Positions 1 through 64,000 of a DNA stretch of 64,000 nt are shown piece by piece. Each line of letters starts with the position of its first letter. Position 1 is the stretch's first letter. The notes below the pieces were generated by a model. That model did no database searches. It saw only the letters and a program-made list of their open reading frames with translations, and was not told where the DNA came from. Location of the stretch: NCBI GenBank assembly GCA_015057325.1, contig SVEQ01000010.1, forward strand, positions 1-64,000, read 5' to 3'. Position numbers and translations under genes: made by a program. Source of the DNA: Lachnospiraceae bacterium (GTDB lineage: Bacteria; Bacillota; Clostridia; Lachnospirales; Lachnospiraceae).

Positions 1-4
1 ATAA

Positions 5-76
5 TCCCTGATAGCTCAATGGTAGAGCACACGGCTGTTAACCGTGGTGTTGTAGGTTCGAGCCCTACTCGGGGAG
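5..76 (+). tRNA. tRNA-Asn (GTT)
   Basis: Cloverleaf seen by eye: the 7-bp acceptor TCCCTGA pairs with TCGGGGA, the anticodon loop carries GTT at 37-39, the T-loop is GGTTCGAGCC and the discriminator is G76, as is usual for tRNA-Asn. No CCA is encoded. First of six tRNAs packed in the first 612 bases. Confidence 0.96.
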
Positions 77-82
77 CTGTCG

Positions 83-154
83 GGCCCCATGGTCAAGCGG
101 TTAAGACATCGCCCTTTCACGGCGGTAACACGGGTTCGATTCCCGTTGGGGTCA
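83..154 (+). tRNA. tRNA-Glu (TTC)
   Basis: Acceptor GGCCCCA pairs with TGGGGTC with one G-T pair. The anticodon TTC lies at 116-118 in loop CTTTCAC, closed by CGCC/GGCG. The T-arm is CGGGTTCGATTCCCG and the discriminator is A154. It sits six bases after tRNA-Asn, so the two are probably processed from one transcript. Confidence 0.96.
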
Positions 155-159
155 CTTGC

Positions 160-232
160 GCCGATATGGCTCAATTGGCAGAGCAGCTGATTTGTAATCA
201 GCAGGTTGAGGGTTCGAGTCCCCCTATCGGCT
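160..232 (+). tRNA. tRNA-Thr (TGT)
   Basis: Acceptor GCCGATA pairs with TATCGGC. The anticodon TGT is at 193-195, flanked by stem GCTGA/TCAGC. The T-arm has the normal GGTTCGAGTCC. No CCA is encoded. Confidence 0.96.
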
Positions 233-344
233 TTGCAAATAACATGTAATTCAAAATAATACTTGACAACATTTGATTGTTATGTTATTATCTCAGACGT
301 TGCATGTTTGATGCACAACTTAATATGGTATTTATACCAAGCAT

Positions 345-426
345 GGATGGATTCCCGAGTGGCCAAAGGGGACAGACTGTAAATCTGCTGCATTTTGCTT
401 CGGTGGTTCGAATCCACCTCCATCCA
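345..426 (+). tRNA. tRNA-Tyr (GTA)
   Basis: Class II tRNA of 82 nt with a long variable arm. Acceptor GGATGGA pairs perfectly with TCCATCC, the D-arm is TTCCCGAGTGGCC and the anticodon GTA is at 379-381. Discriminator A426. Confidence 0.96.
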
Positions 427-442
427 TTTTTCAATTTAATAT

Positions 443-516
443 CGCGGGGTGGAGCAGTCTGGAAGCTCGCCGGGCTCATAACCCGGAGGTCATAGGTTCA
501 AATCCTGTCCCCGCTA
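443..516 (+). tRNA. Initiator tRNA-Met (CAT)
   Basis: Anticodon CAT at 477-479. Two initiator hallmarks are visible: an anticodon stem closed by three G-C pairs (CCGGG/CCCGG) and a non-Watson-Crick first acceptor position (C443 opposite T515), needed for formylation and for avoiding elongation. The usual opposite base is A, so C:T is slightly unusual. Confidence 0.93.
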
Positions 517-539
517 CTAATTGGTTAATTCCAATACAT

Positions 540-612
<73 letters not shown>

Positions 613-642
613 CTTTTTTATTATCTTTTTTTGGGGGTAAGT

Positions 643-822
643 ATGGATTTTGAGGTTGGACAGATTATTAAAATGAAGAAACAGCATCCGTGTGGAACAA
701 ATGCATGGGAAATAATACGTGTAGGTGCTGATTTTAGACTTAAATGTACGGGCTGTCAACATCAGGTTATGCTTCCGAGAAAGACCGTAGAAAAAGGATT
801 TAAAGGACTTATAGAAAATTAA
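643..822 (+). CDS. DUF951 family protein
   Basis: A 59-residue protein of the DUF951 family, common in Firmicutes and of unknown function. The start ATG at 643 follows GGGGGT by seven bases; an upstream in-frame ATG at 583 lies inside tRNA-Phe and is rejected. The sequence has the family pattern: a hydrophilic start (DFEVGQIIKMKK), HPCG near residue 18 and CTGCQ near residue 38, which together give three cysteines and a histidine that could bind a metal ion. It sits between the tRNA cluster and the rpsF operon. Family assignment is by recognition; the metal site is inference. Confidence 0.85.
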   Translation: MDFEVGQIIKMKKQHPCGTNAWEIIRVGADFRLKCTGCQHQVMLPRKTVEKGFKGLIEN

Positions 823-841
823 TAATTTGAAAAGAAAATAA

Positions 842-871
842 TTGACTTATATTAATTAACTGTGTTATAAT
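842..871 (+). promoter_or_regulatory. Sigma-A promoter of the rpsF operon
   Basis: TTGACT at 842-847 and TATAAT at 866-871 are separated by 18 bases, a near-consensus sigma-A promoter. Transcription would begin at about 878, giving rpsF a leader of about 80 nt. Confidence 0.8.
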
Positions 872-877
872 TGATTT

Positions 878-950
878 CTGTGGTGTATAACACAGTTTTT
901 CCTTGCTCTTTCGTAGGATTTGAAAGGGCCAGAGACCAAAAGGAGGTGCA
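878..950 (+). promoter_or_regulatory. rpsF leader RNA with 5' hairpin, possible S6:S18 autoregulatory site
   Basis: Right at the expected transcript start a small hairpin CTGTG/CACAG (878-882 with 891-895) is followed by five Ts, resembling an early attenuator. Downstream, CTCTTTC and GAAAGGGCCAGAG around 907-934 can pair around a GTAGGATTT loop. Bacterial rpsF leaders often carry a motif bound by the S6:S18 complex for feedback; the position and shape fit, but the consensus was not checked. Confidence 0.4.
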
Positions 951-956
951 TAAGAC

Positions 957-1244
957 ATGAACAAATATGAATTAGCGTTAGTTGTCAGTGCAAAGATCGA
1001 AGACGACGATAGAACTAAGGCTGTCGAGAAAGCTCAGGAATACATTACTAGATTCGGCGGAACAGTTACTAACGTTGAGGATGCTGGAAAGAAGCGTTTA
1101 GCTTATGAGATCCAGAAGATGAAAGAAGGATTTTACTATTTCATCCAATTCGATGCGGAATCTGATGTTCCTGCACAGGTAGAGGCAAAAGTTCGTATTA
1201 TGGAGCCGGTCATCAGATTTTTATGCGTTAGACAGGACGCGTAG
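957..1244 (+). CDS. rpsF: 30S ribosomal protein S6
   Basis: Ribosomal protein S6, 95 residues, the usual length. It binds the central domain of 16S rRNA as a heterodimer with S18, whose gene lies two genes downstream. The family start NKYELALVVSAKIEDDDR, the central GKKRLAYEIQKMKEGFYYFIQF segment and the late RIMEPVIRFLCVR segment are all seen. The start is fixed by AGGAGGTG eight bases before the ATG. First gene of the rpsF-ssb-rpsR operon, a standard Firmicutes arrangement, with a promoter at 842-871. Confidence 0.97.
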   Translation: MNKYELALVVSAKIEDDDRTKAVEKAQEYITRFGGTVTNVEDAGKKRLAYEIQKMKEGFYYFIQFDAESDVPAQVEAKVRIMEPVIRFLCVRQDA

Positions 1245-1262
1245 ATTATAGGAGGATTCCAT

Positions 1263-1700
1263 ATGAACAAAGTAATATTGATGGGACGTTTGACAAGAGA
1301 TCCTGAAGTTCGTTACTCACAGGGTGAGAATAATCTTGCAATAGCAAGATATACATTGGCAGTTGACCGTAGATTTCAGAGAAATAGCGATCAGAGCGCA
1401 GATTTTATTTCATGTGTTGCATTTGGCAAGGCAGGAGAGTTTGCAGAGAAGTGGTTCAAACAGGGAACTAAAGTTGCTATTACAGGAAGAATTCAGACGG
1501 GAAGCTACACTAACAAAGATGGCGTTAAGGTATACACAACAGAGGTTGTTGTAGAAGATCAGGAGTTTGCAGAGAGTAAGAATGCTGCATCTGCGAATGG
1601 AGTTCCACAGGACGCTCCACATCCTACACCTAGTGCTGCCAGTGGCGAAGGCTTTATGAGTATTCCGGACGGAATCGAGGATGAACTCCCATTTGAATAA
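1263..1700 (+). CDS. ssb: Single-stranded DNA-binding protein
   Basis: SSB of 145 residues that coats single-stranded DNA in replication, recombination and repair. The N-terminal OB fold spans about residues 1-107 with the family start MNKVILMGRLTRDPEVR and the segment DFISCVAFGK. A short Ser/Pro-rich linker follows, and the protein ends in the acidic tip EDELPFE that recruits partner proteins. AGGAGG precedes the ATG by seven bases. It lies between rpsF and rpsR, 18 bases after the former. Confidence 0.97.
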   Translation: MNKVILMGRLTRDPEVRYSQGENNLAIARYTLAVDRRFQRNSDQSADFISCVAFGKAGEFAEKWFKQGTKVAITGRIQTGSYTNKDGVKVYTTEVVVEDQEFAESKNAASANGVPQDAPHPTPSAASGEGFMSIPDGIEDELPFE

Positions 1701-1717
1701 GATTGGAGGAATAGAAC

Positions 1718-1987
1718 ATGGCATTTAACAATGAAAAGTCAGATCGTGGCGATGCTCAGATGAAGAGAAGAACTATCCGCAGAAGAAAGAAAGTTTGCGT
1801 ATTCTGTGCAGATGCTGAGAATGTTATTGACTATAAGGATGTTAATAAATTAAAGAAGTATATCTCTGAGAGAGGTAAGATTCTTCCTAGAAGAATTACC
1901 GGTAATTGCGCTAAGCATCAGAGAGCTTTGACAGTAGCTATTAAGAGAGCTCGTCATTTAGCATTAGTTCCATACGTAGTAGACTAA
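1718..1987 (+). CDS. rpsR: 30S ribosomal protein S18
   Basis: Ribosomal protein S18, 89 residues, partner of S6 in the 30S platform. The core [20 protein letters not shown], the segment [14 protein letters not shown] and the end [10 protein letters not shown] are typical. It keeps CVFC and NCAKH, the zinc-binding (C+) form of S18, which many bacteria replace under zinc limitation with a C- paralogue not seen here. TTGGAGGA lies ten bases before the ATG. Last gene of the operon; a hairpin at 1998-2027 follows. Confidence 0.97.
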
Positions 1988-1997
1988 TACAAATTAA

Positions 1998-2027
1998 GGT
2001 TGCCGCTGCATTTATGTAGTGGCAACC
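1998..2027 (+). terminator. Hairpin after rpsR
   Basis: A 7-bp perfect stem GGTTGCC/GGCAACC (1998-2004 with 2021-2027), extended internally by CTGCA/TGTAG-like pairing. The run after it (GTTATATTG) is a poor T-tract, so it may act as a weak terminator or a processing site before tRNA-Thr. Confidence 0.45.
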
Positions 2028-2035
2028 GTTATATT

Positions 2036-2108
<73 letters not shown>

Positions 2109-2112
2109 TGAA

Positions 2113-2142
2113 AAACCAAACCTATTTGGGTTTGGTTTTTTT
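2113..2142 (+). terminator. Rho-independent terminator after tRNA-Thr
   Basis: A 10-bp stem AAACCAAACC/GGTTTGGTTT with a 6-nt loop runs straight into a T-tract. It closes the rpsF-rpsR-tRNA transcription unit. Confidence 0.85.
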
Positions 2143-2233
2143 GTGCTTTAATGGAATAGTGATAAAAGTACAATTTAAATCGAGTTTGTGATAAAATGAT
2201 ATAGTTGATTTTCTATTAATGAGGAATATTGCT

Positions 2234-4003
2234 ATGAACGAAGATGCTAAAATAAAAAGATTAAAACGGTATATTGCGATTTTAAAGGTAGAATCTATTA
2301 TAATGTGCCTGCTTGTGCTGGCATTTATTATCTATACCGTTAAGATCAGAAAAACTCTGTATGAAGGGATATTACTATCAGAAAATGTAGATGAAATGAT
2401 TAGGCAAGACGATTCTACATCAGAAGAAGTTGTTATACAAGCATCGGGGGTTTCTTCAACCGATGCATTTTCTCCTCATTCAACAAAAGAAACCGATCCT
2501 AATAATTATCTTGAATCATGGAGTATAGAGGCAAACAGTGAAACTATATATGATATCTCAAAATATAAATCCTCTGATTACTTCGGAGATATTTCCTTTG
2601 ATGTTGGAACTAAATACACAGATTGTGACGGAATATTTACATTTAGAGGCAATAACTTCAGAGACAGTGCAGTGTATGGAAGCTCGGAGATAAAAGATAA
2701 AACCATGTCGTCCATGTGGAATGTTTCGACAGGGTCACTCACATACGAAGACGCAGTATGGACGGGAAGCGGTTGGACAGGACAACCCCTTATGAGAAAA
2801 TGGTCCCGTCAGGCAAAACTTCATATGAATATGTATGATTGGGCTAAGGAAAAGGATGAACTTGTTGAAGTTGTATACGCATGTATGGACGGATATGTAT
2901 ATTTCCTTGATTTAGATACGGGAGAGCCGACAAGAGACAAGTTATGGCTTGGTTTTACATTTAAGGGTGCGGGAGCACTTGATCCGCGTGGATATCCGGT
3001 GCTGTATCTCGGTGCGGGATATGATAGTGAAAAGGGATATGCCAGAGCGTTCGTTATCAGTTTGTTGGATTGCTCAGTGCTTAAGGAGTTTGGAAGTGTT
3101 GACCCATTTGCAGTAAGAAGTACACTTAGTTATTTTGACTCGTCAGCGCTTGTGGATGCTAATACGGACACGCTCATTTATCCGGGAGAGAATGGGGTAT
3201 TGTATCTGATTCATTTGGGAACGCATTATGATGAAGATGCGGGAACGCTTACAATGGACTTTGACCAAACCGTAAAATGGAAATACAAAAGCAAGAGAAC
3301 TACGGTTGAAAAATACTGGCCCGGCATGGAGACGAGTGCAGCAATATATGAGCATTATTTGTATATAACTGATAACGGGGCCAATCTTTTGTGTATAGAC
3401 CTTGATACGTTAACGCCTGTGTGGGTTCAGGATATATTGGACGATTCCAATTCTACACCTGTTCTTTCTATAGAAGAGGGCCATGTTTATTTATATGTAA
3501 GCACATCGTTTCATTATGGATGGAGAAGCATGACGACAGCCACGATTCCGATATGGAAGATTGACGCACAGACCGGTGAGATTGTATGGAAAAACGAGTA
3601 TGAATGCTCGTCCAGAGAAGGTGTGTCGGGTGGAGTGCAATCTACTATAGCACCCGGTAAATGGGGCCTTGATAACTACATATTTGTCACCGTTTCAATG
3701 ACACACGGTGGCTGGGAAGGCGACATAGTTGCTCTTAATAAAAATGACGGCAGTAAGGCATGGGAAAACCGGATGCCTTACACATGGTCATCACCTGTGT
3801 GCGTGTATGGAGAAAATGGAGACGGATATGTAATATACGGTGCAAGTGACGGCTGTATGTATGAACTTGACGGTAAAGATGGAAGTTTGAAGAGTACTTT
3901 AGACATTAGCGATGGCAATATTGAGGCTTCTCCCGCGGTTTATAATAATGAACTTGTTATTGGAACGAGAGCAGGCCGAATATGTGGGATAAAGTTAAAT
4001 TGA
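2234..4003 (+). CDS. Membrane-anchored PQQ-like beta-propeller protein
   Basis: A protein of about 589 residues with a short basic N-terminus and one membrane helix (about residues 16-40), then a large outside part. An Asp/Ser-rich linker leads to repeated blades of the PQQ-like propeller type: GYVYFLDLDTGEP, NLLCIDLDTLTPVW, IDAQTGEIVWKNE, LNKNDGSKAWEN, ELDGKDGSLKS and the closing VIGTRAGRICGI. Such proteins bind ligands or assemble partners rather than catalyse. The start at 2234 is chosen because GAGG sits about nine bases upstream; an ATG at 2219 has no ribosome site. Transcribed alone. The substrate is unknown. Confidence 0.75.
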   Translation: MNEDAKIKRLKRYIAILKVESIIMCLLVLAFIIYTVKIRKTLYEGILLSENVDEMIRQDDSTSEEVVIQASGVSSTDAFSPHSTKETDPNNYLESWSIEANSETIYDISKYKSSDYFGDISFDVGTKYTDCDGIFTFRGNNFRDSAVYGSSEIKDKTMSSMWNVSTGSLTYEDAVWTGSGWTGQPLMRKWSRQAKLHMNMYDWAKEKDELVEVVYACMDGYVYFLDLDTGEPTRDKLWLGFTFKGAGALDPRGYPVLYLGAGYDSEKGYARAFVISLLDCSVLKEFGSVDPFAVRSTLSYFDSSALVDANTDTLIYPGENGVLYLIHLGTHYDEDAGTLTMDFDQTVKWKYKSKRTTVEKYWPGMETSAAIYEHYLYITDNGANLLCIDLDTLTPVWVQDILDDSNSTPVLSIEEGHVYLYVSTSFHYGWRSMTTATIPIWKIDAQTGEIVWKNEYECSSREGVSGGVQSTIAPGKWGLDNYIFVTVSMTHGGWEGDIVALNKNDGSKAWENRMPYTWSSPVCVYGENGDGYVIYGASDGCMYELDGKDGSLKSTLDISDGNIEASPAVYNNELVIGTRAGRICGIKLN

Positions 4004-4016
4004 AACGGAAAAGATG

Positions 4017-4045
4017 TTGACAAATCAAAAGATGTAGGATAACAT
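4017..4045 (+). promoter_or_regulatory. Probable promoter of dapF
   Basis: TTGACA at 4017-4022 is a perfect -35. After a 17-base spacer TAACAT (4040-4045) is an acceptable -10. It lies 85 bases before the dapF start. Confidence 0.5.
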
Positions 4046-4130
4046 TTGTCTGATAAAAAATAATAAGGATATAATGTTTGTATTATAATAATATAATCGA
4101 TTTTATATTGCATGTCAGGAGGGTAAATGT

Positions 4131-5009
4131 ATGAAATTTACGAAAATGCAAGGTATAGGCAATGATTATGTATATGTTAATTGTTTCAAGGAAAAAATTG
4201 ATAACGCTTCAGAGCTTGCAATCAAAATAAGTAACAGAAACTTTGGCGTGGGTTCTGATGGCCTTATTTTGATTAAGCCTTCTAAAGTGGCAGACTTTTA
4301 TATGGAAATGTATAATGCGGACGGTTCGCAGTCTGAAATGTGCGGCAACGGTATACGTTGTGTCGGTAAGTATGTTTACGATTACGGATTGACAGATAAG
4401 ACAAGTGTTTCCGTTGAAACTTTAGCAGGAATTAAGTATCTTGATTTTACAATTGAAGATGGCAAGGTTTCATTTATAACGGTTAACATGGGAAATCCTG
4501 AACTTATACCGGACAAGGTTCCTGTAAATGTTGCTGCAATAAAGGGAGTTGCTGATTCTGAAAAGGCAACTATCACACAGGTTGTTGATAAGACATTGGG
4601 TGTAGACGGTAAAGATTATAATGTTACATGTGTTTCAATGGGTAACCCTCACTGTATTACATTTGTTGATGATACTGCATCATTTCCACTTGAAGAGGAA
4701 GGACCAAAGTTTGAAAATCATGCAGCATTTCCTAACAGAGTAAATGCTGAGTTTATACAGATAATAAGTCGCAATGAGGTTAATATGCGTGTATGGGAAC
4801 GTGGTTCGGGTGAGACGCTTGCCTGCGGTACGGGAGCCTGTGCATCAACGGTTGCATGTATTTTAAATGGTCTTACCGAAGATGAGATTACACTTCATCT
4901 GCTTGGTGGCGACCTTAAGGTGCGTTGGGATAGAAATGAGAACATAGTATATATGACAGGTCCTGCGAAGGTAGTATTTGACGGCGAGATTGATGTTAGA
5001 TCACTATAA
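4131..5009 (+). CDS. dapF: Diaminopimelate epimerase
   Basis: DapF, 292 residues, interconverts LL- and meso-diaminopimelate by a cofactor-free two-base mechanism, supplying lysine and the peptidoglycan cross-link residue. Both catalytic cysteines are in their motifs: Cys71 in MCGNGIRC and Cys232 in LACGTGAC. The start MKFTKMQGIGNDY is the family start. AGGAGGG lies seven bases before the ATG. Two genes downstream is dapL, so the last steps of the aminotransferase-type lysine route are grouped here. Confidence 0.97.
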   Translation: MKFTKMQGIGNDYVYVNCFKEKIDNASELAIKISNRNFGVGSDGLILIKPSKVADFYMEMYNADGSQSEMCGNGIRCVGKYVYDYGLTDKTSVSVETLAGIKYLDFTIEDGKVSFITVNMGNPELIPDKVPVNVAAIKGVADSEKATITQVVDKTLGVDGKDYNVTCVSMGNPHCITFVDDTASFPLEEEGPKFENHAAFPNRVNAEFIQIISRNEVNMRVWERGSGETLACGTGACASTVACILNGLTEDEITLHLLGGDLKVRWDRNENIVYMTGPAKVVFDGEIDVRSL

Positions 5010-5066
5010 ATAAGAGTATACGATTGCTATATCAGTGGGTAGCAGAAGAAAGCATGGGATAGGTAA

Positions 5067-5495
5067 ATGTATATAAAGTTTCTGTTTGTACTTGCGATTT
5101 CAATTGCGGTACTTATATATTTTTTCATAGAAAGAAAACAAAATAACATGTCAACAAGTGCTGATGATACCAAGATATACTCACGAAAAGAGAAAGGCTT
5201 GGTAAAAGGGCTCGAAAGAGAAAAAATTTCTGATAAATATTATGGCGTAGGATATAGTCCCTTTATTGATAAATATGTATTGTATACTGTAGTTACCTGG
5301 GTGGCTTGGTATAATCGGTATTATGAAATATCAGAGGAAGAGTATGAATCTTTTGATTCACAAGAATTAGACGTGCTTGCGAGAAAACTATATGAACAGG
5401 GCAATAAGAATGAACGTTTTTTATTTTCAGAAAAGAAAGAGGAAAACAACGAAGAACAATTAAAATTGCTAAAGAAGGCACATTTGCATCAATAA
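5067..5495 (+). CDS. Hypothetical membrane-anchored protein between dapF and dapL
   Basis: A 142-residue protein I do not recognise. One membrane helix fills residues 3-20 (KFLFVLAISIAVLIYFFI), followed by a positive ERKQ and a hydrophilic cytoplasmic part rich in Lys, Glu and Tyr. The middle has YYGVGYSPFIDKYVLYTVVTWVAW, with several aromatics that could be a small folded core; the end is charged and probably helical. It lies 57 bases after dapF and 29 before dapL, so it is likely co-transcribed with lysine synthesis genes, but no role follows from that. The ribosome site (AGGT) is weak. Confidence 0.7.
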   Translation: MYIKFLFVLAISIAVLIYFFIERKQNNMSTSADDTKIYSRKEKGLVKGLEREKISDKYYGVGYSPFIDKYVLYTVVTWVAWYNRYYEISEEEYESFDSQELDVLARKLYEQGNKNERFLFSEKKEENNEEQLKLLKKAHLHQ

Positions 5496-5524
5496 TGAGA
5501 TATGAGAAATAGGAGGATACACAA

Positions 5525-6742
5525 ATGTTTAAGGCAAATGATAACTACTTGAAATTACCCGGAAGCTATTTGTTTTCAACTGTAGCAAGAAAGGTACGTG
5601 AATATAAGGAGGCTAATCCTGACAAAGAGGTTATTTCTTTGGGAATCGGTGATGTTACCCAGCCGCTTGCTCCGGCAATAATTGACAGTCTTCACAAGGC
5701 GGTTGATGAGATGGCTGTAAAGGAAACATTTAGAGGTTATGCACCGGATCTTGGCTACGAGTTCTTAAGAAATGCCATTGTGAAAAATGATTTCGAGGCA
5801 AGAGGTGCAAAGGTTACTGCTGACGAGATATTTGTCAGTGACGGAGCAAAGAGTGATTCCGGTAACATTCAGGAGATATTCTCGACTGATAATAAAATTG
5901 CAGTTTGCGATCCTGTATATCCTGTTTACGTTGATACTAATGCAATGGCAGGAAGAACAGGCGTGTATAACAAAGATACAGAGCTTTGGAGCGACGTTAT
6001 ATACATGCCATGTAAGGCAGAAAATGGTTTTGCACCGGAGTTTCCAAGTGAAGTTCCTGACATCATTTATCTTTGTTTCCCTAACAATCCAACAGGTGCA
6101 ACAATAACAAAGGATGCGCTTCAGAAATGGGTTGATTACGCAAATGAGCATAAGGCGGTGATCATTTATGATGCTGCATACGAGGCTTATATAAGCGAGG
6201 ATAACGTGGCTCACACAATCTATGAGTGTGAGGGCGCAAGAACATGTGCAATCGAGCTTAGAAGTTTTTCAAAGAACGCAGGATTTACAGGAACACGTCT
6301 CGGTTATACCGTAGTTCCAAAGGATTTAAAGGATTCTGAAGGCACATCACTTAACGCATTGTGGGCTAGAAGACATGGTACGAAGTTTAACGGTGCTCCT
6401 TACATTATCCAGCGTGCAGGTGAGGCAGTATATTCAGAAGAAGGAAAGCGACAGACACGTGAACAGATTGCTTACTATATGAACAATGCAAAGATTATCA
6501 AAGAGGGTCTTGCAAGTGCCGGCTATTCGGTATCAGGTGGTGTAAATGCACCATACATTTGGCTTGCTACACCAAACGGAATGACTTCATGGGAGTTCTT
6601 TGATCATTTACTTGAAAATGCAAATGTTGTAGGTACACCGGGTTCCGGATTTGGACCTTCGGGTGAAGGATATTTCAGACTGACAGCATTTGGTACATAT
6701 GAGAATACTGTAGAGGCTCTTGAAAGAATTAAGAGACTGTAG
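5525..6742 (+). CDS. dapL: LL-diaminopimelate aminotransferase
   Basis: DapL, 405 residues, a PLP enzyme that converts tetrahydrodipicolinate to LL-diaminopimelate in one step using glutamate, bypassing DapD/DapE. Visible features are the start NDNYLKLPGSYLFS, ISLGIGDVTQPL, FVSDGAKSDSGNIQEIF, the substrate segment FPNNPTGA, and the cofactor lysine Lys250 in SFSKNAGFTGTRLGY. AGGAGG is nine bases before the ATG. Its product is the substrate of DapF, encoded two genes upstream, so together they define the aminotransferase variant of the lysine pathway. Confidence 0.97.
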   Translation: MFKANDNYLKLPGSYLFSTVARKVREYKEANPDKEVISLGIGDVTQPLAPAIIDSLHKAVDEMAVKETFRGYAPDLGYEFLRNAIVKNDFEARGAKVTADEIFVSDGAKSDSGNIQEIFSTDNKIAVCDPVYPVYVDTNAMAGRTGVYNKDTELWSDVIYMPCKAENGFAPEFPSEVPDIIYLCFPNNPTGATITKDALQKWVDYANEHKAVIIYDAAYEAYISEDNVAHTIYECEGARTCAIELRSFSKNAGFTGTRLGYTVVPKDLKDSEGTSLNALWARRHGTKFNGAPYIIQRAGEAVYSEEGKRQTREQIAYYMNNAKIIKEGLASAGYSVSGGVNAPYIWLATPNGMTSWEFFDHLLENANVVGTPGSGFGPSGEGYFRLTAFGTYENTVEALERIKRL

Positions 6743-6777
6743 GAGATATCAATAATTAATTGCAGACAATATGTGAT

Positions 6778-6810
6778 ATGCAAGTATGTGGCTTTAATTC
6801 ATACTTGCAT
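6778..6810 (+). terminator. Hairpin after dapL
   Basis: A perfect 11-bp stem ATGCAAGTATG/CATACTTGCAT (6778-6788 with 6800-6810) lies between dapL and ilvE. It lacks a clear T-tract, so it could be a weak terminator or a stability hairpin. Confidence 0.45.
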
Positions 6811-6902
6811 ATTCATTATGTGAGTGGTACAATTTTTTAGTATGAATAAGGCATTACAACTAATGAAATGTTGCGAAACAGCCGGGAAAGGAAGTAATTG
6901 TT

Positions 6903-7928
6903 ATGAGTAAGAACATTGATTGGTCAAACCTTGGTTTTGGCTACATTCAAACTGACAAGAGATTTGTATCAAACTTCAAAGATGGCAAGTGGGATGAGGG
7001 CGCACTTATAGATGACGCTAACATTACCATGAGCGAGTGTGCATGTGTATTGCAGTATGCACAGACAGTATTTGAAGGATTAAAAGCATATACTACAGAG
7101 GATGGACATGTCGTGTGCTTCCGTCCGGACTTGAACGCTGCAAGACTCGTGGATTCATGTAAGAGACTTGAGATGCCAACATTTCCTGAGGATAAGTTTG
7201 TTGAGGCAGTAGTTAAAACTGTTGAGGCTAACATTGATTATGTTCCACCGTATGGTTCAGGCGCTACATTATATTTGAGACCATATATGTTTGGTATTAA
7301 CCCTGTAATCGGAGTTAAGCCTGCTGAAGAGTATCAGTTCCGTATTTTCTGTACTCCTGTAGGTCCTTACTTCAAGGGTGGTGCTAAGCCTATTACAATC
7401 AGAGTATCAGATGTTGATAGAGCAGCTCCACACGGAACAGGTGATATTAAGGCAGGTCTTAATTATGCAATGAGTTTACATGCAATCGTTGATGCTCACA
7501 ATCAGGGTTATGACGAGAATATGTATCTTGATGCAGCAACACGTACTAAGGTTGAGGAGACCGGTGGTGCTAACTTCATTTTCATAAGTGCAGACGGTAA
7601 GAAGCTTATTACACCTAAGTCAAACAGTATTCTTCCTTCAATCACACGTCGTTCGCTTATGGTAGTTGCTGAGAAGTATCTTGGTCTTACAGTAGAGCAC
7701 AGAGAAGTATTCTTTGACGAGCTTAAGGATTTCTCAGAATGTGGACTTTGTGGTACAGCAGCAGTTATCTCACCTGTTGGTAAGGTAGTAGATCACGGCA
7801 AAGAGATTTGCTTCCCTGCAGGTATGGAGGATATGGGTCCTGTTACAAAGAAGCTTTATGACACTCTTACAGGTATTCAGATGGGACGTATTGAAGCACC
7901 TGAAGGATGGATTAAGACAATTAAGTAA
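6903..7928 (+). CDS. ilvE: Branched-chain amino acid aminotransferase
   Basis: Fold-type IV PLP aminotransferase, 341 residues, for the last step of leucine, isoleucine and valine synthesis or the first step of their breakdown. The start DWSNLGFGYIQTDKRF, the segment QYAQTVFEGLKAY, the cofactor lysine Lys183 in GDIKAGLNYA and the late CGTAAVISPVGKV match the long group II branched-chain aminotransferases. GGAAAGGAAG lies upstream of the ATG. It has its own 160-base upstream gap and a terminator at 7949, so it appears monocistronic. Confidence 0.96.
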   Translation: MSKNIDWSNLGFGYIQTDKRFVSNFKDGKWDEGALIDDANITMSECACVLQYAQTVFEGLKAYTTEDGHVVCFRPDLNAARLVDSCKRLEMPTFPEDKFVEAVVKTVEANIDYVPPYGSGATLYLRPYMFGINPVIGVKPAEEYQFRIFCTPVGPYFKGGAKPITIRVSDVDRAAPHGTGDIKAGLNYAMSLHAIVDAHNQGYDENMYLDAATRTKVEETGGANFIFISADGKKLITPKSNSILPSITRRSLMVVAEKYLGLTVEHREVFFDELKDFSECGLCGTAAVISPVGKVVDHGKEICFPAGMEDMGPVTKKLYDTLTGIQMGRIEAPEGWIKTIK

Positions 7929-7948
7929 TTAAAAATCATAGTGTGATT

Positions 7949-7986
7949 AAAGTGCAAATCCTTAGTTGGTTTTGCACTTTTTTTGT
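7949..7986 (+). terminator. Rho-independent terminator after ilvE
   Basis: Stem AAAGTGCAAA/TTTGCACTTT (10 bp, 12-nt loop) followed by a T-run through 7985. Confidence 0.88.
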
Positions 7987-8005
7987 AGTAAAACAAAGTG
8001 AAAAA

Positions 8006-8014
8006 TGGTATAAT
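8006..8014 (+). promoter_or_regulatory. Extended -10 promoter of the membrane protein gene
   Basis: TGGTATAAT is a TG-extended -10 element 32 bases before the start of the next gene. No good -35 is seen, as is allowed for extended -10 promoters. Confidence 0.55.
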
Positions 8015-8045
8015 GACAATATAGTTTTTTGGGGAGGTACAAAGG

Positions 8046-8564
8046 ATGGATGAACAACAAATGAATAATCAGGCAGCGGAAATGGGCAAAAAGATGAGAA
8101 AGATTGGCTTGCAAATGAGCGTGTTAATGGGCGTAACCTTAAGCTTTTTCTTATCATTGGTAGGTAATCTCATGGGAGCCAAACAGTCGGGAAGCTTTTC
8201 GGTTCCGGGATTTCTCATCAGTTTTGTAATTAGTACCATTGTCAGTCTTTTTATTGGACTGATTGTACCAATGAAGAAGGTAAATGATGGTCTTCACGCA
8301 AAGCTTAACATGCAGGAAGGTTCGATTGGTGCCAAACTGCTTGACAGTCTCGTGTCGGATATCATTTATACTCCGATAATGACACTGCTTATGGTATTTT
8401 TGGCATATAAGCAGGCAACGGCTCATGGGGCACAAATGCCGTTTTTACCGATGTTTTTATCGTCACTTATAGTGTGTCTTATTGTAGGTTATATACTGAT
8501 TTTTATATTCATGCCGTTATACATGAATATCCTATTCAAAAAGAATGGAATAGGCAAAATTTGA
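8046..8564 (+). CDS. Four-helix membrane protein, possibly DUF2798-like
   Basis: A 172-residue protein with four predicted membrane helices, at about residues 24-42, 55-76, 107-125 and 135-160. A charged N-terminus (MDEQQMNNQAAEMGKKMRK) precedes the first. The motif MGVTLSFFLSLVGNLM in helix 1 resembles small DUF2798-type membrane proteins, but the match is only by impression. GGGGAGGT precedes the ATG. It sits alone between ilvE and a chemoreceptor gene, each with its own promoter; function unknown. Confidence 0.7.
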   Translation: MDEQQMNNQAAEMGKKMRKIGLQMSVLMGVTLSFFLSLVGNLMGAKQSGSFSVPGFLISFVISTIVSLFIGLIVPMKKVNDGLHAKLNMQEGSIGAKLLDSLVSDIIYTPIMTLLMVFLAYKQATAHGAQMPFLPMFLSSLIVCLIVGYILIFIFMPLYMNILFKKNGIGKI

Positions 8565-8593
8565 TTGATAAATTGTACAATAAGTGGTATAAT
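8565..8593 (+). promoter_or_regulatory. Sigma-A promoter of the chemoreceptor gene
   Basis: TTGATA (8565-8570) and TATAAT (8588-8593) are separated by exactly 17 bases, 42 bases before the start codon. No sigma-28 motility promoter is evident. Confidence 0.75.
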
Positions 8594-8634
8594 CAGCTTA
8601 TAAATTTTGTGCGTTTTACATAAGGAGGGTCTAC

Positions 8635-10644
8635 ATGAATAAGAATCAGGGTTTATTTAGCAGTATGAAGACAAAGCTTATTTGTAGTATGGCAGCAATT
8701 TGTATTATTCCACTTGCAATTGCTGTAATAATAAGTTTTGCAAGTTCAACATCCGTTTCAAAGGAAAATGCTCAGGAACTTAACTTGGAGCAGGCTAAGT
8801 ACGTAGAGAATGTGTTCATTAGTACATTAGAGGCTAATTATCGAGCTATGGAGCAGGTTGCAGGAGCCCAATCTACAAGAGATTTTGTGGCTGATCCTAC
8901 CAATAAGGAAAAGTTGGATACTATGGTTGCTCAGCTTCAGAGTGTAGATGAAAGTTTTGGTGACGGTAACTCAACAGTTATTACCGGCACAGATGGACAG
9001 AATATTGCAAGATCTAAGGGTGATTTCACTAATATTAGTGAGAGACCTTATTTCCAGGAAGCAGTATCCGGCAAAGTTACACTTTCGGATATTTCAGTAA
9101 GTAAGACAACAGGTGCAAGAATTATGGTACCTGCAATTCCTATTCTTGGTGATGACGGAAGCAAGGTTATTGGTGTTCTTACACGTAACTATAGTGTTGA
9201 CTATCTTCACGAAGCATTAGCCGGTCAGGCATCAGAGGGACAGAACATATACATTATTGATAAGAACGGTAAGATGGTAGCTCATTCTTCACAGGAGTTA
9301 GCACCGGAAGATGAAGTTGATTTATCAGAGACAGAAGCTTTCAAGAAAGTTACTTCAGGTGAAGTAAGCGGAAGTTATATAGAGAAGAATGATGAAGGTA
9401 AGTTTGTAACTTCTTTCTACAAAGAAGAATTCTCAGGCTGGATTGTAGTTGTTGCATCAGATTACAACGTAATTATGGCAAGCTCAATCAAATCAGCATT
9501 GATTGTAGTTGTAATCGGTGTAATTCTTTCAATAATTGCTATTATAATAGCGGTTACTATCGGTAACGGAATTCATGGACCGATTAAGGAGATTGACCAG
9601 TCTTTGGAATATCTTGCTAATGGACAGTTTAGAAACATCTTGAGATTTACACATCGTCAGGATGAGTTCGGTGACATGATTAACAATACAAACAGCGTTA
9701 TTGATAAGCTGAGAACTATAGTTGGTTCAATCAGAGGTACGGCCGATGATATTGAAAATGACTCAGCAGATGTTGCAGATTCTGCAAGTCAGATTTCAAC
9801 AACAATGGACGGCATTGCGGATTCTGTATTAGAGATTGCACAGGGTGCTGTTCAGCAGGCTGATGAGATTCAGCAGGCATCAGAAAACATTCAGGTTATT
9901 TCCGGTAACATTGATGGTGTTACAGAAGATGCAGACGGTCTTGCAAGAACAGCAGAGACCATGCATACAGACTCTAAGAGTTCAGAGAAAGAACTTAGAG
10001 ATCTTGAGCAGTCATCAGAGCAGATGGCAGACGCAATTAGAAGAATTACAGAGGTTATCAGTGCTACAAGCGAAGCGGTTGATAATATTTCTACTAAGGT
10101 TTCAGCGATTGATTCCATTGCATCACAGACAAGTCTTCTTGCACTTAATGCTTCTATCGAGGCTGCAAGAGCAGGTGAGGCAGGACGTGGATTTGCGGTA
10201 GTTGCAGAAGAGATTGGACATCTTGCTACAGATTCAGCAAGCTCTGCTAATGAAATCAAAGAAGAGATGGCTAAGCTTCTAGCTCAGTCACAAGAAGCAG
10301 TTAGAGTTGCAGATGATGTTGCCAATACAAACAAGCGTCAGTATGAGACTATCAGCAATACAGTCGGAAGTATTCAGAACCTTATTGGTGGTATCATGAC
10401 TACTGTTGACGGTGTAGGACATATCAATTCTAATGCTGCAGCTTGTAATGAGTCTAAGGAAGTTGTAGTTGATGCAATGACTAACATTTCAGCAATCTCA
10501 GAAGAGAACGCAGCAAGTACAGAGCATACATCAGCTTCTATGCAGGAGCTCAATGCTACAGTTGCTACTCTTGCACAGGAAGCGATTACTTTGAAAGAGC
10601 ATGCAGATGCACTTATCGAAGAGATGGAGTTCTTTGCAAGATAA
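8635..10644 (+). CDS. Methyl-accepting chemotaxis protein with dCache-type sensor
   Basis: Transmembrane chemoreceptor of 669 residues. Helix 1 is at about residues 13-38, the outside sensor about 39-280 has dCache features ([27 protein letters not shown] and [10 protein letters not shown]), and helix 2 is near 283-308. A HAMP domain follows, then a long coiled-coil signalling domain with the CheA/CheW hairpin tip containing [28 protein letters not shown]. It would control flagellar rotation in response to a small ligand. No CheR-binding pentapeptide is seen at the C-terminus. AAGGAGGG precedes the ATG. No che genes are in the window. Confidence 0.95.
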
Positions 10645-10670
10645 TACAGTATAGAATAAGGAATAATACA

Positions 10671-10711
10671 AATCACCGGTTACATGCCATAATGTAATCG
10701 GTGATTTTTTC
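10671..10711 (+). terminator. Rho-independent terminator after the chemoreceptor gene
   Basis: A 14-base arm AATCACCGGTTACA pairs with TGTAATCGGTGATT with one mismatch, and six Ts follow. Confidence 0.9.
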
Positions 10712-10720
10712 TTCCGTTGG

Positions 10721-10750
10721 TTGATATGTGTAGGCATTCTTTGATATAAT
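10721..10750 (+). promoter_or_regulatory. Sigma-A promoter of the response regulator gene
   Basis: TTGATA (10721-10726) and TATAAT (10745-10750) with an 18-base spacer, directly after the preceding terminator and 31 bases before the start. Confidence 0.7.
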
Positions 10751-10781
10751 ACATCTAATTTATAGTTTAGGGGGAAATGTA

Positions 10782-11549
10782 ATGGCACACTACAATTGTC
10801 TTATAGTTGACGACGAAATAGAACTTGCGAAAATGACATGCGAATACTTTCAGATGTTTGATGTGTCGACTGCGTATGTAGATAACGGCGAAGCAGCACT
10901 TTCATTTATTGAAGAAAATGATGTTGATATGGTATTACTTGATATCAATCTTGGTGATGCTTCAGGCTTTGAAGTGTGTAGAAAGATTCGTGAGGACAAA
11001 CAGCTTCCTATACTTTTTATTAGTGCAAGACAGAGTGATGATGACGTGCTTGTGGCACTCTCAATAGGCGGTGATGATTACATTAAGAAGCCGTATAATC
11101 TTTCGGTATTGCTTGCTAAGGTCAAGGTTAATCTTAAGCGTATTGAAAACGTGGAAAAGGAAAAACAGGCGGAGATTGAGAATGTCAGACAGAGTATGCA
11201 GGATGCAAGTGTAGATGATGTGTCTAGTGGCAATACGGATGAAAATGCAGATAAGACTACGAGATCATCTGCATTAAGTCTTGAAGCATCTACAATGTCA
11301 GTAATTTCGAATGGAGAGAAGATTCCGTTAAAAGCCAAGGAGTTTGCTCTTCTTAAATGTCTTTACGATCATAAGAATACGATTGTCACAAAGGAAACTT
11401 TGTTTGATGAGGTTTGGGGAGATGCATTCTTCTCCGACGGAACGCTTAACGTACATATAAGAAAGCTAAGGGAGAAGTTAGAGGACAATCCTAACGAGCC
11501 AAAGCTTATCAAAACTATTTGGGGAACAGGGTATATATTAGAATTATGA
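10782..11549 (+). CDS. OmpR-family response regulator
   Basis: Two-component regulator of 255 residues. The receiver is at 1-118, with the acidic pair in LIVDDEIE, phospho-acceptor Asp54 in MVLLDINLGD, Ser/Thr switch ILFISAR and the lysine in DYIKKPYN. An unusually long acidic linker (about 125-170) leads to the winged-helix domain, about 175-255, with KEFALLKCLYDHKNTIVTKE and HIRKLREKLEDNP and the end KTIWGTGYILEL. The stop overlaps the start of the kinase gene (ATGA), so translation is coupled. Neighbouring ABC genes suggest it controls an antimicrobial-peptide transporter. Confidence 0.95.
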   Translation: MAHYNCLIVDDEIELAKMTCEYFQMFDVSTAYVDNGEAALSFIEENDVDMVLLDINLGDASGFEVCRKIREDKQLPILFISARQSDDDVLVALSIGGDDYIKKPYNLSVLLAKVKVNLKRIENVEKEKQAEIENVRQSMQDASVDDVSSGNTDENADKTTRSSALSLEASTMSVISNGEKIPLKAKEFALLKCLYDHKNTIVTKETLFDEVWGDAFFSDGTLNVHIRKLREKLEDNPNEPKLIKTIWGTGYILEL

Positions 11550-12868
11550 AAATGCGATTTTTAGGAATCATTTACACTATAGTGATGCTTGTGATGTTTA
11601 AAGTCTTGCTGGGTTCATTTGGACAGGACGATTTTTCAAAGCGTGACATGGTGTATTATAACGATATAATTGAACAGATTAATGATGCGTACAATTCCGG
11701 TATGTCGGTTGATGATATCAAGAAGCAGTATAATTGTGACATCTTGTTAAGGGATGATAGCGACTATATGTCGAAGCTTTACGGTTATTATGCCAATTAC
11801 GGGTTGGTGGTGGATTTTGAGCCGGACGAGGTAATAGGTAAGATATGCTTCGTTGCGGAGGAGAATGCTTTTTCTGATGCAAAGGGTAATGTCAGACGTA
11901 ATATCATTTACATCTGGGTAGCTCTGTTTGTGTCGGGATATGTGTTTATGTTCGTATTGTATTACAATTATATAAGGCCGTTTAAGGAGCTTAAGCATTT
12001 CTCGGGCGAGGTTGCAAAGGGGAATCTTGATGTTCTGCTTCCAATGCATAGGGCAAATTTGTTTGGCGCTTTTACGGAGAGTTTCGATTTGATGCGTGAG
12101 GAACTTAGTAAGTCAAGAAAGCGTGAGGCAGAAGCAGAGAAGAGTAAGAAGGAATTGGTGGCGCAGTTATCTCACGATATTAAGACGCCGGTAGCAACAA
12201 TCAAGGCAACGTGTGAGGTGCTTGAAATGCAAGAGAAGATGAAAGCGGATGCGTCTGATGCGACACTTGAAAAGATTGGCTACATTTCCAATAAGGCAGA
12301 TACGATAGACAGTCTTATAAGCAATATGTTCCAGGCAACACTTGAAGAACTTGAGGTGCTTGAGGTTAAGCCTGTTGAGACAGATTCAAGAATTATATCA
12401 GGCTTCTTTGATGAGTTGTCCTCGTACGGAAACATTGTAGTAGACAATGAATTGCCTGAATGTCTTGTTTATATGGACAAACTTCGTATGGAGCAGGTGA
12501 TTGGTAATGTAATAGGAAACTCTGCAAAGTATGCAGGAACGGATATCAATGTTTCGTATAAATTATGTGAGGAAGTTGCGGTTAACGGGGCAGGAATTGC
12601 GTCCGGTTTACATAATGCAAAAGACGCAAATACCATCGGAAAGAACAATTTCTTGAAAATTACAGTCAGAGATTATGGACCCGGAATACCTGATGAGGAC
12701 ATCTACAATGTTACCGAGAAGTTTTATCGTGGCAAGAATGCAGTGGGAAAGCAGGGCTCGGGACTTGGACTTTATCTTGCAAAGTTTTTCATGGAAAAGC
12801 AGTTGGGCGGTTTTGAATGTTATAATGATAACGGTTTCGTAGTGGAGTTGTATCTTAAGAAGGTTTGA
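11546..12868 (+). CDS. Membrane sensor histidine kinase
   Basis: Partner kinase of the preceding regulator, 440 residues. Helix 1 covers about residues 5-22, a sensor loop of about 90 residues follows, and helix 2 is near 118-140; then HAMP-like and HisKA regions with phospho-acceptor His210 in LSHDIKTPVATIK, and an ATPase domain with N-box GNVIGNSAKYAG, G1 RDYGPGIPD and G2 GSGLGLYLAK. The start at 11546 overlaps the regulator stop. An in-frame start 27 bases upstream would lie deep in the regulator and is rejected. Confidence 0.95.
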   Translation: MKMRFLGIIYTIVMLVMFKVLLGSFGQDDFSKRDMVYYNDIIEQINDAYNSGMSVDDIKKQYNCDILLRDDSDYMSKLYGYYANYGLVVDFEPDEVIGKICFVAEENAFSDAKGNVRRNIIYIWVALFVSGYVFMFVLYYNYIRPFKELKHFSGEVAKGNLDVLLPMHRANLFGAFTESFDLMREELSKSRKREAEAEKSKKELVAQLSHDIKTPVATIKATCEVLEMQEKMKADASDATLEKIGYISNKADTIDSLISNMFQATLEELEVLEVKPVETDSRIISGFFDELSSYGNIVVDNELPECLVYMDKLRMEQVIGNVIGNSAKYAGTDINVSYKLCEEVAVNGAGIASGLHNAKDANTIGKNNFLKITVRDYGPGIPDEDIYNVTEKFYRGKNAVGKQGSGLGLYLAKFFMEKQLGGFECYNDNGFVVELYLKKV

Positions 12869-12884
12869 AAAGAGGAACAAAGAT

Positions 12885-13841
12885 TTGATATTAGTATATT
12901 ATCTTTTCGTTATAAATATAATAACGTTTGCATTGTTTGGAATTGATAAGTCAAAAGCAAAAAGGAATAAATGGCGAATACCCGAAAGCACGCTTCTTCT
13001 GTTTGTTTTTCTTGGTGGTGAAATAGGCGGATTTCTTGGAATGAAAGTCTTTCATCATAAGACGAAGAAAAACAAGTTCAGAATTACTGTTCCGGTTATG
13101 CTTGTTATTGAACTTATTTTGATAGTGTTTTGCCTATATCAGAATTATCATTTGGTGGTGTCGGAATATTCATTTACAAGCGATAAGGTAACGGAAGAAC
13201 TAGATGGATACCAAATTGTGCATATATCGGATTTACACAATCAGTTTTTTGGTATTAAGCAGAAAAGATTATTGTCAAAGATTAAAAAAAGTAATCCTGA
13301 TATGATTGTTGTTACCGGTGATATGGTTGATCGCAACCACACAAATTACGGATTGACGCTCGATTTTTTTGAGGGAGCGGTAGGCATTGCACCTGTCTAT
13401 TATATAGCAGGTAATCACGAGCAGGATCTTATGAACTCTTCGGAATATGAAGACTATATCAGTAAGGTTAAGCAGCTGGGAGTTAATTGTATTGATGGAA
13501 GGGCAGTTGATGTTGACGGCTTTTCTCTTATAGGACTGCCTTTTGGAATGTATAATGAGCCTGAATCTGATAAGGAATTAAAGATTGCACTTTCGCATGA
13601 GCCGATATTTCGTGGCGCTGATATAACATTTGCCGGACATTATCATGGTGGTCAGATTATTATTCCGGGCAAGGGTGGTTTAATCTCGCCTGGTTTTGTG
13701 TTCTTCCCTGAATATTACGGCGGTATGTATGAGAAAGATGGGAAAACGCTTGTTGTAAGCCGAGGGCTTGGGAACAGCTTAGCACCTGTTCGAATCAACA
13801 ATTATCCCGAGGTAGTTGTCGTGAGGTTTAAACATAAATAA
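12885..13841 (+). CDS. DUF1294-metallophosphoesterase fusion protein
   Basis: A 318-residue protein made of two parts. Residues 1-85 are a DUF1294 membrane unit with the family motifs GIDKSKAKRNKWRIPE and LGGEIGGFLGMKVFHHKTKK and helices on both sides. Residues 105-318 are a calcineurin-like phosphoesterase with metal motifs HISDLHN, TGDMVDR, GNHE and GHYHGGQ. It starts with TTG, chosen because AGAGGAA lies nine bases upstream and no ATG is near. It follows the kinase gene by 16 bases, so probably belongs to that operon. Membrane-associated MPEs of this kind may act on lipid or cell-wall intermediates; this is inference. Confidence 0.85.
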   Translation: MILVYYLFVINIITFALFGIDKSKAKRNKWRIPESTLLLFVFLGGEIGGFLGMKVFHHKTKKNKFRITVPVMLVIELILIVFCLYQNYHLVVSEYSFTSDKVTEELDGYQIVHISDLHNQFFGIKQKRLLSKIKKSNPDMIVVTGDMVDRNHTNYGLTLDFFEGAVGIAPVYYIAGNHEQDLMNSSEYEDYISKVKQLGVNCIDGRAVDVDGFSLIGLPFGMYNEPESDKELKIALSHEPIFRGADITFAGHYHGGQIIIPGKGGLISPGFVFFPEYYGGMYEKDGKTLVVSRGLGNSLAPVRINNYPEVVVVRFKHK

Positions 13842-13863
13842 TATAATTTAAGAATCAGTTAAG

Positions 13864-13902
13864 AAATAGAGAAGAATTAGATTAAGACTTCTCTATTTTT
13901 TT
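13864..13902 (+). terminator. Rho-independent terminator after the phosphoesterase gene
   Basis: An 11-bp stem AAATAGAGAAG/CTTCTCTATTT followed by Ts to 13902. It ends the regulator-kinase-phosphoesterase operon. Confidence 0.88.
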
Positions 13903-14013
13903 ATTGTAATATGTGAGCATAGACATAAGACTATGATGCGTAAGCAAATGATTTGTGGCATGTATGTGGAGTTGTAAAAAAGAGATGGATTAAAAAAGAA
14001 GGGAGACAAAACA

Positions 14014-14805
14014 ATGTCAGAAGCAATATTAAAAGTAACAGACTTATCAAAAACATTTTCAAACGAATCGGTACAGCAGCATGTACTTAGAAATCTTAAT
14101 CTTGAGATTTACAAGGGAGATTTTACGGTAATCATGGGTAACTCCGGTTCCGGTAAGAGTACACTTTTATATGCACTTTCGGGAATGGATAGACCAACAC
14201 TTGGAAAGGTTATCTACGGCGACGAGGACATTTCGGGATATTCAAATGACAAGCTCGCAAAGTTTAGAAAGAATCATTGCGGTTTTGTCTTTCAGCAGAA
14301 TTATTTAAATGATACTATGAGTGCACTCGATAACGTAATGGTAAGCGGGTTGCTAAAAACCAAAGACAGAAAGGCACTTGCCATAAAAGCAAAGGACCTT
14401 CTTTCTAAGGTTGAACTTGACGAAATGGATATCCGCAAGTTCCCAACACAGTTGTCCGGTGGTCAGCAGCAAAGGGTTGCGGTTGTAAGAGGAGTAATAA
14501 ATGATCCCGAAATCCTTTTTGCAGACGAACCGACAGGAGCGCTTAATTCACAGAATACAACGAATGTACTCAACATTCTTTCAGATCTTAACAACGAAGG
14601 TCAGAGCATAGTAATGGTAACGCACACAATCAAAGCTGCCGAACGCGGTAACAGGATCATTTATCTATCAGACGGCGTTATATCCGATGAGATTAATCTT
14701 GGCGAGTATGCTGGTGATTACAAGGATGAGACCAATCCTAATCAGGATTTGGCGATAGAGCGTCACAAGAAACTCAAAGATTTCTTGCAGGAAATGGGCT
14801 GGTAG
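14014..14805 (+). CDS. ABC transporter ATP-binding protein (BceA-like)
   Basis: ATPase subunit of 263 residues for the permease next door. Walker A is GNSGSGKST near residue 47, the Q-loop is FVFQQNY, the signature is LSGGQQQRVAVVRG, Walker B is ILFADEPTGALN, and the switch histidine is in MVTHTIKAA. The MacB/LolD/BceA group is indicated by the D-loop GALNSQNT and by the large partner permease. GAAGGGAG precedes the ATG. With the upstream two-component pair, this resembles bacitracin/lantibiotic detoxification modules, although a terminator and a gap separate the two operons. Confidence 0.93.
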   Translation: MSEAILKVTDLSKTFSNESVQQHVLRNLNLEIYKGDFTVIMGNSGSGKSTLLYALSGMDRPTLGKVIYGDEDISGYSNDKLAKFRKNHCGFVFQQNYLNDTMSALDNVMVSGLLKTKDRKALAIKAKDLLSKVELDEMDIRKFPTQLSGGQQQRVAVVRGVINDPEILFADEPTGALNSQNTTNVLNILSDLNNEGQSIVMVTHTIKAAERGNRIIYLSDGVISDEINLGEYAGDYKDETNPNQDLAIERHKKLKDFLQEMGW

Positions 14806-14821
14806 AAAGCGAGGTGCCGTA

Positions 14822-17272
14822 ATGTACAAATTATTTTTCATAGCAAAGAACAACATCAAAAAACAAAAAGGCGATATGATAACATTTTTCATACTCACAT
14901 TCTTGTCTGCATTTCTTATCTTTAATTGCGCGTCTACATTGCTTGGTATGGGTAATGTTATGGATGCGAGATTTGAAGAGATTAAGGGTGCACACGAATT
15001 GCTTTTTACGGGCGCTTCTGACGTGGAAAACGAGTGTGCCAAGAAAGCCTTTGAAGATAACGAACATATTATAGATTATGAGGCCACGCCGTTAATTATG
15101 CTCTATTCGGAATACAGAAATAAATCAGATAAGGAATGGCAGGAATATCAGTTCTTTATGGAGAGTTTTGATAACGAAAAGGAACACATGCAGACGCTTG
15201 ATTATGACGTTGAAGGGCTTTCTGATAAAGACATTCTTGTTCCTTACTTTTTGAACAGTAGATTCCAAGTAGGAGATACATTGCAGTTAAGAGTAAATGA
15301 TAAGGTGTACGATTTTAATGTTGCTGGCTATGTGGAGGACCCGTACTTTGCATCATCAATCAATGTTACAGTGTATTATTCATATATTTCTCAGAAAATG
15401 ATGGATACATTGAAAGATGAGCAGCCGGATAAGGCGCTTGCCTCCACAGTACACAAGGGTGTTATAGATGAGGGTGAACTTAAACCGACAACGTCTAACA
15501 TTTTCGAATATATATACAGTGCAAATAATGAAACGGAATATTATACAACAAGCCAGTTAGAGCAGGAAATAACAGAGAGTTATAAGGACTATGTTTCAGC
15601 ATACAATAATCCGGATGCCGGAATTAACTATAATACCTTTTTAGCTGTCAATTGGCAAATGATGAGAGGCGGGGCGCAGTTTCTTCCAATGATAGCAATG
15701 GCAGTAATATTTGTGTTTGCAATTCTTATTCTTGTAATCGCTATTGTAATTATTTCGTTCAGCATTAAAAACTTTATTCAGAGAAATATGAAAAATACAG
15801 GAATCCTTGAAGCTTCGGGCTATACTGTAGGAGAGCTTCGTGGGGCGCTTACGGTGCAAATAGTGTTGGTAGCATTTATCGGTGCGGTCCTTGGAGTTAT
15901 TGTAGCAGTTCTTACTAGCGCACAGTTTGGTACGTTGGTTAGTCAGGTGCTTGGACTTACATGGAATCAGCCGGTTAATTACAGTATGACAGTGGTTACG
16001 GTTATTGTACTGACATTGCTTATTTTACTTGTATCAAGAGGTACAAGCAGGATTTATAAGAAGGTGACTGTGTTGGATGCGCTTCGCGGCGGTATCAATA
16101 CTCACAACTTCAAGCGTAATCTCTTTCCGTTTGAAAAAACATTTCTTCCAACATCAATGGTACTTTCTCTTAAGGAAACCTTCGGTCAGGCAGGAAGAAA
16201 CATACTCATGGTGTTTATCGTTATTGTACTTACGATTTCAACACTTCTTGGCTTCGGAATGATGGAGAACTTTGGTACTGATCCGGACCGACTCATGAAG
16301 ATTATGGGATTTGAAGGCGGAACAATTCTTGTTGAGGCGGATGAGGATTCACAGGACGAATTGCTTGATATGGACGGCGTGGAAAATGTGCTTGAGCAAT
16401 ATGGTTTTGAGCCTATTGTATCAAAGGGTGACAAGGACCAGAACGTGTATACTTACGCATATAATGATATGGATAAGAGACTTAACATGGTGCTGCTTTC
16501 CGGACGTACTGCAAAGCATGATAATGAAATCATGGTGACAACGGGAGTGGCTGATGATTTCGGTGTTGATGTCGGTGATGTGCTCAAGATAACATTTGCA
16601 GACAAATCCGAAGATTACATTATTACCGGAATTGACCAGAGAATGGATCGCATGGGTAGAGGCGTCAGCATGACATTTGAGGGTGCAAAGAAGCTTCTTC
16701 CTGGACTTCCTACAATACAGTATATGATAACCGGCAAAGATGGTATGACATTTGATAAGTTAAATGATAAGGTGACAAAACTTAAGGATGTCGGAAAGAT
16801 AAATGTTGCAGGAACAATGGATATTGACAAAAATTTGCATGGAACTTTGACATCGGTAAATGTTGCAATGAAGATGCTCTGTATAATAATCAGTATAGTG
16901 ACAATTCTCGTGGTTGTTTTCGTGGAAGCACTTGTTATTAGAGCAAAGATTGTAAGAGAATGGAGAAGTTTTGGTATCAGTAAGGCACTAGGTATGACAT
17001 CAGGTCAGCTTATCCTTCAGATTATGATGTCAAATGTTCCGGTAATTCTTGCAGGAACCGTTATCGGAGCACTGCTTTCAGAATCCTTTGGAAGCAAAGC
17101 TTGTATTGCAAGTTTCTCATTGTTCGGTATCAAGCAGATGACATTTTCTATATCGCCAATATGGCAGCTTGTAACAATCGTCGGAATCCTTGCAGTTGCA
17201 TTGATTACGGCTGGGTTGTTTGGACTTAAGATAAGAACTCTTAATCCGGTGGCAATGATTACAGAGGAGTAG
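14822..17272 (+). CDS. ABC transporter permease, FtsX/BceB type
   Basis: Permease of 816 residues, starting 16 bases after the ATPase gene. One helix lies near residues 18-38, then an outside domain. A three-helix FtsX-type unit covers about 285-415, a further helix lies near 460-480, and a second outside domain of about 190 residues follows. A last three-helix unit covers about 680-810 and ends LNPVAMITEE. Two FtsX units and a large loop are the MacB/BceB-like layout for extracting peptides from the membrane rather than classic transport. AGCGAGGTG is the ribosome site. Confidence 0.9.
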   Translation: MYKLFFIAKNNIKKQKGDMITFFILTFLSAFLIFNCASTLLGMGNVMDARFEEIKGAHELLFTGASDVENECAKKAFEDNEHIIDYEATPLIMLYSEYRNKSDKEWQEYQFFMESFDNEKEHMQTLDYDVEGLSDKDILVPYFLNSRFQVGDTLQLRVNDKVYDFNVAGYVEDPYFASSINVTVYYSYISQKMMDTLKDEQPDKALASTVHKGVIDEGELKPTTSNIFEYIYSANNETEYYTTSQLEQEITESYKDYVSAYNNPDAGINYNTFLAVNWQMMRGGAQFLPMIAMAVIFVFAILILVIAIVIISFSIKNFIQRNMKNTGILEASGYTVGELRGALTVQIVLVAFIGAVLGVIVAVLTSAQFGTLVSQVLGLTWNQPVNYSMTVVTVIVLTLLILLVSRGTSRIYKKVTVLDALRGGINTHNFKRNLFPFEKTFLPTSMVLSLKETFGQAGRNILMVFIVIVLTISTLLGFGMMENFGTDPDRLMKIMGFEGGTILVEADEDSQDELLDMDGVENVLEQYGFEPIVSKGDKDQNVYTYAYNDMDKRLNMVLLSGRTAKHDNEIMVTTGVADDFGVDVGDVLKITFADKSEDYIITGIDQRMDRMGRGVSMTFEGAKKLLPGLPTIQYMITGKDGMTFDKLNDKVTKLKDVGKINVAGTMDIDKNLHGTLTSVNVAMKMLCIIISIVTILVVVFVEALVIRAKIVREWRSFGISKALGMTSGQLILQIMMSNVPVILAGTVIGALLSESFGSKACIASFSLFGIKQMTFSISPIWQLVTIVGILAVALITAGLFGLKIRTLNPVAMITEE

Positions 17273-17308
17273 AAGAAAAATACAGTTCAGACGATATATA
17301 AGCCTATG

Positions 17309-17344
17309 CACCTGCATATATTGTATAAACAAAATATGCAGGTG
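17309..17344 (+). promoter_or_regulatory. Hairpin covering the tspO ribosome-binding site
   Basis: An 11-bp perfect inverted repeat, CACCTGCATAT (17309-17319) with ATATGCAGGTG (17334-17344), ends five bases before the tspO ATG. The AGGTG that would serve as its ribosome site is inside the right arm, so the folded form would hide it. This could be a translational switch; there is no T-tract, so a terminator role is less likely. Confidence 0.5.
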
Positions 17345-17349
17345 TCTGT

Positions 17350-17814
17350 ATGAATATAAAAAAGGATGAACTGTCTATTGCAGTTTTGCTTCCGGTTGCG
17401 GTTGGTACTGTTGCGGCATATTTGACTAGAAATGCGCAGGTCAGTTTTTCAATGATGAATCAGCCGCCACTTTCGCCGCCGGCGTGGTTGTTCCCGGTTG
17501 TGTGGACTATTCTTTATGTTTTAATGGGAATAGCTTCATACATCATATGGAGAAGTGATAATAAAGATGCTAGAAATGCGTTGCAGGTATATCTTATTCA
17601 GCTAGGATTTAATTTCTGCTGGCCGATCATTTTCTTTAATTTTAAATGGTATTTGTTTGCATTTTTCTGGCTTGTGGCTTTGTGGGTGCTTATTCTTATA
17701 ACAACGATTAAGTTCTATAGGATTTCAAAGTCTGCAGCGTACCTTATGATACCGTATATACTATGGGTCAGCTTTGCGGGTTATCTTAATATCGGGGTGT
17801 ATTTTTTGAATTAA
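17350..17814 (+). CDS. tspO: TspO/MBR family membrane protein
   Basis: TspO-family protein, 154 residues, with five membrane helices. Family features include the segment QPPLSPPAWLFPVVWTILYVLMGIA near residues 38-62, the tryptophan-rich NFCWPIIFFNFKWYLFAFFWL and the closing YILWVSFAGYLNIGVYFLN. Members bind porphyrins and other hydrophobic ligands and are linked with stress responses and tetrapyrrole breakdown. A hairpin in front may hide the weak ribosome site. No porphyrin genes are nearby. Confidence 0.92.
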   Translation: MNIKKDELSIAVLLPVAVGTVAAYLTRNAQVSFSMMNQPPLSPPAWLFPVVWTILYVLMGIASYIIWRSDNKDARNALQVYLIQLGFNFCWPIIFFNFKWYLFAFFWLVALWVLILITTIKFYRISKSAAYLMIPYILWVSFAGYLNIGVYFLN

Positions 17815-17986
17815 ATATGATTGGCGAAAGGCGGTCGGGAGCTTTTTATCTTTTGCTGTGAAATATAATGTGCCAAAATGAGATTGACACGACACTGGTG
17901 GTGTGGTATCATATGTCAAAATGAATATGACAATGATTGTATAATTCTTTTATATGCAAATGCTTCTCGTAATGGTAAATAATATA

Positions 17987-18015
17987 TTGCATTTTTGATA
18001 AAAAATGCATATAAT
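17987..18015 (+). promoter_or_regulatory. Probable promoter of the type III antitoxin RNA and toxN
   Basis: TTGCAT (17987-17992) and TATAAT (18010-18015) with a 17-base spacer. Transcription from about 18022 would run through the antitoxin region and the hairpin at 18085 into toxN, as in known toxIN loci. The gap from 17815 to 17986 upstream shows no gene. Confidence 0.5.
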
Positions 18016-18021
18016 ATATTT

Positions 18022-18084
18022 AAAACACGAAAAAGCGTTTTTACTGGAGAGCTCCTGCCATAAAGTGGAGGGTTTAACAACTAG
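18022..18084 (+). ncRNA. Candidate ToxI-type antitoxin RNA
   Basis: The 60-odd bases between the promoter and the terminator occupy the place of the ToxI/antiQ RNA antitoxin. They contain GGAGAGCTCC followed by GTGGAG, so the middle CTCC can pair either with the upstream GGAG or with the downstream GGAG, as expected for a small pseudoknot. Unlike known antitoxins, no tandem repeats of about 35 nt are visible, so the unit may be single or diverged. Support is mostly positional. Confidence 0.4.
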
Positions 18085-18126
18085 AAATAAGAGGAGTGTA
18101 CAATGTACGCTCCTCTTATTTGTATT
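18085..18126 (+). terminator. Intrinsic terminator between antitoxin RNA and toxN
   Basis: A 17-bp stem (18085-18101 with 18105-18121) with a 3-nt loop: AAATAAGAGGAG pairs with CTCCTCTTATTT, continued by GTAC/GTAC. T-rich TGTATTTTTA follows. In type III toxin-antitoxin loci such a leaky terminator sets the excess of RNA over toxin; here it ends 18 bases before toxN. Confidence 0.85.
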
Positions 18127-18139
18127 TTTAGGGGGGATA

Positions 18140-18685
18140 ATGCGTTTATATAGTATTTCTGACAAATATATCAATTATTTAAGGAGTTGTTATCCAAGAA
18201 TATATTCAAATAAAGAAGATTTAAGTGTTCATACGCGTAAGTATTTGGGTGCGGTAATTGAATTATCGGATTATAAGTATTACATTCCGCTATCCTCACC
18301 AAAGCAAAAACACGATTATGTAATTGTTGATGGCGAAAGGAAAATCAGAAAGAATTCTCTTATTGTTATTAGAATTACGGAGAAAAAAGGAAATATTGAA
18401 GAATTAAAGGGAACGCTTCAAATTGGTACTATGATACCGGTTCCAGAATCAGAATTAGTTGAGTATGATGTTAATAGTGAGAATGACATAGATTACAGAA
18501 ATTTGGTTTGGAGTGAGCTTGAATATATTAGAAAACATGAAAAAAAGATTATAAGAAATGCAAAGATATTATATAGTAAAAAACTAAATGGATGTCAGGA
18601 CAAGATAGTTAAGTATTGCTTGGATTTTAAAGGAGTAGAGGAAGTTTGTGATAAGTGGAAGGCTTGTAATCATGACGATAGGTAG
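18140..18685 (+). CDS. toxN: Type III toxin-antitoxin endoribonuclease, ToxN/AbiQ family
   Basis: A 181-residue protein matching ToxN/AbiQ toxins: it starts RLYSISDKYINYLRSCYPRIYSN, has RKYLGAVIELSDYKYYIPLSSPKQKH (residues about 34-60), and continues with an antiparallel-sheet core ending in a helical tail. ToxN cuts its own repeat RNA and cell RNAs and is inhibited by the RNA it processes; several such systems abort phage infection. The ATG at 18140 follows GGGGGG; an upstream in-frame ATG would read through the terminator and is rejected. The promoter-RNA-terminator-toxin order supports the call. Confidence 0.85.
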   Translation: MRLYSISDKYINYLRSCYPRIYSNKEDLSVHTRKYLGAVIELSDYKYYIPLSSPKQKHDYVIVDGERKIRKNSLIVIRITEKKGNIEELKGTLQIGTMIPVPESELVEYDVNSENDIDYRNLVWSELEYIRKHEKKIIRNAKILYSKKLNGCQDKIVKYCLDFKGVEEVCDKWKACNHDDR

Positions 18686-18957
18686 TATCTTTATCGTCTG
18701 AAAAACGGCAGAAAAAAACAAACGATAAAAAACAAACGATAAAAACACAGGCTCATATACATGCGATAGAGCAATATTTGAAAGAAGTTGGAGAGGCAAG
18801 AACAGCTGATATAGCAGATAATATAGGGTTGAGTTCTGAAAGAACAAGGGTTATACTTGCAAATATGGACAGCGTTAAGGCCATAGGCAGTAATAGAAAT
18901 AGAACATATTGCTACGATTTTGTAAGTACAAAAAAAGAAACGAGCAGGCCGCTTTAG
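18682..18957 (+). pseudogene. Remnant of a winged-helix C-terminal domain
   Basis: An open frame without a usable start directly after toxN encodes a basic stretch, then a compact winged-helix-like domain: HAIEQYLKEVGEARTADIADNIGLSSERTRVILANM and AIGSNRNRTYCYDF. This resembles the C-terminal domain of AlbA_2-type ATP-binding proteins, of which the main part is missing. It is most likely the tail of a gene deleted when toxN arrived or at an earlier exchange. The two TTATCGT/AACGATAAA-like copies in its head (18691-18742) are also odd. Confidence 0.5.
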
Positions 18958-18990
18958 CATTAGCTGTACGGTAGTAAACTTCGTTTCTTT
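18934..18990 (+). terminator. Inverted repeat after the toxN region
   Basis: Perfect 10-bp arms AAAGAAACGA (18934-18943) and TCGTTTCTTT (18981-18990) enclose 37 bases. The right arm ends in TTT but no longer T-run follows; it may end the toxN transcript or mark an element boundary. Confidence 0.4.
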
Positions 18991-19038
18991 CAAATTGGAT
19001 TGTATTATTTTTAATTTCTTTTGTCAAGGAGACCAACA

Positions 19039-19320
19039 ATGAAAAAAATCACAACATTAGAAAAAGCACTGAAGCGTATAGATGAATTAGAAAAAGAGAA
19101 TGCCAAGCTTCAAGAAGAACTAGAGTATTTCAAGAAGAGAAAAGCAAGTGGAAGACAGAAGCATAATGCCAAGTGGATGGCTATTTACAACGATTTTGTC
19201 GATTGTTATGAGAAAGGACTGCCATTAGTAGAGATTGCAAAACGTAACAATATCAGTGAACGAACAATGTACAGATACAAGGCTTATTACGAAGAAATGC
19301 GAAAAAAGAACGAGGAGTAA
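19039..19320 (+). CDS. Small coiled-coil helix-turn-helix protein
   Basis: A 93-residue protein with an N-terminal coiled coil (about residues 4-38, heptads in LEKALKRIDELEKENAKLQEELEYF) and a C-terminal helix-turn-helix (about 52-85) including CYEKGLPLVEIAKRNNISERTMYRYK. The HTH is like those of resolvase tails and transposase OrfA proteins, but no catalytic domain or element ends are seen. The start at 19039 follows AAGGAG by eight bases. It may be a stand-alone DNA-binding protein belonging to the accessory island with toxN. Confidence 0.65.
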   Translation: MKKITTLEKALKRIDELEKENAKLQEELEYFKKRKASGRQKHNAKWMAIYNDFVDCYEKGLPLVEIAKRNNISERTMYRYKAYYEEMRKKNEE

Positions 19321-19325
19321 AGGTT

Positions 19326-20072
19326 TTACTCCTTGTACAATACATCCGCAAGAAACAATCCGTTGGGTGGTGCGGTGTGACCTGCAAGAGCACGATCTTT
19401 TCCTTCTAATGCTGCAGTAATGGATTCGGTATCCCTTTTGTGAAGTCCTATTTCAATAAGAGTTCCAACCATGATTCTTACCATGTTATAGAGGAATCCG
19501 TTGCCACGAAAGGTTATGCTTAGCAGACTATTTGCCTCTGAATAATCAAATGATATATCATATACAGTTCGGACAGAAGATTTCTTCATTTTCTTATTGC
19601 TGCAAAAACTTTTGAAATCATGGGTGCCTATGAAATAAGAGGCGCCCTTTTTCATTGCTTCTATATCAAGTGTTTCAGGAACATGGTGTGCGGTATCTCG
19701 CATAAATGGGTTGCCGTAGGCGGATGTATCAATGCGATATTGGTACACTTTTTCTGTAGCATTTAGTCTTGCGTGAAAGCGGTCAGAACAAGATTCGCAG
19801 GAAATGATTCTGATATCTTTGGGCAGATAGCCGTTTAATTCATCGGCAAAGTTGTCCTCTAACTGTTTGCTACATTTAAAATTAAAGACCTGATTAAGGG
19901 CGTGAACACCTGCATCGGTTCTTCCTGAACCGGTTATTTCGACATTTTCATTAAGCATTCTTGATATTGTATCTTCAAGTTTTCCCTGAAGCGTGTTTGG
20001 AGTGTTGCCCTGTTTTTGCCAGCCGTTATATTTAGTTCCGTTGTAGGTTGTTATACATTTATACGAGTACAT
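19326..20072 (-). CDS. truA: tRNA pseudouridine(38-40) synthase
   Basis: TruA, 248 residues, makes pseudouridine at positions 38-40 of the tRNA anticodon arm. The catalytic aspartate is in GSGRTDAGVHAL (about residues 49-60); other family segments are the start CITTYNGTKYNGWQKQGN, FHARLNATEKVYQYRI and GNGFLYNMVRIMVGTLIEIG. AGGAG precedes the ATG on the minus strand. It faces the upstream accessory genes, with their stops six bases apart. Confidence 0.96.
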   Translation of the reverse strand: MYSYKCITTYNGTKYNGWQKQGNTPNTLQGKLEDTISRMLNENVEITGSGRTDAGVHALNQVFNFKCSKQLEDNFADELNGYLPKDIRIISCESCSDRFHARLNATEKVYQYRIDTSAYGNPFMRDTAHHVPETLDIEAMKKGASYFIGTHDFKSFCSNKKMKKSSVRTVYDISFDYSEANSLLSITFRGNGFLYNMVRIMVGTLIEIGLHKRDTESITAALEGKDRALAGHTAPPNGLFLADVLYKE

Positions 20073-20270
20073 ATATGCTCCTGTGTTTTAGTGTAAGTTG
20101 TTGTATTTGAAAAAAAGACTTTTGCAGCTTCTAAAAACATACTTTCCTGATAAGATATAGCATAATTTTTTTTGTTTTGCAATAATTAAAAAACATATCT
20201 AATTTACTGTATTTTTAGTGTACAGAGTTATATAATAGTATATATTATTTTTGAACAGAGGAGGAGATAA

Positions 20271-20537
20271 ATGGAATCGCGACAGTTTAAACCTGGCGAT
20301 ATAGTAAGACATTTTAAGCGTGAGACACTTAATCAAGAGCAGCTTGATGCAAATATGTATCTGTATAAGATAGTGGGTATTGCCGAGCATTCTGAGACGA
20401 AGGAGAAACTCATGGTATATCAGGCGTTGTATGACAAAGAGTTCATGTGTGCCAGACCGCTTGATATGTTCTTAAGTGAGGTCGACAAAGAAAAGTATCC
20501 GAACATAAAACAAAAATACAGATTTGAGAAAGCATGA
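20271..20537 (+). CDS. DUF1653 family protein
   Basis: An 88-residue cytoplasmic protein of the DUF1653 family, unknown function. The pattern FKPGDIVRHFKRE at the start, YLYKIVGIAEHSETKEKLMVYQALYD in the middle and MCARPLDMFLSEVDKEKYPNIKQKYRFEK at the end match it well. AGGAGGAG lies seven bases before the ATG and TATAAT at 20231-20236 is a likely -10. It starts a run of four small same-strand genes. Confidence 0.85.
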   Translation: MESRQFKPGDIVRHFKRETLNQEQLDANMYLYKIVGIAEHSETKEKLMVYQALYDKEFMCARPLDMFLSEVDKEKYPNIKQKYRFEKA

Positions 20538-20555
20538 AAAAGGAGGAAAATTATT

Positions 20556-20948
20556 ATGGAGAAAGTTTTACAGTTTCTTAAAGATGCAGGAACATATTAT
20601 TTGGCAACGGTTGAGGGGGATCAGCCTCGCGTCAGACCGTTTGGTACGGCCAATGTTTTTGAAGGGAAATTATATATTCAGACAGGAAAATCAAAAAATG
20701 TTTCAAAACAAATTCACGCAAACCCTAAGGTTGAGGTAAGTGCGTTTAAGGATGGTGTTTGGATTAGAATTGCAGGCGAGTTGGTTGAGGATGACAGAAG
20801 AGAAGCAAGAGCATCTATGCTTGATGCATATCCTAACCTTCGTGCAATGTATTCAGAAGATGACGGCAATACAGAAGTGCTTTATTTCAAAAATGCTGAA
20901 GCAACTTTCTATTCATTTACAGGTGCACCGGAGACAGTTAAATTCTAG
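20556..20948 (+). CDS. Pyridoxamine 5'-phosphate oxidase family protein
   Basis: A 130-residue split-barrel flavin-binding protein of the PNPOx-like group. The pattern FLKDAGTYYLATVEGDQPRVRPFGTANVFEGKLYIQTGKSKNVSKQI and VWIRIAGELVEDD is typical of the small oxidoreductases often annotated nimA-like or as general stress proteins. It probably binds FMN, F420 or heme; the substrate cannot be told. AGGAGG precedes the ATG by nine bases. It lies 18 bases after the DUF1653 gene. Confidence 0.85.
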   Translation: MEKVLQFLKDAGTYYLATVEGDQPRVRPFGTANVFEGKLYIQTGKSKNVSKQIHANPKVEVSAFKDGVWIRIAGELVEDDRREARASMLDAYPNLRAMYSEDDGNTEVLYFKNAEATFYSFTGAPETVKF

Positions 20949-20962
20949 GTTGCGAAAGAATC

Positions 20963-21607
20963 ATGACAAGAGAAGAAGTTTTACAATTTGGGTTATCATT
21001 TCCCGATTCATATCAGGATGCACCGTTTCATGATAATAACTGGCAACTTGTACGTTACAGGAAAAATAAGAAGGCGTTTTTGTGGACTTATGAGCGTGAT
21101 GGATATCTTAATTTAAATGTTAAGGTAGACCCGGATAAAGCATTCTTCTGGCGAAGTGTGCATGAGTCGGTTGTGCCCGGTTATCATCAGAACAAGGATC
21201 ATTGGAACACTATCATAGTTGACGGAACAATTCCTGAAGAAGATATAAGGCAGATGATAGCAGAAAGCTATGACTTGATTTCGTACAGTGCATCAGCGCG
21301 CATATATGAAGCGGTTCAGAAGATTCCGTGTGGTAAGGTTGCAACGTATGGACAGGTTGCCGAACTTGCAGGAGATAAGAAGATGGCAAGAGCAGTAGGC
21401 AATGCTCTTCATAGGAATCCGGAGCCCGGAATTATACCTTGTCACAGGGTTGTTAACAGCAAGGGTGAACTTGCAGGAGAGTTTGCATTTGGTGGACCGG
21501 GACGGCAGGCAGAATTGCTAGAAGCAGAAGGAGTGCGTGTTACGGACGGGCGTGTTGACTTGTCTGTTTACGGATTGAATTTGAGCGGGCAACTAAAAGA
21601 CAAATGA
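20963..21607 (+). CDS. MmcQ/YjbR-MGMT fusion: alkyltransferase-like DNA repair protein
   Basis: A 214-residue protein joining two domains. Residues 1-105 are MmcQ/YjbR-like: LQFGLSFPDSYQDAPFH, the segment FLWTYERDGYLNLNVKVDP and YHQNKDHWNTIIVDGTIP. Residues 112-198 are an O6-alkylguanine DNA methyltransferase C-terminal domain with KIPCGKVATYGQVAELAG, acceptor Cys160 in IIPCHRVV and the late GGPGRQAELLEAEGV. The acceptor cysteine is present, so true dealkylation is expected rather than an alkyltransferase-like variant. It starts 14 bases after the oxidoreductase gene. Confidence 0.9.
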   Translation: MTREEVLQFGLSFPDSYQDAPFHDNNWQLVRYRKNKKAFLWTYERDGYLNLNVKVDPDKAFFWRSVHESVVPGYHQNKDHWNTIIVDGTIPEEDIRQMIAESYDLISYSASARIYEAVQKIPCGKVATYGQVAELAGDKKMARAVGNALHRNPEPGIIPCHRVVNSKGELAGEFAFGGPGRQAELLEAEGVRVTDGRVDLSVYGLNLSGQLKDK

Positions 21608-21664
21608 TAATCTATAGAAAATGATATAATTGCCCTACTGTTTTGTAAATGTGAGGTGTGCCAT

Positions 21665-21877
21665 ATGTTTTTCAAAAAGAAAACTCCAACATTTTCATAC
21701 AATCCGGAAAAGCAATATCCGGTTATAAGATCTTCAATCTGTACAGGTGAAAAGGTTGCGGGTTTTAAGGATAAGGAAAGCGGTCATTTTACGGATGTAA
21801 TGCTTATCAAAACCGATACAGACCTTGACAACTTTAAGCAACTGTATGGTGTTGATGAAGTCAAAGTTGAATATTGA
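21665..21877 (+). CDS. Small conserved protein of unknown function
   Basis: A 70-residue soluble protein with a basic start (MFFKKKTPTF) and a conserved-looking core: YPVIRSSICTGEKVAGFKDKESGHF and LIKTDTDLDNFKQLYGVDEVKVEY. Similar short proteins are widespread in Lachnospiraceae and are sometimes labelled aspartate dehydrogenase, which the length excludes. GAGGTG lies seven bases before the ATG at 21665; the overlapping GTG at 21656 is part of that site. A strong terminator follows. Confidence 0.7.
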   Translation: MFFKKKTPTFSYNPEKQYPVIRSSICTGEKVAGFKDKESGHFTDVMLIKTDTDLDNFKQLYGVDEVKVEY

Positions 21878-21885
21878 TTATAAGC

Positions 21886-21922
21886 AAACAGGAACGTATC
21901 CTTTGATACGTTCCTGTTTTTG
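21886..21922. terminator. Bidirectional terminator between convergent genes
   Basis: A perfect 15-bp stem AAACAGGAACGTATC/GATACGTTCCTGTTT with a 4-nt loop, T-rich on the right and A-rich on the left. It lies between the small plus-strand gene and the minus-strand GGDEF gene. Confidence 0.92.
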
Positions 21923-21937
21923 TGTGTATATAAAGTT

Positions 21938-23863
21938 TTACATATTCATATATGACATTTTGTCTTTGCGGCGTTTCTTGATAATATACATCTTCTCGTC
22001 GGCTTCCTTGAGTGCCTGCGTGATGTTGAAGTTGTAATCAAGAATAGTTGAAATGTAGCCGCAACTTGACAATACTTTGTATGGCTTGCCTGATGAGTCA
22101 TTATATTGAGAAAGATAATCCTCAATATTCTTGATTATTAATTCAGGATCGCATTCTCCAAAAATAACGGAGAACAATTCGTCACCGCCAAAGCGAACGC
22201 AAAGTGCTGAATCAGGTGTTGATTTATCAAGTGCGGATGCAGCAGTGGCAATAGCACTGTCGCCTTCTGCATGTCCGAAGTTATCATTTATAAACTTGAG
22301 TCCATCAAGGTCAGACATAATAACCGTGATTTTTTTGTTAAATAAGTCAGAACGTCTGCAATGTCTCCTAAATGCATTCTGAAAGCCAATACGATTATAC
22401 AAAGTGGTAAGCGGATCGTGGCGATACATTTCATCCATTTTGTTGATAAGTGTAAGCTGGTATTGCAAGTTGATAAAGCCGCCAAATCCAATACTTATAA
22501 AGTTCGTGATGTTAACTGTATTGGAATAGTCCGTTATAAAATAGTGATTATAATAGTAACATATAAATCCAAAAGGTCGGTTCATGAAATCCAGTGCATT
22601 AAATATTAATGGATATTCGCCTTCAGCAAGCTCGAGTATTCTGTCGCGAAAAGGTTCGGACAGTACATTTTCTTTGTGATTATGACTGGGTTTTGGAATA
22701 GCAAAATCATTGGACTGATATTGTTCTTTGTTGTCTGAATCGTATATAAGAACAAGTTCTCTATCGTGATCAGGCTCAAAATCTCTTGTGAAGTAGTTGC
22801 CGGTTGAATCGAGGCATTCACGATCTATAACACAAAGCAGATTCTCAGTTTTGTAACAATCAATGTTTGATAAAAGCTCATTTATTGTATTGCTTGTCTG
22901 CATCGCAGAGGATACCTGCTGTAAAATTCTGTTATCATCATTATGACGAATGAAACTTTCGTTGAAAAGATCTCTTAATGCCTGACGGTGTTCTGAATAT
23001 ACGGGACAACCGCAAGATTCATTGGGAATGAATACAGGCGGAATTATTATATTGTGTGTCTTTTGATCTTCTGAAGTTAAAAGAATGGTATCAGCAATAG
23101 TATCAGCCATGTAAATGACGTTGCAAGAAGAAGAGGTTATTTTAGGTGATGTAAAATAAATTTCATCATAACCGTCAAAACCTGTAATTATAGTATCGCC
23201 CGGTACTTTGTAGCCGGCCTCTAAAAGTATATCGCATATGGTAATAGCCATAATATCATTGGCACAAATGATAGCGTCAGGAAGGGATTCTCTTTCCATT
23301 AATTCCTGCGCAATTTCATGACAGGGATTAGCCCAAAAGTATCCGTAACTAAGCATATCATCGGTAAATGTAATGTTGTTTTCTGAAAGAACTTTTTTGA
23401 AAACAGCAATTCGTTTTTCGGAAAAATCATTGCCGGGTTGTCCTGCAACCATGTGAGGATTCTTGACTTTATGGTGTTCTATTACGTGTCTGACCACGTC
23501 CTCAAAACCACGCTCGTAATCAAAATTGATACAAGAAACATTATCATATTGTCCGTCGGCAACAATCACAGGTACTTCATGTGAGTTTGCTTTAGAGATA
23601 ATTCTGTTAACAACATTATGGCTTTTTATCTTCTCGTCCATTATGACAATGCATTCTACATCGTCGTATGGAATAAGATCAAAGACATATTTTTCTGCAG
23701 CCGGTCGATCCTCTTCCCAAAATATATCTGAATTAATAGCAAAAATGAGCATAGAAAAGCCTTCCGACTTTAAACGGTTGTTAAGTCGGACCACCAGATT
23801 GTGAACTAATGGATCGTATACACGTGATGTACAAAGAGCGATAAGCTTTCTTTTGTTTATCAT
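21938..23863 (-). CDS. LacI-type sensor domain with GGDEF diguanylate cyclase
   Basis: A protein of about 641 residues with no membrane helix. Residues 5-285 form a periplasmic-binding-like fold as in LacI regulators but without the HTH: LIALCTSRVYDPLVHNLVVRLN, DAIICANDIMAITICDILLEAGYKVPGD, ITGFDGYDEI and FIPNESCGCP. A middle region of about 180 residues is unknown. The C-terminal GGDEF domain starts near residue 475 (DPLTTLYNRIGF, SDLDGLKFINDNFGHAEGD) with the active loop RFGGDELF. GGDEL in place of GGDEF should be checked for activity; no RxxD inhibitory site is visible. The start at 23863 is chosen for spacing from GTGAGG. Confidence 0.9.
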   Translation of the reverse strand: MINKRKLIALCTSRVYDPLVHNLVVRLNNRLKSEGFSMLIFAINSDIFWEEDRPAAEKYVFDLIPYDDVECIVIMDEKIKSHNVVNRIISKANSHEVPVIVADGQYDNVSCINFDYERGFEDVVRHVIEHHKVKNPHMVAGQPGNDFSEKRIAVFKKVLSENNITFTDDMLSYGYFWANPCHEIAQELMERESLPDAIICANDIMAITICDILLEAGYKVPGDTIITGFDGYDEIYFTSPKITSSSCNVIYMADTIADTILLTSEDQKTHNIIIPPVFIPNESCGCPVYSEHRQALRDLFNESFIRHNDDNRILQQVSSAMQTSNTINELLSNIDCYKTENLLCVIDRECLDSTGNYFTRDFEPDHDRELVLIYDSDNKEQYQSNDFAIPKPSHNHKENVLSEPFRDRILELAEGEYPLIFNALDFMNRPFGFICYYYNHYFITDYSNTVNITNFISIGFGGFINLQYQLTLINKMDEMYRHDPLTTLYNRIGFQNAFRRHCRRSDLFNKKITVIMSDLDGLKFINDNFGHAEGDSAIATAASALDKSTPDSALCVRFGGDELFSVIFGECDPELIIKNIEDYLSQYNDSSGKPYKVLSSCGYISTILDYNFNITQALKEADEKMYIIKKRRKDKMSYMNM

Positions 23864-23961
23864 AGACATTCCTCACAAAAATAATAACTTAAGACTATTT
23901 TAGCATCTGTCAAATCGCCAGTCAATTTGTTATTTTATGTGTTTTTTAGGGTTGTGCAAAT

Positions 23962-23990
23962 TTGATTTACACCATGTAATATTATATAAT
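23962..23990 (+). promoter_or_regulatory. Promoter of the hybrid histidine kinase gene
   Basis: TTGATT (23962-23967) and TATAAT (23985-23990) with a 17-base spacer, 40 bases before the start codon, in the region shared with the divergent GGDEF gene. Confidence 0.75.
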
Positions 23991-24029
23991 ATAAGTAAGT
24001 CTAAATTGAACTTTGGGGGATGTTCGAAT

Positions 24030-27000
24030 ATGACAAATTATAATAATAAAACAAAAAAAATTGGTATCAAAAACGTCATTACTGCCGGTTTGGTTATCAT
24101 TTTCTTCGTGGCACTTATTGTTACTTTTTATGTGCTTATGTATGCTTCTGTTAAGGAGAATATAAGTCTTAAGGGAGAAGAAATGGCAGTAAAGTCTGCG
24201 GAAAAGTTTGATCGCTATCTTATTACAAGCACAAATCTTGTCAAATTGGAAAAGAATTATCTTGATGAAATGCTTGAAAAAAATGCTTCGCAGGATGAAA
24301 TTCAGCAATATATGGAAGCTGAGACCCGGCGTATTCAGAAATCTATTGATGAAAACTACACAGGTCTTTACGGTTACATTTTGGATGAATATCATGACGG
24401 TTCAAATTGGGTGCCGGATGAGGATTATGTGCCAACGCATAGACCATGGTATATAGAGGCAATTGAGAATAAAGACGAGATAACAATAATCCAACCATAT
24501 CTCGATGCACAGACCAATTCTATAATAACTACATTAGCGATTACTTTGGCGGATGGCAAAAGTGTTCTTGCACTGGATATAAGCTTTGATATGATACAGA
24601 CTGTCACGGAAGAGAATCATTTAAATGCCAAGAAGCCGATTCAGATAATTCTTGATGACGAAGGCTGCGTTGTTGCACATTCTTTTGCTGTGGAGATTGG
24701 AAATAATTATCGTGAAGAAAAAGATACAATGGGTTCGATGATTGTCGAACGTTTGTATGACGGTGGAGAACATAATTTTGAAATAAAGTACGATGGTGTT
24801 AAGTATATGGTTTATGCTATACCAATCAATAATGGGTGGTTTAGCTTATCAGTTGTGGATACGACAGAAAGATATAGGCCACTTAATATTATGCTTGTTG
24901 TTATATTATTAATCCTTGTGTTGGCCGTTGTAATCTTATATTTTGTGTTTGCTAATTCAAGAAAACAAAGTATTATTGCGGAAAGGCTTAATCATCAACT
25001 TGCAACTACGGCAGATATTTATATGGCAATGTATGATATTGATATTATAAATGATACTTACGAGGTCATAAAAACAATAGATGAAGCTTCTACATATTTA
25101 TCAGAAATAAAATCTAATGCACAACAGAGATTTATAAATAAATATCAAGAAATAACAGACAAGGCTTCGTATGATAGTCTTCTTGAGTTCATAGATTTAT
25201 CGACACTTAATGACAGGCTGTCTGCAATGGATACAATTACAACCGAGTTTAAGAATCGGTGGGGAATTTGGTGCAGAGGAAGATTTCTTGTATCCGAAAG
25301 AACTGAGGACGGAAATATATCACATGTCCTTTGGTTTATAGAAAATATTGATGCAGAGAAGAGAAGTAAGGAACGACTTATTAATATGTCTGAGCGCGCT
25401 GTTGCCGCTAATGAGGCAAAGTCTGCGTTTCTTTCAAACATGTCTCATGAAATCAGAACACCTATTAATGCAATGCTTGGCCTAAATGAAATGATTCTTA
25501 GAGAAGGGGAAAATGAAGACATACTGTCTTATGCATCAGGCATTGATACCGCAGGACATACGTTGCTTGGTATTGTCAACGACATACTTGATTTTTCAAA
25601 GATTGAGGCAGGTAAGATGGAGATAATACCTGTCGATTACAGCCTGGCTTCAATGCTTAATGATCTGGTTAACATGGTTCATACGCGAGCTGATGAAAAG
25701 GGACTTGTAATAAATGTTAAGGTAAATGACAATATTCCTGACGGACTCCATGGTGATGAAATCAGAGTTAAGCAGGTTATTACCAATATACTTACCAATG
25801 CTGTAAAATATACAGAGAAGGGAAGTGTTACATTTGCTGTTGATTTCGAGAAGTCTTCTAATAATGAGAACGAGATTCTTCTTAGGGTGTCAATAAGTGA
25901 TACCGGTATTGGTATTAAGAAGGAGGATATGAGCAAATTATTCTCTGAGTTTGACCGAATAGAAGAAAAGAGAAACCGCAATATTGAGGGAACCGGCCTT
26001 GGTATGGCAATTACAAAGAGTCTTCTTACTATGATGGGAAGCACGCTTAAGGTTGAAAGTGAATACGGAAAAGGCTCAGTGTTCTCGTTTAGCGTTGCTC
26101 AGCAGGTAGTTGAATGGAAAGAGATAGGTAACTACGAGAGCAGATACAGAGAAAGCATACAAACAAAATCAAAGTACAAAGAGCGCTTTATTGCACCTGA
26201 CGCTGATGTTTTGGTTGTCGATGATACGCCGCTTAATCTTACTGTTTTTTCAAGCTTGCTTAAAAAGACAAAGATGAGAATAGATACTGCACCGGGTGGT
26301 AATGAAGCAATTCACATGGCTTGTTCAAAGAAATATGATATTATCTTCCTAGATCATATGATGCCGGAAAAGGATGGTATTGAAACGCTACAAGAGCTTA
26401 GGGAAATGAATGAGAATCTTAATAAGAACACGCCGTTTATTTGTCTTACCGCTAATGCGATATCCGGAGAAAGAGAGAAGTACCTGGCGGCAGGATTTGA
26501 TGATTATCTCACTAAGCCTATAGATTCGCAAAGACTTGAAGAGATGCTCATGAAATATCTCCCGGATGATAAGATTATGGAACCGGATGCTAATGAATCA
26601 GGAGAAGACGATGAAGAGACGGTACCGAATTTTGTATATGAGCTTGGAGTAATAGATGTTGATACTGCAGTATCGCATTGTGGCTCTGTAAGCATGTATA
26701 ATGAGATTCTACAGGCTTTTGTAGGTGTGATAGGTGATTGTGTAAATGAAGCCAAACAGTATTGGAATGATAGCGATATGGACGGTACAGCCATAAAGGT
26801 TCACGCAATTAAGAGTCAGCTTAGAACAATAGGAGCTTATTCTATCGGTGACCTTGCGGAAACCTTAGAGACTGCGGCAAAGGAACGCGATGTTGTAACA
26901 TTAGAAGCAAATTTGGATGACCTGTTTGAAAAGTGTGCCAAGCTTGAGGAGGGATTTGCGCCTTTTAAGAATACCGGTATAACAAATGATGAATCGTTGC

Positions 27001-27206
27001 CGGATATGACAGAGGAACAGATTAAAGACATTTATTCGCAGATCGCGGAAAGTGTTGAAGAGTATGATATAGATAAGGTTGAGGAACTTATAGAAGAGTT
27101 TAAGAAGTATCATATTCCGGAGGCTCATTTAGAAGAGGTTAACGAGCTGTATAAAGCCGTTGATAATGTTGATTATGACAGAATACCTGAAATAATTGGT
27201 AGATAA
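24030..27206 (+). CDS. Hybrid sensor histidine kinase with receiver and HPt domains
   Basis: A 1058-residue kinase. Helix 1 is near 12-36, and a dCache-type outside sensor to about 285 contains RPWYIEAIENKDEITIIQPYLDAQT; helix 2 is near 288-312. A PAS-like region follows, then HisKA with His473 in NMSHEIRTPINAML, an ATPase domain (NILTNAVKYTEKG, SDTGIGIKKED, GTGLGMAITKSL), a receiver with Asp775 in IIFLDHMMPEKDG, and an HPt domain with His925 in HAIKSQLRTIGA. This is a full internal phosphorelay; the output is elsewhere. It diverges from the GGDEF gene, so both may serve the same signalling circuit. The ATG at 24030 follows GGGGGA. Confidence 0.93.
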   Translation: MTNYNNKTKKIGIKNVITAGLVIIFFVALIVTFYVLMYASVKENISLKGEEMAVKSAEKFDRYLITSTNLVKLEKNYLDEMLEKNASQDEIQQYMEAETRRIQKSIDENYTGLYGYILDEYHDGSNWVPDEDYVPTHRPWYIEAIENKDEITIIQPYLDAQTNSIITTLAITLADGKSVLALDISFDMIQTVTEENHLNAKKPIQIILDDEGCVVAHSFAVEIGNNYREEKDTMGSMIVERLYDGGEHNFEIKYDGVKYMVYAIPINNGWFSLSVVDTTERYRPLNIMLVVILLILVLAVVILYFVFANSRKQSIIAERLNHQLATTADIYMAMYDIDIINDTYEVIKTIDEASTYLSEIKSNAQQRFINKYQEITDKASYDSLLEFIDLSTLNDRLSAMDTITTEFKNRWGIWCRGRFLVSERTEDGNISHVLWFIENIDAEKRSKERLINMSERAVAANEAKSAFLSNMSHEIRTPINAMLGLNEMILREGENEDILSYASGIDTAGHTLLGIVNDILDFSKIEAGKMEIIPVDYSLASMLNDLVNMVHTRADEKGLVINVKVNDNIPDGLHGDEIRVKQVITNILTNAVKYTEKGSVTFAVDFEKSSNNENEILLRVSISDTGIGIKKEDMSKLFSEFDRIEEKRNRNIEGTGLGMAITKSLLTMMGSTLKVESEYGKGSVFSFSVAQQVVEWKEIGNYESRYRESIQTKSKYKERFIAPDADVLVVDDTPLNLTVFSSLLKKTKMRIDTAPGGNEAIHMACSKKYDIIFLDHMMPEKDGIETLQELREMNENLNKNTPFICLTANAISGEREKYLAAGFDDYLTKPIDSQRLEEMLMKYLPDDKIMEPDANESGEDDEETVPNFVYELGVIDVDTAVSHCGSVSMYNEILQAFVGVIGDCVNEAKQYWNDSDMDGTAIKVHAIKSQLRTIGAYSIGDLAETLETAAKERDVVTLEANLDDLFEKCAKLEEGFAPFKNTGITNDESLPDMTEEQIKDIYSQIAESVEEYDIDKVEELIEEFKKYHIPEAHLEEVNELYKAVDNVDYDRIPEIIGR

Positions 27207-27229
27207 TAAATATATCGGATGAACGGACA

Positions 27230-27263
27230 AAAAAATCCGCCCTGCATACGCAGAGCGGATTCT
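27230..27263 (-). terminator. Terminator after the DHH phosphoesterase gene
   Basis: Stem AATCCGC/GCGGATT (27234-27240 with 27255-27261) continued inward by CTGC/GCAG. On the minus strand it is followed by a run of seven Ts. It also faces the end of the kinase gene. Confidence 0.85.
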
Positions 27264-27273
27264 TTATGTATAA

Positions 27274-28191
27274 TTATTTTACGCCGTTAACTAATTCATC
27301 AAGCATCTTAGGAAGCATTTCGTCCATGTTATCATCAGAGAACTGACATGTTCCAACGGCTTTGTGTCCACCACCACCGTACTTAAGCATAAGACTTCCA
27401 ACATCAACAGTAGATGTACGGTTGAGAATGCTGTAACCAACAGCAGCAGAACAACCGTGTCCGCCCTTACCATTAACGATCCATGCAGAAATATTCTGCT
27501 CAGGATACATACTGTAAATCATGAAACGGTTACCTGAATAAATAGGATCAACACCACGAAGGTCTGAAATAATAACATCCTTCTCAACACGTGTGTGAGC
27601 CTTAACCATCTCTTTGAACTTTTCAGCCTGCTCGAAGTAAACATCTATTCTTTCCTTAACATCAGGAAGGTTAAGAATCTCTTCCGTACTCATTGTACGG
27701 CAAGCCTGCATCAATTCCTCCATAAGCTTATAGTTAGGGATTGTGAAGTTACGCCATCTTCCAAGACCTGTACGAGGATCCATAAGGAAACCAACCAAAA
27801 TCCAACCTGTAGGATTAAGTACTTCATCAGCTGTGAGATTACCTGAATCAACTTTATCAACTGCTGCCATCATCTCATCAAAGTGAGCAAATCTTTCATG
27901 ACCCCCATAATATTCATAAATGATTCTTGCACATGATGGAGTGATACGGCTTTCTCCTTTGTATTTGCCCTCAAGCTGCTGACGCTCATGCTCACTTGAA
28001 TGATGGTCAAACCAAAGACCGCAACCCTCTACAAATGGAACATTGGCAAGTACGTCATTCTCAGTTACCGGAACAAGTCCATCCTGAAGATCCTTAGGAT
28101 GTGCGAATGTCCACGAATCGATTATTCCTGCCTCTAATAACAAAGTACCACATGCAAGTCCATCAAAATCTGAACGTGTTACTAATCTCAT
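27274..28191 (-). CDS. DHH-family phosphoesterase
   Basis: A 305-residue DHH/DHHA1-type hydrolase. Metal motifs are visible: SDFDGLACG near residues 7-15, the FDHHSSEHE signature near 81-89 and MAAVDKVDSG around 127-136. The C-terminal DHHA1-like domain has KGGHGCSAAVGYS and KYGGGGHKAVGTCQF, the usual GGGH loop for substrate binding. Members cut nanoRNA, cyclic dinucleotide products or polyphosphate; the substrate here cannot be told. GGGAGG precedes the ATG. Monocistronic. Confidence 0.9.
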   Translation of the reverse strand: MRLVTRSDFDGLACGTLLLEAGIIDSWTFAHPKDLQDGLVPVTENDVLANVPFVEGCGLWFDHHSSEHERQQLEGKYKGESRITPSCARIIYEYYGGHERFAHFDEMMAAVDKVDSGNLTADEVLNPTGWILVGFLMDPRTGLGRWRNFTIPNYKLMEELMQACRTMSTEEILNLPDVKERIDVYFEQAEKFKEMVKAHTRVEKDVIISDLRGVDPIYSGNRFMIYSMYPEQNISAWIVNGKGGHGCSAAVGYSILNRTSTVDVGSLMLKYGGGGHKAVGTCQFSDDNMDEMLPKMLDELVNGVK

Positions 28192-28409
28192 GTATAATAC
28201 CTCCCAATTATTGTTCTCTTAAATCATATATGCGTATATTTTAACCTATTTTTCACATAAATACAAGAATAATTATGAAAAAAGATAAAAGCATGGTTTT
28301 TTATTGTTAATAGTGATAAAATGTTAACGCATAAAGGAATTACCCACATATATTATCGGTGATTTTATAAGGAATTATTATAGAGTATAAATGATATAAG
28401 GTGGTAGAT

Positions 28410-29522
28410 ATGACAGAAAATGAAAAATATATGAGACGTGCCATAGAACTTGCAAAACTTGGAGAGGGGAAAGTCAATCCCAATCCGCTTGTTGGTGCGG
28501 TTATAGTTAAGGATAACGAGATAATTGCGGAAGGATATCACAAGAAATATGGCGAACTTCATGCAGAGAGAAATGCCTTTGCAAATCTTTCCAATCCTGC
28601 ACTTGCTAAAGGAGCAGAGATGTATGTGACATTAGAGCCTTGCTGTCATCATGGTAAGCAACCTCCGTGTACAGAGGCGATAATTGAACATGGCATTTAC
28701 AAAGTTTATGTGGGGTCAAACGATCCTAATGAGCTTGTGGCAGGTAAGGGAATACAAATGTTACGAGATGCCGGTATAGAAGTCGTGACAGAGTTTTTGC
28801 AAGAAGAGTGCGATGAACTTAATCCCGTATTTTTCCATTATATCACTTCTAAAACTCCGTATGTTGTTATGAAATATGCAATGACACTAGACGGAAAGAT
28901 TGCAACAAAGACGGGACATTCGCAATGGGTTTCGGGTGAAGAATCCCGCCAAAGGGTTCAGCATACAAGAAATGCTCTGCCTGCAATTATGGTTGGAATC
29001 GGTACTGTATTAAGCGATGACCCAAGACTTACATGCCGTCTTGAAGATGGAAGAAATCCTATTCGAATCATATGTGACTCGAAATTACGCATACCACTTA
29101 CAAGCAATGTTGTAACAACTGCAAAAGACATTCCTACAATAGTTGCTACAATCAATCCTCATGAGGAATACATGCGTTTTTGGAATGAACAAAAACAAGC
29201 CTTGGAAACAGAAGGTGTTGAGGTCCTTGTTGTAAATGAAAAGGAAAACAGGATAGATTTGGAAGACCTCGTGATTAAACTTGGAGAAAAGGGTATAGAC
29301 GGATTGCTTTTAGAAGGCGGTTCAGCCCTTAATTATTCGGCTTTGGAAGCAGGAATAGTCAATGAAATCCAAATCTACGTTGCACCGAAGTTTTTCGGAG
29401 GAACCGGATTCTTCACACCGGTTGGAGGAGAAGGCGTAGAACTTGCAACCCAAGCGATAAATGCGACCTTCGTGTCATCTGAACGCGTGGGCGACGATAT
29501 TTTATTAAAGTATAGATTATAA
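28410..29522 (+). CDS. ribD: Riboflavin biosynthesis deaminase/reductase RibD
   Basis: Bifunctional enzyme, about 370 residues, for the second and third steps of riboflavin synthesis. The N-terminal deaminase (1-145) has the zinc motifs HAERNAF and PCCHHGKQPPC; the C-terminal reductase (150-370) has PYVVMKYAMTLDGKIAT, VGIGTVLSDDPRLTCR and the late GLLLEGGSALNYSALE. The start at 28410 follows AAGGTGG; a GTG at 28401 is part of that site. Unusually, no other rib gene follows and no FMN riboswitch is visible in the 218 bases before it. Confidence 0.96.
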   Translation: MTENEKYMRRAIELAKLGEGKVNPNPLVGAVIVKDNEIIAEGYHKKYGELHAERNAFANLSNPALAKGAEMYVTLEPCCHHGKQPPCTEAIIEHGIYKVYVGSNDPNELVAGKGIQMLRDAGIEVVTEFLQEECDELNPVFFHYITSKTPYVVMKYAMTLDGKIATKTGHSQWVSGEESRQRVQHTRNALPAIMVGIGTVLSDDPRLTCRLEDGRNPIRIICDSKLRIPLTSNVVTTAKDIPTIVATINPHEEYMRFWNEQKQALETEGVEVLVVNEKENRIDLEDLVIKLGEKGIDGLLLEGGSALNYSALEAGIVNEIQIYVAPKFFGGTGFFTPVGGEGVELATQAINATFVSSERVGDDILLKYRL

Positions 29523-29524
29523 TA

Positions 29525-29609
29525 AAGTCCCATCAACTGCGTGCATTAAGAAAAAAGCAGGTACAATTTGTACCCGCTTTTTTCTTAACTCATGCAGTTG
29601 ATGGGACTT
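29525..29609. repeat. 85-bp palindrome reaching into tRNA-Leu
   Basis: The 16-base arm at 29525-29540 (ends CATCAACTGC) is an exact inverted copy of 29594-29609, the last acceptor and T-arm bases of the minus-strand tRNA-Leu. Inside lie a second perfect 13-bp pair (29546-29558 with 29576-29588) and a GTACA/TGTAC core. The whole can fold into one long hairpin. Confidence 0.85.
29546..29588. terminator. Bidirectional terminator between ribD and tRNA-Leu
   Basis: Core of the palindrome: TTAAGAAAAAAGC pairs with GCTTTTTTCTTAA and is T-rich on both strands, so it can end ribD on the plus strand and tRNA-Leu on the minus strand. Confidence 0.8.
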
Positions 29610-29675
29610 GAACCCACACGAGTTTAACCTCACTAGAACCTGAATCTAGCGCGTCTGCCATTCCGCCACAACTGC
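29593..29675 (-). tRNA. tRNA-Leu (CAG)
   Basis: Class II tRNA of 83 nt on the minus strand. Acceptor GCAGTTG pairs with CAACTGC, the anticodon CAG corresponds to plus-strand 29640-29642, the variable arm is long and the T-arm is GTGGGTTCAAGTCCCAT. The discriminator is A at 29593. Its 3' end is inside the 85-bp palindrome. Confidence 0.93.
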
Positions 29676-29804
29676 AAGTCTCATTTTTACGACTCGTATA
29701 TGATATATCATTTTATAGTAAAATGCAAGGGAAAATAACAATTGCCAATCATAGGGAAATGTGATACTATAATTCAAGCATTTTATCGGAAGGAGCGATA
29801 CTTA

Positions 29805-31091
29805 ATGAAGAAATATGCAGATATGTCAAAAGAAGAATTGAAGGCTGAACTTGATTCTTTGTACGAGCAGTATAAGGAATATCAGGGAATGAACCTTGCC
29901 CTTGACATGAGTAGAGGAAAGCCATGTAGAGAGCAGCTTGATATCTCTATGGGACTCATGGATGCGCTTAATTCAAGTGCAGACCTTTCGTGTGAAGATG
30001 GAACTGATTGCCGTAACTACGGTTTGCTTGACGGAATACCTGAGGCAAAGGTTCTTATCGGTGCAATGATGGAGAATCAGCCTGAGAATATTATTATATA
30101 TGGTAACTCATCACTTAATGTGATGTACGACACTGTTGCACGTGCAATGACTCACGGTATTATGGGACACACCCCATGGTGTAAGCTTGACAAGGTTAAG
30201 TTCTTATGTCCTGTTCCGGGTTATGACAGACACTTCGCAATCACAGAGTATTTCGACATCGAAATGATTCCGGTTCCTATGACAGAAAATGGTCCTGACA
30301 TGGATATGGTAGAGAAGCTTGTGTCAGAAGATGCAGCTATCAAGGGTATCTGGTGTGTACCTAAGTACTCTAATCCACAGGGTTACTCATATTCAGATGA
30401 TACAGTAAGACGTTTCGCTCATTTAAAGCCTGCAGCATCAGATTTTAGAATTTTCTGGGACAATGCTTACGGCATTCATCATTTATATGATGATAAGCAA
30501 GATTATCTGCTTGAGATTCTTGAGGAGTGTAAGAAGGCAGGCAATCCTGATCTTGTTTACAAGTTTGCTTCAACTTCTAAGATCACATTCCCGGGAAGCG
30601 GTATCGCAGCACTTGCAACATCACTTAACAACCTTGCTGATATTAAGAAACAACTTAAGAATCAGACAATCGGTCATGACAAGGTTAACCAGCTTCGCCA
30701 TGTAAGATTCTTCAAGGATATTGAGGGAATGAAAGCTCACATGAGAAAGCATGCAGATATAATAAGACCTAAGTTTGAGGCAGTTCTTGATATTCTTGAC
30801 AGTGAGATTGGAGAGCTTGAGATTGGTTCATGGACAAGACCAAACGGTGGTTACTTCATCAGCTTTGACTCATTAGAGGGTTGTGCTAAGGATATCATTT
30901 CAATGGCAAAGAAAGCAGGCGTAACAATGACAGAGGCTGCTGCAACATGGCCATATCACAAGGATCCACACGATTCAAACATTCGTATCGCACCTACACT
31001 TCCTCCTATTGAGGACCTCAAACTTGCAACTAAGTTATTTGCACTTTGCGTTAAGATAACAAGTGCAGAGAAGCTTTTAAAAGAGATGTAA
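29805..31091 (+). CDS. Aspartate aminotransferase-like PLP enzyme (class I, Asp_aminotransf family)
   Basis: A 428-residue fold-type I aminotransferase of the group once annotated as MocR-like or GntR-less aminotransferases. It has ALDMSRGKPCREQLD, IIYGNSSLNVMYD, CPVPGYDRHFAIT, CVPKYSNPQGYSYSD, the aspartate in FWDNAYGIHHLY and the PLP lysine in FASTSKITFPGSGIA. The start at 29805 follows GGAAGGAG by about nine bases; an upstream in-frame start lacks one. TATAAT at 29768-29773 is a likely -10. Aspartate is the probable amino donor, but this is by family only. Confidence 0.9.
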   Translation: MKKYADMSKEELKAELDSLYEQYKEYQGMNLALDMSRGKPCREQLDISMGLMDALNSSADLSCEDGTDCRNYGLLDGIPEAKVLIGAMMENQPENIIIYGNSSLNVMYDTVARAMTHGIMGHTPWCKLDKVKFLCPVPGYDRHFAITEYFDIEMIPVPMTENGPDMDMVEKLVSEDAAIKGIWCVPKYSNPQGYSYSDDTVRRFAHLKPAASDFRIFWDNAYGIHHLYDDKQDYLLEILEECKKAGNPDLVYKFASTSKITFPGSGIAALATSLNNLADIKKQLKNQTIGHDKVNQLRHVRFFKDIEGMKAHMRKHADIIRPKFEAVLDILDSEIGELEIGSWTRPNGGYFISFDSLEGCAKDIISMAKKAGVTMTEAAATWPYHKDPHDSNIRIAPTLPPIEDLKLATKLFALCVKITSAEKLLKEM

Positions 31092-31139
31092 TACAGAAAG
31101 TTACATGACATAATAATCAGATATATGATTGTATAGAAT

Positions 31140-31187
31140 AAAACCCTTTCGGCATGATGAGTTAATACATGCAGGAAGGGTTTTGTT
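31140..31187. terminator. Bidirectional terminator
   Basis: AAAACCCTT and AAGGGTTTT arms enclose an inner CATG/CATG pair. The right arm runs into TTTT GTTAT and the left, read on the minus strand, into TTTTATTC. It separates the convergent aminotransferase and cardiolipin synthase genes. Confidence 0.75.
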
Positions 31188-31203
31188 ATATATAAATGTT
31201 AAG

Positions 31204-32766
31204 CTACAACAAAGGAGCATACAATCGAAGAAGCGACAGCCACAATCTGTAAGGTTTGTTAAGTGCCAAACAGTTTTCGTATGTCATTTCCTCGGACACC
31301 TCTATCGTATCCAATATATCTTCTTTAATTTCTGTTATTACCTTGCAACGATGAAGATAAACCGCACACTCAAAATGCAGGTAAAGACTTCTGTAATCAA
31401 GGTTAATTGAACCGACAACAGCGTATTTGTCGTCGGCAATCATCATTTTCTCATGAATGAAGCCGGGGACATATTCGTATATTTTGACGCCCGCTTTGGT
31501 AAGTGGCTCGTAGAAAGAACGAGTTACCATAAAGACTGCCTTCTTATCGGGGATTCTCGGCGTTATAATTCTTACATCCACACCGCTTTGAGCAGCCAAT
31601 GTTAGCGCTGTTATCATTTCATTATCAACGATAAGATAAGGAGTTGTGATATATACGTAATTGGTGGCACGGTTAATCATGTTAAGGTAAACATTCTCGG
31701 CAACGACTTCGTCGTACAAAGGATTATCGGCATATGGTTGTACAAAACCGTCACCAACGATATCTTTACAAGTCCGGTGATATTTTTTGTAATCGATTTT
31801 TTGGTTAGATAAATGCTGCCAGAATTGCAAAAACATTACGGTAAAACTCCAAGTCGCGTCACCTTTTAACATGACGCCAGAATCTTTCCAATAACCGCCC
31901 AATCTGTGACGTTGGTTGATGTATTCGTCTGCAATATTGATTCCGCCTGTAAATGAAGTTATGCCGTCAATAACCGTTATTTTTCTGTGGTCACGGTTGT
32001 TTAATCGAAGAGACAGTGTCGGACTGAAAGGATTGAAGCAGTAGCACTCGATACCCCAGGCTCTCAATTCCTCATAATACATTGCCGGTAGTGTGCGGAT
32101 ACTGCCCATGTCGTCATATATAATCTTAACTTCAACACCGTCGCGTGCTTTTTCTTTTAGCACATCAAGGATGCTGTTCCAGAAGATTCCGTCATGAATA
32201 ATGAAGTATTCCATGAAAATGAAATGCTTGGCTTTCTTAAGTTCATCAAGCATTGCAAGATACATTTCCTCGCCGGATGAGAAGTAGGAAACTTCGGTGT
32301 TTTCATAAGGCGGATAGCCTGCAATGTTATAAATGTAGCGTGCCTGCGGTGTTGTATGCCGGCTTGCATTCTCAATGTGCTCTAAAGTATTTGTGTCATC
32401 CGACAGGTATTTCATTGAACAGCCGACAGCGTTACGCACGCTTTTTCTGAATTTTCGTCTTGTGGTATTAACAGATAGAATAAGATAAAAAAGCCCGCCG
32501 AAGACCGGTATAAAGAGTATGGTAATACACCATGCCAGCTTATATGCCGGATTAATAGGGCGGTTGATAATATAGACCACTACAATCATGCTTACAAAGG
32601 ACATAAATGCCTGTACGCCGATGTAGTGCTCTCTGAATTTGTAATAGGCAAACATGAGGAAGGCGAACTGTAAAAGAACCAGAAAGGCTACCCACGATAT
32701 TTTGTCTGTAAAAAGCGCATAATCACCGCGCCTTCTTTCTTTATCTATGACTGCCTGTTTGCTCAT
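31204..32766 (-). CDS. cls: Cardiolipin synthase
   Basis: Phospholipase-D-family cardiolipin synthase of about 520 residues, joining two phosphatidylglycerols in the membrane. Two helices near the N-terminus (about residues 20-65) and a third near 75-95 precede two PLD domains with HKD motifs: NRDHRKITVIDG with SFTGGINIADEY, and FIHEKMMIADDKYAVVGSINLDYRS. The start at 32766 follows AAGGAG on the minus strand; a longer in-frame version would overlap the upstream methyltransferase gene. The order suggests co-transcription with it, 19 bases apart. Confidence 0.95.
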   Translation of the reverse strand: MSKQAVIDKERRRGDYALFTDKISWVAFLVLLQFAFLMFAYYKFREHYIGVQAFMSFVSMIVVVYIINRPINPAYKLAWCITILFIPVFGGLFYLILSVNTTRRKFRKSVRNAVGCSMKYLSDDTNTLEHIENASRHTTPQARYIYNIAGYPPYENTEVSYFSSGEEMYLAMLDELKKAKHFIFMEYFIIHDGIFWNSILDVLKEKARDGVEVKIIYDDMGSIRTLPAMYYEELRAWGIECYCFNPFSPTLSLRLNNRDHRKITVIDGITSFTGGINIADEYINQRHRLGGYWKDSGVMLKGDATWSFTVMFLQFWQHLSNQKIDYKKYHRTCKDIVGDGFVQPYADNPLYDEVVAENVYLNMINRATNYVYITTPYLIVDNEMITALTLAAQSGVDVRIITPRIPDKKAVFMVTRSFYEPLTKAGVKIYEYVPGFIHEKMMIADDKYAVVGSINLDYRSLYLHFECAVYLHRCKVITEIKEDILDTIEVSEEMTYENCLALNKPYRLWLSLLRLYAPLL

Positions 32767-32785
32767 GATAAATGACTCCTTATAA

Positions 32786-33649
32786 TTATTTGGCCTGCCA
32801 ACGTCCTGCGGCGCCACATGGAAGAATGAGTCCGCTTTCGGTTACAGGAAGTCCGACTTCGTCAGAAGTGACAAAGCCACCATGTTTCTTAACAATTTCA
32901 GTTGAAATCATATATGTAAGAACAGCCGGAGCCAATCCTGTTGTGTATGAATTAACAAGGAAGAATAACGGATTGTCTGACAGAAGCTGTTCACACAATG
33001 CGATAAATGGGTGAATCTTTTCTTCTATTTTCCAGATTTCGCCTTTAGGACCTCTTCCGTATGAAGGTGGATCCATAATGATTGCATCGTAGTGGTTGCC
33101 ACGTCTGATTTCACGCTCTACAAACTTAACGCAATCGTCAACAATCCAACGAATAGGAGCATCCGAAAGTCCTGATGAGGCAGCATTTTCTTTTGCCCAT
33201 GTAACCATTCCTTTTGATGCATCTACATGTGTAACGGCAGCACCTGCTTTGGCCGCAGCACAGGTTGCACCGCCTGTATAAGCAAAGAGATTAAGAACTT
33301 TGATTGGTCGGTTTGCTTCTTTGATAAGTTTGCCAAACCAGTCCCAGTTAGCCGCCTGCTCCGGGAAAAGTCCTGTATGTTTGAAACTGAAAGGCTTAAG
33401 GTTAAATGTGAGTTCGCCGTAGTTGATGGACCACTGCTCGGGTAAATCAAAGAACTCCCAGTTGCCACCGCCTTTTGCACTTCTGTGATAGTGAGCATTT
33501 AACTTCTTCCACGCACGGTTCTTCTTCTCTGTATTCCAAAGTACCTGAGGGTCTGGTCTTAACAATATATATTTTCCCCAGCGTTCAAGCTTCTCGCCAC
33601 CTGAGGTATCAATTACTTCATAATCTTTCCAATTATCTGCTGTCCACAT
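32786..33649 (-). CDS. Class I SAM-dependent rRNA methyltransferase family protein
   Basis: A 287-residue methyltransferase of the RlmI/RlmK-like group. It has an N-terminal adapter (PQVLWNTEKKN, FKHTGLFPEQAANWDW), a SAM-binding motif VLNLFAYTGGATCAAAKAGA near residue 120, VDASKGMVTWAKENA as motif II and the catalytic IIMDPPSYGRG near 190-200. The DPPSYGRG motif points to a cytosine or N2-guanine methyltransferase; no PUA domain is seen, so it is shorter than RlmI. AAAGGAAG precedes the ATG on the minus strand. Confidence 0.9.
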   Translation of the reverse strand: MWTADNWKDYEVIDTSGGEKLERWGKYILLRPDPQVLWNTEKKNRAWKKLNAHYHRSAKGGGNWEFFDLPEQWSINYGELTFNLKPFSFKHTGLFPEQAANWDWFGKLIKEANRPIKVLNLFAYTGGATCAAAKAGAAVTHVDASKGMVTWAKENAASSGLSDAPIRWIVDDCVKFVEREIRRGNHYDAIIMDPPSYGRGPKGEIWKIEEKIHPFIALCEQLLSDNPLFFLVNSYTTGLAPAVLTYMISTEIVKKHGGFVTSDEVGLPVTESGLILPCGAAGRWQAK

Positions 33650-33710
33650 ATTTTTCTTCCTTTACATATAGTATATACTTACGATTAATTATATATGTGT
33701 AAGTATATTT

Positions 33711-33758
33711 GTCAAATAAAAACCTGCAGGTTGAAAGGTTTTATTTTTTACCTGCAGG
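33711..33758 (-). terminator. Terminator overlapping the end of the glycosidase gene
   Basis: CCTGCAGGT (33723-33731) pairs with ACCTGCAGG (33750-33758); on the minus strand the hairpin is followed by TTTTTATTTG. The outer arm lies in the last codons of the gene. Confidence 0.75.
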
Positions 33759-35057
33759 CTCTGATTTAATTATCATATCATCTAAAGATTTGTTTTTGAT
33801 TTTCACATCTTTGGCGGCTTTGACAAGTATTGCATTAGGCATGTAGCGTCCGCGTCCCGTGACGGAAGAGGACTGAGTAATGAACTGTCCTTTGTAGTAC
33901 ATGACAGAAGAACTTCCGCCGTCAAGATTCATGCCCTGATAAGCCTTGTAGCGCATCATAATGTCCGCACAATCTTCAACTGTGCAACCAATACTGTGTG
34001 CCTGACGTCCGTCAACAACAAGCAAAAGCATTGTGCCATCCTTCGTCTGACCAACAGTGGTTCGAGGCTGTATTCCCATTCCGTAGGTTCCATCAACAAC
34101 ACTTTTTCCATCTATAATAAGTCCGGGATAGAACTCCATTGCCCAGCGGTACTCCTCCTGCATTCCGGGAGTGTAGCCGGTTATATACATTCTTTCATCT
34201 TTTTCTTTGACACCGAAATATCGCCATGCTGGTTCTTCGTGGTGAGAACCGTAATCAACGCCATCGATAACAAGGCACCCTTTAACCTCCGCACCGAAAC
34301 TTTCTCCCTTAGGATCAAAGAAACCGCTAGCGTTTATTCCAAGTATTGCGTCGTTGTTCTTGCAAAATGCATCTATTTCCTGGCCAAATGAACCCAATGA
34401 TGAGGACTTGGCCATGACTACCTGTTCAGATTGTTTGACGATTGCCATTTTGCCTTGATAACCGCTTCCTTTAACACCGATTATTAAAAGGTTGTTGGGA
34501 ATATCAACGACCAAAAGAGCATCGCCCTCTGACGTTTTAAGTTTGAGTTTGCCGTCAAGGTCTTCGATTACAAGGTTGTCGTAACCGTTTTTGACTAAGT
34601 CTTCGTGCTTCTTGATATACTCTGAAAATGAATCACTCTTAAGCTCCCAGAATCTTTGGAAGAACTCCAAGTCATCTGTGGAATCGATGATATCATCAAC
34701 GTTATCCCAGGAACTGGCAAGATCCTTTTGTGCCTCCTTACCTTGGTTGTATTTAAGCATAACCTCGGCAATTATATAATCGGGGAAGAACCACGTTGCA
34801 AGCCACTGATGAGAGTTTGTAGTCATTGCTGTCTCGATGTAGATGGTCCTCCATTTTGCAATGAAAGGTATGCTTGAAAATACAAATGTAAGATACATAA
34901 TAAAAAGAACCGAAATTGTGACGGCGGTCCTTATAAGATGACCACGAAGCTTCTCGCGACGGCTCTTTGGTTTTTTCTTAATGACCAATGGAGTGTCATT
35001 ATGAAGATCCTCAAACGAAACTATATCCGGTTCTTGATTATTATTCTTGTTACTCAT
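33741..35057 (-). CDS. Phosphodiester glycosidase family (NAGPA-like) membrane protein
   Basis: A 438-residue protein with a cytoplasmic tail, one helix near residues 45-68 and an outside region. The C-terminal half is an NAGPA/phosphodiester glycosidase domain with LGINASGFFDPKGE, GLIIDGKSVVDGTYGMGIQPRTTVGQTKDGTMLLLVVDGRQ and MNLDGGSSSVMYYKG. Such domains open GlcNAc-1-phosphate diesters in polysaccharides or wall polymers. The start at 35057 follows GGGAG. It is the third gene in the minus-strand galK-galT direction, but a gap with an inverted repeat makes co-transcription uncertain. Confidence 0.9.
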   Translation of the reverse strand: MSNKNNNQEPDIVSFEDLHNDTPLVIKKKPKSRREKLRGHLIRTAVTISVLFIMYLTFVFSSIPFIAKWRTIYIETAMTTNSHQWLATWFFPDYIIAEVMLKYNQGKEAQKDLASSWDNVDDIIDSTDDLEFFQRFWELKSDSFSEYIKKHEDLVKNGYDNLVIEDLDGKLKLKTSEGDALLVVDIPNNLLIIGVKGSGYQGKMAIVKQSEQVVMAKSSSLGSFGQEIDAFCKNNDAILGINASGFFDPKGESFGAEVKGCLVIDGVDYGSHHEEPAWRYFGVKEKDERMYITGYTPGMQEEYRWAMEFYPGLIIDGKSVVDGTYGMGIQPRTTVGQTKDGTMLLLVVDGRQAHSIGCTVEDCADIMMRYKAYQGMNLDGGSSSVMYYKGQFITQSSSVTGRGRYMPNAILVKAAKDVKIKNKSLDDMIIKSEPAGKK

Positions 35058-35083
35058 AAGATTCTCCCGCTTTAATAACACAT

Positions 35084-35120
35084 CTACAACATGTAGATTG
35101 ATACTAACTATATGTTGTAG
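35084..35120. repeat. Inverted repeat between galT and the glycosidase gene
   Basis: CTACAACAT (35084-35092) and ATGTTGTAG (35112-35120) are perfect arms around 19 bases. No T-tract follows on the minus strand, so it may be an operator or a processing hairpin rather than a terminator. Confidence 0.45.
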
Positions 35121-35154
35121 TATATCAGATTATGCGGAAAAAATCCATATATTT

Positions 35155-36663
35155 TTAGGCGGTAAACAAATCCGTAAATCTCTTAAATGCAGCACGTCCC
35201 TCGTCTGTTCTTTTATAAACACCTGCATCTTCAAGTACGTGGGAGAATACATCTGCAATCTCGTCTTGGACAATCTTGTGAATATTATCTGAGGTTAAAT
35301 TATCGTATTTTCCAATCCATTCGTCTGCCCAATCTGCATGAGGAGATGTCTGCTCATCTGCACGAAGGTCTTTACCTGAAAGAATAGCTTCTTCAAGAGC
35401 TGCCATTTCTTTTTTAAGTCTAGCAGGAAGAACTGCAAGTCCCATAACCTCAATAAGTCCGATGTTCTCACGCTTGATGTGGTGATACTTTGCATGTGGA
35501 TGATATACGCCAAGAGGAAACTCCTCTGTCGTTATGTTGTTACGAAGTACCAAATCAATCTCGTATAAGTCACCGCGCATTCTTGCGATTGGTGTGATTG
35601 TATTGTGAGGTGTTCCGTCAGTTTCTGCGAGTATAAATGCTTCCTCGTCAGAATATCCACGCCAAGCATCTAAAATGTCACCGGCAGCATTTACAAGGCT
35701 TTCTATATTCTTAGACTGAAGTCTTATTGTTGAAAGCGGCCATTTGATAATGCCGGCATGTATGTCTTCGTAATTCTTTAACTTAAATTCTGTCTCGTAT
35801 GGTGCTCTTACCATTGCAAACTCATATCCACCACCCTGAAAATGATCGTGTGTAAGTATTGAACCGCCAACGATTGGAAGGTCTGCATTAGAGCCTGCCG
35901 TATAGTGTGGAAATTGTCTTACAAAGTCAAGAAGCTTTGCAAAGCATTCCTTGTCGATCTTCATCGGTGTATGTTTTGCATTAAAAATGATGCAATGCTC
36001 ATTGTAGTAAACATATGGTGAGTACTGCATGAAGTACGATTGTCCTGCAAGTGTAATTGGAATTATTCTGTGATTCTGTCTTGCAGGATGTGAAAAATGT
36101 CCTGCATATCCTTCGTTTTCCAAGCAGAGGAGACATGCAGGGTAGTTGGACTTGTCTGTGTTGACACCCTTTGCGGCAAGTGCAATATCCTTGGGGTCTT
36201 TTTCGGGTTTTGACAAGTTGATTGTTATATCCATAAGACCAAACTCTGTGTCTGATGTCCATTTCTCGTCTTTGGCAATACGATCATTTCTTATATAGTT
36301 AGTAGCTTTTGAAAAATCATAGTAAAACTGTGTTGCAGCTTTGGGGGATACATTGTACTGCTCAAAGAACTTTGCTCTTACGACAGAAGGAGCGGGAGTG
36401 AGCATTCCCATAATCTTTGTGTCGAAAAGGTCGCGGTTGGTCTGTGTATCTTCAAGCAATCCCTTTTCTATTGCTATTTTGAGCATATCATCAAGAATGA
36501 GATGAACCTCTCTGGGATTTTCGTCATTGGATGCATTCTCGTATGAACGCTCGTCAAACAATTCAAGTAAACGGTTTGTGACGTATACTGTATCTGCACT
36601 GTCAACAAGTCCTTTGTTAATTCCGTATTTAACCAATTCTTCAATGAGAGAGTAAATATTCAT
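35155..36663 (-). CDS. galT: UDP-glucose-hexose-1-phosphate uridylyltransferase, class II GalT
   Basis: GalT of the large Firmicutes class, 502 residues, swapping galactose-1-phosphate with UDP-glucose in the Leloir pathway. Segments typical of this class include FFEQYNVSPKAATQFYYDFSKATNYIRNDRI, CLLCLENEGYAGHFSHPARQNHRIIPI, QYSPYVYYNEHCIIF and GGSILTHDHFQGGGYEFAM with the nucleophile-type histidines. AAGGGGT precedes the ATG. It lies 89 bases downstream of galK and is probably in its operon. Confidence 0.96.
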   Translation of the reverse strand: MNIYSLIEELVKYGINKGLVDSADTVYVTNRLLELFDERSYENASNDENPREVHLILDDMLKIAIEKGLLEDTQTNRDLFDTKIMGMLTPAPSVVRAKFFEQYNVSPKAATQFYYDFSKATNYIRNDRIAKDEKWTSDTEFGLMDITINLSKPEKDPKDIALAAKGVNTDKSNYPACLLCLENEGYAGHFSHPARQNHRIIPITLAGQSYFMQYSPYVYYNEHCIIFNAKHTPMKIDKECFAKLLDFVRQFPHYTAGSNADLPIVGGSILTHDHFQGGGYEFAMVRAPYETEFKLKNYEDIHAGIIKWPLSTIRLQSKNIESLVNAAGDILDAWRGYSDEEAFILAETDGTPHNTITPIARMRGDLYEIDLVLRNNITTEEFPLGVYHPHAKYHHIKRENIGLIEVMGLAVLPARLKKEMAALEEAILSGKDLRADEQTSPHADWADEWIGKYDNLTSDNIHKIVQDEIADVFSHVLEDAGVYKRTDEGRAAFKRFTDLFTA

Positions 36664-36752
36664 GATGATACCCCTTTCTTATTTTACATTATAGTTTACA
36701 TAAAGCTTGATAGCTTTTGCGATGTTTTACTCAAATACATGCGATGAGTGGT

Positions 36753-38033
36753 TTACATAACTTTAATGCCGCCGTATTTTCTTACTTTAAGTACATTGCA
36801 CGAACCATCACCGAACAACTCATCCATTTTGCTTTTGTATTCATCAACAAAATCATTTTTGACAAAGGCCTGTATAGTTCCGGCAAAGCCACCGCCGTGA
36901 ACACGGGCAACACCGTTAGCGCCTAATGTCATTTCACTAATCATGAGGGCGATAGACATGTTCTGTTTATCCGGTTGATGATTGGTATATACATTCTGAA
37001 GATACTTATAAGATGAATTACCGGACTTGTTAACTGTAGTTAAAAATGATTCTATATCATTGTTTGTAAGAGCAGCGACTTCTTCACGAACACGTTTGTT
37101 CTCCTCATAGAAATGAATTGCACGAAGGAAAGCTCTGTCGCCGCATTTCTCCCTTATATAAGAAGTGTGCGAGAGTACATCATTTTCGGGAATCTCAATA
37201 AGTACATCTTTGTCAAAAAGTTTTGCTACGGATTTCATTTCCGCAGGTACTGCTGCATAATCAGGCGTAAGATCTGCATGAGAACCCTTTGTATCTGTTA
37301 TACATAAGCTATATCCTGCGCCGTCAAGGTCAAAGTCAACCTTGTTAACAACAGGTTTTTCTGGATTTGCAAAATCGATGTGGCAAAGACTTCCTACTGA
37401 GCATGCCATTTGATCCATAAGTCCGCATGGCTTTCCAAAATACACGTTCTCTGCATACTGACCGATTATTGCAACCTCAATCGGAGATATGGCCATGTCG
37501 TTGTAAAGGCCTGAAACTATAGTAGCAATCAATGTCTCAAATGCTGCTGAAGATGAAAGTCCCGAGCCTGATAAAACATTACTTGTTATATAAGCATTAA
37601 ATCCACCTATATTATAACCGTTATCCTTAATCTTAGCAATTACGCCGCGAATAAGAGAGATTGTTGTTCCTTCTTCGGAATCATTTTTTGAAAGGTCATC
37701 TAATGATAGGGTAATCATGTCATAGCCTTTTGAAAGTACATTAACCTCATTCTTGTCGGTCTTAACAACTACGGCAATCGCGTCATCATTAATGGAAGCG
37801 GCAAGAACCTCGCCATGCTGGTGGTCTGTGTGGTTTCCGCCGATTTCACTTCTTCCGGGTGCGGAGAATATTCCGGAAGTTTCATCTCCAAAGATATCGT
37901 TAAATGATTCTATGGCTTCTATATATCTTGCTTTTTGTGCTTCAAGTTGAGATTTGTCTACATAGATATCAATAAGCTTGTCGTCAAGTTTACCTTCTTT
38001 AATTATACTAATAAAATCCTTGGTATTTTCCAT
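36753..38033 (-). CDS. galK: Galactokinase
   Basis: GHMP-family galactokinase, 426 residues, making galactose-1-phosphate. The family signature GRSEIGGNHTDHQHGEVLA is near residues 61-79, the ATP loop NVLSGSGLSSSAAFETL is near 150-166 and the third motif HGGGFAGTIQAFV is near 380-392. The catalytic aspartate lies in CGLMDQMAC. GGGAGG precedes the ATG. It diverges from galR with operator-like sites in between, and galT follows on the same strand. Confidence 0.97.
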   Translation of the reverse strand: MENTKDFISIIKEGKLDDKLIDIYVDKSQLEAQKARYIEAIESFNDIFGDETSGIFSAPGRSEIGGNHTDHQHGEVLAASINDDAIAVVVKTDKNEVNVLSKGYDMITLSLDDLSKNDSEEGTTISLIRGVIAKIKDNGYNIGGFNAYITSNVLSGSGLSSSAAFETLIATIVSGLYNDMAISPIEVAIIGQYAENVYFGKPCGLMDQMACSVGSLCHIDFANPEKPVVNKVDFDLDGAGYSLCITDTKGSHADLTPDYAAVPAEMKSVAKLFDKDVLIEIPENDVLSHTSYIREKCGDRAFLRAIHFYEENKRVREEVAALTNNDIESFLTTVNKSGNSSYKYLQNVYTNHQPDKQNMSIALMISEMTLGANGVARVHGGGFAGTIQAFVKNDFVDEYKSKMDELFGDGSCNVLKVRKYGGIKVM

Positions 38034-38116
38034 GAGAACCTCCCTGCGCGGTTTTACCGCAAAAAGTACTGTGTTTTCGATGTTTTTGCCTGTTACTTTA
38101 TGTATATGATACGATG

Positions 38117-38151
38117 ATTTAAGTAAAATGTCAATATAAATTTAGTAAAAC
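38117..38151. promoter_or_regulatory. Candidate LacI-type operators between galK and galR
   Basis: Two similar near-palindromes, ATTTAAGTAAAAT (38117-38129) and AATTTAGTAAAAC (38139-38151), are spaced 22 bases apart (two helical turns) in the divergent region. A further TTTTTACCA follows at about 38170. These resemble half-sites of LacI/GalR-family operators and fit autoregulation by the adjacent GalR; binding is inferred. Confidence 0.45.
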
Positions 38152-38166
38152 AATGTAAAAATTAAC

Positions 38167-38195
38167 TTGATTTTTACCAATCGAAGAGTTATAAT
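38167..38195 (+). promoter_or_regulatory. Promoter of galR-galE
   Basis: TTGATT (38167-38172) and TATAAT (38190-38195) with a 17-base spacer, 47 bases before galR and next to the candidate operators. Confidence 0.75.
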
Positions 38196-38224
38196 CTAAT
38201 CAGACAACAGACAAACACATATAA

Positions 38225-39241
<1,017 letters not shown>

Positions 39242-39272
39242 TAGAGATTGTGGAAATGTAGGAGGATTAGCA

Positions 39273-40289
39273 ATGAGAATATTGGTAACAGGCGGTGCAG
39301 GTTATATAGGAAGTCATACATGTGTTGAATTGTTAAATGCAGGCTATGAGGTTGTGGTGCTTGATAATCTTTATAATTCAAGCAAAAAAGCTATTGACCG
39401 TATCGAAGAGATAACAGGTAAGAAAGTAACATTTTACGAAAATGACATGTTAGATGAAGAAGCACTTGAGAAAATATTCTCAACAGAGAATATAGATTGT
39501 GTTATTCATTTTGCGGGCCTTAAAGCAGTTGGTGAGTCGGTTGAAAAACCACTTGAGTATTATAAGAACAATATCGGTGGAACACTTGCTCTTGTAGAGG
39601 CGATGAGAAAACATGGTTGCAAGAATATCATTTTCTCATCATCTGCAACCGTTTACGGAGATCCCGCATTTGTTCCTATTACAGAAGAGTGTCCGAAGGG
39701 TACACCGACCAATCCGTATGGCTGGACGAAGAGTATGCTTGAGCAGATTCTTACCGATTTGCATACGGCTGACAAAGAGTGGAATGTTATTTTGCTTAGA
39801 TACTTCAATCCGATCGGTGCACACAAGAGCGGTTTGATTGGAGAGGATCCAAAGGGAATACCTAACAATCTTCTTCCGTATGTGGCACAGGTGGCAATCG
39901 GTAAGCTTGAGTGTGTTGGGGTATTTGGCAACGATTACGATACACCGGACGGTACAGGTGTACGTGATTACATTCACGTAGTTGACCTTGCAAACGGTCA
40001 TGTTAAAGCAATTGATAAAGTCAAAGAGAATCCCGGAGTTAAGATTTATAACTTAGGAACAGGTAACGGATATAGCGTACTTGATGTCATCAAAGCATTT
40101 TCGAAAGCTTGCGGACATGATGTTCCATATCAGATTAAGCCTCGTCGTGCAGGCGATATTGCAACCTGCTATTCAGATGCAAGTCTTGCAAAGAAGGAAC
40201 TTGGCTGGGAAGCACAGTACGGTATTGAGGAAATGTGTGCTGACTCATGGAAATGGCAGAGTATGAATCCGAACGGGTATAATGAATAG
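39273..40289 (+). CDS. galE: UDP-glucose 4-epimerase
   Basis: GalE, 338 residues, an NAD-dependent SDR enzyme that interconverts UDP-galactose and UDP-glucose. The NAD loop GGAGYIGSHTC starts at residue 7, the catalytic pair is in SSSATVYGDP and the YGWTKSMLE (YxxxK) motif, and later features are LRYFNPIGAHKSGLIGEDP, DGTGVRDYIHVVDLANGH and YNLGTGNGYSVLDV. AGGAGG lies eight bases before the ATG. It completes the Leloir pathway with galK and galT across the divergent promoter. Confidence 0.97.
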   Translation: MRILVTGGAGYIGSHTCVELLNAGYEVVVLDNLYNSSKKAIDRIEEITGKKVTFYENDMLDEEALEKIFSTENIDCVIHFAGLKAVGESVEKPLEYYKNNIGGTLALVEAMRKHGCKNIIFSSSATVYGDPAFVPITEECPKGTPTNPYGWTKSMLEQILTDLHTADKEWNVILLRYFNPIGAHKSGLIGEDPKGIPNNLLPYVAQVAIGKLECVGVFGNDYDTPDGTGVRDYIHVVDLANGHVKAIDKVKENPGVKIYNLGTGNGYSVLDVIKAFSKACGHDVPYQIKPRRAGDIATCYSDASLAKKELGWEAQYGIEEMCADSWKWQSMNPNGYNE

Positions 40290-40291
40290 AT

Positions 40292-42424
40292 ATGAAAAGA
40301 AGAATATTTAAAAAAGCATTATCTGTTGTAGTTGCTGCCATGCTCGTTTTTTCATGTACGGCATGTGATGACGAGTTCTGGGAGGATGAATACGACTTGG
40401 AAGATAATGCCTCTAACAACTTAATTCCGGAAGGTGAAGTTGCCCGTATTAGCGGAACTGAAATGAATGTTGATAATTCTACAGGCACACTTACGATTCA
40501 TAGAAAAGAGATTGGAAATGACGAAAGAACCGATGACGGAGTTTGGACTATATTTGTCTATCTCTGTGGAACCGATCTTGAATCTCAAAGCGGAATGGGA
40601 ACAGCCGATATGGAAGAAATGGCGGCTTCTGCAAAAAGTGATATGGTAAGGTTTGTTGTTCAGACAGGCGGTACGGAAGGCTGGAATAACAAGAAGGTTG
40701 ATGATTCAATGATTCAGCGTTTCGTTATTCAGAACGGCAAGACGAAGAAAATTGATGAGAAAGAACTTGCCAATATGGGATCACCTGATACATTATCGGA
40801 TTTCCTGATTTGGGGAACAAAAGAGTATACTTCAGAGCATATGGGACTTGTTATGTGGAATCATGGCGGAGGAAGTATTACAGGCGTATGCTTTGATGAA
40901 AAATATAATCAGGATTCAATAACATTAATGGAGATGGATCAGGCGCTTTCACAATGTACGGAGAAATCTGGACGCAAGTTTGATTTTGTCGGTTACGATG
41001 CGTGTCTTATGGGCACGGTTGAAACAGCTAATGTGCTGGCAACTTATTCAGATTATATGTATGGATCTGAAGAAATGGAGCCGGGAAGCGGCTGGGATTA
41101 CACAGCGATAGGAGATTATCTTGCTAAAAATGCGGATGCCAATGCTGTAGATCTTGGTAAAGTGGTAAGTGACAGTTTTTATGCATCTTGCAAAAAACAA
41201 AAAGATGATTCTATTGTTACATTTTCTGTTATAGATCTTTCGAAACTTGACGATTTGTTGATAAGCTTTAATAGCTTTGCAAAAAATATGTATGGTGTTG
41301 GTGAAGATTCTTCGGAACTTGCCGAAATGATTAGAGGTATTGAAGAAGCTGATAATTATGGCGGTAACAACAAGACAGAGGGTTATACCAATATGGTAGA
41401 CTTGGGCGGCATTTGCAATGCCTGCGCACCTTATGTTGATGGTGCAAAAGAGGTAAATGATGCCTTAAATAAAGCAGTACTTTATAAGGTGAGCGGTTCT
41501 GCGCATAAAGCAGCTACAGGTCTTTCGATGTATTATCCGCTTGCTATTCAGGGCTCAAATGAGCTTTCGTTATTTAGCAAAATTTCAGTCAGTCCATATT
41601 ATCTTTCCTTTGTAGACAGACTTAATAAGACGGGAGCGACTGATGACGGCTTTGAAGATTATGATGACGAGCAGTGGTTTGAAGATGACGGAAGTTGGAA
41701 TTTTAGTGAAGATTATGATGACGATTATTGGAACTATCTTGATGACTATGAGCAGACGGGAGAAAGTCCCTACATTACGTTTTCGGAGGAACCAAATGTA
41801 AGAGATGACGGCACATACGGTTTTACTCTTGATGAAAACGGTATCTACAATTCTGCAGGAGTATGTGCTTTGGTCTATGAAGTATCGGAAGACGGCAACA
41901 CACTTATTGAGATAGGCGAAACTACGGATGTTTCAGGTGACTGGCAAACAGGAAGCTTTAGTGATAATTTCGATGGATACTGGCTTTCACTTCCGGATGG
42001 ACAAAACCTTGCTACATATGTTGTTGAGGAAGGTGAAGACTATGTCATTTACACCTCACCCATTCTTTTAAACGGAGAACCCACAAACCTTAGAATGATA
42101 CAGTACTATTCTGATGATCATGTTGAGGTGGAAGGCACTTGGGATGGAATAAGCCAAGAAGGTGCAGCGTCACGAGATATATACAAACTTCATGACGGAG
42201 ATATAATCACTCCTTCATATTTTGCTTACTCAATGGACGGAGAAGAAGAGGAAGAGTATGCGGGACAGGATTACACGGTATCCGGCAAAATTGATATTAA
42301 TTATGATATGATGCCTGTGGGAGAGTACTACTATTCGTTCTGCATAGATGATATTTATGGTGATTACTATGTATCCGATCACGTAATATTTAATATTAAT
42401 GAGGACGGAGAGATTTCGTTCTAA
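40292..42424 (+). CDS. Clostripain-family (C11) cysteine peptidase lipoprotein
   Basis: A 710-residue exported protein. A basic start and hydrophobic stretch end in FSCTACDD near residue 28, which suggests lipid modification. The peptidase domain (about 75-440) has VYLCGTDLESQSG, His191 in MWNHGGGS and Cys238 in GYDACLMGT, the clostripain catalytic pair. An acidic, aromatic-rich linker of about 60 residues leads to a beta-rich C-terminal part of unknown role. The ATG lies only two bases after the galE stop with no clear ribosome site, so translation may be coupled to galE; a terminator follows. Confidence 0.88.
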   Translation: MKRRIFKKALSVVVAAMLVFSCTACDDEFWEDEYDLEDNASNNLIPEGEVARISGTEMNVDNSTGTLTIHRKEIGNDERTDDGVWTIFVYLCGTDLESQSGMGTADMEEMAASAKSDMVRFVVQTGGTEGWNNKKVDDSMIQRFVIQNGKTKKIDEKELANMGSPDTLSDFLIWGTKEYTSEHMGLVMWNHGGGSITGVCFDEKYNQDSITLMEMDQALSQCTEKSGRKFDFVGYDACLMGTVETANVLATYSDYMYGSEEMEPGSGWDYTAIGDYLAKNADANAVDLGKVVSDSFYASCKKQKDDSIVTFSVIDLSKLDDLLISFNSFAKNMYGVGEDSSELAEMIRGIEEADNYGGNNKTEGYTNMVDLGGICNACAPYVDGAKEVNDALNKAVLYKVSGSAHKAATGLSMYYPLAIQGSNELSLFSKISVSPYYLSFVDRLNKTGATDDGFEDYDDEQWFEDDGSWNFSEDYDDDYWNYLDDYEQTGESPYITFSEEPNVRDDGTYGFTLDENGIYNSAGVCALVYEVSEDGNTLIEIGETTDVSGDWQTGSFSDNFDGYWLSLPDGQNLATYVVEEGEDYVIYTSPILLNGEPTNLRMIQYYSDDHVEVEGTWDGISQEGAASRDIYKLHDGDIITPSYFAYSMDGEEEEEYAGQDYTVSGKIDINYDMMPVGEYYYSFCIDDIYGDYYVSDHVIFNINEDGEISF

Positions 42425-42441
42425 ACGTGCTAGGCTTCATT

Positions 42442-42474
42442 AAGACGTATGGATTTTTCCATGCGTCTTTTTTT
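42442..42474 (+). terminator. Terminator after the clostripain-like gene
   Basis: AAGACGTATGG pairs with CCATGCGTCTT (one G-T) around ATTTTT, then seven Ts. Confidence 0.9.
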
Positions 42475-42475
42475 A

Positions 42476-42520
42476 GTGCATCCATTTTGGGTAAAACTTT
42501 CTTTGGAGTCGAGGTAAGAT
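42476..42520 (+). promoter_or_regulatory. Shared promoter element, copy 1
   Basis: A 23-base core (42476-42498; begins GTGCATCCATTTTGGGT) matches 20 of 23 bases with 51158-51180. The core ends in TAAAAC (42492-42497), and after 17 bases comes TAAGAT (42515-42520), so it looks like a -35/-10 pair with an unusual -35. It starts right after a terminator and leads to the gene at 42568. Confidence 0.55.
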
Positions 42521-42567
42521 GATATCGTGCTAAGAGATGAGAGAGAAAAAAGAAAGAGGTGTTCAAT

Positions 42568-44010
42568 ATGAAGAAGATTATTGAAATGATGAGAAATGAA
42601 TGGATGAAGAAATTATCAGAGGGAAAAGGAATTGACAAAAAAGCGGTAATTGTTAGTGCAATGGGTGTTTTGCTTGTGGCAGTAGCTTCTGTTACTGTGC
42701 TTAAAGGAGCTAGAAAACCGGATGATTACAAGAAAACAGATAATACAGAGTGCTATCAGAAAGAGGAAAGCCTTGATCAGGAGGTAACAACGGAGATAGC
42801 TAATATGGAGTGGAAGCAGGAGAAGAATTCCGAAACTGATGGCAACAAGTCTGCAGAAAATTCATCGGATAATAAAAAGAGTGATGAAAATGATTCAAAC
42901 AACAAGATGACAACAATGCCTACGTATTCACAATCAAGAACAACAGAAAATCGCAGCAATTTTATGAAGACGGTAAGTAGCAGACCTTCAAATAGGAATT
43001 CGGAAAAAACATCAAATACTCATAAAGATACAGCATCAAGGGACAGCAAGACGGATACACAGAATTCTTCGGATAGCAGCAGTAATGCAGATGTAACCAG
43101 TAACGAGCCAGCCACAGATGGCAACACAACATCAGATGGAGGTGAACAGGAGCCAGCAACTACAGAAGAGACTATACCGGAGCCGAAGGTTGTGAATATA
43201 AATGCTGATATAAGTGGAGATATTAAGATTGTTGATGGCGAGGAGTTTATTACTTACGGTACAGATATATCTACATTTACAATAAGTAATGTTGTGGCAA
43301 CATTTGATGATGGAACCACGCTTGAACTTAAAGACAGCGGTTACAGGGCATACGAAGATTTCATGTCAAATACTCCTGAACCTGATAAAGAATTTGGAGA
43401 TGATGAATACTGGATTGCGTTTTATAGGGTCCCGGAAATATCCGATTTTATATACATTTATTACAAAGATTTCCGTGTGGGATTTATGTATAATAAATAT
43501 TTTGAAATATCAGATATAAGACCTGCTTGTGATGGATTCTTCTCATTCGATTATAACAAAGAAGTTAAATTAACAGATTATGATTTTAGAGTAAAATATA
43601 AAAATGCTGAAGACATAATGTTTAATGATAAGCCTAGGGTACGTTGTATTGGAGAAATAGATACGTCTGAGTCGGGATGGCATGAGATGGAAGTTAAAAC
43701 ATGGGGACCAAGCGTTGAAATGTGTTATTACGTTAATAGAGGCACCTGCGAAATGGTTCTTAATGAGACGGAATTCGTTGTGCATGACGAGGAAAATCCG
43801 TGGGAAGAGATTCTTGAACAGATTGAAGGAGAATTACATTTTGAGAATGGCGACGTCGAAGAGATAGATTTTGATGACGAATCAGAGATATTCCTTACAT
43901 ATGATGAGCAGAATAATATCAAGGTGCTTTGGTACAGAGATTACCGGCTTGCCGGACATTTCTATTCGGAAGAGTGGGCAGAAGCAACGATACACTACAC
44001 GGTTGAATAG
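42568..44010 (+). CDS. Secreted or membrane-anchored Ser/Asn-rich protein of unknown function
   Basis: A 480-residue protein I do not recognise. One helix near residues 24-44 (KKAVIVSAMGVLLVAVASVTVL) is a membrane anchor or uncleaved signal. Residues 50-205 are low-complexity, rich in Ser, Asn, Asp, Glu and Thr, like a wall-spanning linker. The rest (about 210-480) looks beta-rich, with two possible Ig-like or transglutaminase-associated repeats: FITYGTDISTFTISNVVATFDDGT and ELKDSGYRAYEDF. GAGGTG precedes the ATG by eight bases. Its promoter shares an element with the MoxR operon at 51.2 kb. Confidence 0.7.
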   Translation: MKKIIEMMRNEWMKKLSEGKGIDKKAVIVSAMGVLLVAVASVTVLKGARKPDDYKKTDNTECYQKEESLDQEVTTEIANMEWKQEKNSETDGNKSAENSSDNKKSDENDSNNKMTTMPTYSQSRTTENRSNFMKTVSSRPSNRNSEKTSNTHKDTASRDSKTDTQNSSDSSSNADVTSNEPATDGNTTSDGGEQEPATTEETIPEPKVVNINADISGDIKIVDGEEFITYGTDISTFTISNVVATFDDGTTLELKDSGYRAYEDFMSNTPEPDKEFGDDEYWIAFYRVPEISDFIYIYYKDFRVGFMYNKYFEISDIRPACDGFFSFDYNKEVKLTDYDFRVKYKNAEDIMFNDKPRVRCIGEIDTSESGWHEMEVKTWGPSVEMCYYVNRGTCEMVLNETEFVVHDEENPWEEILEQIEGELHFENGDVEEIDFDDESEIFLTYDEQNNIKVLWYRDYRLAGHFYSEEWAEATIHYTVE

Positions 44011-44021
44011 GGGGGATATAA

Positions 44022-44822
44022 ATGGGTGAACAAAAGCTGTATGAGGCTATTACGGACGAGGAACGATTGGAAATAGAAGAATCGTTGGTAGAAACTGTCA
44101 ACGATAAATTTCGCAAAGAAGAACTATCAGAAAACTTCTTTAAATATATTGTTGAATTACATACCAGTAAGTTTGTTGCTTTAATGACTGTGGACGAAAT
44201 AAAAGAGTCTGCAAGATTGACAGTTGATATTCTTGAAGAACTTAAAAATATAAATAACAGTGGTGTTAACCGTGAAAAATTTAAAAAAATCGAAAAAGAG
44301 AATGAAACGAAATACGCACATATTGATGTTCTCTTTCCAATTTTAGGAATTTGGAATTATATAAGAACAGAGCGACTAGAAGCGTTAATGTGTGATTTGG
44401 ATCGCGTTAGACGTGTAGGCGGAGCATATGCACGTTTGATTGCTAACCCCGGTCTTGTTAGTTCTATTTGTGCGGTTTATGAGCGTTTGGTTGATGCGTT
44501 CGAGGATGAAAAACTATATGATGACAGTGCGTATTTTCTGATGAGATCAATTATGCGAATGCATAGCAATGAAATTGAGGATAAAGAGAAAATGTTAGAA
44601 CATTATATGAACTTAAATTATGTTATGAGTGTAATCAAAGATGATGAAGGAATGTATACTGCATATTTTCAAGATTTGCCGGGGTGTATTACTTGTGGAG
44701 AGACTCCTGAAGAGTTGTTCAAAAATGCAGAAGATGCTAAAAGATGTTGGTTTAAGTCTTGTATTGAGGAGGGGGGTAAAGATTTCAGAACCATCCGAGC
44801 CGACATATCCGAAGAAACTTGA
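44022..44822 (+). CDS. Protein with C-terminal HicB-like domain, probably frameshifted
   Basis: A 266-residue reading frame. The N-terminal 200 residues are helical and unfamiliar. Near residue 205 a HicB-like antitoxin domain begins: YVMSVIKDDEGMYTAYFQDLPGCITCGETPEELFKNAEDAKRCWFKSC. HicB domains normally continue IEEGVKISEP; here a run of six Gs (44771-44776) shifts the frame, giving an unrelated tail and early stop, while the expected residues are read in the next frame. No HicA toxin is adjacent. The G-run may be a true mutation, a sequencing error or a slippage site. GGGGGGAT precedes the ATG. Confidence 0.6.
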   Translation: MGEQKLYEAITDEERLEIEESLVETVNDKFRKEELSENFFKYIVELHTSKFVALMTVDEIKESARLTVDILEELKNINNSGVNREKFKKIEKENETKYAHIDVLFPILGIWNYIRTERLEALMCDLDRVRRVGGAYARLIANPGLVSSICAVYERLVDAFEDEKLYDDSAYFLMRSIMRMHSNEIEDKEKMLEHYMNLNYVMSVIKDDEGMYTAYFQDLPGCITCGETPEELFKNAEDAKRCWFKSCIEEGGKDFRTIRADISEET

Positions 44823-45123
44823 TGATTTGCCACCGTTATCAGAGGAACAACTAAAGGAATTAGAGAAAATGGAGAATACATCAATTACTTATGACGAAGA
44901 TTGCCCTGAATCAACTCCTGAAATGCTTAAATCATTTGCTGTGCCAGCAAGACAGAGAGACCGATTAAGGAATTATTATGGGAAAATAATACATCGTATT
45001 CTTGAAATATGGGATCCGGATTTTACAAAACTTACTCCTTCAGAAGCTGCGGAATTGAGAGCGATAATCAAAGAAATGGATGGTGGCATCTGTGTGAAAG
45101 AAGATGATATTGACTGGGACTAG
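44777..45123 (+). pseudogene. Out-of-frame continuation of the HicB-domain gene
   Basis: In the frame that continues the HicB domain, the sequence reads VKISEPSEPTYPKK, then DDLPPLSEEQLKELEKMENTSITYDEDCPESTPEMLKSF and a basic helical end closing with DDIDWD. The LPPLSEEQL and CPESTPEML segments look like repeats found in small antitoxin-type proteins. If the G-run frameshift is undone, the protein would have about 366 residues. A separate start at 44641 in this frame exists but gives nonsense before the G-run. Confidence 0.5.
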
Positions 45124-45239
45124 GAGCTCAAGAATTATATGGACTACTACAAACAATAATATATAGGTTAAAGCAAATAAATGATGGTTCATTTTTAGTG
45201 CGAGATGAAGCAACAGGAAATTTAGAGCAAATCGGATAA
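45120..45239 (+). pseudogene. Short open remnant after the HicB-like gene
   Basis: A 39-codon open stretch without a start codon reads LGAQELYGLLQTIIYRLKQINDGSFLVRDEATGNLEQIG. It begins exactly at the stop of the preceding frame, in another phase. The pattern looks like coding sequence, so it may be a further frameshifted piece of the same gene or of another one. Confidence 0.3.
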
Positions 45240-45273
45240 ATATCTGCAAAGGTTTTTTAGGGAGGGTGGTTTT

Positions 45274-45501
45274 ATGGTAATAATGGACAATATTAGGTAT
45301 GAGGGAGATACGATTGTTATGTGTTGTTATCCCGAAGGGGACGTGAAGAAGAAGAGAGAATTGGTTCTTGACGCAAAAACCTATGCCATAATTAGTCCTG
45401 ATAATATTGATTTTTATTTGATAATGGCAAGACGTAGAATAATTAAAGTTCTAAACTCCGGGCAAACTCTCCCTAAAAAGGAGATGTCAATATGGTATTA
45501 A
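45274..45501 (+). CDS. Small hypothetical protein
   Basis: A 75-residue soluble protein starting MVIMDNIRYEGDTIVMCCYPEG, with FYLIMARRRIIKVLNSGQTLPKKE near the end. I do not recognise it. AGGGAGGG lies eight bases before the ATG, which supports real translation. Neighbours on both sides are antitoxin-like fragments, so it could be part of a decayed toxin-antitoxin cassette; this is only by context. Confidence 0.5.
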   Translation: MVIMDNIRYEGDTIVMCCYPEGDVKKKRELVLDAKTYAIISPDNIDFYLIMARRRIIKVLNSGQTLPKKEMSIWY

Positions 45502-45575
45502 AAGTATGTACTCTTACATCTTCTGTAAGGGGAACTAATGTTAATAGATTTATTTTAGAATGAGGGAGGGAGAAT

Positions 45576-45827
45576 ATGTGTAACTCTTGTTTTAAGGACG
45601 ATAAAAATAGAATCTTCACAACATTTACTGTGGAATACAAGGGGTGTATTATAATTATACGAAATGTTCCTTGCCTTGAGTGTCGGGTTTGCGGGGAAAC
45701 TACTTTTACTGATGAGGTGTCTGCATGGCTTGATAGAATTGTTAATTCTGTTAAGAATATACCACAGGATGTTTCGATTATCGATTATTCAAAATGGATG
45801 GAGTTATCCGGAAATCAATACTATTAG
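45576..45827 (+). CDS. YgiT/MqsA-type zinc-finger antitoxin-like protein
   Basis: An 83-residue protein with the YgiT-type zinc finger: CNSC at residues 2-5 and CLECRVCGE near 33-41 flank TTFTVEYKGCIIIIRNVPC. In MqsA antitoxins this finger precedes a DNA-binding HTH domain; here the protein stops soon after (DYSKWMELSGNQYY), so it is finger-only. Such genes normally sit next to a MqsR or DUF4258 toxin, which is not clearly present. GAGGGAGGG precedes the ATG by about eight bases. Confidence 0.65.
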   Translation: MCNSCFKDDKNRIFTTFTVEYKGCIIIIRNVPCLECRVCGETTFTDEVSAWLDRIVNSVKNIPQDVSIIDYSKWMELSGNQYY

Positions 45828-45840
45828 TTTTGAGGTTATT

Positions 45841-46079
45841 ATGAAAGAACTTGATATAGAAAGAATTTATAAACGTATAAAAAAACAATAAGTACCGAAG
45901 AAGCTCTAAAGGATGTTACTCCTATGAATTGGTCAGATGAAGTGCTTTCGGGGAATAAAGAAGTTGTTATTACAGAAATAAGTATAAATGGAGAGAGCGA
46001 AGTAACAAGACCACAATTTAAGTTGCAATTTTTTGAGATAAATATTATAATTATACAAAATGTTGATAGACGGACATAA
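45841..46079 (+). pseudogene. Small frameshifted gene after the zinc-finger protein
   Basis: It starts MKELDIERIYKRIKK at 45841 and stops at 45891 in a run of seven As. Adding one base there opens a continuation, ISTEEALKDVTPMNWSDEVLSGNKEVVITEI, to the stop at 46079, giving a protein of about 79 residues. One A has probably been lost. Function unknown; a small antitoxin or immunity-like protein is possible from size and place. Confidence 0.4.
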
Positions 46080-46131
46080 TGTACGTGAAAAATGTTGATG
46101 TTTCAACATTATGTATATGCAAAATGTTGAT
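46056..46131 (+). repeat. Three iterons spaced 32 bp before the AAA-ATPase gene
   Basis: AAAATGTTGAT occurs at 46057, 46089 and 46121, exactly 32 bases apart (three helical turns). The first two units also share ACATNATGTA after it. The middle unit carries the inverted copy TCAACATT. The last copy ends about 16 bases before the next start codon, as an operator might. Confidence 0.65.
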
Positions 46132-46147
46132 GTGTGGGGAGGTGCCT

Positions 46148-47452
46148 ATGCTTAACCGTAAAATATATGGTGAATTAGTTGAATGGAAAAATCAAAAGGA
46201 TAAGAAGTGTTTGATTATCAAAGGTGCACGTCAGGTGGGTAAGACGTATGCAATAAGAACTTTTGGGGAGAAAAATTATTCAGAAGTTGTTGAGATAAAC
46301 TTTAAAGAAACACCGAGTATGCTGGAGGCTTTTTCAGGAGATTTGGATGTGGATACACTTGTATTGGCATTACGTTTCCGTTTTCCTGAAAAGAAAATCA
46401 GTCCGGAATCAACTCTGATTTTTTTTGATGAAATCCAGGAGTGTCCGGAAGCAATTACTTCGCTTAAGTTCTGGACGGACGATTCACGATTTGATGTGAT
46501 AGCATCAGGTTCTATGCTTGGAATAGATTACAACCGACCGTCTTCATATCCTGTTGGATATGTAGAATATAAGAAAATGTACGGACTGGATTTTGAAGAG
46601 TTTTTGTGGGCACTTGGCGTTTCTGAAGAAATGATATCGGGGTTAGATAATTTATTTAAAGAGCGTAAGGCAGTACCGGATGCAATTCACTCACAGATGA
46701 TGAAATATTTCAGATTGTACGCTTCGTTGGGTGGGATGCCGGAGGTGGTCCAAAAATATATTGAAACCAAAGATTTTAGAGAAGTTGATAAAATTCAGAA
46801 GCAGTTGCTAGAGGGATATATATACGATATTGCTCATTATGCGACCGCTGAGGAAAAACTAAAAGCAGAAAAATGTTTTTCTTCGCTTTCAAGACAGCTT
46901 TTGGATAAAGAAAATCACAAGTTTCAGTACAAAGAAATTGAGAAGGGTGCACGGGCACAGAAATATTATTCAAGTATTGAATGGTTGACCAAAGCGGATA
47001 TTATTCATTTGTGTAAAACGGTTACAGATATAAAATATGATTTGGATGATTATGCACGACATGATTTTTTCAGAGCCTATACGAATGATTTATCCTTGCT
47101 CATTCCTATGAAGGATTTTTCTTTAAAACAGCATATCACGGAAAACACTTTGTCTGGAAATACAAAAGGTGGATTATACGAATGTGTGATTGCGGATATT
47201 CTAATAAAAAAAGGATATAAGATATATTTTTATAAGAATGAAACGACAAGAAAAGAACTGGATTTTATAATTCAAAAGGATGGCGAAGTTATTCCTATTG
47301 AGGTGAAGAGTGGCAATACAAAGTCATATTCCTTAAACCAATTTGTGAAAAAAGGTACGGTTAGTAAAGCATACAAATTAATCGATGGAAATGTTGGTGA
47401 GAACGAGGATGGTATAGTAAGTATGCCACTGTATATGGCGATGTTTTTGTAA
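46148..47452 (+). CDS. AAA_14/DUF4143 ATP-binding protein
   Basis: A 434-residue ATPase with the common AAA_14 plus DUF4143 layout. Walker A is IIKGARQVGKTYAIRTFG near residues 22-39, Walker B LIFFDEIQECPEA is near 95-107, and SGSMLGIDY is a sensor-like motif. The C-terminal DUF4143 part has KGGLYECVIADILIKKGYKIYFYKNETTRKELDFII and VIPIEVKSGNTKSYSL, a nuclease-like ELDF..EVKSG pattern. These proteins are widespread, often in accessory regions; their role is unclear. GGGGAGGTG fixes the start at 46148. It may head the operon leading to cas6. Confidence 0.88.
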   Translation: MLNRKIYGELVEWKNQKDKKCLIIKGARQVGKTYAIRTFGEKNYSEVVEINFKETPSMLEAFSGDLDVDTLVLALRFRFPEKKISPESTLIFFDEIQECPEAITSLKFWTDDSRFDVIASGSMLGIDYNRPSSYPVGYVEYKKMYGLDFEEFLWALGVSEEMISGLDNLFKERKAVPDAIHSQMMKYFRLYASLGGMPEVVQKYIETKDFREVDKIQKQLLEGYIYDIAHYATAEEKLKAEKCFSSLSRQLLDKENHKFQYKEIEKGARAQKYYSSIEWLTKADIIHLCKTVTDIKYDLDDYARHDFFRAYTNDLSLLIPMKDFSLKQHITENTLSGNTKGGLYECVIADILIKKGYKIYFYKNETTRKELDFIIQKDGEVIPIEVKSGNTKSYSLNQFVKKGTVSKAYKLIDGNVGENEDGIVSMPLYMAMFL

Positions 47453-47474
47453 ACAGTAATAAGTGGGTGATTGC

Positions 47475-47702
47475 ATGAATAAAGCAAAGAGAAAAGAATA
47501 CAAGAAAAAATTCAAGATTTACAGGCTTTGGATGAGGATTGCAAGCATACTGATTTTTGCGTGTTTTGTGTTGTATGTAATGACAAGAAATTATTTCTTT
47601 GTCTGGATGTCAGGTGCATATTTGATTTTGGGGTTAATAGCATCTGTTTTTGCACAAGTTATGCGCAGAAAATACAAACAGTGCCGTAATTATGAGGACT
47701 GA
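47475..47702 (+). CDS. Small membrane protein upstream of cas6
   Basis: A 75-residue protein with a very basic start (NKAKRKEYKKKFKIYR), two helices near residues 20-38 and 42-62 and a charged tail. Not recognised. It lies 22 bases after the ATPase gene and 22 before cas6, so it is probably co-transcribed. The ATG at 47475 is preceded by GTGGGTG; an upstream GTG is part of this site. Confidence 0.55.
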   Translation: MNKAKRKEYKKKFKIYRLWMRIASILIFACFVLYVMTRNYFFVWMSGAYLILGLIASVFAQVMRRKYKQCRNYED

Positions 47703-47724
47703 ATATCATCTTGGAGGAAACTAT

Positions 47725-48687
47725 ATGAATGATGCTTTAGAAACAATAAAAGATATACGATATGTGAAATTAAAGTTTAAGGTTGTAATGACGGAGGATA
47801 CAGTCCTTACAAAAAATAAAGGATCAGCACTTCGTGGTGGTATGGGAGAAATGTTGCTTCGCGCTAACTGTATTCGAGACAGAGACTGTGAAAAGTGTGA
47901 TTTTGAGAAAGAGTGTATAGTTCAAAGAACCATGTATTCCAAAATGGACAAAAGACCTTCATTTATGTCAGAGGGTGATAGTGTAGGCTATGTTTTGGAG
48001 TGTTATGACCATAGGGAACAATTTGTGGCGGGTGATGAACTGTCATTTAATCTAATTCTGTTTGGAAAAAGTATAGTGTATTTAAGCCAGTATCTTAATG
48101 CGTTCTACGCACTTGGAAGGTCGGGACTTGGCAGAAATAAAAGCAAGTTTGAAGTTGTTGAGGTACAAAACTCCGTAGGACTTCCGATTCTTGACGGAAC
48201 CAATGTATATATGGAGCGTTACAAGGTAGAAACACTTGGGAACTACATAAACTACAGGCGAAAAAAACTATTAGAAAATGGGAATATATCAGGCGATGAT
48301 TGCGGTTCATTTTCAATAAGATTTAACAATCCGCTTACGGTAAAATATCATGGAAACTTTATTAAGGAATTCAGCGTGGATGCGGTTGTTAAGGCATTGA
48401 TTAGAAGACTGTATATTCTTCAATGTTTTGAGGAGATTGAAAGTGATCTTATCGATTGGTACCCGAAAACACTTCCTGTAATGAAGGATGAGGAACATTA
48501 TGATGTGTCAATAAAACGTCATTCTAATCGTAAGAAAAGTGATATTGTGCTTAAGGGTATAGAAGGAAAAATGACTATAGAAAAAGTAAGTCCTGTTCTG
48601 CTTAATTTGCTGTTGGCGGGCGAAATAACCCATATCGGCAAGAATACAAGTTTCGGTTTCGGTGGATATATAATCAGTACTAATTAA
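47725..48687 (+). CDS. cas6: CRISPR precrRNA endoribonuclease Cas6
   Basis: Cas6 of the type III-associated family, 320 residues, which cuts the array transcript within repeats. The N-terminal signature GSALRGGMGEMLLRANC (about residues 32-48) is followed by CEKCDFEKEC, giving a four-cysteine cluster with the preceding Cys; the middle has FYALGRSGLGRNKSKFEVVEV, and the C-terminal RAMP loop is GKNTSFGFGGYII. The start at 47725 follows TTGGAGG. It is followed by two WYL genes and a terminator, and is separated from the effector operon by about 7 kb. Confidence 0.92.
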   Translation: MNDALETIKDIRYVKLKFKVVMTEDTVLTKNKGSALRGGMGEMLLRANCIRDRDCEKCDFEKECIVQRTMYSKMDKRPSFMSEGDSVGYVLECYDHREQFVAGDELSFNLILFGKSIVYLSQYLNAFYALGRSGLGRNKSKFEVVEVQNSVGLPILDGTNVYMERYKVETLGNYINYRRKKLLENGNISGDDCGSFSIRFNNPLTVKYHGNFIKEFSVDAVVKALIRRLYILQCFEEIESDLIDWYPKTLPVMKDEEHYDVSIKRHSNRKKSDIVLKGIEGKMTIEKVSPVLLNLLLAGEITHIGKNTSFGFGGYIISTN

Positions 48688-48699
48688 AGGAGAAATGAT

Positions 48700-50049
48700 A
48701 TGACATCAGCGAATTTCTTTGAAAACTTCAATGATGAACTTCGTCCGTATATGGCAGATGTGTTTAGATATGGTTGCTATGGAGATGAGAGATATCTTCC
48801 GTTATTATCTAACAAAAAGTCAGAAACCGTGTACAAGAAGTTACCGAAGATAAGTGATGCGGTAGGTAATGATGTGTTTGCACATGCAGGCAGAGGTGCC
48901 GGTAAGAATTCGGGTTCGTTTCGTTTTCAATATGACAGGTATAGCCATGATATTAATTACCTTGTAAAACTATATCAACACAGGGCGTTTCAGTCTAGAA
49001 ATGCTTTGCCGTGTATGCTGTTGATTCTTCAGTATGCATATGAAATGTGTGATGAAAACGATGATGAATTAATTACTTTTGGCTCATTTATTTCTACAAG
49101 CGAAGTTGATTACAATATCATTTTTGACGAAGATACGATTAATAATTATTTCAGCAATGTTTTCAGCCAAAACGGCGTTCTGATAAAAGAGAAAAAGGGT
49201 CAGTACAGACTTGCGTATAACCCGTTAGATGTTTTCGTGGATGATGATTATGCTCTTGAAGAATTAAAGGAAGTGTACGATGCTCTTGAGTTATATTCGT
49301 ATCGAGCTCCTGTAAAAACTCCTGTTAATATGGCAATGGAAACGCTGAGAAGATACATATACTGGAAAACATCAAGACGCGTTAAACCCAAAAGAATAAT
49401 GGGTTGTGAGTACAATTATATATTTACCGTACTCGATGATGAGTGTAGTCTGGATTTGACAGAAGCGATACAAAAAAAGAGTTTTCTCAAATGCTTTAAA
49501 TATATGCAGACGGATTATACATATATTTATCCGATAAAACTTGTGACAGAAACTCGCTATGGCAGGCAGTATCTTATTGCCATTGAATGGGATGGAACAT
49601 TTTCTGATTCGGTTATTTCATCGATTCGTATTGATAAAATACATAGAGTGGAGAACTTGGCGGAAGAAGAAAAGTCAATGGCACCAAACTTTGAGAGTTT
49701 TGAAGAACGCATAGATAAAGCCATGGAGCTCCTTGACAGAAGTTTCACGGTTGAGGCATCGGATATAGATAACATCATAACCATACGTTTTGAAAAGGAA
49801 TATGGCGGAAGAAATATATACCAAGAGGTTTTGGAAGATTTGCACGGCGGTGAGTTGGTCAGCGAAGATGATGATAGTTTTGTTGTGGCACTGCGCGTGT
49901 CACGGGTTGATGGATTAAAACCATGGCTTAGACAATTCGGACGTGCTTTTAGTGTGGTTGAGGATAGTGAGGATGCTAAGAAACTTGCATTGCAGATTAA
50001 GAATAGTCTTAACTTGATGAGGAAGAATTATGGAATTGTTTCAGATTAA
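48700..50049 (+). CDS. WYL-domain regulator 1
   Basis: A 449-residue protein with a WYL domain. The first 230 residues include an unusual N-terminal part (DELRPYMADVFRYGCYGDERYLPLLS) and a region that may be a winged helix. The WYL core is near 285-335 with YIYPIKLVTETRYGRQYLIAIEWDG and SSIRIDKIHRVE; a C-terminal WCX-like part ends at LRQFGRAFSVVEDSEDAKKLA. WYL domains sense ligands or nucleic acids and regulate many defence loci, including CRISPR types. AAAGGAGA precedes the ATG. It begins 12 bases after cas6, and its last 20 bases overlap the second WYL gene. Confidence 0.88.
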   Translation: MTSANFFENFNDELRPYMADVFRYGCYGDERYLPLLSNKKSETVYKKLPKISDAVGNDVFAHAGRGAGKNSGSFRFQYDRYSHDINYLVKLYQHRAFQSRNALPCMLLILQYAYEMCDENDDELITFGSFISTSEVDYNIIFDEDTINNYFSNVFSQNGVLIKEKKGQYRLAYNPLDVFVDDDYALEELKEVYDALELYSYRAPVKTPVNMAMETLRRYIYWKTSRRVKPKRIMGCEYNYIFTVLDDECSLDLTEAIQKKSFLKCFKYMQTDYTYIYPIKLVTETRYGRQYLIAIEWDGTFSDSVISSIRIDKIHRVENLAEEEKSMAPNFESFEERIDKAMELLDRSFTVEASDIDNIITIRFEKEYGGRNIYQEVLEDLHGGELVSEDDDSFVVALRVSRVDGLKPWLRQFGRAFSVVEDSEDAKKLALQIKNSLNLMRKNYGIVSD

Positions 50050-51112
50050 TAAAAATCGTCTGCTTGAGATATCATCAGATGTTGTCAATAGGATTACCCT
50101 GATGAACAGAACAGAGTTAAAAGCGTTGACTAAAGAGCAAATACGCATCATATTTTGTGAAGAGATGGGCGTTACTCCTGACAATAAAAAACTTGATATG
50201 CTGCAAAAAGGCGAGTGGGGTCAGGCGGTTGAAAAAATATATAGAGGTGTGGAAGTCTTAAATGATCCTGAGATAATGGAATCATTTAATCAGGAATTCT
50301 TAACTGAAACACTCACGAAAAAAAGAACGGAAGATGATACATATATCCCGATTGCTGAAGTGCCGGTTGTCCTTACATCAGCAGAGCGACAGGCGTTTTC
50401 GGGACTGCTTAATGATAAGTATTCGTGTATGATGATGTCGGAAGAAACTGAGGCAAAACTTCGTAACGCCATGCAAAAATCATGCGAACTTAACGGTGAC
50501 TCTGATGAAGATATTGATTCATCGTGCTGGACATATAAGGAACAGTGGATTCAAAGTGACAAAGATATACGGCAGCATTTATTCATAATCAGACAGGCAA
50601 TACTTGATAAAAGATGTGTCAAATTATATATAAATGATTCCGTGCTTGAGGTAATGCCTTACAGGTTGATATATACACCTCGAAAAAACGGTCTTTTTCT
50701 TCTTGCCGTCGTTGAAGATGATGTGCGTAAAATAATGCTTTGTGATGTGGATAAAGTTGAAACTACCAAGGATTTGATACGTGCAGATATAGATGATGTT
50801 ATAGACAGAGAAAAACGCATACTTGAACTGCAAATATTAAGCTATGACCGAGTTAAAGCTGATGAGATTACGGAAGATAATAGGGAATACTATGACAAAT
50901 GGCGAGAGAATGTGTTGGAACGATGCTTTGCTGTGTTTTCGCATCTTAACAAGACTGCAAAGTATTATCAGGAGACAGATGAACATCATATATCTGTAAC
51001 CTATTATGCATTTGACGAGGAAGAGATAACAAAAGATGTTCTTGCACTTGGCGAATATGTTGTTGTCAAATCTCCTGAATCGATAATTGAGAGAATTAAA
51101 GCAATATTATAA
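50030..51112 (+). CDS. WYL-domain regulator 2
   Basis: A 360-residue second WYL-family protein, started inside the end of the first (20-base overlap), implying coupled translation and a joint function. The N-terminal half is helical without a clear HTH. The WYL-like core is near 205-250: CVKLYINDSVLEVMPYRLIYTPRKNGLFLLAVVED with LCDVDKVE, and a WCX-like C-terminal region follows with FSHLNKTAKYYQETDEHHISVTYYAFDEEE. The YINDSVLEVMPYRL variant has diverged from consensus. Paired WYL proteins often form heteromeric regulators. A terminator at 51125 ends the operon. Confidence 0.82.
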   Translation: MELFQINKNRLLEISSDVVNRITLMNRTELKALTKEQIRIIFCEEMGVTPDNKKLDMLQKGEWGQAVEKIYRGVEVLNDPEIMESFNQEFLTETLTKKRTEDDTYIPIAEVPVVLTSAERQAFSGLLNDKYSCMMMSEETEAKLRNAMQKSCELNGDSDEDIDSSCWTYKEQWIQSDKDIRQHLFIIRQAILDKRCVKLYINDSVLEVMPYRLIYTPRKNGLFLLAVVEDDVRKIMLCDVDKVETTKDLIRADIDDVIDREKRILELQILSYDRVKADEITEDNREYYDKWRENVLERCFAVFSHLNKTAKYYQETDEHHISVTYYAFDEEEITKDVLALGEYVVVKSPESIIERIKAIL

Positions 51113-51124
51113 AGAATTATAGAA

Positions 51125-51156
51125 GAATCTGTAACGAAAGTTGCAGGTTCTTTTTT
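51125..51156 (+). terminator. Terminator of the cas6-WYL operon
   Basis: GAATCTGTAAC pairs with GTTGCAGGTTC around a GAAA tetraloop, followed by six Ts. It separates cas6-WYL-WYL from the MoxR operon. Confidence 0.9.
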
Positions 51157-51157
51157 G

Positions 51158-51202
51158 GTGCATCTGTTTTGGGTGAAACTTAATTATCGGATGACTTATA
51201 AT
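51158..51202 (+). promoter_or_regulatory. Shared promoter element, copy 2 (MoxR operon)
   Basis: The core at 51158-51180 matches 20 of 23 bases with 42476-42498. It ends in TGAAAC (51174-51179) and, after 17 bases, TATAAT (51197-51202). Both copies directly follow a terminator. The conserved part lies over and upstream of the -35, suggesting a shared activator or alternative sigma factor. Confidence 0.6.
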
Positions 51203-51249
51203 TCGATTATGAAGTGAAGAGAAAAAGATGATAAATGGAGGGATTTATT

Positions 51250-52191
51250 ATGATGAATCAGATTATAAGTGAAATTGGAAAAGTTGTTAAAGGGAAAAAT
51301 GATGTCGTTGAAAAGGTACTTATCGCTTTGTTTGCGGGTGGACATATTCTTATGGAGGATGAGCCGGGACTTGGTAAGACCACTCTTGCCAAAGCGGTTT
51401 CTAAAGTTTTGGGACTTGAAAGCGGTCGTATTCAGTTCACACCTGATACAATGCCGTCTGATATAACGGGTTACATGAATTACAACGAGAAGGAAAGAGA
51501 TTTTGAGTTCAGGGAAGGTGCTGTTATGTGCAATCTGTTGCTGGCAGATGAAATCAATCGTACCTCTGCAAAGACGCAGGCCGCATTGTTAGAGGCAATG
51601 GAGGAGAGAACGGTAACCGTTGACAGTACAACGTATTCTCTTCCTAATCCGTTTGCGGTTATAGCAACTCAAAATCCTCTTACAAGTGGAGGAACACAGC
51701 CGTTGCCTGATTCCCAACTTGACAGATTCATGGTAAGACTTTCGATGGGATATCCTGATGTTAATGCACAGCTGGAAATGCTAATGGGAACAAAACAGGC
51801 AGAACTTAGACAGTTAATGACAGTTGAGCAGTTTGTTGCTTTACAACAGAATATACAGGATGTTGTTTTGTCCGGTGAGGTTTGCGAGTATATCGTCAAA
51901 CTTTGTGAAAGTACAAGACACAGTCAGGACATTGTCACAGGTGTCAGCTGTCGTGGTGCAAAATCACTGGTTAATATGTGCAAATCAACAGCCTACTTTA
52001 GTGGCAGAAACTATATTATTCCGGAGGATGTTGAGAAAGTATTTGTTGATGTTGTATCGCACAGATTAGTGTTGTCGCCCAAATTAAGATCCGGCAATGT
52101 TAGTCAAAATGATGCCGCAAAACGTATTCTGGAAAGCTGTCAGAAACCAAGACTTTTACATGGTGTTTGGAACAGAAAAGTTGCCGTATAG
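51250..52191 (+). CDS. MoxR-family AAA+ ATPase
   Basis: MoxR ATPase, 313 residues, a chaperone-like AAA+ protein. Walker A is EPGLGKTTLAKAV near residue 40, Walker B LLLADEINRTSAKTQAALLEAMEE is near 97-120, and sensor 1 is VIATQNPLTSGGTQPLPDSQLDRF. A C-terminal helical lid follows. MoxR proteins act with adjacent DUF58 (vWA-like) and transglutaminase partners, which is exactly the order here. The ATG at 51250 (or 51253) follows GGAGGGA. Its operon has its own promoter at 51174-51202. Confidence 0.95.
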   Translation: MMNQIISEIGKVVKGKNDVVEKVLIALFAGGHILMEDEPGLGKTTLAKAVSKVLGLESGRIQFTPDTMPSDITGYMNYNEKERDFEFREGAVMCNLLLADEINRTSAKTQAALLEAMEERTVTVDSTTYSLPNPFAVIATQNPLTSGGTQPLPDSQLDRFMVRLSMGYPDVNAQLEMLMGTKQAELRQLMTVEQFVALQQNIQDVVLSGEVCEYIVKLCESTRHSQDIVTGVSCRGAKSLVNMCKSTAYFSGRNYIIPEDVEKVFVDVVSHRLVLSPKLRSGNVSQNDAAKRILESCQKPRLLHGVWNRKVAV

Positions 52192-52210
52192 ATGAAGGGA
52201 GTGAATGATC

Positions 52211-53269
52211 ATGTCAAAACGAATTATTTGGAGTTTTGTAATAGCAGTACTTGTATGTGCATGCGTATGGGTAAATGAGCCTGCATCATTTATTCTTGCA
52301 ATCTTTGCTCTTGGAGTTGTCGTTGCTGATATATTTTGTTGTGCCATAGGAAGTTTGTTCTTGGATTTTGATATTGAAGCTTGTACAGATGAGCAAAGTG
52401 GCAGTATTACATGGATTCTTAATATGAAGAACAGGTCGATAATACCGGTGTTTGGCATAGAAATAAAGCTTGCTTTTGAAAATCTTCTGACTAGCGGGCA
52501 AAGCGACTGTATGATTTATATGGCTATGAAACCGAGACAGAAATATGTCGAAGCATTGCCGCTTAAGGGCGTGCACTGCGGAAGATTGGAAAGCGAGATT
52601 AAGTCGGTACATGTTAAGGGTTTATTCGGACTTTGCAATATATCCGTGCCGTGTAAATGTCAGGCCGGCAATTATGGCTTCCCGCTTAAGAAGGAAATAT
52701 ACGTTAATCCGACAACGTCGGTGACAACTTCTTGCGGTGACGAGGGCAGGCTGCTTCACAAAAAAGGCGATGATCATTCGGAGATTCTTAAGATACGTGA
52801 GTTTGTCAAAGGTGATAATCCAAAGCTTATACATCATAAGCTTTCAAGCCGTATGGGAAAGAAGATGGTAAGAGAGTATGATTCAAGAATATTTGATAGG
52901 ATTTTGGTGTTTTTCTGTGTGGGAGAGTCGCCGAGTGAAAAAATGATTAATGACGTGGTAAACAATATGAGTGCCTGCTGCAAAGGATACTTGGCTAATG
53001 GAGATGAGATTGATGTACTGCTTATGCAGCGGGATAAGTCCGTCTCTACTAAATACCACATTGCAAACATTTCGGATTATGAAAGCTTTATCACACATGT
53101 GTTAGACGGAAATCTTGAAATGAACAGGACAGCGGTTATGGAGAGATTGTTAAGCGAAAATGTTTTGAAGGAATATGTTCAAATCTTATGTGTAAATGAC
53201 AGATATGACGACTCTTTGGCTGAACTTGGTGTCGCGCAGTATAGCGTATGTGAAACGGAGGCTGCTTGA
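52211..53269 (+). CDS. DUF58 domain protein
   Basis: A protein of about 352 residues with two membrane helices near residues 6-21 and 26-48, followed by a cytoplasmic or outside domain. The DUF58 hallmark is near residues 190-225: LKIREFVKGDNPKLIHHKLSSRMGKKMVREYD. The rest resembles a vWA fold in outline (RILVFFCVGESPSEKM). DUF58 proteins are the standard partner of MoxR ATPases. The start at 52211 is preferred over 52205 because of its distance from AAGGGAG; either is possible. It lies 19 bases after moxR and 28 before the transglutaminase gene. Confidence 0.9.
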   Translation: MSKRIIWSFVIAVLVCACVWVNEPASFILAIFALGVVVADIFCCAIGSLFLDFDIEACTDEQSGSITWILNMKNRSIIPVFGIEIKLAFENLLTSGQSDCMIYMAMKPRQKYVEALPLKGVHCGRLESEIKSVHVKGLFGLCNISVPCKCQAGNYGFPLKKEIYVNPTTSVTTSCGDEGRLLHKKGDDHSEILKIREFVKGDNPKLIHHKLSSRMGKKMVREYDSRIFDRILVFFCVGESPSEKMINDVVNNMSACCKGYLANGDEIDVLLMQRDKSVSTKYHIANISDYESFITHVLDGNLEMNRTAVMERLLSENVLKEYVQILCVNDRYDDSLAELGVAQYSVCETEAA

Positions 53270-53297
53270 AGATGTAATGAAGAAAGGAAGTGTAATT

Positions 53298-55415
53298 ATG
53301 CAGGAAAAAAGTTTTATTACAACCGTAAATAACAGTGAAAACAAAATATCAAAGAAGATTATAGCCTGCATAGCAGCTGTTGCTGCAGTTGTTGGTGCTG
53401 TCGGATCATTTATCATCTGTTTTGAACAAAACAGCGGACTTACAGGAATTGCAGTAGCAGGCGTAGTTGCCATGCTTATGGTTATAGCTGCTTCCTGTGT
53501 GAATTATCTTCCTGAAGTTTTGACTATGCTTGGTGGCGTAGTTTTATTTGTTGCGGATAAAAACGGTTTTTTGGCAGGCGTTCAGTGTCTGTGTAACTTT
53601 GTGATTGATAGATTTAACGCAAGAACAGGACTTGAAGTATATTCATTTGTGTATCCTGATGGCGTTGACGCAGACAGAGCATATAAGGTTATGGGGATCT
53701 ATCTTATTATAGTGTTGAGTGTGCTTGTGTACAAAATGTGTGTGAATAATCATAAGTACATATTTACCGCAGTTAATATTGGCACGATTGCAACTTTATA
53801 TTGTTTTGGGACAAAAGAAGCTTATTGGTGTGTGGTATTTTGTGTGCTTGCAGTTATGGGGATGCTTATGATGACAGAGCATCCTTCGGGCGACTGTGTG
53901 GTTGTTGATGAAAAGAGCGAGAAAAGAGTTGCGGGAGTATATGTTGCTACATGCGTTGTTATCGTGTTTGTATTTGGATTGTATGTTAAGAATAATAATT
54001 TTCAAAGACTTGATAAGGCGGATACTATCAAAGACAATCTTACCGATTGTGCTGATGATATGTTGTATAATGCCGGCAAACTTCCAAAAGGAAACTTGTA
54101 TAAGGCTATAAGCTATGAGGGCAGCAAGGATAAGCAGATAGAAGTCCGTACAGATGTGGCAGGTGTTTATTATCTTAAGGGCTATGTGGGGGAAGATTTT
54201 GATAATAATAGATGGCACGAACTTGATTACAGCAACTATACAGACTTTAAGGGTGTTTTCTCATGGATGGCAGAAAACGGATTTGATCCGTTTACACAAA
54301 ACGTACAGTATGTTGAAAGCATGGGTGCAAAACTGGAATATTCCAGTGTGGAGATAGTAAATGTCGCTGCAGATACAAAATATCAGTATATTCCGTATGG
54401 CATAAGTTGTGATGAGTTAAGTTTTGTGGGGAAAACTTACAAAGACATTAATGTGCTTGGAAGTGCAGGGAAAAAAGAGCAGAGCAACTTCAAGGTTTGG
54501 AATTACACGACAGGTCAGGGACTTGTGCTTGCTGAAGGTGAACAGGATGGTGTTTCCAATGTTCAGACAGAGTACAGAGGATATGTGTATGAGAGATATC
54601 TTGGTATCTCGGATGAATACAGAAAGTTTTTTGAAAATGCTCTTCCGTCAGATGTTGAGGGATATGCATCTGTAACTACAACAATAAGAGAATGGCTTGC
54701 TAAGGAGACAGGTGCAGCACCTTCGGAAACTAATGACTGTCTTATGTATTTTATTGAAAACGGCAAAAAAGGTAATTCGGAGTTTTTCGCCACAGCAGGA
54801 ACGTTAATGTACCGATATTACGGTATTCCTGCACGTTATGTGGAAGGCTACATGGCAAATGCGGGAGAGGAATCATTTACAGGCGAGAACTATTGCGTGT
54901 CATTGGACGGCAGTGCGTATCATGCGTGGGTAGAGATATATAAAGACGGTTTTGGGTGGATGCCTGTTGATGTCACACCGGGATTTTACTCAAACGATAT
55001 GGCAAGTCAGAGTGACACTATATCAAAACCTCGTAGTGCTAATTCAAAATCAAGCGGTGGTCAATCAGTTAAGGAAAACTCGGATAAAAAGAAAAATCAT
55101 GACATGAAGAAAATAGTATTGTTGATGCTTGCGGCTGTCGGAATCGTGTTAGTATTTGTGCTTATATATAACTTTGCGAAGTGGTGCTATATTGTGCTCG
55201 GAAGACGTATACTTGCCAAGAATCCTGATGTGGATGTGAGAATGCGTGCACAGATTGCTTATCTTGGATATTTGTTTTCAAAAGACAAAAAAGATGAGGC
55301 TGATTTGCCAATCGTAATCAGAAGCATTTTGCAGAAATACAGATATGGAAAAGAGGGTGTTACAGAGGAAGAATATACAATCTTTGTTAAGTATGTTGAG
55401 GGGGATGATTACTGA
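53298..55415 (+). CDS. Transglutaminase-like membrane protein with Ser in place of active Cys
   Basis: A 705-residue TgpA-like protein. About six helices fill residues 16-235, then a large outside part. The transglutaminase core lies at about 465-560: NDCLMYFIENGKKGNSEFFATAGTLMYRYYGIPARYVEGYM, AYHAWVEIY and PVDVTPGF. The usual pattern GxC..FA is GNSEFFA here, so the nucleophile Cys is Ser494, while the His and Asp positions remain. A last helix is near 605-630, followed by a cytoplasmic tail. The start at 53298 follows AAAGGAAG. It is the third member of the MoxR-DUF58-transglutaminase operon. Confidence 0.88.
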   Translation: MQEKSFITTVNNSENKISKKIIACIAAVAAVVGAVGSFIICFEQNSGLTGIAVAGVVAMLMVIAASCVNYLPEVLTMLGGVVLFVADKNGFLAGVQCLCNFVIDRFNARTGLEVYSFVYPDGVDADRAYKVMGIYLIIVLSVLVYKMCVNNHKYIFTAVNIGTIATLYCFGTKEAYWCVVFCVLAVMGMLMMTEHPSGDCVVVDEKSEKRVAGVYVATCVVIVFVFGLYVKNNNFQRLDKADTIKDNLTDCADDMLYNAGKLPKGNLYKAISYEGSKDKQIEVRTDVAGVYYLKGYVGEDFDNNRWHELDYSNYTDFKGVFSWMAENGFDPFTQNVQYVESMGAKLEYSSVEIVNVAADTKYQYIPYGISCDELSFVGKTYKDINVLGSAGKKEQSNFKVWNYTTGQGLVLAEGEQDGVSNVQTEYRGYVYERYLGISDEYRKFFENALPSDVEGYASVTTTIREWLAKETGAAPSETNDCLMYFIENGKKGNSEFFATAGTLMYRYYGIPARYVEGYMANAGEESFTGENYCVSLDGSAYHAWVEIYKDGFGWMPVDVTPGFYSNDMASQSDTISKPRSANSKSSGGQSVKENSDKKKNHDMKKIVLLMLAAVGIVLVFVLIYNFAKWCYIVLGRRILAKNPDVDVRMRAQIAYLGYLFSKDKKDEADLPIVIRSILQKYRYGKEGVTEEEYTIFVKYVEGDDY

Positions 55416-55466
55416 ATACTCCACAAAATCAAGTTGATTTTCATGTGTGTGAAATCTTTTGTTATA

Positions 55467-55475
55467 TGCTATAAT
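55467..55475 (+). promoter_or_regulatory. Extended -10 promoter of the cas10-RAMP operon
   Basis: TGCTATAAT, a TG-extended -10, lies 63 bases before cas10. No strong -35 is seen. It shows that the effector operon can be transcribed independently of the MoxR genes, since about 120 bases separate them. Confidence 0.6.
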
Positions 55476-55538
55476 ATACGTAGTAAGTAATATTGAAAAT
55501 GAATGATTAAATAATACTAAAAGAAGGAGAAGTGGTTT

Positions 55539-57032
55539 ATGGAAACAAAGGAATATCTTGTTGTTTTGGAGGTGTCTCAAAAACAGGGCTATATATTTAA
55601 GACAGATCGTCTTGTGGAAAATATAGGCGCTTCAATAATAATAAGAAAAATAACCGAAGAATTACCTAAAAACTATGCAAAGGATGATGAATTTGTGTTT
55701 GAGGGTGGGGGAAAGAGTGTATATGCTTTTGATTCATATGAAAAAGCATCCCAATTCGTTAAGAAAATGACAAGGGAAGTAATCGAACATTATCCCGGAG
55801 TAGAGTTATTTATGGCAATACATGAATACGATACCGAAAAGGATTCTATTATAAAGGCGATAAATGATTTATATGGTAAGTTGGAAGAAAAGAAGTCTTC
55901 AAGACGTCATAATTTCAAGACTATAGGACTTGGAATTACGGAAACTTGTCTGGATACATCACTTCCAGCGTCGAAGTACGAATGCGTAGGTAAGGATAAA
56001 ATAACTGTATCGTCTGAAACTTCTGTGAAGATTAAGGTTGGGAGAGAAGAACAGGATGAAGTATTTAAGAAACTTCTTCCTGATAATAACGACTATAAGT
56101 TTGCTCGTGAATTTGAGGATATGGGTGGTAGCAAGGGTAGCAAAAATTACATAGCTGTTATTGTTATTGACGGAAATAAGATGGGTAAGAAAATAGAGAA
56201 ATTCCGTAAAGAGTTCATAGAACGTAATCCGGATGTTTCAGAAACTGCTAACCGAAAATACAAACAAGAGTTAAGAAAATTAAGTGAAGAGATTGATGGA
56301 TGCTATAAAAAAGCTGTAAAAGATGCCGTTAAAAAAGTATTTGATAATTTAGAAAAACTACAGGAAAAGGGTGTTTTGGAAAAACGATATAATGAAAATA
56401 TAATGTATCTTCCGGTTAGACCGTTAATTTTAGCTGGAGATGATATTTGTATAGTGACAGATGCAAGGATTGGTATTGACGTCGCAGAGACTATATTACG
56501 CAATATAGAGAAAAATACAATTTGTGAACTTCCTATGAAAGCCTGTGCCGGTGTTGCAATGGTTCGAACGGGTTATCCGTTTTTTAAAGCACATGAATTG
56601 GCAGAAGAGTTGTGTCATAACGCAAAGTCTATTTTGCCAAGCGATGATTCTGTTGATGCTTCAGTTATTGATTTCCATGTTGATCAGGGCGAACTTGCGG
56701 GAAGTTTATCGGACATAAGAAAGGAACTATATAATAATTCTGCATTGACAAATAAACCGTTATATATACATTCTGAAGATAATACATCAAATGATGGTAG
56801 TAAATCTATGGAAGACTTTCGTAAAAGGTTTGAATTATTCAAAGACAAAAAGTTGGGCCGAGGATTTGTTAAACAATATCGAGATGCTTTGTATGATGGA
56901 GAATCAAGTGCCAAAAAGTATTTGTCTGATAAGCGCATGACAAACAAAATAGGTGAAAGTTATGTAAATGGTCATTGTGTGGATTTTGACATTATTGAAA
57001 TGATAGATATATATAACAGATTGGAGGGATAA
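55539..57032 (+). CDS. cas10: Cas10-like protein, type III large subunit without HD domain
   Basis: A 497-residue protein of the Cas10/Cmr2 palm group. It starts EYLVVLEVSQKQGYIFKTDRLVENIGASIIIRKI (first palm-like domain), has YIAVIVIDGNKMGKKIEKF near residues 203-221 and the palm loop RPLILAGDDICIVTDAR with A299-G300-D301-D302 in place of GGDD. No HD nuclease motif and no zinc cluster are seen, so it is shorter than usual Cas10 (700-900). It would anchor the effector, and may or may not make cyclic oligoadenylates. GAAGGAGAAG precedes the ATG. First gene of the effector operon. Confidence 0.85.
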   Translation: METKEYLVVLEVSQKQGYIFKTDRLVENIGASIIIRKITEELPKNYAKDDEFVFEGGGKSVYAFDSYEKASQFVKKMTREVIEHYPGVELFMAIHEYDTEKDSIIKAINDLYGKLEEKKSSRRHNFKTIGLGITETCLDTSLPASKYECVGKDKITVSSETSVKIKVGREEQDEVFKKLLPDNNDYKFAREFEDMGGSKGSKNYIAVIVIDGNKMGKKIEKFRKEFIERNPDVSETANRKYKQELRKLSEEIDGCYKKAVKDAVKKVFDNLEKLQEKGVLEKRYNENIMYLPVRPLILAGDDICIVTDARIGIDVAETILRNIEKNTICELPMKACAGVAMVRTGYPFFKAHELAEELCHNAKSILPSDDSVDASVIDFHVDQGELAGSLSDIRKELYNNSALTNKPLYIHSEDNTSNDGSKSMEDFRKRFELFKDKKLGRGFVKQYRDALYDGESSAKKYLSDKRMTNKIGESYVNGHCVDFDIIEMIDIYNRLEG

Positions 57033-57034
57033 CA

Positions 57035-57643
57035 TTGAAACAGTACGATGTGAGGATTAAATTTCTTTCAGAAACAATGCTTGGCAGCGGAATGGCTGTT
57101 CCGGGAGTTATAGATAACGACATCAGGCATGATAATAATGGACTTCCTTATATGAATGCGAAAACATTTAAGGGACATATTAGAGAGCAGATGGAATTTC
57201 TTAAAAAATATGATAAGAGTTACCGTGATATAGATATTTATGGATTACTGGGCAGCGACGATAAGGATTCAGAAAAAAAACTTGGTAAGATTAAGTTTTC
57301 TGAGGTTTCAATGCCTCAGTCGGTAAAAGAAGCATTAAAACAAGCAGTAAATAATGGCAAACTCTCTAAATCTGAAGTTCTTAATTCAATCACAGTAATC
57401 TATACAAGAACGAGGATAAATGAATTCGGAGTTGCTGAAGCGCATTCGTTGCGAAAAGAAAGAGAATTAAAAAAGAACCTGATGTTAGAAACAAAGATAT
57501 ATACAGAAGATCTGACGGATGAAGAACTTAAGATGCTATATGAAAGTGTAAAAGCACTTAAACATATCGGGATGCATAAAAGCAAAGGTAAAGGATTGGT
57601 TGAATGTAGTATAGAACCGGCAAAAGAGGGGGGTGATATTTAA
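57035..57643 (+). CDS. Csm3-like RAMP protein (Cas7)
   Basis: A 202-residue RAMP of the Cas7/Csm3 group, a backbone unit that binds crRNA and may cut target RNA. MLGSGMAVPGVIDNDIRHDNNGLPYMNAKTFKGHIRE near residues 15-50 holds the aspartates at the place of the Csm3 catalytic Asp and the RAMP glycine helix; the closing loop is HIGMHKSKGKGLVECSI near 180-196. It uses a TTG start, chosen for GGAGGGA upstream and the 2-base gap after cas10. In III-Dv systems the equivalent unit is the N-terminal Cas7 of a Cas7-5-11 fusion; here it is a separate gene. Confidence 0.8.
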   Translation: MKQYDVRIKFLSETMLGSGMAVPGVIDNDIRHDNNGLPYMNAKTFKGHIREQMEFLKKYDKSYRDIDIYGLLGSDDKDSEKKLGKIKFSEVSMPQSVKEALKQAVNNGKLSKSEVLNSITVIYTRTRINEFGVAEAHSLRKERELKKNLMLETKIYTEDLTDEELKMLYESVKALKHIGMHKSKGKGLVECSIEPAKEGGDI

Positions 57644-59265
57644 TGAAATATTTAAGATATTACTTATCATTAGATGAGCCTGTAAAGATGGGAATGCAGG
57701 GAAATCAAGCTAACAGTAACGCGTTATCATATATTGCCGGTTCTTCAATTAGAGGTGCTGTCATTAATGAACTTTCTAAGGTTGTAAGCAATGATGTATT
57801 AAAGGATCACATAAAAAATACGCGTTTTTATGATGCGTATATTGTTGCCGAGGATAAATGCCTGATTCCCGTACCATTTATTTTCTATGCGGGAAAACAT
57901 GATATTAGAAATAATGACAGAGAATTATCTGAGAATCGAAAAACTGCTCTTAAGGTTAATACCAGAACAATAGATCCGCCTGCCGAGGGTGAACAAAGAG
58001 TAGATGTTGGAGGATTTTGTAATATAATAGATGATAAACTGTGCGTTCAGAAGGTAAGAAAGATTGCCAATATGCATATCTCTATTGGAAAAGATACTTC
58101 GTCAAATAAATTGTTCCGGTATGAAGCCATTGATAAAGGACAGGTTTTTTCGGGGATAATCGCATGTTCGAATGATAGTATTGATGAAGTTGAAAAAATT
58201 CTAAAAGAGAAAATTTTATATCTTGGAGGATCGAAGGGCAGCGGTTATGGTAGGTGCAGAGTAATCAAAACAGAGAATATATCTTACGAAAAAATAATAG
58301 ATCAATATGGTATTAAGCGACGTAAAGATAGCGATGTTTTGTACATATATGCTTTGTCTAATTTGCTATTATTCGATGAAAATGGTTGCGCATGTGGAGA
58401 ACCATCCAAAGAATGGATAAAAGAAAAGCTTAATTTGAAGAATGCTGAATTGATAAAGTCCTATGTCCAGACTAGCGTTGCTTCCGGTTATAATCATAAA
58501 TGGCGTGCAGGTAATGTTATGCAGGATGCGGTCAAAGCAGGAAGTGTATATGTTTATAGGATAGAGGGTGAGATTAATCAGGATATAATTGAAAATATAG
58601 AGAAAGAGCAAATAGGACTTCGCAAGCAGGATGGCTTTGGAAGAATAATTATTAATCCTGATTTTGACATAAATGAAAGAATCATGCTACAACACGAGAG
58701 TTTACAGGAACCTGTTAAAGAGTTTTCTGATGAAGATAGTTCCCTGCTATGTTTGGTTGAAAAATCAGTAAATCAGGACAGGATTAACAATTATATCAGC
58801 AATGTGGCTCTTAAAACTGCGGAAGATAACAGAAAAAGTATTGTCAGGGATTTTTCTATTACGCAGATATCCAGATTATACGGAGTAACCTCTGATATTA
58901 TTATGAATGATTATTCTGATGAAGAAATCAAACAAAAATTAAAGATATTCTATGATAGTATATTCCTTCGTACAAACATGCGTGGGGAGACTGTTTATAA
59001 AACATCAATAACTAAGCAAAAATATAACACTGCTAAACTTAAACTTCCCAATGATGAGTCTCTGACAATGGAAAAGGTTCTGGATGAGATAATTAATGAT
59101 GAGAAAGGTCATAATAATTGGGGAGTTAAAGTAAAAAATGTCAAACTTTTTAAATTTGATGGACAATTTAATGATGTTCGAATTTCTACTACTTTGATAA
59201 AAGTAAGGTTTTTGAATGAAGTTATGTATAACTTAATGCGAATGGAGGGAGGCAAAAAAATATGA
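57643..59265 (+). CDS. csx10: Csx10-like RAMP with C-terminal extension (possible Cas5-Cas11)
   Basis: A 540-residue protein. The N-terminal half is a Csx10-type RAMP region: LSLDEPVKMGMQGNQANSNALSYIAGSSIRGAVINEL, with glycine loops YLGGSKGSGYGRCRV near residue 200 and GLRKQDGFGRIIINPDF near 325-341. Residues 345-540 are largely helical and Lys-rich with no known motif; they lie where III-Dv Cas7-5-11 fusions carry the Cas11 small subunit, which is otherwise missing here. Start and upstream stop overlap in TAATG, and its own stop overlaps the next ATG. Csx10 identity is by pattern; the Cas11 part is inference. Confidence 0.72.
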   Translation: MKYLRYYLSLDEPVKMGMQGNQANSNALSYIAGSSIRGAVINELSKVVSNDVLKDHIKNTRFYDAYIVAEDKCLIPVPFIFYAGKHDIRNNDRELSENRKTALKVNTRTIDPPAEGEQRVDVGGFCNIIDDKLCVQKVRKIANMHISIGKDTSSNKLFRYEAIDKGQVFSGIIACSNDSIDEVEKILKEKILYLGGSKGSGYGRCRVIKTENISYEKIIDQYGIKRRKDSDVLYIYALSNLLLFDENGCACGEPSKEWIKEKLNLKNAELIKSYVQTSVASGYNHKWRAGNVMQDAVKAGSVYVYRIEGEINQDIIENIEKEQIGLRKQDGFGRIIINPDFDINERIMLQHESLQEPVKEFSDEDSSLLCLVEKSVNQDRINNYISNVALKTAEDNRKSIVRDFSITQISRLYGVTSDIIMNDYSDEEIKQKLKIFYDSIFLRTNMRGETVYKTSITKQKYNTAKLKLPNDESLTMEKVLDEIINDEKGHNNWGVKVKNVKLFKFDGQFNDVRISTTLIKVRFLNEVMYNLMRMEGGKKI

Positions 59266-60578
59266 TAAACCAATATATGTATTTTTTTAGAATATCTCTC
59301 AAATTGGACAGTGTATTGAGTATATCCGGTGGGGGAGATGATGAATATAATCTTGTAAAAAACGGCGAGGGAAGATATATTATTCCGTCCACAGGAATTG
59401 CTGGTGCGATTAAAAATTACATAAACTCGGATTGTCCTGAGGAATGTGTGAAGATGTTTGGGGATATTGGACACCATAGTATTGTCACTTATTACGATGC
59501 TGTATGCGAGAATGTCAACATAGAAACAAGAAAAGGTATTTGCATAGATGATAGGTACGGAGTAGCTGAAAACAGAAAGCTTTTTACTCGCTATTACATA
59601 GGCCAGGGGATGGAATGTGAATTAAAGATTCAATGTAATATTGATGATAAAAATCGTGAAAATATAATTCGCACCATTAAGCAGATTGCAGGTGCTATCA
59701 AATTAGGAAGGATACGCTTTGGCTCTAAAAAAACAGATGGTGCAGGCGTATTTAGCGTTAAGGATATTTCTTATATGGTCCTTGATATGGCTAATGATAA
59801 GGAAAGAAAATATTATATAGAAACAGATATTTTATCTATTTTTAAAGTGTGTGAAGATAAACTATCATGTGACGATATCAAGATTAGTAATTGGCGAAGT
59901 TATGTTCTTGAAGCCAAGATACCTAATGGATTATTGGTAAAGAGCGGGGAAAGAGAAAACGGAGCATCAGTTAATATGTCTAAAGAGATAGACGGGAATG
60001 CTGAATGTTACATTCCTGCTTCAACGATTAAGGGTATTATACGGTCGTATTCTGAAATGATTGCAAAATATATGAATATATCGAATGATTGTTTAGTACA
60101 AATATTTGGAAATGATAATACAGAAAAGACAAATATGAAGGCAAGCACTGTGTATGTGGACGATTGTATATTGAGAAATACTGTGACTACACGATATAAC
60201 AGAATTAAAGTTGATCGATGGCTTGGATCCACGATCTCTGGTGCTAAAACTGTGGATGAGGTTGTTTCGACTAATGGAGAAGATGTAGTATCTTTAAGAG
60301 TGTCTATTGATCGTTCCAGATATGCAGAAAGTGACGAAATTCTATGGAAGTATGCGAATGCTTTTGTATTTCTGGCACTTAGAGATCTTGGTTTAGGAAA
60401 GGTGTCTATCGGAAGCGGAAATGCAGTAGGATACGGACGACTGGAAGGTGTAAATTTAAGAATAAATGACAAGGTTTGTCCTATCGATTATAAAAATAAA
60501 AAAGTAGATGCTTCTTCGTATGAAACAGAACTTGTTGACATTCTTAATTCATTGGAGGTGTCATATGAAAATAAATAG
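59262..60578 (+). CDS. Double-RAMP protein (Cas7-2x-like)
   Basis: A 438-residue protein with two RAMP units in one chain. The first (about 1-185) has ISLKLDSVLSISGGGDDEYN, IIPSTGIAGAIKNYI and FGSKKTDGAGVFSV; the second (about 205-420) has EAKIPNGLLVKSGERENG, YIPASTIKGIIRSYSE, STVYVDDCI, VTTRYNRIKVDRWLGSTISGAK and VSIGSGNAVGYGRLEGV. The order of genes and the double build match the Cas7-2x subunit of type III-D effectors. Aspartates in GGGDDEYN could be a target-RNA cleavage site. ATG overlaps the previous stop by four bases. Confidence 0.78.
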   Translation: MINQYMYFFRISLKLDSVLSISGGGDDEYNLVKNGEGRYIIPSTGIAGAIKNYINSDCPEECVKMFGDIGHHSIVTYYDAVCENVNIETRKGICIDDRYGVAENRKLFTRYYIGQGMECELKIQCNIDDKNRENIIRTIKQIAGAIKLGRIRFGSKKTDGAGVFSVKDISYMVLDMANDKERKYYIETDILSIFKVCEDKLSCDDIKISNWRSYVLEAKIPNGLLVKSGERENGASVNMSKEIDGNAECYIPASTIKGIIRSYSEMIAKYMNISNDCLVQIFGNDNTEKTNMKASTVYVDDCILRNTVTTRYNRIKVDRWLGSTISGAKTVDEVVSTNGEDVVSLRVSIDRSRYAESDEILWKYANAFVFLALRDLGLGKVSIGSGNAVGYGRLEGVNLRINDKVCPIDYKNKKVDASSYETELVDILNSLEVSYENK

Positions 60579-60924
60579 AATAGAAGATATAAAGAATATT
60601 GATATTAATAATTATTGTTATGCATGGGTTCAAGAATACGACAGTGTAAAACTTGGCACAGTAAATGATGTTAGCATTGATTATGATAATATTATTGAAG
60701 CAAGATTTTTTTCTTCGGATAAAGAACTTCATATTTTTTGCTATGATGATGAAATGTGTGCAGTTGAGATTATAAAAGAGGATGAAGATGATTATTTTGA
60801 GGAAAAACAGATATTAAGAAAGCGCTTTGGCAAAAATATTACATTGAGGTACTATGTTGATTATGAGGATGATGGACAGGCGTATATAGTTAATACTGTT
60901 CTGTCAGATTGCGAATTGAACTAA
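60565..60924 (+). CDS. csx19: Csx19-like III-D accessory subunit
   Basis: A 119-residue protein. The middle NIIEARFFSSDKELHIFCYDDEMCAVEII and the ending LRYYVDYEDDGQAYIVNTVLSDCELN match the csx19 pattern of a beta sheet followed by a Y-x-D-x-DGQA-Y-x-x-x-x-L motif. Csx19 is diagnostic of subtype III-D and is a structural subunit of the III-Dv effector. The start at 60565 follows GGAGGTG and overlaps the double-RAMP gene by 14 bases; an upstream in-frame ATG at 60508 lies too deep in that gene. Confidence 0.72.
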   Translation: MKINRIEDIKNIDINNYCYAWVQEYDSVKLGTVNDVSIDYDNIIEARFFSSDKELHIFCYDDEMCAVEIIKEDEDDYFEEKQILRKRFGKNITLRYYVDYEDDGQAYIVNTVLSDCELN

Positions 60925-60935
60925 GGGGGGATATC

Positions 60936-63137
60936 ATGAATTATTCGTACGCTCCATATAATTTTATACCGTTTACACCATCTGTAAAAACGCCGGTCGC
61001 TTATTCAGATAGAGAAGACCTGCCGGTACATGATGTTTTTTTGGATGATAGATTATCAGGCAGAATAGAATATGATATAACTGCATTGACAGATATCATT
61101 GTAGGTGGTGCTGCTTCGGATAAAAACAATAAGAAGTTTTTTAAAAATGGACAAGGGCAATATGCAATTCCGGGAAGTACTATGCGTGGTTTTTTTAGAA
61201 CCCATGCGGAAATTTTGAGTTTTTCATATCCTGATATGATTGAAGATAAGGTATTTCTGTATCGTAAATTTGCTGATGCCTGCGTAAAGTTAAGGAATGA
61301 GTACTCTTCAAGAATGAAGGTCGATGAAAATTCAGAATATGGAATTCCGGCTGGTGTAAAAGCGGGATATATATATTGTAAAAAAGAAAAAGAGGGCGTG
61401 TGTTATTATATCAGACCTGTAAAACAGTTTGGATCATTAGGTACTACTTTTTTTAAAGTACATGAAAACACTTTGCGAAAATCAGGTGTGTTATCTGGAC
61501 ATAGTATGTATACTGAGGAATTGCCACCTTTTAAACCTAGTTCATCCCAAAATGCACTTGATGAGTATAAAAAACAATATATCCCAATTTTGCAAGGAAT
61601 GAAAAATACAAATTACAAAGCCTATCGCAGTAATAGGATGATTAAATTTGATTATAAAGAAGGACATCTTACAGGAATTAATAATGACAAATCACCTTAT
61701 TCCGGTGTTTTATTGAATTCTTCATACATTGACGGAAAAACACATCATTATTTTGTATCTGCAGATATAAATACATCAGTTAATTCCATTCGGATAAACG
61801 ATATGTATATAGAGGCTTACAGAAATGATCTTGAGAGGAACAGAATTCAGAACAGGAATTTGAAACATCCTTTTTACTCATTGGATGAAAAAGATATTAA
61901 GGTAAAGAATAATGATGAGATTACAAAAAAAGGAAAACTATTCTTTTATAAAGTTAATTCGGATGGTACGTTACTTGGTTTTGGTCCGACTCCATACTTC
62001 AGGATTCTATACAAGAATCCGGTAAAAAAAGGTATACCATATAATGTGGAATCGGGATATGACTATGTAAAAGCTATGTTTGGTTATGCGGGAAAAGGTG
62101 AAAGTTATAAAAGCAGAATTTCTTTTCAGAATGCGGTGGCTCATTCGGTTATCGGTACAGACAGTAAATGTATGATGGTAAGTGGCACTCCTAGAGGAAC
62201 TGCTGTACAGATGTATCTTGATCAAACAGGAAAGAATGAAACAAATCTAAAAAGCTATAATGATGACGATTTTTTGCTGGGTGGATATAAGGTATACTGG
62301 AAGAGAAGCAATCCTATAGAGTATAAATCAAATAAAGACAACATGAATGCGACTTACGAAATGGTTAAAGCGGGAACAGTTTTTTCGGGAAGTATATACT
62401 TCAATAATCTTAGCCGAGAAGAACTGGGGTTACTTCTTTTGTCTATACAGTATAAAAACCCAGAGGAAGAAAAACGTGATGAAACATATCTTATTGGCGG
62501 TGCTAAAGCCTACGGTTTTGGAAAAATTAAGCTAGATAATATCAGATTATATACTGATGATACTCGTAAGTCATTTATTAATATCAATGTTATAGAAAAC
62601 AAAAAAACAGTTGATGATATTGAAGGATATAAAAACGATTATAAAGAATCACTGAAAAATACATATGAAATCGATTTAGAAAAAACTGCAACGTTTAGAG
62701 TGTATAAGGCATATGCTATGCAAAGTAAGGTTGATGAATACGTAAAAGCATATGATACCGGCTATATGAAAATAAGCAGGAAAGCGGATAAGATTAATCC
62801 AACTTACCCTGACAGATATCCTTTGGCCGACATTGAAACAATATTAAAAGAAAACTTAAATGCAGAAAGTGAAGTCTCATCCAAAACGATAGATGTATTG
62901 TGGCGTTCATGTAAAAAACCGGATTCCAATGTAAAAAAACTTATAGAAAAGCATTTGGGAACTAAAGTAAATCTAATTTCGTCATCTGAAACAATTAATC
63001 TAATTAACGTTAAAAAGTATGATTATAAAACCATAGTTTTTGATGAAGTAAGGATATCAAAAGATGAGATTAATTGCTTGAAGGAAGATGGAAGAATAGT
63101 GTTGCAGATTGAGAGAAATCAAGTAGTTGAGAAGTGA
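60936..63137 (+). CDS. TIGR03986-type RAMP protein (Cas7 with insertion)
   Basis: A 733-residue RAMP of the large III-D type. It starts with the family pattern YAPYNFIPFTPSVKTPV, then ALTDIIVGG and YAIPGSTMRGFFRTHAEILSFSYPDMIED near residues 80-108. A long middle part follows. The second half has GYDYVKAMFGYAG, SRISFQNAVAHSV, TYEMVKAGTVFSGSIYFNNLSREELGLLLL and GGAKAYGFGKIKLDNIRLY, closing a RAMP split by a large insertion. A tail of about 180 residues is basic. The start at 60936 follows AAGGGGGG. It is the largest subunit of the proposed effector. Confidence 0.82.
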   Translation: MNYSYAPYNFIPFTPSVKTPVAYSDREDLPVHDVFLDDRLSGRIEYDITALTDIIVGGAASDKNNKKFFKNGQGQYAIPGSTMRGFFRTHAEILSFSYPDMIEDKVFLYRKFADACVKLRNEYSSRMKVDENSEYGIPAGVKAGYIYCKKEKEGVCYYIRPVKQFGSLGTTFFKVHENTLRKSGVLSGHSMYTEELPPFKPSSSQNALDEYKKQYIPILQGMKNTNYKAYRSNRMIKFDYKEGHLTGINNDKSPYSGVLLNSSYIDGKTHHYFVSADINTSVNSIRINDMYIEAYRNDLERNRIQNRNLKHPFYSLDEKDIKVKNNDEITKKGKLFFYKVNSDGTLLGFGPTPYFRILYKNPVKKGIPYNVESGYDYVKAMFGYAGKGESYKSRISFQNAVAHSVIGTDSKCMMVSGTPRGTAVQMYLDQTGKNETNLKSYNDDDFLLGGYKVYWKRSNPIEYKSNKDNMNATYEMVKAGTVFSGSIYFNNLSREELGLLLLSIQYKNPEEEKRDETYLIGGAKAYGFGKIKLDNIRLYTDDTRKSFININVIENKKTVDDIEGYKNDYKESLKNTYEIDLEKTATFRVYKAYAMQSKVDEYVKAYDTGYMKISRKADKINPTYPDRYPLADIETILKENLNAESEVSSKTIDVLWRSCKKPDSNVKKLIEKHLGTKVNLISSSETINLINVKKYDYKTIVFDEVRISKDEINCLKEDGRIVLQIERNQVVEK

Positions 63138-63168
63138 GATGGATTGATTTTAGAAAGAGGTAATAATA

Positions 63169-63534
63169 ATGTTCATCAATTTTTCAAACCACCCCAGCGA
63201 CCGTTGGGATAAATCACAATTAAATGCTGCCTCGAAGTGGGGAGAGATAGTTGATATATCATTTCCAAATGTTGATCCTGCTATGTCTGAACAAGATATA
63301 GCGGGATTGGCAACGGAGTATATCGAAAAGATATTATCATACTCTCCCGATGCTGTTATGTGTCAGGGAGAATTTACCCTGTCGTATACAGTGATTAGCC
63401 AACTTGTCAAAAAGGGCATTACAGTTGTTGCAGCTTGCTCAAAACGTGTTGTTAATGAGAAACTGGTGGATGGAGTACAACAAAAAGAAGTTATCTTCTC
63501 ATTTGAACAGTTCAGACAATATAAGGATAAATGA
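63169..63534 (+). CDS. Small CRISPR-linked protein, putative ring-nuclease-like (Csx15/16/20-type)
   Basis: A 121-residue Rossmann-like protein: it begins MFINFSNHPSDRWDKSQLNAASKWGEIVDISFPNVDP, has IAGLATEYIEKILSYSPDAVMCQGEFTLSYTVISQLVKKGITVVAACSKR, and ends in a short beta hairpin. Proteins with this start occur beside type III loci. The overall plan (short N-terminal strand with NFSNHPS, C-terminal AACSKR) recalls the small CARF-derived ring nuclease families Csx15/Csx16/Csx20, which destroy cyclic oligoadenylate. I cannot assign it to a named family. AGAGGTAA precedes the ATG; it is the last gene before the array leader. Confidence 0.6.
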   Translation: MFINFSNHPSDRWDKSQLNAASKWGEIVDISFPNVDPAMSEQDIAGLATEYIEKILSYSPDAVMCQGEFTLSYTVISQLVKKGITVVAACSKRVVNEKLVDGVQQKEVIFSFEQFRQYKDK

Positions 63535-63536
63535 TA

Positions 63537-63638
63537 AGATTATATTCGAAGTTTTTTTATTTGAATACATATAAGAATGTAATTACACTTTGCGAGAAAT
63601 ACGACATTTCTGTTTCGACCCTGTATAGATTGTCTTGA
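63537..63638 (+). pseudogene. Fragment of a helix-turn-helix (transposase-like) protein
   Basis: Just after the last cas-linked gene an open piece reads RLYSKFFYLNTYKNVITLCEKYDISVSTLYRLS then stops. TLCEKYDISVSTLYR is a typical helix-turn-helix of transposase-family N-termini. There is no start codon and no continuation, so it is a scar of an inserted element between effector genes and array. Confidence 0.4.
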
Positions 63639-63708
63639 AATTGAAATGGGTATGTTAGTTAGGAGAAAAAATGATAAAAATATGAGTGGATAATTGAGAT
63701 TTAGTTGA

Positions 63709-63737
63709 TTGATTTTTCGGTGTTATTATTGTATAAT
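63709..63737 (+). promoter_or_regulatory. CRISPR leader promoter
   Basis: TTGATT (63709-63714) and TATAAT (63732-63737) have a 17-base spacer. A transcript would start near 63744, 36 bases before the first repeat. This sets the array direction as rightward, with an AT-rich leader between 63639 and 63779. Confidence 0.7.
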
Positions 63738-63779
63738 ATTTTTTGTATTTAGTAAAATCAAGGCTTTGCAGGTTCGAGG

Positions 63780-64000
63780 GTAGAAATGGAAGAAGCCCGA
63801 GTAAGGGCATTGACACACGTCCTCTATGAGATACTTCACGTTGTCAACATCTTGTAGAAATGGAAGAAGCCCGAGTTAGGGCATTGACACACGGCATCAA
63901 AATTGCCCTCAATCGTCGTTTCAGGAGTAGAAATGGAAGAAGCCCGAGTTAGGGCATTGACACAATTTTTTCCCAATTTTATTTATGGTTGTCTTGTGTA
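63780..64000 (+). CRISPR. CRISPR array, start (three repeats seen)
   Basis: 37-nt repeats at 63780-63816, 63854-63890 and 63927-63963, beginning GTAGAAATGGAAGAAGCC and ending GGGCATTGACAC. Spacers of 37 and 36 nt lie between, and 37 bases remain after the third repeat at the window edge. The first repeat has GTAA where the others have GTTA, in the loop of the GCCC/GGGC hairpin. The last eight bases ATTGACAC fit a type III 5' tag. All three repeats are followed by A, so the exact border could shift by a base or two. The array probably continues. Confidence 0.95.

Follow-up and report, generated by a model that had tools for sequence, protein, structure and literature searches.

A largely ordinary type III-D CRISPR locus in a Lachnospiraceae bacterium, and a nearby recurrent pair of a solo CARF gene and a candidate sigma factor

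Cyclic oligoadenylate (cOA) produced by type III CRISPR systems sets off nucleases, proteases and membrane effectors. Within this type, cas10, cas7, csx10, a double cas7, csx19 and an insertion-type cas7 make up the III-D1/III-Dv composition, as set out in the relevant passages of PMC11026444. The nearest known counterpart of the locus reported here is III-Dv of Synechocystis, with which it shares a cas10 without a working HD domain, csx10, a double cas7, csx19 and an insertion-type cas7; cOA signalling has been demonstrated for that system (PMC11026444). The locus lies in a 64,000-nucleotide stretch of contig SVEQ01000010.1 (positions 1 to 64,000; hereafter the window) and its genes run in the order listed, ending in a short array:

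47725..48687, +, cas6, predicted crRNA-processing endoribonuclease (Pfam CRISPR_Cas6 2.5e-11; PADLOC Cas6 3.3e-61)
48700..50049, +, WYL-domain regulator 1, WYL1 (PADLOC WYL 4.7e-12; Pfam WCX slightly under cut-off)
50030..51112, +, WYL-domain regulator 2, overlapping WYL1 (PADLOC WYL 8.8e-10)
51235..52191, +, MoxR-type AAA ATPase that opens a probable passenger module (named by eye; 55% identical homologues in L120 and L121)
52205..53269, +, DUF58-type protein of the probable passenger module (named by eye; homologues in L120 and L121)
53196..55415 (ORF as listed; start position provisional), +, transmembrane transglutaminase-like protein, probable passenger module (named by eye)
55539..57032, +, cas10 of III-D, HD-less, with AGDD cyclase motif (PADLOC Cas10d 7.2e-120, residues 6-495)
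57035..57643, +, cas7, Csm3-like, 202 aa, separate from csx10 (PADLOC Cas7_IIId 4.5e-50)
57643..59265, +, csx10, the cas5 of III-D, 540 aa with a long C-terminal extension (PADLOC Cas5_IIId 9.9e-55)
59262..60578, +, double cas7, cas7-2x like (two RAMP stretches, Pfam 1.7e-19; PADLOC Cas7_IIId 1.9e-52)
60565..60924, +, csx19 (PADLOC Csx19 3.2e-31)
60936..63137, +, TIGR03986-family cas7, cas7-insertion type (NCBIfam 9.1e-93; 312.6 bits, above the cut-off of 161.35)
63169..63534, +, csx20, predicted cOA ring nuclease (PADLOC Csx20 5.4e-37, nearly full length)
63709..63779, +, array leader (sigma-70-like promoter match at 63709-63737)
63780..64000, +, CRISPR array with three repeats (a fourth begins at 63998 and extends beyond the window end)

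The original prediction had named cas6, an HD-less cas10, Csm3-like, Csx10-like, double RAMP, Csx19-like and TIGR03986-type genes and an array, and all were found in place, the genes with profile matches far above chance; csx20 is an addition to that gene list. Its assignment to subtype III-D was also right. Searches with PADLOC, NCBIfam and Pfam profiles place the subunits in III-D, and not the RAMP proteins in III-A or III-B: csx10 (a cas5 variant), a Cas10 without an HD domain, csx19 and the TIGR03986 RAMP are all present. Several NCBIfam scores fall below their cut-offs, namely those of Cas6 (21.4 bits against 58.65), Csx10 (best match its own model, 7.5e-24, 84.6 bits against 177.3) and Csx19 (TIGR03984, 3.5e-7, 30.1 bits against 35). 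The subunit set had been called unusual, which did not hold: it is the known III-D1/III-Dv composition, and an unfused cas7 and csx10 are common to five relatives (L047-L050 and L053). On the profile matches and the gene content of relatives, we reject a new III-D subunit set. In III-Dv, as described, cas7 and csx10 are fused, whereas here they are separate genes and the cas7-cas5-cas11 fusion of III-Dv is absent. The locus differs further from III-D1/III-Dv as described in having no adjacent adaptation genes, a cas6 displaced by 6.9 kb and, nearby, the gene pair discussed below. The III-D system of the window is real but largely ordinary.

An HD dipeptide is absent from the whole of Cas10, which carries AGDD at residue 299, a cyclase motif listed among the variants found in Cas10s from loci with known effectors (PMC11229360). 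Degradation of cA4 has been described for a representative Csx20 (PMC12409355), and the presence of csx20 makes cA4 the probable product of this Cas10. The ring-nuclease activity of the window copy is a prediction from its nearly full-length PADLOC match to the Csx20 family; against the NCBIfam model of that family it scores under the cut-off (2.5e-10, 40.8 bits against 70). Putative readers of the signal lie on the same contig (C10) beyond the window, and a second CARF-partner pair lies on another contig (C6):

C10:70234-70857, solo CARF gene, 3 bp before its partner
C10:70861-71853, partner, 330 aa, divergent sigma-70-superfamily-like protein
C10:71846-74431, CARF-HEPN gene (PADLOC)
C10:74503-76149, CARF-HEPN gene (PADLOC)
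C6:445-2441, -, second CARF-partner pair, flanked by two arrays that carry the same repeat

The CARF gene and the two CARF-HEPN genes match PADLOC at 5e-71, 6e-22 and 3e-32, and both CARF-HEPN proteins contain R-X4-H (RNDTNH and RNNADH).

What we regard as the most interesting feature, the CARF-partner pair, is thus outside the window. On C10 it lies 6.7 kb downstream of csx20, with other genes in between. A full-length co-directional partner accompanies 26 of the 28 CARF relatives found; the exceptions are L074, with a 105-aa ORF near the contig end, and L094, which ends inside CARF. The gap between CARF and partner ranges from -11 to +55 bp in the 27 listed pairs (with starts chosen by us), and across these pairs CARF distances track partner distances (Mantel r 0.88; 0 of 5000 permutations). 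We note that the solo CARF of L134 has no partner in view and that a PDB search with CARF profile A1 found no CARF chain.

By profile-profile comparison, the 27 partners look like members of the sigma-70 superfamily. Their pooled alignment scored 54.1 (E 1.1e-6) in hhalign against seven sigma factors of the same genome and 50.8 against a wider set of 14 sigma proteins (11 from this genome plus L049, L053 and L087), where controls reached at most 15.8; the controls, reversed and 30 shuffled alignments, gave at most 17.9 in any comparison, pooled or by subfamily, with either set. Against the 14-protein set, the three partner subfamilies scored 37.6 (type a, which includes the C10 gene), 43.2 and 28.9. 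Similarity to sigma region 2 was found for the pooled 27 and, with the 14-protein set, for alignments A5 and A4, while A6 matched the C-terminal part of that set (28.9; controls at most 14.6). The own-type alignment A5 scored 18.3 against the seven sigma factors, scarcely above its shuffled (16.9) and reversed (14.5) controls, and stands clearly above controls only with the broader set. In a search of 1623 ORFs with a sigma HMM, the L086 partner ranks within the sigma factors (E 1e-6). The L133 partner, left out of all models, is recovered among the ORFs of its locus by the sigma HMM at 4e-6 and by the partner HMM at 2.9e-14. Five of the eight partners scanned have NCBIfam sigma models among their matches (best 4.7e-7), Sigma70_r3 appears below threshold in L093 and L090, and a C-terminal HTH-like pattern is visible by eye. 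None of these eight reaches an NCBIfam sigma cut-off, nor does any of the 27 reach that of Pfam, where only two have a sub-threshold sigma match; three of the eight, including L067, the closest homologue of the C10 gene, have no NCBIfam match at all. In the reverse direction, partner HMMs gave weak matches to sigma factors (best 1.2e-4, L053 with A8; others 0.013 or worse), with unrelated ORFs interspersed. PDB sequence searches returned nothing for A2, a non-sigma best match for A6 and, for A8, FliA at no better than E 0.5. Two relatives, L049 and L053, carry sigma genes above the NCBIfam cut-off divergent to cas10.

From these genes, their order, homologies and motifs, and from the recurrence of the pair, we infer, as the reading we hold somewhat more probable than its negation, a signalling III-D system in which cOA from an HD-less Cas10 acts on HEPN ribonucleases and on a CARF-sigma transcription switch and is reset by Csx20. 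Cas6 would cleave the array transcript and an unfused III-D1-like complex would hold the crRNA; on binding target RNA, the Cas10 is predicted to make cOA, which the two CARF-HEPN ribonucleases and the solo CARF would read. Binding of cOA to the CARF protein might then free or activate the sigma-like partner, which would steer RNA polymerase to a defence regulon until Csx20 breaks the signal down, and the C6 pair could respond to the same signal in trans. No regulon or promoter motif emerged, comparison of the VirD4, ClpP and RelA upstream regions with L067 giving no clear shared promoter; a literature search on type III CRISPR with ClpP and VirD4 found no paper. A broader proposal, which we make tentatively and consider a little short of an even bet, is that the pair represents a recurrent two-gene switch not described before. 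A solo CARF would control a dedicated, fast-diverging sigma-70-family factor, coupling the CRISPR second messenger directly to transcription without cleavage by a protease or of an anti-sigma factor; the switch would occur twice in this genome and have been adopted also by a non-CRISPR VWA/PP2C/kinase system.

It is possible, but we think unlikely, that the locus is an ordinary III-D1 system that acts by target RNA cleavage and its CARF-HEPN RNases, with the solo CARF a ring nuclease, its neighbour an unrelated helical protein and no transcription branch. Stand-alone CARF proteins can indeed be ring nucleases (Crn1; PMC12409355), the CARF-HEPN effectors are there, and the partners stay under the curated sigma cut-offs. 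Nevertheless, a predicted ring nuclease is already supplied by Csx20, the controlled profile-profile scores favour sigma homology, and an unrelated neighbour sits uneasily with a full-length partner at nearly every CARF locus.

Somewhat less likely again, in our judgement, is that the CARF-sigma pair serves stress responses or defence in general without being specific to CRISPR, stands beside III-D through defence-island linkage and has a ligand that need not come from Cas10. In L086 and L133 the pair is followed by a VWA gene (by eye in L133) and in L086 it is also accompanied by PP2C, kinase and helicase genes; moreover, the available flanks of six of the 28 CARF loci (L086, L087 and L089-L092) contain no match to the cas proteins of the window. 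Against a module indifferent to CRISPR, a CARF match occurs in 9 of the 22 genomes of the order with a III-D Cas10 and in 1 of the 370 without (392 genomes; Fisher 8.8e-12), an association that is overestimated because the query came from III-D loci and this very genome, the genome itself was counted, and the nine matches include a CARF-HEPN protein.

The original prediction, that 47-64 kb is a regional III-D variant with the WYL and MoxR genes as functional CRISPR parts, is improbable, since, although WYL1 starts 12 bp after cas6 and enrichment of WYL genes around CARF genes has been described (PMC4012209), the MoxR-DUF58-transglutaminase block occurs without cas or WYL matches in two genomes of the same genus and between cas6 and cas10 in none of the 20 distinct relatives with both genes in view. 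In these two genomes the homologues are full-length, and the surroundings free of such matches are a 7-kb contig (L120) and an 18-kb stretch (L121); G530 and G515 also encode near full-length homologues of the transglutaminase-like protein (query 53271-55412). The block thus looks like a passenger module, and we reject the view that it belongs regularly to the CRISPR system. What had been described, cas6 and two WYL genes about 7 kb away with a MoxR module between, is there, cas6 ending 6.9 kb before cas10. The layout is accordingly non-standard as regards cas6, which lies within about 1.1 kb upstream of cas10 in 16 of the 20 relatives (44 bp upstream in L124, of the same genus) and downstream in the other four (L051, L071, L081 and L082). 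WYL1 had no match at E<=1e-8 among 149 other genomes of the family.

The array repeat, GTAGAAATGGAAGAAGCCCGAGTWAGGGCATTGACAC, has a 4-bp stem and an 8-nt tail, and about the last 35 nt of the leader are common to three other arrays. Searched as exact 24-nt cores, two of the three spacers of C10 had no match in viral contigs, and the C9 array, the one searched against phages, had none at E<=1. A division of the genes into transcription units by a terminator and new promoters was not borne out: terminator-like sites are at chance level (6 against 6.6, sd 2.5, in shuffles), with none in the gaps at 51113-51234 and 55416-55538, and promoter-like sites number 78 (60 of them listed) against 68.4 (sd 7.6). 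We therefore reject operons split by terminators; the gaps, about 120 bp long, leave room for three transcription units without demonstrating them.

In type III-E systems, a sigma factor is controlled by protease cleavage. The Craspase-Csx30-sigma factor system (PMC10028731, PMC9729208) resembles ours in having a CRISPR-associated sigma factor, but III-E, as outlined in PMC11026444, is without Cas10, unlike the system of the window, and NF041236, the NCBIfam model for the III-E sigma factor, is not among the matches listed for the eight partners scanned. CalpL-CalpT-CalpS likewise places a sigma factor downstream of a cOA signal, as we propose for our locus; there a SAVED-Lon protease cleaves an anti-sigma factor, whereas here a solo CARF stands beside a sigma-like protein (PMC11229360). 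Neither a protease nor an anti-sigma factor was recognised in the pair, and among the ten neighbours scanned no Lon or SAVED model was the best PADLOC match, CARF2 and CARF-HEPN families being found instead; the L016 CARF has a weak CARF_LON match (8.7e-4), low in its list. Csa3 (PMC8699464) also couples a CARF domain to transcription, but through fusion to a winged HTH, where here there are two proteins, the second sigma-like. A CARF-sigma pair is described in no title or abstract opening of our literature matches, though full texts may mention one. The effector survey of PMC11229360, as far as its described procedure goes, dropped candidates from loci with a known effector, save some added later by association, so that it could have overlooked a pair next to Csx1-type genes. 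The links between CRISPR and transcription that we met in the literature take few forms (Calp, Csa3 and III-E). A CARF-sigma switch would suggest a further role for CRISPR detection, in the reprogramming of gene expression, and, if real, a solo CARF coupled to a sigma factor of its own would link cOA to transcription in a simpler way that can be tested directly.

The genome is 3.05 Mb in 24 contigs, of which C10 (SVEQ01000010.1) comprises 98,870 bases; the window covers its first 64,000. The locus in the window holds, in order, cas6, two WYL genes, a MoxR, a DUF58 and a transglutaminase gene (identified by eye), cas10, cas7, csx10, a double cas7, csx19, a TIGR03986 cas7, csx20 and an array. 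Each III-D gene is an open frame with a III-D or Cas model as its best profile match, which upholds the original prediction of subtype III-D; the TIGR03986 match lies well over its NCBIfam cut-off, and those of Csx10, Csx19, Cas6 and Csx20 lie under their curated cut-offs. A motif check of Cas10 found AGDD and no HD dipeptide. Folding of the repeat gives a 4-bp stem (-8.4 kcal/mol, z -2.7) and leaves 8 nt, ATTGACAC, as a 3' tail, which would fit a Cas6-type 5' tag. The locus is a known kind of system, carrying a probable inserted passenger.

Of 392 order genomes, 22 (our own counted) have a Cas10 match at E<=1e-10, as do three of 26 from the genus, and the locus is therefore patchy; outside our own genome Cas10 identity is 25-39%. 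Among 20 distinct relatives showing both genes (repeats of the same contig dropped), cas6 lies upstream of cas10 within about 1.1 kb in 16 (L048, L055, L058-L061, L063-L065, L076-L078, L080, L083, L084, L124) and downstream in four (L051, L071, L081, L082), versus 6.9 kb away in the window. The earlier view of the layout as nonstandard holds for the position of cas6. Separate cas7 and csx10 genes, as in the window, are also present in loci L047-L050 and L053; in many relatives the two are fused (about 630-800 aa). The MoxR and WYL region had been proposed as part of a CRISPR variant, a reading weakened in that the MoxR-DUF58-transglutaminase block also occurs in two same-genus genomes, G515 and G530, beside a gene named deoC by eye and with no WYL or cas matches in the stretches seen. 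WYL1 had no match at E<=1e-8 in 149 other genomes of the family. Nor do we find grounds for operons split by a terminator and new promoters: promoter-like sites (78, versus 68.4, sd 7.6, in shuffles) and terminator-like sites (6, versus 6.6, sd 2.5) show no convincing excess, neither of the two intergenic gaps contains a terminator-like site, and the three-unit idea is based on the length of these gaps, about 120 bp. The array leader holds a promoter match, TTGATT-17-TATAAT.

We compared one stretch of a same-genus genome, G519 (Lachnospiraceae bacterium RGIG4909), with the window and with locus L014:

L124:4542-19797, G519 stretch, on the same contig as L067

Relative to our own genome, cas6 is 58% and csx20 73% identical, as are CARF (72%), VirD4 (66%) and ClpP (78%), these three seen in L067; cas10 is merely 27% identical, and cas7 and csx10 are fused. 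It appears as if the effector core had been exchanged within a conserved frame.

Surveying the whole genome with the repeat's first 22 bases (at most two mismatches) gave 23 copies: four in C10, 11 in C9, six in C6 and two at the end of C20.

G000:C9:248413-249170, array with the window's repeat
G000:C6:17-112, array with the window's repeat
G000:C6:4703-4943, array with the window's repeat
G000:C20:258833-258927, array with the window's repeat
L066:9178-14437 (G000:C17), Cas1, Cas4-like and 1245-aa Cas12a-like genes (last two by eye) and an array of their own with six repeats

C20 and C6 may be neighbours, given that two of the dispersed arrays sit at the end of a contig. The C9 array and the two on C6 have similar leaders, and the C10 leader has about the last 35 nt in common with them. 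The genome's sole Cas1 match (PF01867) adjoins the Cas12a-like protein and a different array, leaving the III-D arrays with no adaptation gene found next to them. About 5 kb from the array at the C20 end lie RtcB, PrfH, MoxR and VWA/metallopeptidase genes, named by eye (L017:4225-8922).

The C10 array is followed by genes for a VirD4-like ATPase, ClpP, a RelA/SpoT-domain protein, a J-domain protein, a solo CARF2, a protein of 330 aa that lacks any significant family match (hereafter the partner) and two CARF-HEPN proteins, both with an R-X4-H motif.

C10:70234-70857, solo CARF
C10:70861-71853, partner

C6 carries a second solo CARF2 with a 442-aa protein between two arrays, and these two CARFs are the only matches of the CARF profile in the genome. 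A short VirD4-like ATPase recurs near CARF or III-D genes (L014:4255-6267, L067:12437-15900, L074:1973-3822, L084:8644-9927), accompanied by ClpP in three of the four loci, and the two are possibly a further ancillary pair. Two genomes of the genus encode large proteins, related to each other, next to their III-D arrays (L014:6777-9200 (-), 808 aa, with a RelA/SpoT domain; L124:14211-16916 (-), 901 aa). L063:2312-4837 encodes 841 aa with a C-terminal Csx20-like stretch 49.6% identical to our own Csx20, by eye a CARF-HEPN-Csx20 fusion.

The CARF-partner pair is present in five relatives from the order (L047, L051, L056, L064, L065). Searching GTDB genomes with a profile built from seven CARFs gave 28 loci, five of which (L069, L071, L072, L079, L088) are contigs already in our genome sample, four of them built into the profile. 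A full-length, co-directional partner of 268-562 aa is present in 26; L074 has a 105-aa ORF near a contig end, and L094 ends within the CARF gene. BLAST found III-D genes in the available flanks of 18 of the 28; L073 and L075 have other type III genes by eye, L074 has ClpP and VirD4 as its sole matches, the available flanks of six (L086, L087, L089-L092) gave no match to the window's cas proteins, and L094 is cut. A second search, of 392 order genomes, matched in 10, yielding ten solo CARFs (two our own) with a partner beside nine; that of L134 has none within its 1.5-kb flank, and the L135 match is a CARF-HEPN protein. Nine of the 10 genomes also have III-D Cas10 (Fisher 8.8e-12, our own genome and L135 counted), a co-occurrence biased by a profile built from III-D loci and our own genome; just one of 370 order genomes without a Cas10 match has a CARF match. 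CARF and partner distances correlate (Mantel r 0.88), which shows that the two travel together and is no measure of binding. In two loci the pair is followed by a VWA gene (L086:7010-18307, L133:1498-3612), and L086, where the window's cas proteins have no match, also carries genes of PP2C, kinase, helicase and MoxR type; with these surroundings the pair may have a setting outside CRISPR.

Several partners contain, by eye, a sigma region 2-like pattern, Y-[DN]-P-x-K-G-x-F. We aligned partner profiles with seven sigma factors of our own genome and with 14 sigma proteins (11 our own plus L049, L053 and L087).

Table. hhalign scores of partner alignments
Alignment; seven sigma factors; reversed; shuffles, at most; 14 sigma proteins (every control at most 17.9)
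A6 (subfamily); 46.6; 22.3; 16.4 (40 shuffles); 28.9
A8 (pooled); 40.3; 15.1; 14.2; 39.7
A4 (subfamily); 30.7; 18.0; 20.4; 43.2
A5 (subfamily with own C10 partner); 18.3, barely over controls; 14.5; 16.9; 37.6
All 27 partners; 54.1 (E 1.1e-6); controls run against the 14-protein set only; 50.8

Over 1623 ORFs, a sigma HMM placed L086 inside the sigma factors (E 1e-6) and L083 (0.021), L088 (0.058) and L090 (0.14) straight after them. NCBIfam sigma models matched five of eight partners scanned, all below cut-off (L086 4.7e-7, L133 6.7e-4, L090 0.002, L072 0.041, L093 0.089), with no match for L067, L079 and L083. The L133 partner, which was outside every model, was matched among the ORFs of its locus by the partner HMM (2.9e-14) and the sigma HMM (4e-6). 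None of 27 partners (L051 and L064 cut by the stretch end) reached a Pfam sigma cut-off; two had sub-threshold sigma matches, and the remaining weak matches were to HTH or unrelated families. In reverse, the matches of partner HMMs to sigma factors were weak, the best being 1.2e-4 for A8 on L053, and had unrelated ORFs interspersed, and PDB sequence searches gave no significant sigma match for the partners and no CARF match for the CARF profile. Taken on sequence similarity, the partner family is likely a divergent branch of the sigma-70 superfamily, and the C10 partner itself, with less confidence, is probably such a protein. Sigma genes also lie divergent to III-D cas10 at two loci:

L049:89-820 (-), sigma gene, NCBIfam sigma70-ECF 61.2 bits (cut-off 42.9)
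L053:5682-6386 (+), sigma gene, NCBIfam sigma70-ECF 53.1 bits (cut-off 42.9)

The fetched stretches of both gave no solo CARF match. These genes are independent support for a putative sigma branch in III-D.

Synechocystis III-D Cas10 makes cOA on target RNA, activating Csx1 (PMC11026444), and a Csx20 degrades cA4, Csx1 loci being associated with Csx20 (PMC12409355). We observe the genes, their motifs and the pairing; in the mechanism we propose, the two CARF-HEPN proteins of C10 would read the cOA signal, as would both of the CARF-sigma pairs, and the CARF might hold or help the sigma protein. Among the titles and abstract starts covered, none describes a CARF-sigma pair; the key 2020 CARF survey is outside that scope, and novelty is therefore provisional. 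The pair differs from Calp, which has a SAVED-Lon protease and an anti-sigma (PMC11229360), from III-E, which has a protease and a sigma factor (model name NF041236), and from Csa3, in which a CARF is fused to a wHTH.
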